From: Salminus brasiliensis
Lineage: Eukaryota; Chordata; Actinopteri; Characiformes; Bryconidae
NCBI RefSeq assembly: GCF_030463535.1
Contig: NC_132892.1
Location: 35,381,049 to 35,445,048, forward strand
DNA: 64,000 nucleotides
Reading direction: 5' to 3'
Positions 1 through 64,000 of this stretch are shown here, piece after piece (position 1 is the first letter of the stretch; every line of letters begins with the position of its first letter). Both the position numbers and the translations under genes were made by a program. A model generated the notes under the pieces. It ran no database searches and had not been told where the DNA came from. It saw only the letters and a program-made list of their open reading frames with translations.

Positions 1-677
1 TTTGTCTCCTCAGTAAAATAATTATTTAAAAAAAAAACTAATTTTAGAATAAACACGAATAACATTCCTACAGAAAGTCGTGGTTCTCCATCATTACTTT
101 CTAAACAAATCCTCAGATCTCCAGAACAGCAGTTTTACAGCAGAGGCAAAAACCTTTCTTAACTTTCAATGGAAGTCAAGGTAAAAGATGTGATACCATA
201 TGTCCATATATTTATTTTTCAATATGGGGTGTTGGGATACAGTCTGGTTGGGAGGGCTTTCTGTTACAGATTACTATTGGTCAGTGTTGGTCAGTGGATT
301 TCTTTTAATTAGTGGCTGAACTCTGATTCTGAATTGATTTGGTGGGCCGGATTAAAACCTTGTTTGACACCCCTGCTGTAATGTAATCCTGCTAGTAATC
401 ACACATTTTCAAAATGTACCTGTAATCTAATTACCTACTGTTTTACTGTAACTGATCCTAGCGACTGATTCTTCTGTATCCTCATTACGCAACACTGTCA
501 TGTGTATTCCATTGCTAAACAACCCTCTGTGAGTGTGTTTGTGTGTTAATGCATGATTTTTTACAGGTAAATGCTCAACCTATTGCTGCTAACAGATGTG
601 CAAACAGAATCTGAGAGATGTGTGATCTGGGTCTGATCTTGACCCATGAACTTCGGGATAAAGAGGACACAGTCTTT
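1..677. other. Downstream flank of lectin copy 1, no gene
   Basis: I see no coding exon here. Bases 110-180 (a stretch containing CTTAACTTTCAATGGAAGTC) recur at about 23,165-23,235 beyond lectin copy 5. They are either an interspersed repeat or ancient flank homology. The remainder is AT-rich unique-looking sequence. Confidence 0.5.
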
Positions 678-2310
678 TTAATCGGTGCAGTTGCTGATGG
701 TGCTGGAGGCGATGACCCACAGGTGGCCAAGATCATAAAGACACATGTTTGGCTTTCTCAGGATACACGATTTGGCACCATCCAGTGCCAGCAGGAGTGA
801 TTCGTGAAATGCCATCTCTGGAAGATACCAAGACAAGAACGTGTGTTTTCTTAAAACTTTACTGGTCGGCATACAGTTTGGTAAAAAGCTGCTGTCTATA
901 GAGACGTAGAGATGCTGCAACTACGGAAACTACGGAGATGCTCAGACCTTGCTTTAGCCCATGCCCTTTAGGGGGCGTTGGGGGTTTCTTATAAGATACA
1001 CTAACCACCTCTTTCTCCAATTTAGCTGAGTGGATTTGAACCAGTGATTCTAGGACCATAGGGTGAGCAAGGACCTTCCTGACAACCTTGATTTTCAAAT
1101 CACAACACCAATAATTAATGCTGAAAAAAAAGAGTACCTGGTGAGGACATCTCCATTAGAATTGACCCCATATACTTTTCCATTAGTTGACACTTCAATC
1201 ATAGAAAGAGATCCAGGTACCTGCTCCCAGATTAAGGAGCCAGCACAATTGGTCTGAGTAACGCTCTGAAATACAGCAGATCCGACAATGGCAGAGAAGA
1301 CTGGTAAACAATGTATTATAATAGGGCATAAGAAGTAGAATTCATAAGACGTATGATTCACTGTTGAGACAATTACAAGTTAGTCCAAGGCTAGGCTTAA
1401 TCTGTGTCTGGGGAACCAGCCCATACCATTCCACATCGGACCAGTGGTGCCATTACTTCTGTGCAGAGCAAAGCTGATCTGGTGCACATGCTGTTTTTTA
1501 CCCAGTGCTCATCACACCGTACCTTCATAATGTAGTCGTCTGCAGAGTTCACCCCCCAGCAGCTGTATGGACCACAGCTGTAGTACTTCAGCTTCCCTTC
1601 GATTTTTATCCAGGCAGCACCTTCACCCCAAAGAAGGCAGTAGATGTCATCATACATGTTGGCTCCTGCTGGGGAGTTCATTCCTCCTGCGTCAACTTGT
1701 TTCAGGAGGCCTTCAAATTAAAGACAGAAGGCTTAGAACTTCAAACATCTACATTTATTATTATATGCTAACGTTCTGTCCAGGACACAAAGTCCAGTTC
1801 ACCTCGAACATTGACCCAATATCCACTCTGAAGTTTGAAGATGTAATTGTCTGAATCGACTCCCCAGATGCCAGCAGGTCCCACACTGACGTGCTTCAGA
1901 GACCCAGGAACCTGAACCCAGCAGTTATTGGACAGGCTGAAGATGTCATTGTTTGTGTCCACTCCATACACCTGGCTGTGTCCAGCATCAATCTGCTTCA
2001 GACTGCCTGAAACCACTCTACACTCCAGAGCTATAAGAATAGCAGGGGAACATAATGAGAGAGGAATGGACAGTCACCAACCTTGTGCTTCCAGTCACCT
2101 ACCACTGGCATCATTGGTGTTTATGCTAGGTCCAGAGACTTCTACAATCCATGACTACTTATGCAACATTGTCCCTTTGGTTAGTTCCTCAAGAGCTGGA
2201 TGGTTTGACACGCAACATAAATTGTGCAAGATCAACTGCACTCATGAACACTCACTCTGAGAGGTTGTCCAGAGGTTGAGGAGCACAAAGAGCACAGCTG
2301 TTCTCTCCAT
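678..2310 (-). pseudogene. Fish-egg lectin-like gene, copy 1 (damaged)
   Basis: Tectonin-repeat secreted lectin of the fish-egg lectin family; such proteins bind microbial or egg-surface glycans. Exons on the minus strand: 2256-2310 (signal peptide MERTAVLFVLLNLWTTS), 1803-2030, 1523-1710, 1138-1265, 678-817. Exons 1-4 keep open frames, GT-AG borders and repeats such as GSLKQIDAG and GSLKHVSVGPAG. In the last exon one extra base relative to copies 2-4 puts a TGA at 733-735, removing the conserved C-terminal segment (YDLGHLWVI and the final Cys). A segment of about 30 bp that carries the TATA box in copies 2-4 is also missing near 2362. Exon 3 is one codon shorter than in the others. Most likely a pseudogene; a shortened protein cannot be excluded. 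Exon borders were set by alignment to copies 2-4. Confidence 0.8.
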
Positions 2311-3227
2311 GGTCTTCAGTTAGTGCCTGTGTTGGTCCTGATGAAGACTGCAGTGCTGACTCTGAGGAATGAGGAACAGACTCAGGTGAATATGATCGAG
2401 CCAGTGAGTAGAAACTGTTTTGCTCGTTAGAAAAACAGATCCAGAAACCTGTGTCAAAACATCACTGTACAGTCGGAAATGTCACCTTGCCATCTCCAAC
2501 AACAAACTGCTTCCCTCTAACTATTGACCTAGTCCTCAATCTGTTTAAGAGAGGTTTTGTGATCAATAGAAAGGAGTATTCATGTTCAGCAGTTACATAA
2601 TCTGATACAGTCCATGGAGTAGCTGGTCCATGCCCATCTCCACCCAGAGATGAGCACATCAATGGACCCCTTACAGTTTGCAATCAACCTAGCATTGGGG
2701 TAGAGGTTGGCAACGGGGGCCAGAGACCAGCACAGTGTGCTGATTCCCCTGCTATAACAGATCTACCAAACCTGCCAATTAACAGGTGAGTTGTATCAGG
2801 TGTGCTTGAACAGGAAAAGCACAGATTTGTGCATCCAGCCCTTCAGGACCAGAATTGCCCACCTGCTCTTTCTCACCTGGAAAATGCTGGAAGCAGTGCC
2901 TTTATGACCACAAAGCCAATGCTTTTGAGGGACAGGTTGAAGCCACAGATCTTAACATCATGGTGTGGATACTAGTTGGACAACCTTACCAACTGACCCT
3001 AGTATGTGAGGTTGTGGAATTGTGATGGTCTGAAGCCTGGAGGTCCCACAGGGCACACTCCTTTTTTCTTTACCCTATATACTGCAGACTTTACAACTCC
3101 ACCTATTGCTACTGACAAAAGTTTTCTGATGGCTCAACAATTGTTGGCCTCATACCAGAGGGGTACGATCAGGAATACAGAGATCTGACCTGGGATTTTG
3201 TGAACTCCTGCCATCAGAATTGTACCT
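2311..3227. repeat. Repeat-rich interval upstream of lectin copy 1
   Basis: No gene recognised. About 2700-2880 resembles a common fish interspersed element (motifs CAGGTGTGCTTGAACAGG and CAGGACCAGAATTGCCCACC). The remaining sequence shows no clear family. It does not match the upstream block shared by lectin copies 2-4. Confidence 0.45.
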
Positions 3228-4450
<1,223 letters not shown>

Positions 4451-5497
4451 GTAACTACCTGGCTACGAAGGTCAGCATTGTCCCAGCTGATGCAATTTAT
4501 ATTCGTCTTCTTCTTCCATTTCTATTTTCTTCTTATTTTTCTGCAATATTAACTGGTCCTATTAAAAATCGTGGGATGACCGGTCCATGTGTATACAACT
4601 CAATGCAAATGATCAGTGACCCAAAACACAATGTAAAAGCACCTCAAGACCTTATAGAGCAACAACATGGTAGAACCTTTGCCTCTAATAAATGCATTCA
4701 GCTACTTTAAACTGCACCCATTCCTGACACAAATGTGCAAATGCACACACAGCTTGTCTAGTATCTGTAGAGAAGTCAAGTCAAGTCAAGTCAGATTTAT
4801 TTGTATAGTGCTTTTTACAACTGTTGTCGTCACAAAGCAGCTTTACATAAATACTGTTGGGCCCTTGAGCAAGGCCCTTTACCCTCTCTGCTCCCCGGGC
4901 GCTGGAGTTGGCTGCCCACCGCTCTGGGTGTGTGTGTGTACTCACTGCCTCTAACACACGTGTGTGTGTGAGTGTGTGTTCACTACCAGATGGGTTAAAT
5001 GCGGAGGACACATTTCGCTGTACAGTGTACAGTGACAAATACGTGCACCTTTACCTTTTTAGTGATTAATAAAAGACAGAGACAAAAGAAGAAAGAAGAA
5101 ATAAATAAGAAGAAGTACTGCCAATAGAATAGGACTCTCTGGAGTATGAAGAGAGTAAGCATGAAACTTTTGGCACCATGCTCCCTAATGCCAGGCGTGG
5201 GCTAGAGGAGGAATAAAGCCCCTCATTCCTCTATTAATCATGAAATTCTTAACAACCAGATTCACATTATGGAGGTATAAGCTGCAAATTATAGAGTGTG
5301 GATAAACATAGAAAAAACGAGTCTTTCGATCAAGTTTGTTTAATACTTTTCATAGTTTTAAAATTAATTTCATTTTTTTCCAATGCATTTTTTCAGGTCA
5401 TTACTAATTATTGATTAATATAAATTTATTATCAAAGATTCTTTCTCTGATGTTCAGCTGAGAGATGAACTGAACTTCGGGATGAAGAGGAAATTTT
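4451..5497. repeat. Spacer downstream of lectin copy 2: MITE and SINE-like pieces
   Basis: Non-coding. It contains a MITE-family segment (about 4680-5230; AATGCATTCAGCTACTTTAA, GCCAGGCGTGGGCTAGAGG). Inside it is a SINE-like piece at 4775-4850 (GTATAGTGCTTTTTACAACT). A further insertion of about 210 bp (4850-5060), absent from the other units, ends in GGGTTAAATGCGGAGGACAC, the tail of a common fish interspersed repeat. A second possible polyadenylation signal for copy 2 lies at about 5425-5435. Confidence 0.65.
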
Positions 5498-6935
5498 TTA
5501 TTCAGTGCAGTCATTGATGGTGTTGTCAGTGGCAATGACCCACAGGTGGCCGAGATCGTAGGACACGTGTTTGGCTTTCTGAGGATATGCGATTTGGCGC
5601 CATCCAGTGCCAGCAGGGGTAGCTGGTGCAATGCCATCTCTGGAAGATACCAAGACAAGAACACATGTTTTCTTAAAAATGTACAGACCTATATATAAAC
5701 AAGCTGCTGTCTATGAAAACCCTTCAAAGAAACTGGTGAGATAGGATGTTCACACCCATGTTTTAGCTCATGTCCTGTAGGGAGCGTTGGAGGTTTCTTA
5801 TGAGATGACCACCTTTATTTACAAATTTCTAATAATAAAAAACAATACAGGCCTAACAAAAGGGTACCTGATGAATATGTCGCCATTGGAATTCACCCCG
5901 TAGACTTTTCCATCAGTTGACACTTCAATCATGGAAAGATATCCAGGTACCTGCTCCCAAAGTAGGGAGCCAACACAAGCAGTTGAAGTCATGCCCTGAA
6001 ATAGAGCAGATTCAACAGATTCTCTCAGCAATGGGTGCAACTTCATATAGCTATTAATAGGTGTCCACATTTATTGTTAAATTTAGCTTGGTCAGTAAAC
6101 ATACTGTACCTTCATAATGAAGATGTTGTCTGCACCATTCACCCCCCAGCAGCTGGTCGGTCCACAGCTGTAGTACTTCAGCTTTCCTGGGATATTTGTC
6201 CAGGAAGCACCTTTCCTCCCAAGAAGGCAGAAGATGTCATCGTTCATGTTGACTCCTGCTGGGGAGGCCAATCCTCCCGCATCAACCTGTGTCAGGAGGC
6301 CTTACCATTGAGACAATGAGTAGAAACAGATGATCCTTAAACATCTACATTCATTATTGTAAGCTAAAGCTCTGTCCAGTGCACAAAGACCAGCTCACCC
6401 GGGACAATGACCCAGTCTCCTTCATCAAGTCTTAAGATGTAGTTGTTTGCATCAACTCCCCAGACGCCAGCAGGTCCCACACTGACATGCTTCAGAGATC
6501 CAGGAACCTGTGTCCAAATGCTACCGTACAGGGTGAAGATGTCATTGTTTGTGTTGACTCCAAACACCTGACCATTTCCAGCATCAATCTGCTTCAGGCT
6601 GCCTCGTACCAGTTTACACTCTAGAGCTGTAAGAGTAGCAGAGAAACACTGTGAGATAGGAATGGAAACAATATTTGAGAAGAACAACCAATGACCTTCC
6701 AGTCACTGACCACTGGTGTCATTGGTGTTTCTGCTAGGTTTAGAGCCTACAACCCAGAACTACTCAGCCAACATTGCCCCTGTGGTCAGATCCTTAAGAG
6801 CTAGAAGGTTTGATGAATAACATCACATAATATAAACTACAGCATCAAAGACACACCCAAACACACAAACACAAACTCACCCAGAGAGGTTGTCCAGAGG
6901 TTGAGGAGCACAAAGAGGACAGCTGGTCTCTCCAT
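5498..6935 (-). CDS. Fish-egg lectin-like protein, copy 2
   Basis: Secreted tectonin-repeat lectin of 247 residues. Exons: 6881-6935, 6399-6626, 6110-6300, 5868-5995, 5498-5639, a total of 744 bases with matching phases and GT-AG borders. Residues 1-19 (MERPAVLFVLLNLWTTSLG) form a signal peptide, so the protein is secreted. The mature part begins ALECKLVRGSLKQIDAG and contains repeated tectonin units (GSLKHVSVGPAGVWGV, GKLKYYSCGPTSCWGV, GYLSMIEVSTDGKVYGV, KHVSYDLGHLWVI) predicted to fold as a beta-propeller. This start is the only ATG preceding a signal peptide, 67 bases below a TATA box. AATAAA overlaps the stop codon (GAATAAA). Family members bind bacterial and egg glycans; the ligand here is unknown. 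Nearly identical to copies 3 and 4. Confidence 0.92.
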
Positions 6936-7001
6936 GGTCTTTAGTTAGCGTCAGTGTTGATCTTGATGAAGACTGCAGTGCTGACTCCGGTGTAGGACAG
7001 G

Positions 7002-7010
7002 TTATATATA
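7002..7010 (-). promoter_or_regulatory. TATA box of lectin copy 2
   Basis: On the minus strand TATATATAA lies about 67 bases upstream of the start codon at 6935, leaving room for a 5' leader of about 40 bases. The same box and spacing occur at copies 3 and 4, and the segment is deleted from copy 1. Confidence 0.7.
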
Positions 7011-7464
7011 CTCCATGAATGAGGAACAGGGTCAGATGAACATGATGAGAAGATGCCAATAAAGAGTGGAATCCCTGCAACTAAGACTGAAAATGCCCCA
7101 AAGCTGCATTTGTACAGAATGTACAGAATGTTAAGTGCAGGAGTACAATGATGGTTATTACCTGCAAAACAATGATCTGTAAAGAATGAGTCAGACGAGA
7201 GCGTTCCACAGTAGAACCAGAAATATGAAAGTATTTAAGGAGCTGGGGTGAAACTGGTGATGGTAGAGGGGAATGAGCCTGGTTCATGGTGGAGGTCCTG
7301 CAGACCAAAGGCATGTAGATGAGTCTGGTCATGGCGGAAAAGATGCCACAGGATTTTCCCAGATGGTTTCAGAGGGTGAAGAGTCTATGAATGGGGCAGG
7401 AGGGGTCATCTGCAATGCTGGCTGCAAACGATTATTACTGTCATTCTTCTTCTTCTTCTTCTTC

Positions 7465-7496
<32 letters not shown>

Positions 7497-7602
7497 TCAA
7501 TAATATATGTTATTTATACAGTGCCTATAAAAAAGGATTCACCCACTTGAATGTTTTCCCCATCTTATTAATTTTAAAAATGAAATCATGCAAATCAATA
7601 TG
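7011..7602. repeat. Conserved upstream block of the lectin unit with microsatellite
   Basis: This block (7011-7440) is repeated beyond copies 3 (11,397-11,820) and 4 (split by an insertion, resuming at 16,619). Short open frames in it (for example plus strand 7273-7503) are conserved only because the whole unit is duplicated; I see no codon-level signature of a protein. It ends in a (TTC)n(TTA)n microsatellite at about 7446-7497. Confidence 0.7.
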
Positions 7603-9059
<1,457 letters not shown>

Positions 9060-9883
9060 TAACTAGCTGGCTATGAAGGTCAGCATTGTCCCAGCTGATG
9101 CAATTTGTATTTTCGTCTTCTTTTTCCATTTCTATTTTCTTCTTATTTTTCTGCAATATTAACTGGTCCTATTAAAAGTCGTGGGATGACCGGTCCATGT
9201 GTATGCAACTCAATGCAAATGATCAGTGACCCAAAACACAATGTAAAAGCACCTCAAGACCTTATAGAACAACAACATGGTACAGCCTTTGCTTCTAATG
9301 AATGCATTCAGCTACTTTAAGCTGCAGCCATTCCTGACACAAATGTGCAAATGCACACACAGCTTGTCTAGTATCTGTAGAGAAGTCAAGTCAGATTTAT
9401 TTGTATAGTGCTTTTTACAACTGTTGTCGTCACAAAGCAGCTTTACATAAATAGTGATTAATAAAAGACAGAGACAAAAGAAGAAAGAAGAAATGAATAG
9501 GAAGAAGTACTGCCAATAGAATAGGACTCTCTGGAGTATGAAGAGAGTAAGTATGAAGTTCTTGGCACCATGCTCCCTTATGCCAGGCAAGAGGAGGAAT
9601 AAAGCCCCCCATTCCTCCATTAATCATGAAATACTTAACAACCAGATTCACATTATGGAGGTAAAAGCTGCAAATTATAGAGTGTGGATAAACATAGAAA
9701 AAACGAGTCTTTCGATCAAGTTTGTTTAATACTTTTCATAGTTTTAAAATTAATTTCATTTTTTTCCAATGCATTTTTTCAGGTCATTACTAATTATTGA
9801 TTAATATAAATTTATCATCAAAGATTCTTTCTCTGATGTTCAGCTGAGAGATGAACTGAACTTCGGGATGAAGAGGAAAATTT
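9060..9883. repeat. Spacer downstream of lectin copy 3
   Basis: Same arrangement as 4451-5497 but without the extra 210-bp insertion. MITE pieces lie at about 9295-9620 around a SINE-like segment at 9386-9453. No gene seen. Confidence 0.65.
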
Positions 9884-11321
9884 TTATTCAGTGCAGTCAT
9901 TGATGGTGTTGTCAGTGGCAATGACCCACAGGTGGCCGAGATCGTAGGACAGGTGTTTGGCTTTCTGAGGATATGCGATTTGGCGCCATCCAGTGCCAGC
10001 AGGGGTAGCTGATGCAATGCCATCTCTGGAAGATACCAAGACAAGAACACATGTTTTCTTAAAAATGTACAGACCTATATATAAACAAGCTGCTGTCTAT
10101 GAAGACCCTGCAAAGAAACTGGTGAGATAGGATGTTCACACCCATGTTTTAGCTCATGTCCTGTAGGGGGCGTTGGAGGTTTCTTATGAGATGACCACCT
10201 TTATTTACAAATTTCTAATAATAAAAAACAATACAGGCCTAACAAAAGGGTACCTGATGAATATGTCTCCATTGGAATTCACCCCATAGACTTTTCCATC
10301 AGTTGACACTTCAATCATGGAAAGATATCCAGGTACTTGCTCCCAGAGTAGGGAGCCAACACAAGCAGTTGAAGTCACGCCCTGAAATACAGCAGATTCA
10401 ACAGATAATCTCAGCAATGGGTGCAACTTAATAAAGCTATTAATAGGTGTCCACATTTATTGTTAAATTTAGCTTGGTCAGTAAACATACTGTACCTTCA
10501 TAATGAAGATGTTGTCTGCACCATTCACCCCCCAGCAGCTGGTCGGTCCACAGCTGTAGTACTTCAGCTTTCCTGGGATATTTGTCCAGGAAGCACCTTT
10601 CCCCCCAAGAAGGCAGAAGACGTCATCGTTCATATTGACTCCTGCTGGGGAGGCCAATCCTCCCGCATCAACCTGTTTCAGGAGGCCTTAGCATTGAGAC
10701 AAAGAGTAGAAACAGATGATCCTCAAACATCTACATTCATTATTGTAAGCTAAAGCTCTGTCCAGTGCACAAAGACCAGCTCACCCGGGACAATGACCCA
10801 GTCTCCTTCATCAAGTCTTAAGATGTAGTTGTTTGCATTGACTCCCCAGACGCCAGCAGGTCCCACACTGACATGCTTCAGAGATCCAGGAACCTGCGTC
10901 CAAATGCTACCGTACAGGGTGAAGATGTCATTGTTTGTGTTGACTCCAAACACCTGACCATTTCCAGCATCAATCTGCTTCAGGCTGCCTTGTACCAGTT
11001 TACACTCTAGAGCTGTAAGAGAAGCAGAGAAACACTGTGAGATAGGAATGGAAACAATATTTGAGAAGAACAACCAATGACCTTCCAGTCACTGACCACT
11101 GGTGTCATTGTTGTTTCTGCTAGGTTTAGAGCCTACAACCCAGAACTACTCAGCCAACATTGCCCCTGCGGTCAGATCCTTAAGAGCTAGAAGGTTTGAT
11201 GAATAACATCACATAATATAAACTACAGCATCAAAGACACACCCAAACACACAAACACAAACTCACCCAGAGAGGTTGTCCAGAGGTTGAGGAGCACAAA
11301 GAGGACAGCTGGTCTCTCCAT
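9884..11321 (-). CDS. Fish-egg lectin-like protein, copy 3
   Basis: Exons 11267-11321, 10785-11012, 10496-10686, 10254-10381, 9884-10025: identical exon lengths to copy 2, all offset by 4386 bases, giving 247 residues. Signal peptide MERPAVLFVLLNLWTTSLG, then tectonin repeats. It differs from copy 2 by only a few residues (for example LLKQVDAGG in place of LLTQVDAGG, and QGVTSTACV in place of QGMTSTACV). All splice sites and frames are intact, and AATAAA overlaps the stop codon. The near-identity means either recent duplication or ongoing gene conversion. Confidence 0.92.
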
Positions 11322-11387
11322 GGTCTTTAGTTAGCATCAGTGTTGATCTTGATGAAGACTGCAGTGCTGACTCCGGTGTAGGACAGG

Positions 11388-11396
11388 TTATATATA
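11388..11396 (-). promoter_or_regulatory. TATA box of lectin copy 3
   Basis: TATATATAA on the minus strand about 67 bases upstream of the start codon at 11321, in the same context as copies 2 and 4. Confidence 0.7.
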
Positions 11397-11826
11397 CTCC
11401 ATGAATGAGGAACAGGGTCAGATGAACATGATGAGAAGATGCCAATAAAGAGTGGAATCCCTGCAACTAAGACTGAAAATGCCCCAAAGCTGCATTTGTA
11501 CAGAATGTACAGAATGTTAAGTGCAGGAGTACAATGATGGTTATTACCTGCAAAACAATGATCTGTAAAGAATGAGTCAGACGAGAGCGTTCCACAGCAG
11601 AACCAGAAATATGAAAGTATTTAAGGAGCTGGGGTGAAACTGGTGATGGTCAAGGGGAATGAGCCTGGTTCATGGTGGAGGTCCTGCAGACCAAAGGCAT
11701 CTAGATGAGTCTGGTCATGGTGGAAAAGATGCCACAGGATTTTCCCAGATGGTTTCAGAGGGTGAAGGGTCCATGAATGGGGCAGGAGGGGTCATCTGCA
11801 ATGCTGGCTGCAAACGATTATTACTG

Positions 11827-11864
<38 letters not shown>

Positions 11865-11968
11865 TCAATAATATTTGTTATTTATACAGTGCCTATAAAA
11901 AAGGATTCACCCACTTGAATGTTTTCCCATCTTATTGCTTTTAAAAATGAAATCATGCAAATCAATAT
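11397..11968. repeat. Upstream block of lectin copy 3 with (TTA)n
   Basis: Second copy of the 7011-7602 block. The microsatellite is a pure (TTA)n tract at about 11826-11864. No gene. Confidence 0.65.
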
Positions 11969-13399
<1,431 letters not shown>

Positions 13400-14234
13400 T
13401 AACTAGCTGGCTATGAAGGTCAGCATTGTCCCAGCTGATGCAATTTATATTTGTCTTCTTCTTCCATTTCTATTTTCTTCTTATTTTTCTGCAATATTAA
13501 CTGGTCCTATTAAAAATCGTGGGATGACCGGTCCATGTGTATGCAACTCAATGCAAATGATCAGTGACCCAAAACACAATGTAAAAGCACCTCAAGACCT
13601 TATAGAGCAACGACATGGTAGAACCTTTGCTTCTAATAAATGCATTTAGCTACTTTAAGCTGCAGCCATTCCTGACACAAATGTGCAAATGCACACACAG
13701 CTTGTCTAGTATCTGTAGAGAAGTCAAGTCATGTCAGATTTATTTGTATAGCGCTTTTTACAACTGTTGTCATCACAAAGCAGCTTTACATAAATAGTGA
13801 TTAATAAAAGACAGAGACAAAATAAAAAAAGAAGAAATAAATAAGAAGAAGTACTGCCAATAGAATAGGACTCTCTGGAGTATGAAGAGAGTAAGTATGA
13901 AGTTTTTGGCACCATGCTCCCTAATGCCAGGCGTGGGCTAGAGGAGGAATAAAGCCCCCCGTTCCTCCATTAATCATGAAATACTTAACAACCAGATTCA
14001 CATTATGGAGGTAAAAGCTGCAAATTATAGAGTGTGGATAAACATAGAGAAACCGAGTTTTTCAATCAAGTTTGTTTAAGACTTATTTCATAGTTTTAAC
14101 ATTAAATTCATTTTTTCCAATGCATTTTTTCAGGTCATTACTAATTATTGATTAATATAGATTTATTATCAAAGATTCTTTCTCTGATGTTCAGCTGAGA
14201 GATGAACTGAACTTTGGGATGAAGAGGAAAATCT
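13400..14234. repeat. Spacer downstream of lectin copy 4
   Basis: Third copy of the spacer, with MITE pieces (about 13,630-13,960) and the SINE-like segment at 13,726-13,797. No gene seen. Confidence 0.65.
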
Positions 14235-15665
14235 TTATTCAGTGCATTCATTGATGGTGTTGTCAGTGGCAATGACCCACAGGTGGCCGAGATCGTAGGA
14301 CACGTGTTTGGCTTTCTGAGGATATGCGATTTGGCGCCATCCAGTGCCAGCAGGGGTATCTGGTGCAATGCCATCTCTGGAAGATACCAAGACAAGAACA
14401 CATGTTTTCTTAAAAATGTACAGACCTATATATAAACAAGCTGCTGTCTATGAAGACCCTGCAAAGAAACTGGTGAGATAGGATGTTCACACCCATGTTT
14501 AGCTCATGTCCTGTAGGGGGCGTTGGAGGTTTCTTATGAGATGACCACCTTTATTTACAAATTTCTAATAATAAAAAACAATACAGGCCTAATAAAAGGG
14601 TACCTGGTGAAGATATCTCCATTGGAATTCACCCCGTAGACTTGTCCATCAGTTGACACTTCAATCATGGAAAGATATCCAGGTACCTGCTCCCAGTTTA
14701 GGGAGCCAACACAAGCAGTTGAAGTCACGCCCTGAAATACAGCAGATTTAACAGATTCTTAATATAGCAACTTAATATAGCTATTAATAGGTGTCCACAT
14801 TTATTGTTAAATTTAGCTTGGTCAGTAAACATACTGTACCTTCATAATGAAGATGTTGTCTGCACCATTCACCCCCCAACAGCTGGTCGGTCCACAGCTG
14901 TAGTACTTCAGCTTTCCTGGGATATGTGTCCAGGAAGCACCTTTCCCCCCAAGAAGGCAGAAGATGTCATCATACATGTTGACTCCTGCTGGGGAGCCCA
15001 ATCCTCCCGCATCAACCTGTTTCAGGAGGCCTTAGCATTGAGACAATGAGTAGAAACAGATGATCTTCAAACATCTACATTCATTATTGAAAGCTAAAGC
15101 TCTGTCCAGTGCACAAAGACCAGCTCACCCGGGACAATGAGCCAGTCTCCTTCATCAAGTCTTAAGATGTAGTTGTTTGCATTGACTCCCCAGACGCCAG
15201 CAGGTCCCACACTGACATGCTTCAGAGATCCAGGAACCTGCGTCCAAATGCTACCGTACAGGGTGAAGATGTCATTGTTTGTGTTGACTCCAAACACCTG
15301 ACCATTTCCAGCATCAATCTGCTTCAGGCTGCCTCGTACCAGTTTACACTCTAGAGCTGTAAGAGAAGCAGAGAAACACTGTGAGATAGGAATGGAAACA
15401 ATATTTGAGAAGAACAACCAATGACCTTCCAGTCACTGACCACTGGTGTCATTGGTGTTTCTGCTAGGTTTAGAGCCTACAACCCAGAACTACTCAGCCA
15501 ACATTGCCCCTGCGGTCAGATCCTTAAGAGCTAGAAGGTTTGATGAATAACATCACATAATATAAACTACAGCATCAAAGACACACCCAAACACACAAGC
15601 ACAAACTCACCCAGAGAGGTTGTCCAGAGGTTGAGGAGCACAAAGAGGACAGCTGGTCTCTCCAT
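14235..15665 (-). CDS. Fish-egg lectin-like protein, copy 4
   Basis: Exons 15611-15665, 15129-15356, 14840-15030, 14604-14731, 14235-14376; lengths 55, 228, 191, 128 and 142 as in copies 2 and 3, giving 247 residues. It has the same signal peptide and tectonin repeats, with a few substitutions (DGQVYGV, GSLNWEQ, final TINECTE). A small intron deletion near 14760 separates it from copies 2 and 3. Open frame, splice sites, TATA box and the stop-overlapping AATAAA are all intact. Secreted, glycan-binding role inferred from the family. Confidence 0.92.
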
Positions 15666-15731
15666 GGTCTTTAGTTAGCATCAGTGTTGATCTTGATGAA
15701 GACTGCAGTGCTGACTCCGGTGTAGGACAGG

Positions 15732-15740
15732 TTATATATA
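15732..15740 (-). promoter_or_regulatory. TATA box of lectin copy 4
   Basis: TATATATAA on the minus strand, with the same spacing to the start codon at 15665 as in copies 2 and 3. The upstream block is interrupted 60-70 bases further out by an insertion. Confidence 0.7.
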
Positions 15741-15802
15741 CTCCATGAATGAGGAACAGGGTCAGATGAACATGATGAGAAGATACCAATCAAGAGTGGA
15801 AT

Positions 15803-16618
15803 CTTCATTCCCTTCAGGGTCTGACATATCTTCTTGGGTGCTTTCCCGCAGAGTTATAAGTGAAAGAATTCGGACTTCCTCACTTCAGTCTTTACCTGTT
15901 AACCAAGTTCACGATCCTGTCCCAGAAAGGTTCTGTGATCTATGGCACGGGGAATTCATGTTCCTTGTTCCTTACTGTTTGCTAGGGTCAACCTAGACAG
16001 GCCGTCCTATTACAATGCCACATTTAAAGCCCCCGATCTCGATCGATGTTACTAAAATGAACTGTTTCTGAATACTTTTGGACATTTAGTGTATTACATA
16101 CACTACATAAAAAGCATTGGGACACCTGCTTATTTAGTGTTTCCTCTGAAATCAAGGGGATTAAAATATGTTTTATGTTATATGCTATTGTTGGGGTACT
16201 GTTCAGGGAAGAAGGCTTTTCTGCTGTGAGGATTTGATTGCATTCAGCGACAAGAGCACTAGTGGGATCACAATGTTGGATATTATCACCCAACCTAATC
16301 ACCCCCAACTCATCCAAAATTACTGGATGAAGCTCCACCATCCATCATTCCAGAGAACACAGCTTTTGCACTGCTCCACAGCTCCTCAATGCTGGGGGGA
16401 TTTATAACCCTCTAGCCCACACCTGGCATTAGGCAACTTGGAGCCAATAGACCTCAAGACCTTTTAAAGTAAAGATGTGGTAGAGGTGGAATAATTGAAA
16501 TAATTAGACATGAATAGTCTTGAATGAAAGTTAAATTAAAGTCTTAAACATAGTGTATAATGCTAACTATATATGAAGAACAGCGCAAATGGAGATACAA
16601 TGTTTTTGCATGATAGAG
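15803..16618. mobile_element. Insertion of about 815 bp upstream of lectin copy 4
   Basis: Copies 2 and 3 read directly from GAGTGGAATC into GCAACTAAGACTG; copy 4 has about 815 extra bases here. The insert is composite. 15,810-16,020 is unrecognised. 16,040-16,180 is MITE-end sequence (TTGGGACACCTGCTTATTTA). 16,280-16,440 belongs to the same MITE family found beside the zinc-finger genes. No transposase frame seen. Confidence 0.65.
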
Positions 16619-17145
16619 CAACTAAGACTGCAGGGAAAATGCCCCAAAGCTGCATTTGTACAGAATGTACAGAATGTTAAGTGCAGGAGTACAATGATGG
16701 TTATTAACTGCAAAACAATGATCTGTAAAGAATGAGTCAGACGAGAGCATTCCACAGCAGAACCAGAAATATGAAAGTATTTAAGGAGCTGGGGTGAAAC
16801 TGGTGATGGTCAAGGGGAATGAGCCTGGTTCATGGTGGAGGTCCTGCAGACCAAAGGCATCTAGATGAGTCTGGTCATGGCGGAAAAGATGCCACAGGAT
16901 TTTCCCAGATGGTTTCAAAGGGGGAAGAGTCCATGAATGGGGCAGGAGGGGTCATGTGCAATGCTGGCTGCAAACGATTATTACTGTCATTATTATTATT
17001 ATTATTAATACTACTACTAATAATAATCTTATTATTATTATTTTAATAATATATGTTATTTATACAGTGCCTATAAAAAATGATTCACCCACTTGAATGT
17101 TTTCCCATCATTGGTTTTAAAAATGAAATCAAGCAAATAAATATG
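16619..17145. repeat. Upstream block of lectin copy 4, outer part
   Basis: Continuation of the 7081-7602-type block after the insertion, ending in a (TTA)n-rich tract at about 16,987-17,043. No gene. Confidence 0.6.
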
Positions 17146-18345
<1,200 letters not shown>

Positions 18346-18954
18346 AAGCATTTAAACTTTTTAAAAAGTGCATCTCATTTCTCTAAAATGTTAGGATTGA
18401 GACTGGGTCTATTTCAGAATACTGTCATCTAAGAAAAAGGTCAACTTCTACCCATATAGTGAAGATATTGCCGTTTTGATGCAAAAAAAGAGTTGCTGGA
18501 TTAGACCAGGAAACTTATCTCAGACAGTGATGGATACTTTGGCTACTAACATTGTCAGTACTGTAAAAGGGAACAGGTTGAGAGCTGGCTAGAGGAGACT
18601 TCTCTCACTGTCAGGGGAAGTGATTGCCTCGAGAAAGAGAAAAGAGCTAGAGAATACTACAAAGTTTGCAAGGACCTGATTTGGACATTGTAAGAGTTAT
18701 GAGTATTACTGACTCAAAGCCTGGCCCAAGAGTTCCATAAAGCCTTAGAGAAAGCTTTTAGGATAGCTGGGCCAGGTGGTGACTTAGGCTACATTCACAC
18801 AGCCGGTAAAATGGCCCAAATCTGATCTTTTTGGTCATGTGAAACAGGTGTGTTATCTGTATGTCAGTGTGAGCAGGATTTAGTTAAAGTAGTGCATCAT
18901 GGTGTCAACTCAGTGGATATTATGAATCTGGTACATCTACTGGAATATGGCCAA
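18346..18954. other. Unassigned interval
   Basis: No gene, transposase or tandem repeat recognised. About 18,787-18,850 (TTCACACAGCCGGTAAAATG) looks like the edge of a common fish non-autonomous DNA element. Confidence 0.4.
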
Positions 18955-20275
18955 AAATGGCCAAAAATATTAGCACCCCTGCACTTATTTAAGAAAATGC
19001 ACCACGTCTTACAGAGGTTTCTTGGAGTTATATGGAATTCTGAAATAAGTTAAAGTTAAGAATTTAGCCTAAGTTTGGGAGAAGAACCACATCCCCATCC
19101 AAACAAACTTCTCCTCCCTCTTCTTCAGACCACCACATTATAACAGGGGGGCAGGCTTCACATACAGCCCATAGAAATCCGACCCGGACTCCTGGACGAA
19201 AACACACTTCTAAACTTACCCTCTCATTTCATCTTAGGGTGTGGTCCGTGCCAGCAAACTAAAGTTTGAGGGAATAGTGACCACCCTAGCTCAGTGACCA
19301 CCCTAGCTCAGTGGTCTGCACTGTCTGTGGCGTAGGTGCACTCTCTCACCCAGGAGTTTTATTTTTTTCCCCCAGGCTGTAAAACCTGCAGACATATCAC
19401 TTGATGATCTGAAAAGGAAAAGATGAGATGAACATGATTAGAGGAAAGAAAACATGTTTGTGGTTTCTGTTTGTGTCAACCAGACAGTTCTGGTTCAGTA
19501 TTTTACATAGTTGTCTGTCTGTCGTCAGTGTTGAAGGCTGTAAGAGCAAGTTTCTGTGCTGGCTGAGATTACACTGTCAGTGTTTTTGGTAGGTTAATAA
19601 TAGGCAATTAAGGAACAAAAGACTAAACAAGACTAAACATTATAAAGTTTAAGGTTATTCAGCTTTAGTTCAGTGATTTTGGGTTAAGTTAACTTAAAAG
19701 ACTTATTAGAATTAGAATGATTTAGGTATAATCAAGTATTAATATCTTCAGTGTAAGTATTTTTAACTTAAACTGTTTCATTTTTCAATCTCAGCTGAAG
19801 CCGCCCAGACCTCCAGAGTTCCCCTTCCTTGCCTCAGCCCACATTGAGTTTACAAACTTGCACTGGAAGGACACCAACAACTCAGAACTCCAGAAATGGA
19901 CCAGACAGAATGATTGGTAGAGCTGAGGATTGTCTGAGAAACTCCAGTTAAAGGAAAAGGAAATTACTAGTTTCAGATATTGTTTCCAAAGTGTGTGCTA
20001 CCATGGGTAAATAGCAAAGCACTTTTGTAAGTCGCTCTGGATAAGATAAAATGCTACCAAATACTGCGCTGAGGGTGCTTATAGTGTCATCCAGTGTGAT
20101 TCTGGAGTTCTGTGTGGAATGATATCAGACCTATTCCCTGTTTTTTGTGTTGGTCCAGTGGCAACTAAAGATATAAACACAGGGACACCAGAGCATTTGT
20201 AATGCTTTGGTAACCTAATGTTCTGGGAGGAGTGGTGCATTTTCTGAAAGTTCAGGGGTGCCAATATTTTTATGT
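18955..20275. mobile_element. Non-autonomous DNA element with inverted ends
   Basis: The left end (18,955-19,005: AAAAATATTAGCACCCCTG then AGAAAATGCACCAC) is matched in inverted orientation at about 20,226-20,272 (CAGGGGTGCCAATATTTTTA). No transposase frame lies between. The left arm of the larger inverted repeat (19,315-19,790) sits inside it. A 19-20 bp direct duplication (GACCACCCTAGCTCAGTG) lies at about 19,279-19,313. Confidence 0.5.
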
Positions 20276-22045
20276 AACTTTCCTTTTTGGACACTGAGAC
20301 CACCAGCATGTTGTCTTCCAACTCAGAAGGTGTCAGATGTAGCTGACTGGCTATGGGGCTTTGTAGTTGTAGAGGTGAAATACCCAGAAAAGGTTAAAGA
20401 TGCTACCAAGCCAAGACTGTGACACAGCTGTACATGTGAACAACTCCGGACATGGCAGGCAGACAAGGAAGTGTCACAAAAATGGAAAGTCAGTGAGATA
20501 AGTAGAAAGATTGACAGATGACCTACAAAACAGAACAGAAGGGCCATTGACTAATTCCATCTCAAGTCCAATCTGCATGAATTGAAAAAAGCTTTCTGAG
20601 TATAGTTTTTTTTTATGTGTTGGAACTAATTATTGAAAATTATTGAGAATAATTGAGAATTTCCCCACTGTGGGACTAATGAAGGATTATCTGATCTTAT
20701 CCTATCTTGATTAAACAAAGCACTTACAAGGTTTGTATTCCTGTTTTTTTGTTTTTGGTTAAATGTGAACATGGCTGAACATGACTGGTTCTTGAAATTT
20801 GAATTTAGACTGTTTCAATCATTCCCACTTCAAAACCATTCTCAATAATGTTTGGGTAAAAGGCTAATTTTTATTTGTTCCTATATCTCCTTTATCTGTA
20901 AAAAAGCTAAACAGTGATCTTTTCCACTTTTTCCACTATTTCCACTCTATGTATGCTGATGTGATATGTGACTTCCCTCTGCAATGAATAAAGTGATCAA
21001 TTTATCAAGACAAATGGTACTGAGGTCAATGTGGTTGAGAGCAATTACTGTTTAATGTCATAAAAGTGTTTCAGACTGAATCTATGCACTGTAAACCCAA
21101 ACAAGTCCATCTAACCTAATTTATTTAAGGCAACAAGTTGTCTGAAGGTTTTTGAGTTAAGCTTTGTTAAAGAAATGAAACAGTTTAAGTTGAATACACT
21201 TACACTGAAGATACTGAACATTGTATTTCAGAACAACTCAAATATATAACATCAAATATTAATACTTGATCATACCTAAATCATTCTTATTCTAAAAAGT
21301 ATTTTAAGTTAACTTAACCCAACATCCCTGAACTAAAGCTAAATAACCTTAAACTTTATAAATGTCTGATCTTGTTTAGTCTTTCATTCCTTAATTGCCT
21401 ATTATTAACCTGCCAAAAACACTGACAGTGTAATCTCAGCCAGCACAGAAACTTGCTCTTACAGCCTTCAACACTGATGACAGACAGACAACTATGTAAA
21501 ATACAGCTGCCTAGCTAAGAGAAGGTAGCCTGTGGAGGATGACTACACACTGGTAGTGAGTGATGCACCCAGTATGTGAATAGATGATGCCAGGAGCCAA
21601 TGGTATATTACTGTATATAACTGAACAAGCACAGATGACTTAGTTACTGGACTTGTTGAGAAACATCAGTATGGGAGAAATGTGTAAATCCAGCATCAGT
21701 GCAGTTCGTTATTTCTAAAAGTGAGCTTTTTGAAGCTGGCATGGACCAATCGCCATTTTCCAATAAGAACTGAATAAGCTCAGTTACTTAATTCAATGGA
21801 TTCAACTCAAAGATCTTACAAATATTCACCCAAAACACTCAAAACAGTTGGGTAATGATGTGGGGTGCATCCAGATGCACAGCAGACCTCAGACAACCAC
21901 AAACATGTTTTCTTTCCTCTAATCATGTTCATCTCATCTTTTCCTTTTCAGATCATCGAGTGATATGTCTGCAGGTTTTACAGCCTGGGGGAAAAAACTA
22001 AAACTCCTGGGTGAGAGAGTGCACCTACGCCACAGACAGTGCAGA
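19315..22045. repeat. Long inverted repeat, arms about 480 bp
   Basis: Left arm 19,315-19,790 pairs with right arm 21,170-22,045. Matching landmarks are TGTCTGTGGCGTAGGTGCAC (left) with GTGCACCTACGCCACAGACA (right), and GCTGTAAGAGCAAGTTTCTG (left) with CAGAAACTTGCTCTTACAGC (right). The right arm carries about 390 extra bases (about 21,505-21,892). The spacer is about 1.4 kb with no gene that I can identify. Confidence 0.75.
20276..21169. other. Spacer of the inverted repeat, no gene
   Basis: Unrecognised AT-rich sequence. Open frames are short and lack family motifs. Confidence 0.4.
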
Positions 22046-22559
22046 CAGACGGGTTGTGCTATTACACAAACAGCAACTGCCAGCTGCACCAACCACTGCT
22101 TTAAACACACCTGTAGGTCTGTCACGATAAAATAACATGAAATAAAATAACATTTATAATATGTTTGAATACATTACTATTATTTGTATTAATATTTATG
22201 ATTTTGTATTGATTTTTATTGACTATTATTAAAACATTAATCTATATGATATAACAAAAGGTAGCTTTAGGTATGACTAAATTTGATAATAAATAAATAA
22301 TTAAAAGAGATGTGAAAATGTTTTTCAGTCCGTTTCTCAGTTCCTAATGTAATTTTAAAAATTGGAGTTAACAGAAACAGTGGAGGTCAAGCTGACCAAA
22401 AAAACTTACTGTAGAAAATGTAATTTCACATACTTTAGAACACTTTTTGAGCAAGAGGAGGGCTCAAAACATAAATAACCAGTCATAAGAATAAGGTGTG
22501 GTATGACTGGTTTGAGAAGTTAATAAATATTATAAAATAGTACAGAAAAAAAATCCATC

Positions 22560-23060
22560 AGTTTTTCATATTATTTAATGCATTTCTTTATCGCTCTCAT
22601 TTACAAATGCTACTTTTTCACAATGACAGAAAGATTGATGAATATTTTTCTATATAGTAATAGTGTTGATTGCTTTTTGTATATATATTGTGTATATATA
22701 TATATATTTTTATTCTCTGTCTTTACTGTGTTGTGTTGTCTGTCAGCACTTGTATTGTGCTGCATTTGTGTTCTGTATGCACTGTGTCTATGTTGCACCA
22801 TGGAACGTTGTTTGGTTTCACTGTGTATATATTTTTTTAATTATATATATAATATATATTTTTCTTTTTTCTTTGCAGTTTTAGTAAAGTGGTATATAAA
22901 TTAATGTTTTTTTACTTTATGAACCCTTTTCACTGCAGACATCTCCTCCAACCCCTTCCCTCTGGCAGAAGACTGAGGGCTATTAAAACCAGCATTACCG
23001 GACAGCTTTTCCCAAGAGCTGTGGCCCTTATGAACCACACCTCACAGCTTGAACAGAACT
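22560..23060 (+). mobile_element. LINE 3' fragments (Rex1/L2-like)
   Basis: 22,720-22,830 resembles a LINE 3' untranslated tail (CACTGTGTCTATGTTGCACC, GTTTCACTGTGTATATA). 22,940-23,050 encodes PLPSGRRLRAIKTSITGQLF, typical of the C-terminus of fish non-LTR retrotransposon reverse-transcriptase proteins. About 75 bases at 22,850-22,925 recur at 24,115-24,190. Heavily truncated and inactive. Clade assignment is tentative. Confidence 0.5.
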
Positions 23061-23546
23061 TTACAACCTACGATCTGGGCCATACATGCACATTTGCATT
23101 CTGTAAGACACTGTTAATACTGGTGGATTTAATTGGGGATTTTATATACCATCTCTGTTGGAACAAAACCCTTGTATCTCCAGAAAAGCAGCTTTACAGG
23201 AGACATAAAAACTCTACTTAACTTTCAATGGAAGTCTTTGTAAAATATTTTATTCCAAGTCATTTTGGAGCATTTCTATTGATCCATTCATCAAGATACA
23301 ATCATCATTCTAATAAAATAAAAAAAACCAACAACTGTTAGAGTCACATTATGGAGAAAAGTGAAAAACCTGTGTCAGCAATCTGTGCTCCTGTTCAGAG
23401 TGTTTACTGTGTTTCTGGCATTCATTCACACCTGGTGAAATAAAGTGAATCTGATTCTGATTTAATAATCAAGGTATTATCTATAATCATTTGATCAGAG
23501 CAGAGGTTTTTATATCTGTGGATTTCTTCTTACACAACTCACAAAT

Positions 23547-26500
23547 CTACTGATTCTCAGTGCAGTCCATGATGCTGTCATTAGAGGTGATGAGCCACAG
23601 GTGGCCGAGATCATAGGAAATGTGCTTGATTCTCTGTCTTAACTGGATTTGGCGCCATTTAGTGCCGGAAGGGCTGCTCGAAGAAATGCCTTCCCTGCAA
23701 AACACCAATCAGAAAAGTCATTACGGACCGAAATGCAAAAACATAGCATCTCACTTCCTTGGACAGACGAACTCGACCCATTCTAGTATTACCCTGTTCC
23801 TAACACACTCCGGTAAACAGAGAACTACTAAGATGTGCAGGGCAGGGGCTTCATACAATTAGAGATGCACCGATCCGATACTAGAATCAGATATCGGTCC
23901 CAATACTAACAAAATTAGCTGGATAGAGTATTGGATAATTCAATGGAACTAGTAGCCTACAGACATCATACACAGATCCTTGCAAACAGCAAGACTCCCC
24001 CTATCTAACAAGCATGGTGCCCTTAACCCGTCATCAACCATCAGCGAGTAATCCAGCTTCTTGTGTGTATTTGTGGTGTATATATATACATATATTTTAT
24101 TCAATCTTTTATATATTATATATATTTTTCATTTTTCTTTGTAGTCTCAGTAAAGTGGTAAATAAATTAATGTTTATTTACTTTATGAACCCCTTCCAAT
24201 ACTAGGATCAGATATTGGCCCAATACTAACAAAATTAGTTGGATAGAGTATTGGATGATCCAATGGATCCAAAGGAACCGATCCAATCATGGAACCTGAT
24301 TCTATATAAGGAGATCCGAGAAAGGAGGGGCTGCTCACTCCTGCTCACATCCCTATCTACAACCAGTAATAAATGTTCCACAAAGGTACCTTTCATACAT
24401 ATCTCCATTGGAATTGACTCCATAGACTTTTCCGTCAGTTGAAACTTCCACCATGGAAAGAGATCCAGGTATCTGCTCCCACTTTAGAGAGCCTCCACAA
24501 CTGGTCTGAGTCACTTCCTGAAACAAAGCAGACTGAGACTCAGGATGCTGTCGCACTGCAGAGAAGAGCATTTCCAATGCGCGAATGCCACCTACCACCA
24601 CTTTCCCAAGAGCTTCGTGTTTCATGAAGAACCGTGTTTGTAAAGAAGATGTGTGGGTGTGAAGAACCGTTCAAGGGTTGAAGGACCTTCATGTGATGTT
24701 CTTTACCAACTTAAAGATTTTTCACTCACATATTGCTATGTAAACATGGTTCTTCATGGTTCTTTTATCTTTATGGATGTTCTTTGTGGTTCCACAAACC
24801 CGAATTGTGTTGTTGTTGTTGTTTTACATTGCAGACCTGCCCACATTTCTGTGCTTTAACTTCTTCTCAGTTTGGTGAGGCTGTGTCCCAAACCACACTC
24901 ACTACCACACTACTACACAGTGCTTCACAACTAGCCACCATTAGAGCTGCTCTCATTAGAGTAGCTGCCTCAGTAAAGACCAAACCAGGAGTTAGTTTGG
25001 ACCAAGAGAACCGATCTACAAGTAGAACCACACCCCTGAGTCAGTCGAGAGGTAATTTAGTTTAATTTAGATTTCCCCAAATCCTCAAAAAAAAAGTCTG
25101 ATAACAAGTTTAGTCCAATAAAAGAGATCAGAGTACATCGTAAAGTACCTTCATAATGTAGATGTTATCTGCAGAGTTCACCCCCCAGCAGCTGTACGGC
25201 CCACAGCTGTAGTACTTCAGCTTTCCTGGAAGGCTTATCCAAGTAGCACCTTCATCCCCAGGTAGGCAGTAGATGTCATCATACATGTTGACCCCTGCTG
25301 GGGAGGTCACTCCTCCTGCATCAACCTGTTTCAGGAGGCCTTAGAATTGAGAGTAGACAAAAACCATCTGGTAAGTTTCACCTAAATGAAAGACAATCCA
25401 AGTACAAATAATGATATTAATAACAGGCCCAGTTCTGGTAAAGGACTTAGAGACCAGCTCACCTGGAAAAACAGTCCAGTCTCCTCTCTGGAGTCTGAAG
25501 ATGTAATTGTCTGAATCGACTCCCCAGACGCCAGCAGGTCCCACGCTGACGTGCTTCAGAGATCCAGGAACCTGCACCCAGCCCTTACTGTACAGGGTGA
25601 AGATCTCATCTTTGGAGTTGACTCCGAACACCTGACCGTTCCCAGCGTCGATCTGCTTCAGGCTGCCTGGAACAACGCTACACTGCAGAGCTGGAGGAAC
25701 AGCAGAGGAACACCAGGAGACCCACAGTCAATTCCACAAGCTCCTCCTAATGTAGAGCTCTACTATATACAGTGGTGCTGGGTTTAAAACTCCCACTTAG
25801 ATGATTAATATAATGATTCTGAAAGTTCTGAAGTTTCCTTTTACTTGCCCAGACCAAGGCCTCTTAACGTCCTGTTAGTGGTCATGATTGGCTACAGTTC
25901 ATAGCTTCTAAGAGCCACATAAAAAAGGTTTGTTTGACGGCACTCAGTGCATTAACCAACACACAGGACAATGGGAAAGACTAGTGAGCTCAGAGCAGAC
26001 CTGAAAAGGATGATCCAACAACTAGATTCCAAGATCAACATTTAAACAGAACAGAAGTTATTGGGAGGTGTAGATACTTTGCTAAGGTCTGAAAGAAGAC
26101 CCAAACTATTAAACTCAGCCAGACCCTGAGAGGAAATTCCCACCAAAGACCCACCAACCAAGGCCTAAGCCTGAAGTGAACTGGTACACCACTGGCCTTG
26201 TCTACACTGTAAAGGTTATGAGGCAAAGATGTTTGGAAGAGAAACGGTGAGGCATTCAACCCCAGCTGTTAAGCGTGGTGGTGGTAGCATCATGCTCTGA
26301 GGCTGTTCTGCTGCCAGTGCCACCACAGAATCTTCAGCAGAACCTCAAACCAATGGCTGGATGGTTGTAATGTGGACACAGTTGAGTGTTCCAACAGACA
26401 AATGGAAGTGTAGAACGGATAAAGCAGATTGAGCCTTTGGAATGGCCTGCCCTCAAAGTCCGGACCTCAAATATGTTCCAGTTTCTCAACAATAATGCCT

Positions 26501-26727
26501 GAAGAAAAAGGCTCCACCAGTGGATTCAATGGCTTAACAAAACGGCTTAAAACAAGTAAAACAGCCTAGAAATAAGGTAAGAAGCCGGTTCAGAACGGTC
26601 AAACTTAACAAACTCAAACACGCTGCGATGACGTAGGTAGGGTTTTATCACCATACACGTACACACACTCACCCAGACAGGCTAGCCCGAGGTTTAGGAG
26701 AACGAGGACGAGGGCTAACGTCTTCAT
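23547..26727 (-). CDS. Fish-egg lectin-like protein, copy 5 (divergent)
   Basis: Exons 26673-26727, 25463-25690, 25149-25339, 24390-24517, 23547-23694; 750 bases, 249 residues, all phases and GT-AG borders consistent. The signal peptide is MKTLALVLVLLNLGLACLG. The mature protein begins ALQCSVVPGSLKQIDAGNGQ and has the same tectonin plan (GSLKHVSVGPAGVWGVDSDN, LKYYSCGPYSCWGVNSADN, KHISYDLGHLWLI), ending DCTENQ, two residues longer than copies 2-4. Many substitutions relative to copies 2-4 make this an older paralogue. Introns 1 and 4 are long and repeat-filled. No AATAAA overlaps this stop. A TATA box lies at 26782-26788. Secreted glycan-binding role inferred from the family. Confidence 0.9.
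23866..24335. repeat. Two related repeat copies in lectin copy 5 intron 4
   Basis: GCACCGATCCGATACTAGAA at 23,866 and a partner at about 24,195-24,330 share CAATACTAACAAAATTAG and GGATAGAGTATTGGAT. This resembles a widespread fish hAT-like MITE. The AT-rich piece between them repeats 22,850-22,925. Confidence 0.5.
24620..24800. repeat. GAACC-type MITE fragment
   Basis: Repeated GAAGAACCGT and GGTTCTTCATGGTTCTTTTA motifs, typical of short fish MITEs also seen at about 40,760-40,920 and 63,680-63,850. Lies in intron 3 of lectin copy 5. Confidence 0.45.
25870..26590 (+). mobile_element. Decayed Tc1-like transposon in lectin copy 5 intron 1
   Basis: The plus strand retains a Tc1 transposase trace: CAGCTGTTAAGCGTGGTGGT at about 26,266, followed by GTAGCATCATG, a stop, and GGCTGTTCTGCTGCCAGTG, corresponding to the [20 protein letters not shown] region. 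AAAGTCCGGACCTCAA near 26,454 matches the SPDLNP region. Many stops and shifts. Different subfamily and opposite orientation to elements 1-4, so an older, independent insertion. Confidence 0.65.
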
Positions 26728-26781
26728 GGCCTTCAGGTAGCAGTGGACACCGCAGTACTCACACTCCGCTTTGCTTAGGAG

Positions 26782-26788
26782 TATATAT
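26782..26788 (-). promoter_or_regulatory. TATA box of lectin copy 5
   Basis: CCATATATAC on the minus strand about 55-60 bases upstream of the start codon at 26727, the position equivalent to the TATA boxes of copies 2-4. Confidence 0.6.
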
Positions 26789-26959
26789 GGGTCCTGTTTG
26801 TCGGTGCGGACCAATCCGAGGTGGACGAGAGGAGCAAAGTTTATGAAAACAAAATGTGAACAAACAATAATGCTGTGATCTTTCCCGTAAGTCTGCAGCT
26901 CCTTATCATGACCTGCTGTTAGTGCAAGAGCAGAAGCACAGCACAGCAATTTCATATTT

Positions 26960-27439
26960 GCTCATTTCACACACAGACCTCATTCAGCCTGATTTACTGA
27001 GAGAGGGAAATCAAAATGCAAACAGATCTACATTAAAAACATCGTTTATTAATTAATTAATTAATTGAATAGTATTGATTTTTTAATAGACAATATCAAA
27101 TCCTTAAAGACAAGGCAAGTTTACTTGTATAGCACCTTTCACACAATGCAGCAGATCCAAAGTGCCTCACAGCAACAGAAGAACACACAGACATAAAGAA
27201 ACATGAACGCATTACAAAACATTAAAACAGCATTTTAAAATAATATCAAATCAAATTAATAATAGTTACTGCTTTCCTACTGGATAGCAGCCGTAACTGA
27301 GCTGAAATCCACCTCAAACTTAAGACCAGCCTTAAGCTGTAAGAGTCTCTCTGTGATCATGCTGGACTGAAAGAAGCCATCATAAATGATCTAAGGCTGA
27401 TCAATACTTCTGATCACATCTGATCTCTGATTCTCCCAG
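26960..27439. repeat. SINE-like fragment and unassigned sequence
   Basis: 27,105-27,175 (AGTTTACTTGTATAGCACCT) matches a common fish interspersed repeat. The rest is not recognised. (TTAA)n lies at about 27,050-27,066. Confidence 0.45.
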
Positions 27440-27720
27440 GTGCTGAAGTCAAGTCAAGTGGTCAAGTCAAGTCAAGTGGGTTTATTGTCATTTCAACTAC
27501 ATACAGAGAACACAGTGAAACGAAACAACGTTCCTCCAGGACCATGGTGCAACATAGACACAGTGCATACAAAACACAAGTGCAACACAAACAAACAAGT
27601 GCGGACAGACAACACAACACAGTACAGACAGAGGATAATACATAATAAATAATGACGGCTGAACTGTGGTCAGTCAATATGTATGTGTGGTTATGTTTGT
27701 CCACAAAGCCACTATCAGAG
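27440..27720 (-). mobile_element. LINE/SINE 3' tail
   Basis: Read on the minus strand it has GCACCATGGTCCTGGAGGAA, then GTTTCGTTTCACTGTG, then GAAATGACAATAAACCCAC, ending in repeated ACTTGACTTGA. This is the 3' tail type seen in plus orientation at 22,720-22,830. No coding capacity. Confidence 0.55.
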
Positions 27721-27979
27721 TACACTGATAAGCCGAAGCGAAGGGGTCTCAGGTTTGTTTGTTGAAGAGCAAATCAGACAAGCCTGGACTGATGTCCTCA
27801 GTATCTGCTGTTCCTGAGGAGGTTTGAGAAGTGTACACTAGAGGGCGCAAATAACAGGCATGCAGAGGTGGAACTCAGTGGGGTTAGCTAAGAATAAACA
27901 CTCTATAAAATCAAATAAAAAACAAAAAGAGAAAGAATTAGTATGTACATGTTTATAGATGTTTCTTTAATAAATTTTC

Positions 27980-29490
27980 TTTTCTTTTCTTTTATATAGT
28001 GTTTATTTTATAGTGTTTTTATAGTGTGTTTATTTTATATAGTGTTTATATAGTGTTTATTTTATAGTGTTTTTTATTTATAGAGTGTTTATTTTATAGT
28101 GTTTTTATAGAGTGTTTATTTTATATAGTGTTTATATAGTGTTTATTTTATAGTGTGTTTATAGAGTGTTTATTTTATATAGTGTTTATATAGTGTTTAT
28201 TTTATAGTGTGTTTATAGAGTGTTTATTTTATATAGTGTTTTTAGAGTGTTTATTTTATATAATGTTTATTTTATAGTGTGTTTATAGAGTGTTTATTTT
28301 ATAGTGTGTTTATAGAGTGTTTATTTTATATAGTGTTTATTTTATAGTGTTTTTATAGAGTATTTATTTTTATAGTGTTTTTTTATTTATAGTGTGTTTA
28401 TTTTATAGTGTTTTTTATTTATATTGTGTTTACTTTATAGAGCATTTATTTATAGAGTGTTTATTTATAGCGTATTTGTTTTATAGAGTTTTATATTTGT
28501 AGTGTGTTTATTTTATAGAGTGGTATTTTATAGAATGTTTATTTATAGTGTTTATTTATTTTCTAGTGTTTTTTTGTATTTATTTATAGTGTATATTTTA
28601 TAGATTGTTTATTTGTGTAGTGTTTATTTATAGAGTGTTTGCTTTGTAGTTTTTTAGTGTTTATTTATAAAGTGTTTATTTTATAGAGTGTTTATTTTAT
28701 AGAGTGTTTATTTTATAGAGTGTTTGTTTTATAGTGTTTTAGTGTCTATTTATAAAGTGTTTATTTTATAGAGTGTTTATTTATAGAGTGATTATTTATA
28801 GAGTGATTATTTATAGAGTGTTTATTTTATAGAGTGTTTGTTTTATAGTGTTTTAGTGTTTATTTATACAGTTTTTATTTATAGAGTGTTTATTTATAGA
28901 GTGTTTATTTTATAGAGTGTGTTTTATAGTGTTTTAGTGTTTATTTATAAAGTTTTTATTTTATAGAGTGTTTATTTATAGAGTGGTTATTTATAGAGTG
29001 TTTATTTTATAGTGTGTTTGTTTTATAGTGTTTTAATGTTTATTTATAAAGTGTTTATTTTATAGAGTGATTATTTATAGAGTGTTTATTGTATAGTGTT
29101 TTAGTGTTTATTTATACAGTTTTTATTTATATAGTGTTTATTTTATAGAGTGTTTATTTATAAAGTGTTTATTTTATAGAGTGTTTATTTATAGAGTGTT
29201 TATTGTATAGTGTTTTAGTGTTTATTTATACAGTTTTTATTTATAGAGTGTTTATTTTATAGAGTGTTTATTTATAAAGTGTTTATTTTATAGAGTGTTT
29301 ATTTATAGAGTGTTTATTGTATAGTGTTTTAGTGTTTATTTATACAGTTTTTATTTATAGAGTGTTTATTTTATAGAGTGTTTATTTATAGAGTGTTTAT
29401 TGTATAGTGTTTTAGTGTTTATTTATACAGTTTTTATTTATAGAGTGTTTATTTTATAGAGTGTTTATTTATAGAGTGTTTATTTTAGAT
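27980..29490. repeat. AT-rich satellite, 1.5 kb
   Basis: Degenerate tandem repeats of TGTTTATTTTATAGAG-type units (about 14-17 bp; variants TTTATTTATAGAGTG). From about 29,030 onward a higher-order unit of about 83-115 bp appears: TTGTATAGTG recurs at about 29,089, 29,202, 29,317 and 29,400. It ends about 140 bases before the putative promoter of zinc-finger gene A. Confidence 0.85.
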
Positions 29491-29499
29491 ATTGTTATT

Positions 29500-29760
29500 G
29501 ATGTTATTATTATTGACAATTACTCTGCTGTTGTTATTGACACTAATATGTGTTACTATGGGCAGTTATTATTGTTGTTATTATTGTTGTTGTTGTTGTT
29601 GTTGTTGTTTACATGTTCGGCCTCTCCGGTCTTTTATTTTGAAAAGTGGCAGCAGCGGCTGCTCTGCGGAACCCGTTAGCCACTCCGTTAGCAGTAAAGG
29701 TTCCGCTCCTCTCCCGTTTCCGCTGGATCAGAGGTAAAGGCTCGAGCCTCTACACTTCAA
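29500..29760 (+). promoter_or_regulatory. Putative promoter and non-coding exon 1 of zinc-finger gene A
   Basis: After a (GTT)n tract comes TCTTTTATTTTGAAAAGTGG at about 29,632, an AT-rich TATA-like box shared with the other zinc-finger genes. GC-rich sequence follows, with a consensus donor (CAGAG/GTAAAG) at 29,733/29,734. The next acceptor is at 30,239. Transcription start is inferred, not seen. Confidence 0.5.
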
Positions 29761-30203
29761 ACAGAGAGGGTTTAATTCAGATTAATTATCTCTGATTCCG
29801 GATTAAATGAACATGTGAAGGATGAGGGAGCTCGGCTCGAGGACAGTACACACTGGCCTCAGCTCGCGCTGATGACGGAGGGCTGCAGGGTTGCCAGGTC
29901 CAGGAGAAACACCCGAGACAGCCAGAGGAGAGGAGAACCCCAAACTGTGGGCTTATCATTTTCTATCGATGAGTCATTAATAAAGGGACTGTGTGATCGA
30001 TAATAACCTCCAGTGCAGTTCTAGAAGTAGCCCAGTCATGTGTATTGATGTGATTTGGCTTTGATTGATTGATTGATTGATTGATTAATTGATTGATGGA
30101 TCAGTAGGGCTGTCCTACAACTGACACTGCCTCTGAATCCATAATTATTAATCAATCAATCAGTTATGCTGGAAATAAGAAGAAGGTCCCGTGCTGATGA
30201 TCA

Positions 30204-30880
30204 GTGTCTAACACCACCTCCTGGTAACTCCTGTTGCAGGGAGATGTTCACCACTGTAAGGCCAGGCGGTGCAGGAGAGGACGGAGTGGACCCCTGGAGG
30301 AGGAGGAGGACGAGGAGGAGGTCGGTGGGTCTGGGCACTGATCTGTCCATGGCAGATGTTGAACATCTGCAGACCGAAATCACTGAGCTGAGGAAGGAGG
30401 TGACCAGACTGGAGACGGAGCTGAACCGATGGAGGGAGGGAGGAGAGTCCGGCAGAGAGGTATGGGGTACTACTGGTGATGGGACGGAGTCAACCATGAA
30501 GGAATCCGGGTTTTAAAGAGAGCTGGTGCAGGATGTTGGATGATGGTCACCACCCTAATTCCTCACCCCTATATCCCCTCAAACTCATCCCATCCCAAAA
30601 GTACTGGATGGAGCTCCTCCACCATCATTCCAGAGAACACAGTTCTTCCACTGCTCCACAGCTCCTCAATGCTGGGGGGCTTTATACCCCTCTAGCCCAC
30701 ACCTGGCATTATTAGGCAGCATGGAGCCAATAGGGTCATGATGTTGATCTGCTCCAGAGAGTCCTATTCTATTGGCAGTACTTCTTCTCTACAGGGTCTA
30801 GACAAGCTGTGTGTGTCTGTATCAGCAATGGGTGCAGCTTACAGTAGCTGAATGCATTCATTAGAAGGGGTGTCCACAAA
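30204..30880. repeat. Segmental duplicate of 37834-38510
   Basis: This 677-bp block, comprising the coiled-coil exon plus a downstream MITE (about 30,540-30,880), is repeated at 37,834-38,510 in gene B with only about ten differences by eye. The flanks and the other exons of genes A and B are far more diverged. Confidence 0.85.
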
Positions 30881-33418
30881 CTTTTTTTTTTTAATCACTG
30901 AAATTCAGACTGATTTAATTTGTTATTAATGTCGTTGTATATCTCTTGGCCATTGCAGGACATGGAGAACGCCAGCTCACCGTCTCCTCGCTGGAAGAGT
31001 GAACCAAAGCCTGTACTGGTACAGATCCATGAGCCTACTGATGAAGATCAACACAAGCCGCCCAAGCTGGAAGATGAACCCTGTCTGTCTGCGATTTGTA
31101 AAACTGAACCGAACCCTTTCCAAACACACTGTGAACACTCCCACGGTCTACCAAAGCTGGAGGAGTTCTCCTATTATAAAGAGGAACCGCCTCAGATAGA
31201 AGAACATCACTCTGTGCACGGTGGTGATCTCCAGCGGATGGTCCGGACTCCACAAGCGACGTGTTCAGTGAGGCTGGTGGACTGCAGAAACATCCTGGAG
31301 CTGAGTGGAGAGATCAAACAAGAGAAGGAGGAAGAAGAAGAAGAAGAAGACGACGACGACACAGAGCTGTGTAACGATGTGGATGACGATGAGGACGACA
31401 GTGATGGGTTTGGTCCTTCTGGTAAGTTCATTAGCATCGGTACTAAAATCCACAAGAAGGTAATTAAGAAGGTAGGATTGGAGAGGATCACTACGTGTAC
31501 CAAGATGAAGCCTAGGTCAGGGCCACCCGTCCTCTAAAGCCAAAACCCAGATGTTTTAAGCAGGCTAGAAGTTCTAGCTTCTGGAAAAAGTAGTAAAGGT
31601 GCTCCAACAGGTTCTTCAGGTGATGCTACAGAAGACCCACTTTTGGTTCCATGAAGAGCCAGGCATCTCCTAACACTAAATATGACAAACTCTTTATGGA
31701 ACCTTAAGATCTTCCAAAGCATCACTCGAAGAACCTTCTGTAGCACCTTTATTTTTATTATTATTATTATATATTATATTATATATTTATCTTTATTATA
31801 GAGTTAATAGTTCTGCCCAGGCAGTTGGAACAAAATCCCGGGTGGATTTCAACTTTCCGAACCTGAATTTTTTCTGTTTTTTCTAACTGTGCTGGACTCC
31901 AGGCCCTGTTTCCAGCACCACTGCCCTGCACCGCCCACTCCCATCACACCTGGTCCATCTGATCCAGCCCTTATTGAGTTAGAGTGGAAGTGCTCTAGGG
32001 GCCAGTGGCCCTCCAGGAGCAGGGAGGTCTTGGTTTCTCAACCTTTACTGGTTGAACCGAAGCAGCTGGTGTGAATTCAGTGGTCTTCTCCTGAAATTCC
32101 AGATGAGCTCCCATTCCAGATGTCCTGCTCTGAAGATCTTGCTTCATAAATATTATTTGTATTACTGAATACTAGTCTTTTTCTTGAGTCTTTTATATTT
32201 ATTGATAATTATTGATGATATTGGCAGTAATTATTATTGTTAATGTCAGGTCTTACTGGTTGAACCGAAGCAGCTGGTGTGAATTCACTGGTTTTCTCCT
32301 GAAATTCCAGATGAGCTCCCATTCCAGATGTCCTGCTCTGATGATCTCATGAGCTTTGTTTGGAGTGGCTATTGAATGCTGCTCTTTTTGTTGAGTCTTT
32401 TATTTTGAAAAGTGGTTTTATGGTTATTAATATCATAACATATATTCTTACAATTATTTTTATTGATAATTATTAAACAGAAGCAGTTTGTGTAAATTCA
32501 CTGGTTTTCTCCTGAAATTCCAGATGAGCTCCCATTCCAGATCCTGGTCCTGCTCTGATGATCTTGCTTTATAAATATTATTTATATTACTGAATACTAG
32601 TCTTTTTCCTGAGTCTTTTATTTTGTAAAAGTAGTTGTATGGTTATTAATATCAAAAATGATTTTTTATTGATAATTATTGACGATATTGGCAGTAATTA
32701 TTATTGTTAATGTCAGGTCTTACTGGTTGAACCGAAGCAGCTGGTGTGAATTCACTGGTCTTCTCCTGAAATTCCAGATGAGCTCCCATTCCAGATGTCC
32801 TCTGATGATCTCATGAGCTCGTCTTTCGAGCCTGCAGAAGGACTAGACGATGGTGAGGACGGAAGAAGGAGCCCCTCGAGTCCTACGTCTCATCAGAGTC
32901 TCAGCGATGGAGAGCGGCTGTACAGCTGCTCCACCTGCAAGCAGAGCTTCCCTGCAGAATCAGAGCTTCTCCAACACTTGAAGGTCCATGTTGGTGGAGA
33001 GAAGCCCCATCACTGCGAACGCTGCGGGAAATGCTTCAAAAAACTCTTCAACCTGAAATCTCACCAGAGAATCCACACGGGAGAAAAGCCCTACCTGTGC
33101 ACGGAGTGTGGGAAGCAGTTCTCGCGGGAGTCCTACCTGAAGATCCACCAGAGAGTACACACCGGAGAGAAGCCCTACAGCTGCGCTGAGTGCGGGAAGC
33201 AGTTCAGGTGGGCGCAGGCTCTCGCCATCCACCAAAAAATACACTCCGGAGAGAAGCCCTATGTGTGTCTGACCTGTGGGAAGACGTTCTCGCAAGTGCT
33301 TTACCATCGCAGGCACCAAAGAGTGCATTCTGGAGAAAAGACATACAGGTGTCCGATACGTCTGGGGGGAAATTCCGATTTGCAGGGTTTCCCCTTTACC
33401 CCAGGTGTTAACTATTGA
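30244..33418 (+). CDS. Zinc-finger protein A, coiled-coil/C2H2
   Basis: Coding exons 30244-30459, 30959-31421, 32778-33418; 439 residues, phases consistent. Residues about 1-72 hold a basic stretch (RRRRTRRRS), [15 protein letters not shown] and a heptad-like helix (TEITELRKEVTRLETELN), likely for oligomerisation. The middle exon is acidic, with YKEEPP, the block TCSVRLVDCRN and a sumoylation-like IKQE, then a long E/D run. The last exon has five intact C2H2 fingers (CSTC, CERC, CTEC, CAEC, CLTC) joined by TGEKPY-type linkers. A sixth finger is broken after YRCPI by a frame change and ends in a foreign tail. Predicted nuclear DNA-binding regulator; target unknown. AATAAA at 33832. Confidence 0.85.
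31595..31750. mobile_element. 156-bp MITE in gene A intron
   Basis: The start AAAGGTGCTCCAACAGGTTC is mirrored at the end by GAAGAACCTTCTGTAGCACC; terminal inverted repeats of about 20 bp with a few mismatches. Confidence 0.6.
32020..32810 (+). repeat. Four tandem copies of the gene A exon-4 acceptor region
   Basis: CTGAAATTCCAGATGAGCTC (intron end plus exon start) occurs at about 32,091, 32,300, 32,512 and 32,766, spaced about 208, 213 and 254 bases. Only the last leads into the finger exon. The others continue TCCTGCTCTG instead of TCCTCTG and then run into AT-rich repeat copies. Confidence 0.8.
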
Positions 33419-33579
33419 TCCTCCTAGAGCCCTCAACCGTAGAACCACCAGCCTAATAGTGTGTAGGTCCCCCTCATGCCACCAAAACTACTCTCAAAAC
33501 AAGGCGTCCTGCTGTGGTCTCTGGCACCAGGACTAACGTCAGCAGCAGATCCTGCAAGTCCTGTAAGGTGTGAGGTGGG

Positions 33580-33830
33580 CGGAGCCTGCATGAGCATCAG
33601 TCAGAGCCTTGGGTGCCCGTGACCCTGTCGCCGGTTCACCGGTTGTCCTTCCTACCAGGAGGAGCACCCCACAAGACCTGCCGCCTGATGTTCTGGAGAT
33701 GTTCTGACCCAGTCGTTATCTAGAACATCACAGTCTGGTTCTTGTCAAAGTGTCTCAAATTCTTACGCCTGTCCATTTTTACTGCTTCCTCACCTTCATC
33801 ATCCTCAAGAACCGACTGTTCACTTCTTAT
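33580..33830 (-). mobile_element. Tc1/mariner-like relic downstream of gene A
   Basis: TGACCCTGTCGCCGGTTCAC and TGTTCTGACCCAGTCGTTA belong to a widespread fish Tc1/mariner-type element. Fragment only; a second relic is at about 51,225-51,395. Confidence 0.5.
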
Positions 33831-33839
33831 AAATAAAGA

Positions 33840-35320
33840 GACGTTCTCATTATGATTCTCGTACGTGTAAATATTAAATAGTAAATACGTGTGGTGTTTG
33901 GTCTGTAGCTGTGTCTAATTTTAACGATATTTAATGATGTTACACAATGACACAATATTCTTGTGATCATTCATTTTTTTATAGTATTATTATTATTACT
34001 GCCAACAGTTCACATTGTAAACATTTTGAACACTACTTTTGTTAGATATTTTTTTAAACAGTGCCTGTAGTGGCTGCATAAACCTATTAAATTATGTCGC
34101 ACTCTACATTAGAGAGTAATCATGTTATATAATTGCATTTATTATTGTTAGTCCTTTGATTAACACTGTACTCTTTTGTTGCCTTTTATTTATTTAGTTA
34201 AAGAGGCTGTATGAAACTTGTACAAAAAGAAATCCACTTTGCTTTTTATGGAATAGAATTATTTAATATTATTGTTTATATTATTGAATGCTACTCTTTT
34301 ATTTTACATAGTGGTTGTAGAGTTATTAATATCATTACAAATGTGGCACTTTGCTTTATGGCAGTATAATCTTACAGTTATTGTGTTATTGATCATTATT
34401 GTTGCTACTGGCAGTAATTATTATTGTTAATATGATTGTTGAAGCTCAACAATCCAAAAAAAACCCAGCTATAAAACCCCTATAAACTCATTATAACAGA
34501 CTAATAAACATCACTAACAACCTGGGGTCGTATTTAAGGAGGTTTTAGTTCATTAGCACCGGTCTCGTTGGCTTCTCGTCTGAATTCTTCCGGTCCACCT
34601 TAAATACCGCAGCAGGGCCGCAGCAGGGCCGCAGCAGGGCCGCAGCGCCGGCATGTAAACCTCCGCAGGATTTAAGGTGGACCGGACAATCGAACAGCAG
34701 CCAGCTATAGCCTCCTGATTAGTTCTGCGATTTAATCAGATATTATTATCATTATATATATATTATTATTATATATATTATATCCGCGAGATAATAATAA
34801 ATATTTGCATTGATATTAATTTGTACAATAAAAGTGAACACGTATAAATACAGTCAGAAAAAGAAGTCCCCTCAAACAAAGGGCAACAGGTCCACGTCAG
34901 CATAGGTAAATATCACGAAATGTTATTAAATAAGCAGGCTGGTCCTTTCAATAGATTTTATATATTATTATGTGTTTTTTATAATTATTTTAAAAAGAAC
35001 AATAATAATGATAATAATAACTAGTAGTAATAGTATTAGTTCTTTATTTTGGTCTTTATTAACAATTTAACTAACCCAGACTAAATACATACACAAATAA
35101 AAATGCAACAATTACTAAAACATAACAAGTCACTAAACTATTAGAAAAGAAAATTAACAAAAAATATTCATTATGTATTATAACAATTATAACAATGTCT
35201 GTACCTAAAAGAAAGGACTTTTATTCTGAAGTGGACTCCCTGAAGTCCCTTTTTGGACAGTGTGAACATTCTTTCTGACATATTATTTATTAATTGTAAT
35301 TGTTTCAGACTCAAGCTTCT
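33840..35320. other. AT-rich interval between genes A and B
   Basis: No gene seen. 34,240-34,440 holds decayed copies of the gene A intron repeats (CTTTTATTTTACATAGTGG, GGCAGTAATTATTATTG). A 16-bp perfect inverted repeat (CCGGTCCACCTTAAAT at 34,590-34,605 and its complement at 34,670-34,685) brackets an 11-bp repeat (GCCGCAGCAGG). An AT microsatellite lies at about 34,740-34,790. Confidence 0.5.
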
Positions 35321-35334
35321 GTTAAGTCTTGCAG

Positions 35335-35425
35335 AGAGATGGTCACCACTGTGAGGACGGACCCCTGGGCCCCTGGGCACTGATCTGTCCATGGCAGATG
35401 GACATGGGCATCTCAAAGACCTTTC
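35335..35425 (+). pseudogene. Relic of the coiled-coil exon
   Basis: GGTCACCACTGTGAGGACGG and GGGCACTGATCTGTCCATGG match the start and middle of the exon at 30244-30459. About 60 bases are missing between them and the helix region is lost. No open frame of use. Confidence 0.65.
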
Positions 35426-35464
35426 ATGTACTGCGGTTGTTGTTGCTGTTGTTGTTGTTGTTTA

Positions 35465-35660
35465 CATTAACGTTTACATTTACAGCATTTAGCTGACGCT
35501 CTTATTCAGAGTGACGTACAGGGTCACTTGTATTACAGAGGAGGGTCAGTGTAGTGTTGGGAGTCTGGCCCAAGGACTGTTATTGGTGTAGTGCAGCACC
35601 CACAGTGACCCAGACCGGGAACCGAACCCCAGTCTCCCACATGGTGTGATAGCTCACTGA
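35465..35660. repeat. SINE-like fish repeat
   Basis: ACATTTACAGCATTTAGCTG, ACGCTCTTATTCAGAGTGAC and GGGAACCGAACCCCAGTCTC are hallmarks of a very common teleost interspersed repeat. Confidence 0.6.
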
Positions 35661-36099
35661 CAGCTCGTGGTTTTATCTGTTGTTGTTGTTATTTTTGTTA
35701 ATACTTCATTATATAATAGAATATATATATATAATATATATATGATAAAATATAGAATATCTAATAATATATAATAAATCCTTTCCTACACTGCAGTCAT
35801 TGCTTTACAAAGCAGAAAATACAAGAATAATCAAACTATTTGAATAATAGAAATAAACACATGATTAAACACCACGAAATGAAAATAATTGACATTGACA
35901 TTGAAATTTAAATACAAATTCTATCCATGTTAACCCACCCGCTGCATTTTACACATTAACGTGATGGATGGAGTCGACCGTGAAGGAATCCGGCCGGGTT
36001 TCTTACGGCCTACTGATTCTTCTAGAGGTCTGAGGTCTACTTTATGGCTTGTGGTCTTAGTGCTGATGCCCTATGAGCCATTCTTGTTGATTCATTTGA

Positions 36100-36180
36100 C
36101 ATGCACTGTTTGGACAAAAGTATTGGGACACCCGCTCATTCACTTTCTCTTCTGAAATCCAGGGTATTAAAAAGAGTTTG
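36100..36180. repeat. MITE end (GGACAAAAGTATTGGGACAC)
   Basis: One of several isolated ends of the same MITE type (others at about 37,320, 37,545 and 46,865, and inverted at 54,255 and 54,510). Confidence 0.55.
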
Positions 36181-36609
36181 GAGTAACTGTCTCTGGATTC
36201 TGGAGGAGGAGCACGGCTGACTGCAAAACACAATGAAAGGAAGATAATTTCACATTAAAATGATTAATAAAACAAGATAAGATAATGCTTTATTAGTCCC
36301 ACGGTGGGGAAAATCTCAGTGTCACAGCAGAAAAGGGACAGCAAGACACTCAGATGCAAAAAGGTAGATACATTATTAAATTACCACCATATACACAAAT
36401 AATAGAATAAATTATAGAAGTAAAGAAAGCAACAATAACAAAATTATTTACAGATTATTTGGAAGTATGTATACTATGTTAATCAATCAAACTATATAAA
36501 ATGATGAAGTTCAGCAAGTTTGTCACAAAGGTTTGATGGATGATATTAGTCTACAAACGTGGAGTTGGGAGCTGAACTCCTCGGCAGGTGGCGCTACCGC
36601 CTCTCTGCC

Positions 36610-36832
36610 TGCTGGAGACTCTTATTTTGAAAAGCGCAGCTTCGATGGCGGCTGGTGTGCGTTTCTCTGAATGTCTCTGGTTCTGAGTGGACCTCTTTAG
36701 AAGCAGGTGTTTTCTGGGTGTTGATCAGCTCAGAGCTCCTCACTGAAGAGTTCACCTGGCTGAGTGAAGGAGTCTGGGAGAACCTCCTGTCAGAACCGGG
36801 TCCACGGTTCTGCTGAGTTCAGGTGCTGCTCG
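36610..36832 (+). promoter_or_regulatory. Putative promoter and non-coding exon 1 of zinc-finger gene B
   Basis: ACTCTTATTTTGAAAAGCGC at about 36,615 corresponds to the gene A promoter box. A consensus donor (CTCG/GTAAGT) lies at 36,832/36,833. No long reading frame. Assignment rests on position and on the shared motif. Confidence 0.5.
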
Positions 36833-36929
36833 GTAAGTCGTCCAGACTCTAGACCCATATGCCAGGTTCTCTGCCAGGCCTGGTCCAGCACCGCGCAGGT
36901 GTGCTGGTGAGGAGTTCTACCTAGCTAGC

Positions 36930-37830
36930 CTAGTCCTGCGCATGCGCACAGTGTGTGTGCACGCTGTAGCTTTTGCCCAGCATGGGTCCCCTGTTTGGGG
37001 TTTGGTGGTTCAGCTGCTTGACCCACCTGGTCATCGTGGTCAGCCAGCTTCACCAGACCAGTCCACCAGCCTGGTCATGCTGGTAGACCAGCTATCCCAC
37101 CAAACCCTGTACCCTGAGCTTGTCAATCAATTGCAGCATCAGCATCAGTTACCTTCCCCATCATCCACGTACCCTCCACCCCACTCTGCACTGGTGTAGT
37201 ACTGGTCATTTAGGCTGTCCAGATCTTCTACCTCTATCCGAATATCCCCCTGCCTGTAGTTTATAATAAACACACCGGTAGGACATTTTGAGAAGCTTTT
37301 GCATTAGACATACTACATACGGACAAAAGTATTGGGACACCCAAATTGTAGATCTATAAGATAAGACTTTATTGATCCTGGAGACAATTGTAGTAAGAAG
37401 TGGACGTCTCACCCAAACAGGGTCTTGAACCCTGGACCCTCCGATTAAACTTCTGATGCCTAAAATGTTACAAGGGACACAGTCCAGAAGATCTCAGTCT
37501 TATTGTATTTTGGACAAGTCATGTGTTACACACCCCCCCTGGACAAAAGTATTGGGACACCCCTCCTAATCATTGAATTTAAGTCTGATTCAGTCCCGTT
37601 CAGCTACAGGTGTATAAATCCAGCCTCTAGTCCTGCAGTCTGTCTTTCCTCCACACATCAGTGAAAGAACGGGAGGTTCTGAAGAGCTCACTGAACTCCA
37701 GCGTGGTTCTGTATGTAATAGGAGACACCGCTGCACCAACTACAACAAGAACTCAGCTGGTGAAATCTCCTCCCTCCTAGATCTTCCTCCATCAGCTGTG
37801 AGTGGTGTTATTATTGAACAGTGGAAGCGT
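36930..37830. repeat. Intron 1 of gene B: repeats
   Basis: 37,005-37,110 repeats ACCAGCC/CTGGTCATGCTGGT motifs common in fish genomes. MITE ends lie at about 37,320-37,345 and 37,545-37,650. No exon recognised. Confidence 0.45.
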
Positions 37831-37873
37831 TGAGTGTCTAACACCACCTCCTGGTAACTCCTGTTGCAGGGAG

Positions 37874-40306
37874 ATGTTCACCACTGTAAGGCCAGGCGGT
37901 GCAGGAGAGGACGGAGTGGACCCATGGAGGAGGAGGAGGACGAGGAGGAGGTCGGTGGGTCTGGGCACTGATCTGTCCATGGCAGATGTTGAACATCTGC
38001 AGACCGAAATCACTGAGCTGAGGAAGGAGGTGACCAGACTGGAGACGGAGCTGAACCGATGGAGGGAGGGAGGAGAGTCCGGCAGAGAGGTATGGGGTAC
38101 TACTGGTGATGGGACGGAGTCAACCATGAAGGAATCCGGGTTTTAAAGAGAGCTGGTGCAGGATGTTGGATGATGGTCACCACCCTAATTCCTCACCCCT
38201 ATATCCCCTCAAACTCATCCCATCCCAAAAGTAGTGGATGGAGCTCCTCCACCATCATTCCAGAGAGCACAGTTCTTCCACTGCTCCACAGCTCCTCAAT
38301 GCTGGGGGGCTTTATACCCCTCTAGCCCACGCCTGGCATTATTAGGCAGCATGGAGCCAATAGGGTCATGATGTTGATCTGCTCCAGATGGTCCTATTCT
38401 ATTGGCAGTACTTCTTCTCTACAGGGACTAGACAAGCTGTGTGTGTCTATATCAGCAATGGGTGCAGCTTAAAGTAGCTGAATGCATTCATTAGAAGGGG
38501 TGTCCACAAACATTTGGACACACATACTGTGGGTTTCAAATTGTTTCAAGCTCCTGTGCTATTGCTATGGTGCCCCGTGTGGTTGCTAGGCCGGTGTCAT
38601 GCTGGTACATGTGATTACTGTGCTATTCTTAAACAGTTGCTATGCTGTCCCAAGTGGTTGCTGTGCAGTTGCTAGGCAATTGCAAATGCTCTTCAAAGCT
38701 TGGAAGCATGTGCACACCGCATGCTCAAAAATGAAAGAATTCTTTCAGGATTGGTCACTTCGGGCTGCAGCAGCACTGTCCCGATGACTTTCACCCAAGC
38801 TTTAATGAGATCAGCCGTTCTTGGTGGTCTTGCTTGCTGACGATGAGGTTCTGACTGGCGTCTCTCTGGCTGGTTTTCCTGTTCAGAACAAAACCCAAAA
38901 CATAGTATTTCCATGTTCTGCTATCACAACTCCAGGACTGTTGGTCTGAAGGTCTTTCAGAAAACCCTTTTTAAACTCTTTGGGATTTTTTGCAGGTGTC
39001 GGAGAACAACGTGGCAACGTCCATTTGCTGGAAATGGGAACCAGACACAGTACAGTTGCAGATCCATGAAAACATAAGTGCTGACCACCTTACAACACCC
39101 ACGCTGGAAGATGGACCCTTTCGGCCTGAGTGTAAGACTGAACCAGACCACGAAGACCACGATCACAATCACGGCCTATCAGTGTTTGAGGATGGTTCCA
39201 CTTTTTACAAAGAAGAACCACCTCCAGTAAAAGAGAGTCACTCTGTGATGGATGATGGAGTCCAGCAGGCGGCCCAGACTCCGTTAAAAACATGTTTAGT
39301 GAAGCTGGTGGACTGCAGGAACATGCTGGAGATGAATGGAGCTATCAAACAAGAAGACCTGTGTAACGGCAACACTGGCAATGAAGATGATGGGGAGAAG
39401 AACTTTACTCTTTCAGGTAACTTCAAAACCTTTAATGGGGTCAATATGACCCATCGCATATACAAGTTCTCATTCTCCTCTTCTGAATTTCCAGATTTCC
39501 TGCAACTGAGGTCCTCCGATGTCAGGAGTGAGCCTGAAGGAGAACCAGAAGAGGACAGTAGAACCTCCTCAAGTCTCGCGCCTTGTCAAAGTCTAGTAGA
39601 TGGAACGAGGCTGTATCGCCGCTCAGCCTGTGAGAAGACTTTCACTATAACATCTGATTTCTTCAAACACTTGAACCAACACAATACAAAAAATAATAAG
39701 CCCTACAGTTGCACTGAGTGTGGAAAGACGTTCTCACAACGGTCACACCTGAGGAATCACCAGAGAATACATACTGGAGAAAAGCCCTACAGTTGCCCTG
39801 AATGTGGAAAGCAGTTCACGCAAAAGTCCCATCTGAAGAACCACCTAAGAACGCACACTGGAGAAAAGCCGTACTGTTGCAATGAGTGTGGAAAGCACTT
39901 CACGCACTCCTCAAAGGTGAAGATTCATAAGAGAATACATACCGGAGAGAAGCCTCTCATTTGCCTCACTTGTGGAAGAAGCTTCTCTGATCCCTCGACC
40001 CTTCACAGGCACCAGCGGATGCATGCTGGAGAAAGGCCACACTGTTGTACTGTGTGTGGAAAGCAGTTCTACATAGCGTCAGAACTGAAGGTTCACCAGA
40101 GAATACATACTGGAGAAAGGCCTTTCCGGTGCACTGAGTGTGGAAAGACGTTCCCGAGATCATCAAAGTTGAAGGAACACCAGAGGATACATACTGGAGA
40201 AATGCCTTACGCCTGTCTCACCTGCGGGAAAAAATTCCATAACCGTTCTTCCTATGACAACCACCAGCGAGTACATACTGGAAAAAGGGTTCATGCCACG
40301 GCGTGA
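37874..40306 (+). CDS. Zinc-finger protein B, coiled-coil/C2H2
   Basis: Coding exons 37874-38089, 38996-39416, 39495-40306; 482 residues. The first exon encodes the same coiled-coil segment as gene A ([15 protein letters not shown]). The second has YKEEPPPVKESHSV, TCLVKLVDCRNMLEMNG and IKQE. The last has a degenerate leading finger (first Cys lost, YRRSACEKTF) and seven intact C2H2 fingers (CTEC, CPEC, CNEC, CLTC, CTVC, CTEC, CLTC) with TGEKPY linkers. The intron 39417-39494 is only 78 bases, a multiple of three, and has no stop, so an unspliced form would carry 26 extra residues. AATAAA at 40946. Predicted nuclear DNA-binding protein; target unknown. Confidence 0.88.
38540..38700 (-). repeat. 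TAGCAACC-type repeat in gene B intron
   Basis: Repeated GTTGCTAGG and GTTGCTATGC words are the reverse complement of the family spread over 44,090-46,420. Confidence 0.55.
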
Positions 40307-40554
40307 CCTCCTGTTTGTATCAGTTGTGTTATTAGAGGACTTCAAAGGCAGGATGGTCTGGAGACAGGAGTTTTACATTCGTCCCAGATCAGGCTGATCA
40401 GCCGGGACGTGTTTATGGGACTGGAGAGTGGAGCTAACATTGCTAACTCATTTTTGTAAACGGTGGTTGGGTCATATTTATTGGTTTTGGGCCAAATTAG
40501 TAAATGTGTGTATATTAATGATCATTAACATACTAGAGCTGCAGGTTCGAGAGG

Positions 40555-41996
40555 TACCCCCCCACACACACACACACACAACTTAGGCCTACCTGAAACC
40601 CCCCTCCAGCCACGGCATCCTAACTACGGTGGAGACCCGTGCCCCCCCGTCCCAATGGGCTCTTCACTGAGATATGGTCACTCCAGCAGTTGGATCAGAT
40701 GTTTCTAAGATGATGAGGTGTGCCCAAACTTTTGACTGGTACTGTTTGTCCATGTGCTTCTCTTAACCAATTCGAACCGTGAAGAACCATTTTTCTAAAA
40801 GAGCTTTAAATCGGTGAAGAACCGTTACATCCACTTCATGAAGGGTTCTTTACACACGTCTCTCATGTGTTCTATGGCATATGGTTCTAAGTCATAAGAG
40901 AACCCTCTGTAGCAGGGTCTGTTATTTGTAAGTTTGACAGTTCTGAATAAAACTTCTTCTCACTTTTTTATTCGGTTTTGTTTATTTATTTATTTATTTA
41001 TTTATTCATTAAAATCCAGAAAGGTCCAGTTAGAGAACCTATACTCAGAACTGTACTGAATCCATCAGCATTTCATATAGTCAACAACTGAGCAGCAGAT
41101 CAAATTACAGTAATAATTATTCAGTATATTAAAGCAATAATTACATTTTTATACTGAACTGAACCAGTTATAAATACCAATGCTCTGAATCCAGCCTCAT
41201 TTCAAGGAAGAAATGACTGAATGCTTCTTTAATAAATAAAAAAAAAACATTAAAAATGTAGGTTAAAGTAGGAGTAAGCAATATTCAATATTTAACAAAA
41301 CTGATTAATTCTGTTATGGTGATACACATCATGCCTTTATCAGTTTTTTTAATAATAATCTGCAGCTCCTGGTGAATGTCAAATCATGATAAATACTATG
41401 TATTGTGAAAATGTTGATATATCGTAATATAATATTTTTAAAGCAACATTATGTAGCTTTTATTTACATAACAGCTTACATTAGACAAGACAGGACACCC
41501 ATATTCACCATTAGTGTTGGACACGGATGGAATTTGACCTCCGCCTTTAATCGAACACACACTCTCTGTGGTCTGTGGAGTAGGTGGAAGGCCAATAATC
41601 AGAATGTCCACTATAAATCTAAGCTGAGAAAAACACTAAAAACAGAGTGAGATAGAAACCTGTGAATAATTGGGTCCAAATGTTTCATATTTGGTGATTA
41701 AGTGTAGATTATAACTGTTATTTGTAATAATAATAAATATAAGAATAATAAAAATAAGAAGAAGAAGCAGAGTAGCTTATATGACCTCTCGGTTCTTTTA
41801 TTTTGAAAGGTCTTCCAGTGTCTGGAACTAGTGCATAATAAACCACCAAGGAGCAGAAAACAAGACTCTGACTTACAATTGTTTTCTTTATGCAGTTGAA
41901 TCGATTAAATATCATTATTATTGTATTGAATGAAATTACAATTATAATACATTATATAATACATACAAAATATAATACATTTGATTTTAAAGGGTG

Positions 41997-42031
<35 letters not shown>

Positions 42032-42200
42032 CTAACCTTTTCTCTTATTCTCTCCTATGCTGTCTGATCTCATTCATTCAGCACCAGGATTTACTGTGTT
42101 GCTTATTGTTTATTGTAATAATAACCGTACACACAACCCTGCTCAGGAGGAAGTGGATAATAATAATAATAATAATAATAGTAATAATAATAATAATAGA
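40555..42200. other. Intergenic interval B-C
   Basis: No gene. It holds a GAACC-type MITE (40,760-40,920), a (TTTA)n tract (about 40,979-41,010), AT-rich unique sequence, and (ATA)n/(AAT)n tracts at about 42,000-42,030 and 42,158-42,200. TTCTTTTATTTTGAAAGGTC at about 41,797 is another copy of the promoter-type box. Confidence 0.5.
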
Positions 42201-42665
42201 AGCAGAGGGGTCTTTTATTGTGAAGTCCTGCTCCAGTGTTCCGCTCAGACCTCGCTGCTGTAGTCTCCTCCCAGCCTGGCTGTGCCGCTGGCCGTGTGTC
42301 GGGCTGGGCTGGGCTGGGCTGGGCAGTGAGGGAGGGCAGCTCTGGGTGGGATCACAGCTCTACAGCCCCCAGTTCCAGCTGCGGTCTGCTCGAGCTCAGT
42401 CCTGCTTCCTGGGGGGGTTCTGTCCGGGTTCTGTCCGGGTTCGTAGCGGATCAGCTCCACCGAGACCCGGAACACAACAGAGGGAGTCGGGGATTCGGGC
42501 GGGTTCCTGGGCGAGAGGGTTCCGGAGAGTCGGAGGTCAGTTTACCCCCAGCGTCACCTCCCTTACTCCCTTACCCTGGAGCTCCCTGGAGCTACACCCG
42601 GTCTGCCCGGCAGCCGGAGCGGCGAGCAGCCGGAGCGGCGAGCAGCCGGAGCGGCCGGCGCTGAG
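42200..42665 (+). promoter_or_regulatory. GC-rich putative promoter of zinc-finger gene C
   Basis: GGGTCTTTTATTGTGAAGTC at about 42,206 matches the box at genes A, B and D and leads into CpG-rich sequence. The open frames here are GC-driven and have no family motif. The splice donor joining it to 46,074 was not identified, and the GC-rich stretch 45,895-46,070 is an alternative. Confidence 0.4.
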
Positions 42666-42668
42666 CTA

Positions 42669-43012
42669 ACGCCGCTAGCCCGTAGCCTGTAGCCCGTAGC
42701 CCGTAGCCCGTAGCCCTTAGCCCGTAGCCCGTAGCCCGTAGCCCGTAGCCCGTAGCCCTTAGCCCGTAGCCCGTAGCCCTTAGCCCGTAGCCCGTAGCCT
42801 GTAGCCCGTAGCCCGTAGCCCGTAGCCCGTAGCCCTTAGCCCGTAGCCCGTAGCCCTTAGCCCGTAGCCCGTAGCCTGTAGCCCGTAGCCCGTAGCCCTT
42901 AGCCCGTAGCCCGTAGCCCTTAGCCCGTAGCCCTTAGCCCGTAGCCCGTAGCCCGTAGCCCGTAGCCCGTAGCCCGTAGCCTGTAGCCTGTAGCCCGTAG
43001 CCTGTAGCTAGC
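42669..43012. repeat. Heptamer minisatellite GTAGCCC
   Basis: About 49 copies of a 7-bp unit, mostly GTAGCCC with variants TTAGCCC and GTAGCCT; variant units are interspersed in a partly regular order. GC-rich GGGGCGGGGC repeats follow to about 43,110. Confidence 0.95.
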
Positions 43013-43225
43013 GGCAGCTAGCGGGTTTGATTGACGGGCTGCGGGGCGGGGCGGGGCGGGCCTGTGGGCGGGCCTGTGGGCGGGCGGTGTGGGGGGCGGT
43101 GTGGGGGGCTGCTCGGCTGCTCGGCTGCAGCGCTGGAGGTTAACGCCGGGCTCCTGTTCCAGGCGCTGAACTCCGGCCTGTACCCTCCTTAAAGCTAGCG
43201 GTCAGCCCGCAGGCTGGGTGTAGGG

Positions 43226-43227
<2 letters not shown>

Positions 43228-43297
<70 letters not shown>

Positions 43298-44030
43298 TTG
43301 CTATGGTAACCGTGTGAGTAAACAGATCGGATTTGCTCACTTCGGCCTTAAAAATCTGAACATCTGATCAACAACGTCTGTGTATGTGTGTGAGTATGTG
43401 TGTGTGTGTGTGAGTGTGTATATGTGTGAGTATGTGTGAGTGTGTATATGTGTGTGAGTGTGTTGAGTGTGTGAGTTGTGTGTGTGTGTGTGTTGAGTGT
43501 GTGTGTGTGAGTGTGTATATATGTGTGTGAGTGTGTGTATGTGTGTGAGTGTGTATATATGTGTGTGAGTGTGTATGTGTGTGTGTGTGTGTATATGTGT
43601 GTGTATGTGTGTTGAGTGTGTGTGTGAGTGTGTATATATGTGTGTATGTGTGTGAGTGTGTGTGTATGTGTGTGAGTGTGTGTGTGTGTGTGTGTTGGGG
43701 GGTGTGTGTGTGAGTGTATGTGTGTGTGTGTATATGTGTATGTGTGTGAGTGTGTGTTGGGGGGTGTGTGTGTGAGTGTATGTGTGTGTGTGTATATGTG
43801 TATGTGTGTGAGTGTGTGTTGGGGGGTGTGTGTGTGTGTTGAGTGTGTGTGTGTGTTGAGTGAGTGTGTTGTGTGTGTGTGTGTGTGTGTTGAGTGTGTG
43901 TGTGTGAGTGTGTATATATGTGTGTGTGTGTGTGTGTGAGTGTGTGTGTGTGAGTGTGTATATATGTGTGTGTGTGTGTGTATGTGTGTGAGTGTGTGTT
44001 GGGGGGTGTGTGTGTAAAGGGTTAAACCCT
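43228..44030. repeat. (TG)n and TG-rich minisatellite
   Basis: 43,228-43,296 is nearly pure TG. 43,370-44,020 is an imperfect TGTGTGAG/TGTATATG array with recurring TGTGTTGGGGGGTGTGTG blocks. Alternating purine-pyrimidine sequence of this kind can adopt Z-DNA. The long His-Thr open frames on the minus strand are a by-product. Confidence 0.95.
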
Positions 44031-44089
44031 GCTGTAAATGAGCAGCACTGCCACTGCCTAGCGGGGGGAGGAGAAAAAAACCCACAACA

Positions 44090-44371
44090 CATGGGTTACC
44101 ATAGCAACCACTTGTAACAGCATAGCAGCTGCCCAGCAACCACTTGAAATGGCATAGCAAACATTCGAAACAGCATAGCGACCGCCTAGCAACCACCTGG
44201 GATACCTTAGCAACAGCATACCAAGCAGTTGGAACAGTGGAGCAGCAGCTGCCTGAGATCAGGCCACTGCATAGTTATAAAGATCGGCAGCGCCTTTGAT
44301 GTTTGTTTGATTGATTGATTGATTGATTGGTTGTTTAGATGATCAGTCACCAAAATGATATTTGTGAATGA

Positions 44372-44413
<42 letters not shown>

Positions 44414-46420
44414 GTGATTGGCAATTATATAGCAGTGCAGTTGCAAATGACTAACTGAAACAAACCTGAGTTATCCTAGCAACTACATAACAACCACCTA
44501 GCAACCACTTAAAAGCATGGCAAGCATTTTGAATGGCATGGCAACTGTGTGGCAGAAACCTGGGATACCTTAGCAACGGTGTACCAAGCAGCTGCCTGAG
44601 ATCAGACCACTGCATAGTTGATGGTCAGCTCCTTTGTTGTTTGTTTTTGTTTGTTTGTTCAAATGATCAGTCACTATTATTATTATTATTATTATTAATA
44701 GTGATTTCTCATTTTATAGCAGTGTTGTTGCAAATGAGCAGCACAGCAACTTCCTAACTGAAACAAGCAACAAACACCTGGGTTGTCCTAGCAACCACTT
44801 AACCACTTAAACATAACAGCCATCTAGCAACCACTTAAAAAGGCTTACTAAGCCTGTAGAACCACATAGCAACTGCTTGGCAACCATCTGTGATACCTTA
44901 GCAATAGCATACAGAGAGCTTGGGAAAGCAGAGCAGCTGCCTGGCCGTGTAGATCAGCGCTGTGCTTCTGTCGGATACCTCACAGTGACCCAGGAGAACC
45001 ACACCTCCACATTTACACCGATAATGGAGAGCGTCCAGAACCTGAAACCTGAACATCTGAACATCTGGACTAAACAAAGAATTTGTCTTAGGGTGTTAAA
45101 AAAGGCAGAGAACGGTTGCTCTGTTTATTATTATTATTATTATTATTATATGGTTGTTGTTGTTGTTGTTGTTGTTGTTATTAGTGATTGCAGGTTGTAA
45201 AGCAATGCAGTGCAGATGCAAATGAGCAGCACAGCCGCTGCCTAGCTGAAATATCACCTGCTTCACCACAGCAACCACTTGCAACAGCGTAGGAAACGAC
45301 ATCACAGCAACAGCCTTGCAACAACCTAGATCTCATTTGAAATGGTATTGCAAGGTATAACAACTGCTTAGCAACCACCTGGGATACCTTAGCAACAGTA
45401 TAGCAAGGGTTTTTTTATTTGTAAAGATGATAGTTAGTAGTGGTTGAGTTGTTTTTAAAGAACATCTAAAGAACATTTTTGATTATTATTATTAAAGAAC
45501 AACCTGTTAGAACCTCTAGACCCTCTAGAACCTTCTAGAACCCTAACCTGTTTAATAATAATAAAAAGAAGTACAGTAAAACTCAGGACTTTATTATTGT
45601 CATTACATTATTATTATTATTATTAGTGATTGCACCTCGCAATGCAATGCAGTCCAGTTGCAGACTAACAGCACAGCCGCTGCCTAGATGCAAAGCCACC
45701 TGGGTTACCATAGCAACCTCTCAGGCCAGCATAGCAGCCGCCTAGCCACCACTTGGAGCGGCCTAGCAACCACTTGGAAAGCAGATCAGCTGCTTAGCAA
45801 CCACATTGCAGCCACCTGGGATACCATAGTCAACATCTCGCAGCCATCTAGCAACACCATAGCAACTGCCTAGCAACGCTTTGGGAATTGCTTAAGCTGC
45901 GCAGTCGCTCGGCTCCCTCCCTGCTCTCCTTCATCGCCGCACTCCCACACTGCCGCTGGCGGAGGGGGCGGGCTGCAGCTCGCCCGGGTCTGCCGTGTGT
46001 GCTTCAGGTTCCTGCCTGGGCTGAGCTGAGCTGACGGGCAGGGCTTAACTTCACCCCCTGCTCTCCTTTTCAGAGGGATGTCCACCAATTTAGGACCAGG
46101 AGAGGGTGGAGGGGACCCATGCTGGAGGAGGAAGAGGAGGTCAGTGGGCCTGGGCACAGATCTGTCCATGGCGGATATCGAGCACCTGCAGATGGAGGTG
46201 GCTGAGCTGAGGAAGGAGGTGGCCAGACTGCAGGCGGAGCGCAGGCAGGGGAGGATGGTGGAGTGTAAGACGGAGGTACGTGCTAGTGATGTGGGCTATC
46301 CTTTTACTAACTGATGGTGATGTATGTCATGTATGTGTACTGATGCTCTAGAAAACATAGCAACCGCCTAGCAACCGCATAGCAACCACCTAGAAAGCAA
46401 AGCAACTGCCTAGCAACCAC
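44090..46420. repeat. TAGCAACCAC-type dispersed repeat field
   Basis: Many copies of ATAGCAACCACTT, CCTAGCAACCACC and GGGATACCTTAGCAAC through 44,090-44,230, 44,470-44,590, 44,780-44,920, 45,240-45,400, 45,700-45,890 and 46,355-46,430. They are interrupted by (ATT)n/(TTA)n and (GTT)n tracts at about 44,372, 44,674 and 45,127. The coding exon at 46078-46275 lies near its right edge. Confidence 0.75.
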
Positions 46421-48854
46421 ATTGCACACTGAAGACATCCTAGTTAATGAATACATTCAGCTACTTTAAGCTGCACCCATTGCTGACACAGATGTGCAAA
46501 TGCACACACAGCTTGTCTAGTCCCTGTAGAGAAGAAGTACTGCCAATAGAATAGGACTATATATATCACAACCCTATTGGCACCATGCTGCCTAATGCCA
46601 GGTGTGGGCTAGAGGGGTGTAATAAAGCCCCCCAGCATTGGAGCAGTGGAGGAACTGTGTTCTCTGGAATGATGATGATGATGGTGGTGGTGGTGGTGGT
46701 GGTGGTGGAGCTCCATCCAGTACTATCCAAGCAGTTGGGGAGGATGAGGGGTGGTGATCATAACTGTGCCAGTTGAGACCCTTTGCAGGTGGCACATCAC
46801 ACAGTCACTGTTCTAGCTCCTAAGGGGTGTTTTAGGGTTATCAATAAAGCTCAGTACACTATATGGACAAAAGTATTGGGACACACCTCTGAGCAGCCTG
46901 TGATCCTTACAGTAGGCATGTACTTCTGTTTCCTCGGTTGCTGCAGGAGCTGGAGCACGCCATCACTCCATCGTTCAGCTGCGCGAGCGAGGACCTGGTC
47001 GTGGTGCAGGTCGATGAAAACGATGAAAGCGCTGAAAACGATGAAAGCTTTGAAAACAGCGAAAATCTTGGCGGAGACCAAGACATGCTGCCCAAGATGG
47101 AGGACCAGCCCTGTCTGAGTAAGGTCTGTGAAACTCAGACCAACCACACACAAACGCAGTACGGACCCCACCACCAGCTGGGGCTGAGGGATTTCCCCAT
47201 TATCTGTAAAGAAGAGCCGGTAGAGGAAAGCCTGTCGGTTCATGATGCCGGACTCCAGCGCGTGGTCCAGAACCTGTTTAAGACCTGTTCGGCGGGACTG
47301 ATGGAGTTCAAGGCCATACCGGACATGAACGGGGAAATCAAAGAAGAGGTGGAGATGGATCATGAAAGCGAAGGTTCTGAGGACGAGAATGAGGATGACG
47401 AGGAGGATGAAGGTGACGAAGACTTTGTACCTTCAGGTAACTTGAAGGAAATCTTATCAGTAAAATATTTAAAATATAAAGATTAGAAAATTAATAAACA
47501 TCTACACTGCTGCCGTTCTCCGTACTCCTCACCTCCAGTACTGAATTATAGGCCTGAAGAAAGACCGACTAGATGGGCTTATCCATTAAAACCTGTAGGA
47601 GGAAGCTGGTAGAACATCCATGTTATCTTCTGGACAGGAAATATATTTATATTAGACTACAAATACACTGCTGGCTCCCGTCTTACCAAGATAGCTCACT
47701 CCTGTGGATGCGTTTATACTGTATAACATATTTTTCTATATATCTTTTTAACAAACGTGTTTTTTTTAGCATGTTACTAATATACCATTGACTGTAAGCT
47801 CATTTGATTGACGGTAGGAGCTTTAAATAAAGTGAATTAGTGCAGTCAAGCAGTAAGTATTTAATAAAAAGCATAATTTAATGTATTTTTCACCATATTT
47901 AAAGTAAGTAAGTATATTTTCTAGCATTTTTACAGCACACAGTTCAGCACTGGGTTCGGGTTTCAGTGTGAAGATCTTTAGATGATCCTGTTTGCTTTTG
48001 CTTCATTTTCATTTTCCTCTTCCTAAATTCCAGGAGACTTCCGACAGATGTACTCCGACATCGGGAGCACGTCCTTTCAGCCTCTGGAAGGCCAGGACAA
48101 CAGGCCGAAAAGGAACCTGCCGAGTCCCAGGTCTCACCAGAGTCTGGGTGACGGAGAGGTGCCGTACTGCTGTTCCATATGTGAGCAGAGCTTCAGTGAG
48201 AAGTCTGACCTTCTCAAACACCTGGAGCTGCACAAGGAGGAGAAGCCCCATCACTGCGACCAGTGTGGAGAAAGCTTCACCACCTTATTCAAGCTGCAGT
48301 CCCATCAGAAAACGCACACCGGGGAGAACGGCTTCACCTGCACGGTGTGCGGCAAGCAGTTCCTGCAGGCGCTAAACCTGAGGATTCACATGAGGATCCA
48401 CTCCGGCGAGAAGCCCTACGTCTGCCCCACCTGTGGGAAGAGCTTCTGCCAGCCGTCCGCCTTCCGGAGACACCAGCGAGTGCACACCGGAGAGAAGCCC
48501 TACCACTGCACCGAGTGCGGGAAGCAGTTCGCCAGAGCGTCGATGCTGAAGGTTCACCAGACGATCCATACCGGAGAGAAGCCCTTCGGCTGCCCGGTGT
48601 GCGGAAAGGAGTTCTCCCAGGCCTTGTATCTGAAGAGCCATTGGAGGGTGCACACCGGGGAGAGGCCTTACAACTGTCCCATCTGTGGAAGAGACTTCTC
48701 CCACCTGTCCTCCCTTCGCAGGCACCAGATCGTTCACACTGGGAAGAAGCCGTACCAGTGCGCCGAGTGCGGGAAGCAGTTCACCAGAGCCTCCAAGCTG
48801 AAGATCCACCAGAGATTGCATTCTGTGGAGAAGGCCTTTTCTGCTCTCCCCTGA
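46078..48854 (+). CDS. Zinc-finger protein C, coiled-coil/C2H2
   Basis: Coding exons 46078-46275, 46947-47436, 48034-48854; 502 residues. The first exon holds [20 protein letters not shown] and a helix ([16 protein letters not shown]). The middle exon is acidic: [17 protein letters not shown], then a diverged conserved block ([27 protein letters not shown]) and an E/D run. The last exon has eight intact C2H2 fingers (CSIC, CDQC, CTVC, CPTC, CTEC, CPVC, CPIC, CAEC). The LVDCR motif is replaced by LMEFK, unlike A, B and D. Acceptors CTGCAG at 46946 and TTCCAG at 48033 fit. AATAAA at 49387. Predicted nuclear DNA-binding protein; target unknown. Confidence 0.88.
46435..46790 (-). mobile_element. 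MITE in gene C intron 1
   Basis: TGAATACATTCAGCTACTTT, GTAGAGAAGAAGTACTGCCA and CCAGGTGTGGGCTAGAGGGG are the inverted counterpart of the element at 30,540-30,880. It contains a (GTG)n expansion at about 46,684-46,709. Confidence 0.65.
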
Positions 48855-50130
48855 TTCCTCTGCTCAAACCAATGCGTGCATCTAATCTGTGGATTAGGGG
48901 TGGGCGATATGCTGAAAATATTATATCACGATATTTTTTTTTATGCACAGACAGAATGCAGCAGTAGTGATACGCTGAGAAAAGCGTACTGTCAGAATTC
49001 ATCACCTTACAGTCAAATCTGGGGGTTATGCTGATTCGTCTTTAAAAGGGAGGGGTGTGAAATGCCTGCAGTTTGCTTCTCTAGTCCCTTTAGGGGCTGA
49101 TGTGGATCCGCATCAACAGTACAACCCATTAAATTGTACAGTATCAGGGCCGGCATGTTCGCCTGGAGCTAGAGCAGCATCAGATTGGGACACTACAGCA
49201 CAGTTTTACAGTGGAAAATTCAACATTAGCCACGTTTTCAGATGCTGCCCGTTTCTGAGCCCGACGCTCGAGGCTCAGTGTAAAACTAAAGAAGCAGACT
49301 TGGGTCGCTGATCTGTCTCCGGCTGAATGGAAAATGCATCACGTTTGTCCATAAACTTTTATTTGATGACCACAGAATGCTGCCAGAATAAAAGTCCCCA
49401 TTCTGAATCAGTGTAAACCCAAGGATGGAGATCTAGCCTAGTCTGATGCTGATGCTGAGACAAACGCACATGAAAAATAGAGGATGTTTTTAATGGGAAA
49501 ATGCAGCGTTTATTTCTGTAGAATAATAAATGGTGATCTATTAGATCGTCCAGACATTCAGCTCTGCAGTAAATTCGTCCAGTGTTGGTTTGGAATTATC
49601 GGCTAACTGGAATCGACCATCCAGCAGCAGAGACGTTCTATATCCTGCAATACTGATAGCATTGATATCAAAGAGCATCCCTGTACAATATATCCGCCGT
49701 CTCAGAAACTCTGAATCTGGATCGTTTCGGTGTTCTTTCTTTGTCCTGTCGGGTTCAGGCTTGTTAATTATTGATGATTATTGTTGATTATTGTTAATTA
49801 TTGTTGATTATTGTTAAACCGTGGGTCCGTTTTTATTATTTAAGCTTCACAGGTACTGATGATTAATCTGCCCACCGTTCTTCCTCTAACCGTTTCCTAT
49901 TTTTTTAGCTGTTGTGCAGAAATCAGAGCGTATGCTGATCAAAGCGACTCTCATCAGTTAAAAATCAAGTCAAATTATTGATCAGCTTCTGTAATTTATC
50001 AATGCATGCGTTGGTAGAGGTTTGTGCAGTTGGGTTGTTTTCCTCACAGTATTTTTACATTGGAAATAATGCGTTTATAATTATTCCGACTTTTCTATCA
50101 TTTCCATTCTTGGACTTTAATACCTGTACA
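48855..50130. other. Gene C 3' region and intergenic DNA
   Basis: Probable 3' untranslated region to about 49,410. A hAT-like MITE edge (GGGGTGGGCGATATGCTGAA) lies at about 48,896-48,935. The remainder is unrecognised; short ATTGTTGATT repeats lie at about 49,770-49,815. Confidence 0.45.
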
Positions 50131-50139
50131 AGTGTTCTG

Positions 50140-50425
50140 CTGTTCCACATAGAAGCTGATCCACCAGAGAATTCATACCGGACTCTCTTCTCTGAGAAAT
50201 ACATACTGGAGAGAAGCTGTGCTGTTGGTCCTCTGTCCAGTCAGACTGTTGCAGTGATGAGTACATACTGGAGGTCAGCTGACTTGTCGGTTGCTGAAGC
50301 TTCATGGGAGCCAGATCTGTACTGCTTGAAGCGACATTCTCATTATTCATAATTCATACCGAGGAGAAGCCCCACCCACCCATAACAAAGGCCAGCGAAT
50401 TCATACTGGAGAACAGTCTGTCCAG
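50140..50425 (+). pseudogene. Relic C2H2 finger array
   Basis: CCACCAGAGAATTCATACCG, ATACATACTGGAGAGAAG, GAGTACATACTGGAGG and CGAATTCATACTGGAGAAC are decayed HQRIHTGEK-type linkers on the plus strand, about 2 kb beyond gene C. The Cys pairs are gone and the frame is broken. Remnant of another gene or of lost extra fingers. Confidence 0.6.
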
Positions 50426-50429
50426 CTGT

Positions 50430-51177
50430 TTGCTGCTGTCCACTGAAGCAAGCCCAGCCACTGAGCTCTGGGAGGAGGTTCGTTCACATCCAAAGATTTG
50501 GATTATTGACCGTTTCACTCTGAATGAGTTATTGATCAGTCGGACATGTTTGGTGTCTGATGTTTTACACTGGAGGTTAAGGTCACTCACAGCTGCACGT
50601 TCTGGTCACATGATCTGATTTCTTAGCTTTTTTGTTTTTTGCCTTAACTCAGGCCAGAAGTGAGCGTCTGCGCTTTTATTTTAAAGGGATGCTGGAGCTG
50701 TCTCTGAACTCGTCTCATTTCTGATTATTGATCTTCGAGGCTTTATTTGAGAATCACTTTATTTTACGATGTTTAAATTCTTTGGGGGGTGATCTGTTAA
50801 TGACCCGGTCAGGCCTGTTCTGCAGTAACTGAATGGACTAAAGCACAGAGCGGTTAAGTTATAGGGCCGTTTGGTTTAGGTGGCTTGTATGTATCAATTT
50901 ATTGCTCATATAAAAGAAATAAAAATCTAAAGCTGAGCTTTGAAAAGTGTTCAGCTGAGCTTGACTTCCGTCGTCATCATTACTAAGCGTGCCTTAGTGG
51001 TTAATTAGAGGACCGTGGGCCTCCTCGAATGCGCTCTGACGGGTTTGGTAGAAGGTTCATGTCTGATTGGAGTCGTTTCCATGTTTCAATGTCATTAAAA
51101 TATTACAATAAAATAAGAAAAAACATTGACTTTTATTGTGTGTTAAAATGGTTACCATAGTTACAGAGATTGTATTG

Positions 51178-51215
<38 letters not shown>

Positions 51216-51730
51216 GAGAGCCATATGTCCTCTGTGTCCCCGTTGGGACATGGACTCCACAAGACCTCTGCCAGATGTTTCGGAGATGTTCTGACCCAGT
51301 CGTCACTGCCATCAACTTCAAGAACTGACCGGATCATCAGTGTTGTTAGGTTGTATGCCACGCCCACAAAGAAGGCCACACCCACTAACTGACACAATAA
51401 ACCTGCTTGATACGTTTATGTATATATTAAGGTAGTAATGCTAAATTATTTTTATTATAATTATTTTAAAATATTTTTTATTATTTTTGTTAATATTTCA
51501 AAATTTAAGCATCAACAGACATATCATATAGACCAAATATCATTGAGTATGTAATTAAATACCTATACTGTATTAATACATGTAATTAAATACTCTATTA
51601 AATACTATTTAATTCTTCTAAGTAATATTTGCATTGATGTAACGTTATGATTGGTTTATTATTTAATATCTATTAGCCAGCTCCTGTGTAATGATCCCCA
51701 GCTCCGAGCTGTCTGGGTCCTCCTCCTGTT
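50430..51730. other. Intergenic interval C-D
   Basis: No gene. GCTTTTATTTTAAAGGGAT at about 50,672 resembles the promoter-type box. A (TTA)n tract lies at about 51,177-51,216. A Tc1/mariner-like relic (TGTTCTGACCCAGTCGTCAC) lies at about 51,225-51,395. AT-rich sequence follows. Confidence 0.5.
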
Positions 51731-51739
51731 GTGTGGGGT

Positions 51740-52003
51740 AGGGCTTTTATTTTGACACCCTGTGAATTCCCCTCCGCGCGGTCGGTCGGTCGGTCGGGTG
51801 AGCGGCGGGGCGGCAGTGCGGGCGGATCTCTCGGGCTCAGGTGGTTGAAGGAGGGCAGCAGCGGCAGCTCCGGACAGGTCACCGCCACACGCCGGGCCGG
51901 GGAGTCCCGCGGGCGGACAGTCCGGGGGGATGCGGGCGTTAATGGGCCGCCGGAGGGCGAGGGGAGTGAACACTGGCCGTCTCGTGCTGCTCGGACCTCA
52001 GTG
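51740..52003 (+). promoter_or_regulatory. Putative promoter and non-coding exon 1 of zinc-finger gene D
   Basis: GGGCTTTTATTTTGACACCC at about 51,743 is followed by CpG-rich sequence with (GGTC)n and a consensus donor (CAGTG/GTGAGT) at 52,003/52,004; the next acceptor is at 52,806. Same layout as genes A and B. Confidence 0.55.
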
Positions 52004-52219
52004 GTGAGTCTGACCCCCCGTCCTCCTCAGACCCAGCGCGGGGCAGTTAGCCTGGATACCAGCCCTCCTGTCTCTTAAATCAGGATCAATCTGTCCGGAT
52101 TGATATTAATAATTAATAATATCTGAATATTAAAACTTCAGTTTCCTCCGTTTCCTGTCTGTCAGCCACAGGCCACGCCCTAATCTCTCATTACACATCA
52201 CACTGACCCAATACACACT

Positions 52220-52765
52220 GCACCACAGCCTGCAGCAGCGTAGCCCCGCCCACCCAGCCTGCAGCTGTTTAACCCCACCCACTTAACCTACAGCAGTTTA
52301 GCCCCGCCCACCCAGCCTGCAGCTGTTTAACCCCACCCACTCAGCCTACAGCTGTTTAACCCCGCCCACTTAACATACAGCAGTTTAGCCCCACCCATTC
52401 AGCCAAAAGCAGTTTAGCCCCACCCATTCAGCCAAAAACAGTTTAGCCCCGCCCACTTAACATACAGCAGTTTAGCCCCACCCACTTAACATACAGCAGT
52501 TTAGCCCCACCCATTCAGCCTACAGCAGTTTAACCCCGCCCATTCAGCCAAAAGCAGTTTAGCCCCGCCCACTTAACATACAGCAGTTTAGCCCTGCCCA
52601 TTCAGCCTACAGCAGTTTAGCCCCGCCCATTCAGCCTACAGCAGTTAAGCCCCACCCATTCAGCCAAAAGCAGTTTAGCCCCGCCCACTTAACATACAGC
52701 AGTTTAGCCCCGCCCATTCAGCCTACAGCAGTTTAGCCCCACCCACTTAAGCTACAGCAGTTTGC
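52220..52765. repeat. 29-30 bp minisatellite in gene D intron 1
   Basis: Units of the type CAGCAGTTTAGCCCCGCCCA followed by TTCAGCCTA or CTTAACATA, about 17-18 copies, ending just before the exon-2 acceptor. Confidence 0.9.
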
Positions 52766-52846
52766 CCTGCAGATACTGACTAAGGCTGTTTGTCCTGAAT
52801 CCACAGACGGGACGGGACAGGTGGGGGCGGGGGTAACCCGGACAGA

Positions 52847-54306
52847 ATGACAGAACCTCTGCTGGTGTCTGAGAAGCTTGAGGAGGAGGAGCGAGTTCTG
52901 GTAAAGTCCTGCGACTCTGAGACGTCCTCCGTACCGGTACCGACCCGCTGCAGCCGAGACGCACCGTACACCAAGTCTGTGGGGACGGATCTGTCCATGG
53001 ACGACATCGAGGCGATTCAGCTAGAAAATCACTACCTGAGGAAGAGGGTGGGCTCGCTGATGAAGAGGATAAAGCAGCGCGACTTCCACGACCTGAGGAG
53101 AGGGGTAAGCTCCAGACCGGACGTCTGCCCAGAGGGGCTTTAACCCCTTAATGTCCTGAAAATGACAATTTCTCTTTTTAATGATTTATTTTAAACTGTA
53201 TTAATTAACACTTTGAATACGTGACTTTTATTTTGTATCATCATAAATCTGTAGCATTGTCTGGTGCTTGCAGTGCACAGATCGTCCTCCAGGGAGTAGA
53301 AAAGGTGTCTGATTTTATTATTGTTTATTGATAATAATAAATAAAATCATTAATATGATCATTTATTAATATTATTATTATTTAAAGTAACTCATTATTA
53401 ATCATCACACTGCTGTTGCAGGTCTCGAGAACCCACACGTGTGCTATAAAATACGATACGCTGGGCTTTAAAGGGTTAATCTGTTTTATTTACCACCCTG
53501 TTATTTCACCTCACAGTGAAACACACTGATTGTCCTTCTATGGAGGGCTCGCTTAGATTAGCCTAGCCTAGCCTAGCGTAACCAAATCCTAGAAGAGATG
53601 CTTTTGACACCGTTGCCATGGTTACCTCTGGCAGGCCGATGTTTCCGGCCCATCCAGCCTGGACTCGGACTGTAACGGCGGAGACAGGCGGACGGCGAGG
53701 ACCCCGGTAAAGCTGTGCTCGGTGCGGCTGGTGGACTGCAGGAGCGGCGCGGAGGACGAGGATCCGCACTGCCAGCTTTCATCGGACGAAGAGGCGGAGG
53801 AGGAGGACGACGTCTTCAAAATCGTCCTCCCGGGTACAGGGCAACGTATTACATCACAGTGTCCAACCGTCCAATCACAGAACCCCGCCGTATAAACACT
53901 GCTGTCTTACCTTACGTCTAGTAGGGGGCAGCCATGCATCGTATGATGAATGCACCAGATGCCCAAAAGTTTGTGGACACCCCTTCTAATGAAAGCATTC
54001 AGCTACTAAATGCACACACACAGCTTGTCTAGTGCAGTAGAGAAGAAGTACTGCCAATAGAATAGGACCATCTGCAGCAGATCAACATCATGACCCTATC
54101 GGCTCCATGTTGCCTAATAATGCCAGGCGTGGGCTAGAGGGGTATAAAGCCCCCCAGCATTGAGCCCCTGTCTCTAGTAGAGACAGTTACTCTAACAAAA
54201 GCAGGATCAGCTGTTTAATAGCCTTGATTTCAGAAGAAACAGTGAATGCACGAGAAGTGTCCCAATACTTTTGTCTTGTCTGAAAGCTGTAAAGGTGTTG
54301 TAGTAG

Positions 54307-54340
<34 letters not shown>

Positions 54341-55645
54341 GTCTAAAGGCAGGAATGTATCGTATGATGAATGCACTAGATGTCCAAAAGTTTGTGGACA
54401 CCCCTTCTAATGAAAGCATTCATCTACTAAATGCACACACACAGCTTGTCTAGTGCAGTAGAGAAGAAGTACTGCCAATAGAATAGGACTCTCTGTGAAT
54501 GCACAAGCAGGTGTCCCAATACTTTTGTCTTGTCTGAAAGCTGTAAAGGTGTAGTAATAGCTGTCTTTCTCTCTCTCTCTCTCTCAGGGTCTAAAGACAG
54601 GAGGGGAGAAGACTCTCCGTCGCGGCCCGTCCCCAAGAAGGAGAAACGCTATCACTGTTTGTACTGCGAGAAAAGCTTCTACAACTCCGGAAACCTCAAC
54701 GCCCACCACCGCATCCACACGGGGGAGAAGCCGTACCAGTGCTCCTACTGCGACAAGAGCTTCACCCAGTCCGGCCAGCTGAAGTACCACGTGAGGAAAC
54801 ACACCGGGGAGAAGCCGCCGGAGCCGCGGAAAAAGAAGAAGAAGGAGGGCAAAAAAGAGACGTGTCCGTGTCCGTACTGCGGGAAGTGCTTCCCCAGCCA
54901 GTCCCACGTCACCATGCACCAGAGGATTCACACCGGAGAGAGGCCGTACACCTGCTCCCACTGCGGCAAGAGCTTCCGGCAGATGGGCCGCCTGCGGGCG
55001 CACGAGAGGCTCCACACCGGAGAGCGGCCGTTCTCCTGCTCCGAGTGCGGGAAGAGCTTCAACGAGAAGAAGGACTTCAAGATCCATCAGACGGTTCACA
55101 CCAAGGAGAAGCCCTACCTGTGCTCCGTGTGTGGAAAGAGCTTCTCCAGACCGGACGGCCTTTACTTCCACCAGAAAATCCACAGCGACGTCAGGGCCCA
55201 CCTGTGCTCCCTGTGCGGCAAGAGCTTCATCCGCCTGGGCGCCCTGAAGAACCACCAGCGGACGCACAGCGACGAGAAGCCCTACCTGTGCCCCCTTTGC
55301 GGGAAGTCCTTCAAGACTCCGCCGTACCTCCAGAAGCACATCCGGACGCACTCCGGGGAGCGGCCCTACAGCTGCTCGCTGTGCGGCGAGAGCTTCTCGC
55401 GCTCCGACAACCTCGTCAGCCATGAGAAACGGCACAGCGGCGAGCGGCTGCACGAGTGCCCACGCTGCGACAAAACCTTCATCCTGCCAGAGCTGCTGGT
55501 GGCCCACCAGGAGGTGCACACTGGAGAGCGACCCTACCGCTGCTCCGTGTGTGGAGAAACCTTCAGCTACTCGGGGTCTCTGCTCACACACCAGAAAAAA
55601 CACACCACGGAGGAGCTCAGCGACAGCCCCCCTCCAGATCCCTGA
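52847..55645 (+). CDS. Zinc-finger protein D, coiled-coil/C2H2
   Basis: Coding exons 52847-53104, 53635-53833, 54588-55645; 504 residues. The first exon has SVGTDLSMDDIEAIQ followed by a charged helix (LENHYLRKRVGSLMKRIKQR). The middle exon is short: an RTPVKLCSVRLVDCRS block, then an acidic stretch. The last exon has eleven intact C2H2 fingers (CLYC, CSYC, CPYC, CSHC, CSEC, CSVC, CSLC, CPLC, CSLC, CPRC, CSVC). A basic spacer (EPRKKKKKEGKKE) after finger 2 is probably a nuclear-localisation signal. The finger exon is markedly GC-rich, so a long antisense frame (54584-55603) exists but has no family motif. AATAAA at 56628. Most divergent of the four paralogues; predicted nuclear DNA-binding protein. 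Confidence 0.88.
53935..54590. repeat. Tandem duplication in gene D intron 3, with MITEs and (CT)n
   Basis: 53,935-54,350 and 54,352-54,600 share ATCGTATGATGAATGCAC, CAAAAGTTTGTGGACACCCC, GTGTCCCAATACTTTTGTCT, a (CT)n tract and GGGTCTAAAG. The first copy (to 54,350) has CTCTGGGTCTAAAG and lacks the AG acceptor; the second has CTCAGGGTCTAAAG, the real exon start at 54,588. Confidence 0.8.
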
Positions 55646-55879
55646 GGTCTCCCGTGATGGGGAAACTCCACCGACTTCTCAAAGTCCATCCAGAGTCGAG
55701 GTTCGGGGGTTCGGTGAGAAACTGAGCTTCACTGTAGAGAAACTGACCCACTCTGATCTCTACAGTGGAGGTGAATGGAAGCAGACGTCGGTCGCCATGA
55801 CTACAACAACACAGACACAGCCCATAATTTATCTCCTATCCAAACCCACCAGTGCAGCTACACGAGTCTTCTGAGTTTT

Positions 55880-55887
55880 ATATGGAG

Positions 55888-55921
<34 letters not shown>

Positions 55922-56910
55922 GGTAAAATAGTGAATAGAGAATCTGAACTAATGCAGTTCTCTTTAGGGACTACTTTCTGTAGCTGCACTACACCCTGCA
56001 GCATGTATCCCTCCACCATTTTAATGATCTGGTTCTAAAAGCAGGTTCTAGAGCCGAACTATTCTCAGAACTCTGGTAGAACAGTGTCTCAGGCATCAGG
56101 CAGCGTCTTCATCACCATTAGGTGAAGAACTTTCTGTGAGGAGCTTTTATTAGAGCTTCAGACGTCTGCTTCCCTTCACCTCCACTGTAGAACCACAGCT
56201 CTGACTGGGGGAGGTTATCTAGAACCTCCACTGTAGAACCACAGCTCTGACTGGGGGAGGTTATCTAGAACCTCCACTGTAGAACTCCAGCTCTGACAGG
56301 GGGAGCTTATCTAGAACCTCCACTGTAGAACAACTCTGACTGGAGGAGCTTATCTAGAACCAAGCGTTTCACACCAGACCCCCCTCTGACGGACTCTGTT
56401 CACGTCTTTACTGTTTAATAACGCAGAGAATTTTGGGATATCAGTGGAATTCCCCTTTTCAAACACTACTTAGCCCTTATTCCACGTGCAGGGTGGGTCC
56501 TGGAGACACTTCTAGAGTGTAGACATCGGGTCTAAACCCACCTGCATCAGCATTACAGTAAAGTAGAACATTTATTAGAGCTTAAAAATGAATTAATGAA
56601 TCTAAACGCTTTGATCTCCAGAAGATCAATAAACGCATCACGCATCAGCTTCCGATATCCCAACATCTAAACATCTACCACCTGGTGATACACCTCGCTG
56701 TAAATGCAGCCGCCCACCTAACACCCACCTGCCTGGTGCTTTTTTTCTGGTGGTTCGACACTGGAGCTATGAAGCTAATGCAGCTAACAAGCAATGGAAG
56801 CTTATTTACACCAATTAGCATGGAGCTAACTGCATGTCTGACCACCACACATTCTCCTCAGACCGTTTGGAGGCGTTCACGCCTCCCATTCCCATTACAA
56901 GCCCTGCAGT
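55880..56910. other. Gene D 3' region
   Basis: A (ATG)n microsatellite lies at about 55,890-55,921. Three to four tandem copies of a unit of about 57 bp (CCTCCACTGTAGAAC, CAGCTCTGAC, GGGGGAG) lie at about 56,180-56,355. The polyadenylation signal AATAAA is at 56628. No further gene. Confidence 0.6.
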
Positions 56911-56912
56911 AA

Positions 56913-57945
56913 GGCTTTTCTCCAGTATGTATTCTTTTTATATATTGTACCCCATGGGTATTTCTTTTCTCCAGTATGTATTATTTTCTGCAAATTGCAC
57001 CACATAGGTATTTCTTTTTATTTTCATGCTCTTTATAGAAATTGAAGACAGAGGTAAGGCTTTTCTCCAGTATGTATTGTTTATATTCCTTAAAGCCCAC
57101 AGGTAGAGCTCTTCTCCAGTAGCTGTTATATGTATGCATTAAAGCCTAGCAGTAAGACTGCTTTCCAGTATGTATTCTTCATATGTACTGAAGGCCAGAT
57201 GTAAGGCTATACTTCAGTATGTACTGAAACTCAAAGGTAAGGATTTTTTTTCGAGTATGCATTTTTGTACGTATTGCAGCCCAGCAGTAAGACTGTGCTT
57301 CGGTATGAATTATTTTGATGTGCTGTAGCCCAGAGGTAAGGCTTTTCTCCAGTATGTATTGTTTATACTAATTAAAGCCCACAGGTAGAGCTCTTCTCCA
57401 GTAGCTGCTATATGTATGCATTAAAGCCTAGCAGTAAGACTGCATTCCAGTATGTATTATTTTGATATGCTGTAGCCCAGAGGAAAGACTTTTTCCCAGT
57501 ATGTACTTTGTATGTAATGAAGACCAGAGGTCGGGTATTTCTCCAGTGTGTGTTCTTTGTATATATTGAAGCCCAAAGGTAATGCTTCTGTTCAGTATGT
57601 ATTTCAAAAGTAGTAAGGCTTTTCTCCGGTATGTATTTTTATGTGTTCGGAAACTTGGAGAAAGGTAAAGCCTTTCTGCAGGATGTTTCTGTTTGTACAT
57701 ACCCAATCCTAGAGGTGAGGCTTTTCACCAGTATGTATTATTCGTACACGCTTAAGCCTAGAGCTATGGCTTTTTCCCAGTATGTATTTTTTAACGTTAA
57801 CTCCAGCCCAAAGGTAAGTTTCCCTCCTTGTATGTGTTCTTTGTACATACAGAAAGGCTGATGAAGGCTTTTTCCAGTATGTATTCTCAGCATTGAAGGG
57901 AAGGTAAGGCTTCTCTCCAGTGTGTATTGCTTGCTGCAAGAGACT
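56913..57945 (-). pseudogene. Degenerate HTGEKP-linker repeat array
   Basis: On the minus strand about 20 copies of an ATACATACTGGAGAAAAGCC-like word recur every 45-60 bases, encoding decayed IHTGEKPY linkers. Intact fingers repeat every 84 bases; here most of each finger, including the Cys and His ligands, is missing. Best-preserved part: 57,709-57,939 (AIHTGEKPYLPFNAENTYW). It lies about 1.4 kb downstream of gene E on the same strand, so probably the collapsed remains of a related finger exon. Confidence 0.65.
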
Positions 57946-58840
57946 GAAGCGACTGAAACTGCAGCAAGTCTGTTAGAGATCACTTAGAGAACACCTCCGC
58001 AGGGTTTGGAGCAGGGAGCATGTGATGGGTCAGACATGCAGTTAGCTCCATGCTAATTGGTGGGGTATACACTTCCATTATGTATTAGCTACATTAGCCT
58101 CATAGCTCCAGTGTAGAACTGCAGTGCTGATTGGCTGTATTGGGGCGAGGAGGCGAGGGCGTCTGAGACCGCTGTAGTGGACTGTCCTGTTTAAATACTG
58201 AACAGACGAAAGAGGCAGCGTCGGTTCGGACCGGCTGACCGTGGTTCTGGAGGGCGGTTTCTCTTGTTCTCTGCTGGGAAGGTTGTCCAGGTGGGGGCGC
58301 AGTGTGTATTTCCAGTATGCCTAAACAGCATTTGCCTGCTTTTCTGTGTCGTTATTCATTTCTCCAGTGGCTGAATGTCAGTGTCTGCTTATTTCCAGTG
58401 TTTAGTGACTGAACTAACCTGAACTGACTAATATCCTCATCACTGTATATCAACATTTCACTTCTGCATATAGAACTCTTATATTTTCATACTGTTCAAT
58501 GGAAGGTACTTTCAGAAGCATGAGGAGGACTTTTATATTGAAAAGCTGAAGGGCACTTTCTGTGCGAGTCTGTAGGACTGACCGTGTATCAGTGTATCAG
58601 TACGACACCAGTCAGATGGTCATTTTTATTTTATTAAAGAAAATGCAAAATTAACGATTTTGATGGTAGTCATTTGAAATCTGTGATATTGCTCATAATT
58701 TCATATTTGTTATGAGGGGCTTTTTTTAAAGTAGCCATTTGTGTTACTGTACCTTTAAAACTGGTATATGTAAATTACCTCAGTTCTGGTTGGCTGGACT
58801 GTGTTGTGTGTGAAACTTTTACAACTTGCATGAATTGGAG
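57946..58840. other. Interval between relic array and gene E
   Basis: No gene recognised. GGACTTTTATATTGAAAAGC at about 58,527 resembles the promoter-type box. The rest is unremarkable AT-rich DNA. Confidence 0.4.
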
Positions 58841-58847
58841 GGGCCTT

Positions 58848-59303
58848 GTGTTTCCACTCACTGGCCACTTTATTAGAAACCCCTACCTCGTGCTTCCACT
58901 CACCGGCCACTTTATTAGAAACCCCTACCTCGTGCTTCCACTCACCGGCCACTTTATTAGAAACCCCTACCTCGTGCTTCCACTCACTGGCCACTTTATT
59001 AGAAACACCCACCTTGTGCTTCCACTCACCGGCCACTTTATTAGAAACCCCTACCTCGTGCTTCCACTCACTGGCCACTTTATTAGAAACCCCTACCTCG
59101 TGCTTCCACTCACTGGCCACTTTATTAGAAACCCCTACCTTGTGCTTCCACTCACTGGCCACTTTATTAGAAACCCCTACCTCGTGCTTCCACTCACTGG
59201 ACACTTTATTAGAAACACCATACCTCAGGCTTCTTCACTGGCCACTTTATTAGAAACACCTACCTTGTGCTTCCACTCACTGGCCACTTTATTAGAAACT
59301 CCA
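58848..59303. repeat. 42-bp minisatellite beyond gene E, with one AATAAA per unit
   Basis: Eleven units containing CTGGCCACTTTATTAGAAAC. On the minus strand each reads GTTTCTAATAAAGTGGCC followed by a GT-rich stretch. The nearest AATAAA (59288-59293) is about 60 bases after the gene E stop codon. Open frames across the array exist only because 42 is a multiple of three. Confidence 0.95.
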
Positions 59304-59353
59304 TAAGTAAATATATGTTGTATTCATTAGCTAATCTAGAACCTGTTCTGAAG

Positions 59354-62300
59354 TTAAGGGTTCTGCTTGGCGTGTGTTCTCTGATGAACCTTCAGATTGT
59401 CTAATCTCCCAAACGTCCGTCCGCACTGAGTGCAGTGGTAGAGCCGGGTGTGGGTTCCGCGGTGGGCGGTGAGGTTGGACCTCAGGACGAAGCTCTTCCC
59501 GCAGGTGAGGCAGTGGTGAGGTCTTTCTCCTGTGTGGGTTTTCTGGTGAGCCGAGAGCGTCTTCCTGCTCGCCAGCTGTTTCCCGCAGGTGGCGCACAGG
59601 TAGGGCTTCTCTCCGGTGTGTCTCCTCTGGTGGACGGAGAAGTCCGACTTGCGCTTGAACCCCTTCCCACACACAGAGCAGGCGTAGGGCCTCTCTCCGG
59701 AGTGCGTTCTCTGGTGAATCAGAAAGGAGCTCTGACTGGAAAACTGCTTCCCACACTGAGGGCAGAGGTGGGGCTTCTCTCCGGTATGAATTCTCAGGTG
59801 GTTTATGAGACTGTGTTTGGTTTTCAGAAGCTTCCCACAGTAAGAGCAGATATGAGGTCCGTCTTCAGCGTGTCCTTCAGGTGACGGATTTTCACTGTTG
59901 CCTGAGGAAATAGGAATATCCATGTGCTAAGTCACAATGTAACTATTACACTGATTAAATAGATTATATTAATTATATTTAAGATCCTAGGTCACGATTC
60001 CAAGCTACTATTTCAAGCTACTATTTCAAGATCCTAAGTCACAATTCCAAGCAAATATTTCCAAAATCCTAAGTAATATCTAAGCAACAATTTCAAGATC
60101 CTAAGTCATGATTCCAAGCTACCATTTCAAGCTACTATTTCAAGCTACTTTGGCACAATTCCAAGCTACCATTTCAAGATCCTAAGTCACAATTCCAAGC
60201 TACTATAGCACAATTCCAAGCTACTATTTCAAGATCCTAAGTCACAATTCCAAGCTACTATTTCAAGCTACTATGGCACAGTTCCAAGCTACTATTTCCA
60301 AGATCCTAAGTCACAATTCCAAGCTACCATTTCAAGATCCAAGGTCACAATTCCAAGCTACTATTTCAAGATCCTAAGTCACAATTCCAAGCTACCATTT
60401 CAAGATCCTAAGTCACAATTCCAAGCTACTATAGCACAATTCCAAGCTACTATTTCAAGCTACTATGGCACAGTTCCAAGCTACTATTTCCAAGATCCTA
60501 AGTCACAATTCCAAGCTACCATTTCAAGATCCAAGGTCACAATTCCAAGCTACTATTTCAAGCTACTATGGCACAATTCCAAGCTAGTATTCCAAGCTAC
60601 TATTTCCAAGATCCTAAGTCACAATTCCAAGCTAGTATTTCAAGCTACTATGGCACAATTCCAAGCTACTATTTCCAAGATACTAACTCACAATTCCAAG
60701 CTACCATTTCAAGATCCTAAGTCACAATTCCAAGCTACTATTCCAAGCTACTATTTCCAAGATCCTAAGTCACAATTCCAAGCTAGTATTTCAAGCTACT
60801 ATGGCACAGTTCCAAGCTACCATTTCAAGATCCTAAGTCACAATTCCAAGCTACTATTTCCAAGATCCTAAGTAATATCTAAGCAACAATTTCAAGATCC
60901 TAAGTCATGATTCCAAGCTACCATTTTAAGCTACTATTTCAAGCTACTTTGGCACAATTCCAAGCTACCATTTCAAGATTCAACATCACAATTTCAAGCT
61001 ACCATTTCAAGATCCTAAGTCACAATTCCAAGCTACTATAGCACAATTCCAAGCTACTATTTCAAGCTACTATGGCACAGTTCCAAGCTACTATTTCCAA
61101 GATCCTAAGTCACAATTCCAAGCTAGTATTTCAAGCTACTATGGCACAATTCCAAGCTACCATTTCAAGATCCTAAGTCACAATTCCAAGCTAGTATTTC
61201 AAGCTACTATGGCACAATTCCAAGCTAGTATTTCAAGCTACTATGGCACAATTCCAAGCTACTATTCCAAGCTACTATTTCCAAGATCCTAAGTCACAAT
61301 TCCAAGCTAGTATTTCAAGCTACTATGGCACAATTCCAAGCTACTATTCCAAGCTACTATTTCCAAGATCCTAAGTCACAATTCCAAGCTACTATTTCCA
61401 AGATCCTAAGTCACAATTCCAAGCTAGTATTTTAAGCTACTATGGCACAGTTCCAAGCTACCATTTCAAGATCCTAAGTCACAATTCCAAGCTACTATAG
61501 CACAATGAGGCATTAGGGTGGGGATGTAAATACACCTATATTCACCTTGACAGGAACTGACGTGGCTGTGAGCACCGTCCTTCCTCAGGATAGTTCTTCC
61601 GCAGATCGGGCAGTGGAAGTGACCGCTCGGCCTGCAGCCCAGATGGCACATGCATATAACGTAGCCTAAGAGGAGAGAAACAGGTGGATGTTCTACAGCT
61701 CCCCTCGACCCCCCTCGGCTCAGACAGTCTTACTGTGAATAGCTGAAGGAGTAGAAGATAAACTGATCTTCAAAACACAAAGTTAAAGAAGAAACACTTT
61801 TAAACTCTAATCAGAATCAGTGGGTTCTTTTGATGTTGTAGAATTTTACAGTGACAAAAGAAAACGGACACCTCAAGAGATCTGAGCTCTCAGATCACTT
61901 CCATCAAGCTCTCCGACCTCCGTGGCTTGTTCACAGTCATCGTCAGGAGAGGTCAGGTGATCAAACCTCGTCCCAACATTCAATGAAAAGTGAGAGTGAG
62001 TGCTGTTCCCAACCTCTCTCGCGCACTGCTTTCCTCAGGTGGCACTGCAGGTGTCTGTTTACGCTGTACGCATCATGGCGGGGTTTGTAAACGGTGGGGG
62101 GGCAGAAGGGGCAGTGGAACTTAGAACAGCACTTAGAACATCGCTTAGCAGCAGGAGGAGGTTCCCCACTCTTCAGAACGCTGCAGTGCTGGAACAGGAA
62201 GATCAATACTTAGTACTCAGTATCAAGGTACTCAGATCAGATCAGTATTGATCAGTACTCAGCATCAAGGTACTCGGATCAGATCAGTATTGATCAATAC

Positions 62301-63515
62301 TCAGCATTAAGGTACTCGGATCAGATCAGTATTGATCAGTACTCAGCATCAAGGTACTCAGATCAGATCAGTATTGATCAGTACTCAGCATCAAGGTACT
62401 CAGATCAGATCAGTATTGATCAATACTCAGCATCAAGGTACTCAGATCAGATCAGTATTGATCAGTACTCAGCATCAAGGTACTCAGATCAGATCAGTAT
62501 TGATCAGTACTCAGCATTAAGGTACTCGGATCAGATCAGTATTGATCAGTACTCAGCATCAAGGTACTCGGATCAGATCAGTATTGATCAGTACTCAGCA
62601 TCAAAGTACTCGGATCAGATCAGTACTCAGCATCAAAGTACTCGGATCAGATCAGTACTCAGCATCAAAGTACTCGGATCAGATCAGTATTGATCAGTAC
62701 TCAGCATCAAGGTACTCGGATCAGATCAGTATTGATCAGTACTCAGCATCAAGGTACTCGGATCAGATCAGTATTGATCAGTACTCAGCATCAAGGTACT
62801 CGGATCAGATCAGTATTGATCAATACTCAGTATCAAGGTACTCGGATCAGATCAGTATCGATCAGTACTCAGCATCAAGGTACTCGGATCAGATCAGTAT
62901 TGATCAGTACTCAGCATCAAGGTACTCAGATCAGATCAGTATTGATCAGTACTCAGTATCAAGGTACTCAGATCAGATCAGTATTGATCAGTACTCAGCA
63001 TCAAGGTACTCAGATCAGATCAGTATTGATCAGTACTCAGCATCAAGGTACTCAGATCAGATCAGTATTGATCAGTACTCAGTATCAAGGTACTCAGATC
63101 AGATCAGTATTGATCAGTACTCAGCATCAAGGTACTCGGATCAGATCAGTATTGATCAGTACTCAGCATCAAGGTACTCAGATCAGATCAGTATTGATCA
63201 GTACTCAGCATCAAGGTACTCGGATCAGATCAGTATTGGACGATAACCTGCATTCCAACACCTATCAATCACCTGTAAAGCTGAATCTATTAACAGTATC
63301 AGAAAACCCAGACTGACGGTCCTTCACCTGTAACCGCCCCCTCTCACTCACCACGCCTTCTCCGGTGTGAATTTCCTGCACGGAGGCGTCAGGCTCTTGT
63401 CCAGTATGTATTCTCAGGTGGAAACTGAGAGCATATTTGTTTCTGAAGGTCTCTCCACACCGACCACACAGAAACTTCTCCACCCGAGCTTCAGACGGAG
63501 ACCTTTCACTGCCTC
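59354..63515 (-). CDS. Zinc-finger protein E, split-exon C2H2 (5' end outside window)
   Basis: Exons visible: 63352-63515, 62014-62188, 61546-61665, 59354-59901, with consistent phases (0, 1, 1) and GT-AG borders. The first carries one canonical finger (LCGRCGETF...HLRIH). The second has a Cys-rich atypical unit (CSKCCSKFHCPFC...HLQCHLRK). The third has a C2HC-like unit (FHCPICGRTILRKDGAHSHV, then SSC). The last has six canonical fingers (CSYC, CPQC, CSVC, CATC, CLTC, CTQC), the final one with a short THTRLYHC linker. No coiled-coil or LVDCR block is seen; these may lie upstream. Introns 1 and 3 are filled with minisatellite. Not a close relative of A-D. Predicted nucleic-acid-binding protein; role unknown. 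Confidence 0.75.
59985..61505. repeat. Minisatellite in gene E intron (CAATTCCAAGCTACTATTTC)
   Basis: About 1.5 kb of shuffled modules: CACAATTCCAAGCTACTATT, TCAAGATCCTAAGT and CAAGCTACTATGGCACA, giving units of about 20-35 bases in variable order. Confidence 0.95.
62205..63240. repeat. 42-bp minisatellite in gene E intron
   Basis: About 24 units of TACTCAGCATCAAGGTACTC followed by GGATCAGATCAGTATTGATCAG (written in parts), including two shortened units of about 32 bases near 62,625-62,690. Each full unit holds several GATC sites. Units divide by three, so two long frames stay open, but the composition marks them as non-coding. Confidence 0.95.
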
Positions 63516-64000
63516 CTGAGCAAACACACAATCCATGCAGTCATTAACGGCAGCATTTCCCCCATAGCCATAATCAATACCTTCATCACTGCCTATCCTG
63601 CTGATTCCCATAGCAACCGTGGCTGAGCTGCAGTGACGACACCTTTCCACTACTACTACTGCTGCTTACTCTCAAAATAAAGGTGCTACCATAGACGTGA
63701 TGCCATGGAAGGATGATTTTGGGTTCTAGAGAGAACCATTTGTGTTTAGAACCTTTTAAAATATTTAAAGAACCACATGTAAAGGTTTTACACACATATA
63801 CGTAGCTGTTCTACAAAAAGGGTTCTTCTCATTCTGCTCAACCGCTGGTTAAACTCAGGTCACCTCCAAAAACCTCCTTTTTGATCCCATGTTGATTATC
63901 AATAAAATAAAATAAATAAAAATAATTAAATAATTAAAATTCCTAAACCCTAGCTGACACCGTCATACTGAAACCATCTGATTTACATATTTGTTGGTCA
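63516..64000. other. Right edge: intron or upstream part of gene E
   Basis: A GAACC-type MITE lies at about 63,680-63,850 (minus-strand GGTAGCACCTTTATTTTGAG at its edge). No further exon identified; an (AAT)n-like tract lies near 63,905-63,940. Confidence 0.4.

Follow-up and report, generated by a model that had tools for sequence, protein, structure and literature searches.

A small C2H2 zinc-finger subfamily on one chromosome of Salminus brasiliensis with predicted coiled-coil and disordered acidic N-terminal exons

In KRAB zinc-finger genes, exons for an N-terminal module precede a single exon that encodes every finger; these genes occur in local clusters, and their fingers diverge. Factors with SUMO synergy-control motifs carry K-x-E-P motifs in a disordered region. 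Ray-finned fishes are reported, in the available part of one study, to lack both KRAB-ZNFs and TRIM28 (PMC11603059), which raises the question of how their many zinc-finger proteins act. In the same partial text, co-immunoprecipitation is reported as compatible with TRIM33 possibly interacting with KRAB-like and FiNZ proteins (PMC11603059). FiNZ itself, as described in the accessible portion of its source, is a 28-aa domain that occupies one exon lying 5′ of the finger exon and occurs in about 700 zebrafish genes (PMC10547256). FiNZ, KRAB-like and the KRAB of PRDM9 were the fish zinc-finger N-terminal modules met in literature titles.

We analyzed a 64,000-nt window of Salminus brasiliensis DNA (GCF_030463535.1, NC_132892.1, forward strand 35,381,049-35,445,048). 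Genes A-D lie in this window (Table 1), and loci E, F, G and H lie outside it on the same contig; they are best read as one small C2H2 zinc-finger subfamily confined to one chromosome. In the gene models, A-D (4/4) have three coding exons, GT-AG introns and one terminal stop. Exon 1 contains GTDLSMxD[IV] (GTDLSM in 4/4) and the coiled coil, exon 2 is acidic, and a single exon 3 carries all fingers (5, 7, 8 and 11 in A, B, C and D by regular expression). Intron phases were 0 and then 1 at all seven loci in which three exons could be read (A-D, E, G and H). In addition, the pre-finger parts of A, B, C, D, E and G matched each other in 15/15 pairs at E 1.5e-4 or better (E-values for a six-sequence database; F and H left out). 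A sequence-only reading had described this plan, with identical phases, for A-D. The plan proved real for these genes (phases 4/4), with corrections. The count of four genes was too low, there being eight loci, and KEEP, which had been assigned to D, is absent there and occurs instead in A, B and C (window positions 31178, 39209 and 47208). The assignment of the LVDCR block stood: it is clear in A, B and D (31274, 39305 and 53728) and diverged in C (47298).

Table 1. Features of the zinc-finger cluster (positions in the window)
Feature	Position	Strand	Basis
Gene A exon 1: GTDLSMADV + coiled coil	30244..30459	+	gene model, predicted helix 36-70, heptads
Gene A exon 2: acidic; WKSEP/CKTEP/YKEEP/IKQE and TCSVRLVDCR	30959..31421	+	gene model, motif scan
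Gene A exon 3: 5 fingers	32778..33418	+	gene model, regular expression
Degraded extra exon-1 copy: GTDLSMAD retained, coil gone	35329..35400	+	pattern scan
Gene B exon 1: differs from A by one base	37874..38089	+	gene model, alignment
Gene B exon 2: WKWEP/CKTEP/YKEEP/IKQE and TCLVKLVDCR	38996..39416	+	gene model, motif scan
Gene B exon 3: one degenerate finger, then 7 regular	39495..40306	+	gene model, regular expression
Gene C exon 1: GTDLSMADI + coiled coil	46078..46275	+	gene model, heptads
Gene C exon 2: CKEEP, IKEE, diverged block	46947..47436	+	gene model, motif scan
Gene C exon 3: 8 fingers	48034..48854	+	gene model, regular expression
Gene D exon 1: GTDLSMDDI + coiled coil, Asn at one core position	52847..53104	+	gene model, heptads
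Gene D exon 2: short, LCSVRLVDCR, no KxE	53635..53833	+	gene model, motif scan
Gene D exon 3: 11 fingers	54588..55645	+	gene model, regular expression
6-finger exon	59354..59926	-	Pfam

This organization resembles that of KRAB zinc-finger proteins in its module exons before a single finger exon, local clustering and diverging fingers; however, A-D had no KRAB match, and a predicted coiled coil plus a disordered acidic exon take its place. No domain in exons 1-2 was accepted by Pfam for A-D or by NCBIfam for A and D (one match for D, at E 0.18), and KRAB, SCAN and BTB were not listed by Pfam at E<=5 (A, among the best 25 of 36 families; B from exon 2 on; N-terminal parts of C and D). These results support the earlier proposal of a distinct architecture. 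DUF1192, the best Pfam lead, was rejected at 23.0 bits (A) and 21.0 bits (C) against a cut-off of 25.5. As in the FiNZ genes of cyprinids, the fingers of these fish C2H2 genes are preceded by a short, conserved, Glu-rich N-terminal part, but FiNZ's description, in the text available (PMC10547256), sets FiNZ apart from the present genes, which have two N-terminal coding exons (7/7 readable loci) and make up eight loci; the earlier reading, in which no FiNZ domain was recognized, agrees with this misfit. Actinopterygian KRAB-like ZNFs likewise combine a fish N-terminal module with fingers, according to the accessible parts of two reports (PMC9101882, PMC11603059). The strings GTDLSM, SVRLVDC, SVKLVDC and GTDLTM were not found in literature text, a weak result since sequences are rarely printed. 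A similar GTDLS-plus-coil start is presumably present in cyprinid predicted proteins, and a TQTDL start in transposon-derived THAP proteins.

A structure prediction for the N-terminal part had been suggested earlier. For exon 1 (six input rows, B being omitted as identical to A), AlphaFold gave a single confident helix at residues 36-70, beginning right after GTDLS, with mean pLDDT of 97 for residues 41-50 and 96 for residues 51-60. Its heptads are near-regular: the core was hydrophobic in 27/30 cells (A, C, D, E and G), compared with 13/30 for the best other register. Predicted structure and heptad count agree with a coiled coil. The top PDB match of the profile was a designed coiled coil (9e-8), and the 44 others listed were weak, mixed and largely coils. 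The exon-1 core had dN/dS of 0.19-0.84 across 14 pairs, below 1, at 29 codons a pair, with some dS > 1 and the identical F and G counted separately.

Exon 2 was modelled as disordered (mean pLDDT 54), and its best block, residues 101-110 (pLDDT 70), is the LVDCR block. With C-x-V-[RK]-L-V-D-C-R present in A, B and D and diverged in C and H, this block is the most conserved nine-column stretch of exon 2 across seven loci (0.59 vs 0.28 for the next best). SUMO-acceptor-like KxEP motifs were over-represented in A, B, C and E and absent from D and G. The six exon 2s had 9 KxEP compared with 0.41 expected (0/5000 shuffles as high), 18 KxE compared with 5.48 expected, and 5 strict [VIL]KxE in 4/6 exon 2s, with none in D and G (3/5000 shuffles as high); these shuffle and conservation figures overstate the signal because the paralogues are not independent. 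Since exon 2 lacks KxE in D and G and the block is diverged in C and H, neither motif is required in every member. Unlike in SUMO synergy-control factors, the residue preceding Lys is often not V/I/L, and D and G have no such motif. No PDB relative of exon 2 was found at E<=5.

Our leading reading, to which we give about an even chance, is that A-H are a locally duplicated C2H2 subfamily of oligomerizing DNA-bound regulators, probably repressors, with partner motifs in exon 2. The loci would have arisen through local duplication on one chromosome. Fingers, varying among members, would pick the site, and the exon-1 helix would form a short coiled coil, through which each protein would dimerize or form higher oligomers with itself or its sisters. 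Short linear motifs would be displayed on exon 2, which is acidic and predicted to be disordered: K-x-E(-P) lysines of SUMO-acceptor type in four members, which might be modified, and a docking site for a partner in the C-x-V-[RK]-L-V-D-C-[RK] block. Repression is probable by analogy only. The degraded locus F and the truncated finger array of A count against this reading. Small size and compactness, together with a delimited N-terminal module, a single conserved nine-residue block and natural variants of that block in C and H, make the subfamily a tractable test set.

Exon 1 may also have been copied between neighbors as a unit, through gene conversion or duplication, which would keep sister coils compatible for mixed dimers. 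Exon 1 of A and B lies inside a 683-bp block that is 98.5% identical, with one difference within the exon, and this block appears to have been recently copied. In F and G, a stretch of 189 bp that runs from the presumed acceptor into exon 1 is identical. The 200-bp flanks of both copies gave no alignment better than E 0.28, and there is a further partial exon-1 copy at 35329-35400. However, these are just two events, a conversion tract may stop at the exon merely since homology stops there, and C, D, E and H were not homogenized. We hold this idea tentatively; it is compatible with the subfamily reading above and provides a second testable idea. A broader view seems improbable, namely that these genes form a branch of fish zinc-finger silencing not described before, whose effector is a capped coiled coil with SUMO and partner motifs in place of KRAB or FiNZ, and whose coil exon is copied between neighbors so that proteins of differing DNA specificity can still pair.

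Decay is a doubtful account of the cluster, which would then be a small set of C2H2 genes drifting with a generic coiled coil, an acidic linker and no specific partner. Locus F, the truncated A, the degenerate first finger of B and the exon-1 remnant are consistent with this account, as are the generic PDB matches and an exon-2 dN/dS of up to 0.82 in 8 chosen pairs. On the other hand, open frames and the same splice phases are kept at seven loci, and GTDLSM, as well as the block in A, B, D and E, retain most residues while silent sites differ.

The conservation at the start of exon 1, where GTDLS is invariant in A-G (7/7) and H has GTDLT, raises another reading, in which the corepressor CtBP would bind GTDLS as a PxDLS-type peptide of non-canonical form, with avidity gained from a coiled coil that brings two copies of the motif together. 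L-S-x-x-D-[IV] of GTDLSMxDI, which we take to be a capping box plus hydrophobic staple, fits a helix N-cap in the model, and this would account for L, S, D and I/V, and so for much of the conservation, without a cofactor; G-T-D is left unexplained. The DLS core is shared with Knirps and RAI2. As far as the available texts go, non-proline motifs are known, the two ALDLS motifs of RAI2 binding CtBP with LDL paired as a beta strand (PMC11187106), and Knirps is cited as a protein whose PMDLS recruits CtBP (PMC9890238). Here, however, Gly occupies the Pro position at 8/8 loci and is followed by Thr, unlike PMDLS and ALDLS, and L-S is modelled at a helix start instead of in a strand, which makes CtBP binding unlikely. 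Finally, the suggestion that the N-terminal helix belongs, or is functionally equivalent, to actinopterygian KRAB-like or FiNZ domains draws on the shared fish plan of an N-terminal module ahead of fingers and on the possible TRIM33 interaction in the partial text (PMC11603059), but is very unlikely given the Pfam result for KRAB and the one FiNZ exon in the available description (PMC10547256) compared with two N-terminal coding exons here.

No convincing members were found elsewhere in this genome by pattern and single-exon protein searches. Exact matches to the GTDLSMxD DNA pattern numbered 11 across the 1.07-Gb genome and 3 for its reversed control, a modest excess, and the exact LVDC block pattern had 6 (4 for its reversed control), barely above, so that the weight rests on the location of the matches. 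Nine of the 11 are the eight loci and one remnant; the remaining two, on C2 (L045 and L046), were rejected as members, showing no leucine heptads by eye and, for L046, no fingers. The match at C2:35856614 reads SVGTDLSMKDV. Four of the six block matches are A, B, D and E, and those on C7 and C16 were rejected for lack of fingers in their 3-kb loci. Single-exon protein searches returned chance-level places on C14, C8, C4, C9, C1 and C6 (E 0.57-2.7); in one of them the C6 place (E 1.3) outranked A and B (2.8). The idea that these motifs are common to zinc-finger genes of this genome in general was also considered. Neither GTD[LVIM][ST] nor an LVDC-type motif occurred within 5 kb upstream of a finger in each of six other finger loci, drawn from a genome with 4735 candidate finger matches; exons beyond 5 kb would be missed.

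Pfam zf-C2H2 and zf-H2C2_2 were above cut-off for gene A and the 59354-59926 exon; fingers of B, C, D, E and G were recognized by regular expression only, and those of H by reading its translation. We would guess that the 59354-59926 exon is the finger exon of F, whose exons 1-2 lie past the window end. Translations showed that the array of A stops partway through a sixth finger and that the first finger of B lacks its first Cys. Intron 2 of B is just 78 nt with the reading frame open across it, so B may be read unspliced there. An AG lies shortly upstream of ATG in A-G and H, in poor acceptor context in G; therefore, these loci may have a further, untranslated exon 5′ of exon 1.

Exon 1 of the four zinc-finger genes A-D carries the GTDLSMxD motif and a coiled coil, exon 2 is acidic and exon 3 holds all the fingers. 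Every intron of the models is GT-AG, in phases 0 then 1, and each model has a single terminal stop. In all eight loci (A-D, and E-H outside the window on the same chromosome, C15) an AG lies shortly upstream of the ATG, at distances, read by eye, of 4, 4, 4, 41, 12, 11, 11 and 28 nt (A to H); since these share no common phase, an upstream exon, if present, is probably untranslated. The acceptor context before the ATG of G is poor. In the region 33346-33900 the finger array of A stops partway through a sixth finger, and a single 51-bp match is all that links the sequence after it to other parts of the window.

Gene models and transposase remnants (window positions)
Feature	Positions	Strand	Basis
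Gene A	30244-30459, 30959-31421, 32778-33418		Splice-site model from sequence
Gene B	37874-38089, 38996-39416, 39495-40306		Splice-site model from sequence
Gene C	46078-46275, 46947-47436, 48034-48854		Splice-site model from sequence
Gene D	52847-53104, 53635-53833, 54588-55645		Splice-site model from sequence
Tc1/Sleeping-Beauty-type transposase remnant	12558-13073	minus	HTH domain confirmed by Pfam
Tc1/Sleeping-Beauty-type transposase remnants	3345-4125, 8427-8768, 17600-18070	minus	Resemblance

Without their fingers, all 15 pairings among A, B, C, D, E and G matched in blastp at E ≤1.5e-4, calculated for this six-sequence set. Searches covered the 1.07-Gb assembly (window, C15:35381049-35445048). 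Exon 2 of A detected itself, B, C, E at C15:35627150 (E 0.022) and D (0.88), plus one chance-level place on C14; exon 1 of C detected itself, A and B (1e-14), E, F and G (0.03-0.04) and D (0.35), plus chance-level places on C8 and C4. Exon 2 of D matched A (0.002), B (0.4) and, at chance level, two other places, exon 2 of E matched B (0.0027) and A (0.019), and exon 1 of H matched F, E and G (≤1.1e-4), then D (0.28), C6 (1.3), and A and B (2.8); such single-exon values are weak, so more diverged members could escape detection. GTDLSMxD had 11 genome matches compared with 3 for the reversed control, nine of them on C15: A, a degraded extra exon-1 copy (35329-35400), B, C, D, F, G, E and H (at 33939895). 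Three exons, with phases as in A-D, are present in each of E, G and H; in F, exon 1 is followed by a short exon 2 containing a stop, and the finger exon is uncertain. Beside E are two finger exons of another, CSQCG-rich type (from C15:35632507 and from 35637257). An isolated SVGTDLSMKDV reading at C2:35856614 (L071 4015-4038, minus strand), with no fingers in the surrounding 3-kb locus, reflects either chance or a small exon that belongs to a different gene.

Conservation was highest in the GTDLSM stretch (T replacing S in H) and in the C-x-V-[RK]-L block of exon 2. Mean pairwise identity was 0.77 over ten exon-1 columns (A, C, D, E, G, H) and 0.59 over the nine of the block, the next best exon-2 stretch reaching 0.28 (A, B, C, D, E, G, H); one Ser and the block's Cys and Leu are the invariant exon-2 columns of a six-row alignment. 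The exact DNA pattern of the block had 6 genome matches compared with 4 for the reversed control; four are A, B, D and E, and no fingers lie near the other two. A six-frame scan of the whole window placed GTDLSM in the first exons of A-D and in the degraded copy (35376), and LVDC in A, B and D; KEEP occurred in A, B and C, and its presence in D, claimed by the sequence-only reading, was not borne out.

AlphaFold modeled exon 1 of A (six-row alignment; mean pLDDT 69.9, with 97 and 96 over residues 41-60) without any element in residues 1-35 and as a helix in 36-70. Because S35 directly precedes this helix in the model, it falls at the N-cap, with D38 at N3 and L34/V39 at the staple positions. 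The heptad core is L-I-L-V-L-L in A, B and E and equivalent in other members save for one position each (Arg in C, Asn in D, Ala in G). A designed coiled coil was the top solved-structure match of the exon-1 profile (9e-8); the other 44 listed structures, including SYNZIP2, GABA-B receptor, a herpesvirus tegument protein, PspA, ATF-2 and GCN4, were weak. The exon-2 model had a mean pLDDT of 54 and no element of at least 4 residues; the maximum, 70, fell at residues 101-110, which contain A's LVDCR block.

In exon 2 of A, B, C, D, E and G, KxE occurred 18 times (5.48 expected), KxEP 9 times (0.41), the broad form 16 times (3.38) and strict [VIL]KxE 5 times (0.88; 3 of 5000 shuffles as high); D and G have no KxE, and the four positive members are paralogues, hence not independent observations. 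Sequence and models support a DNA-bound protein that probably self-associates and has a flexible arm bearing short motifs. Repression is the likelier direction of regulation by analogy with fish zinc-finger proteins whose knock-down derepresses transposons (PMC10547256). Readings that involve CtBP or TRIM33 are kept as rivals.

By sequence comparison, exon 1 was copied between neighboring genes on two occasions, each time within a short block whose flanks are unrelated. A and B share 683 bp (window 30203-30885/37833-38515) at 98.5% identity, with one of 10 differences inside the exon, and F and G share 189 identical bp (C15:35448443-35448631/35455300-35455488); 200-bp flanks of both blocks gave no alignment better than E 0.28. 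dN/dS was 0.19-0.84 in the exon-1 core (29 codons; 14 pairwise comparisons among A, C, D, E, F and G, several being repeats as F equals G there) and 0.35-0.82 in exon 2 (8 chosen pairs). The finger residues that contact bases vary widely among members in the pairs compared.

C2H2 genes carrying an N-terminal effector exon set are already known. Pfam accepted no domain in exons 1-2 of A-D, and the module has no name there or in NCBIfam (A and D). GTDLSM, SVRLVDC, SVKLVDC and GTDLTM were absent from the papers searched, where sequences are rarely printed in text. The module may well exist in other fishes as unnamed predicted proteins.

Elsewhere in the window, fish-egg-lectin-like exons form a minus-strand series (1397-25727). 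Pfam confirmed Tectonin in both exons tested (10750-11088 and 24353-24670), one of which matches fish-egg lectin 4ruq (1.9e-28); a finger locus on C11 (L040) is also preceded, by eye, by a lectin-like stretch. Pfam found no family in 3345-3701, within one transposase remnant. Three stretches of repeated units (58716-59306, 60209-61292 and 62214-63316) read by eye as long open frames.
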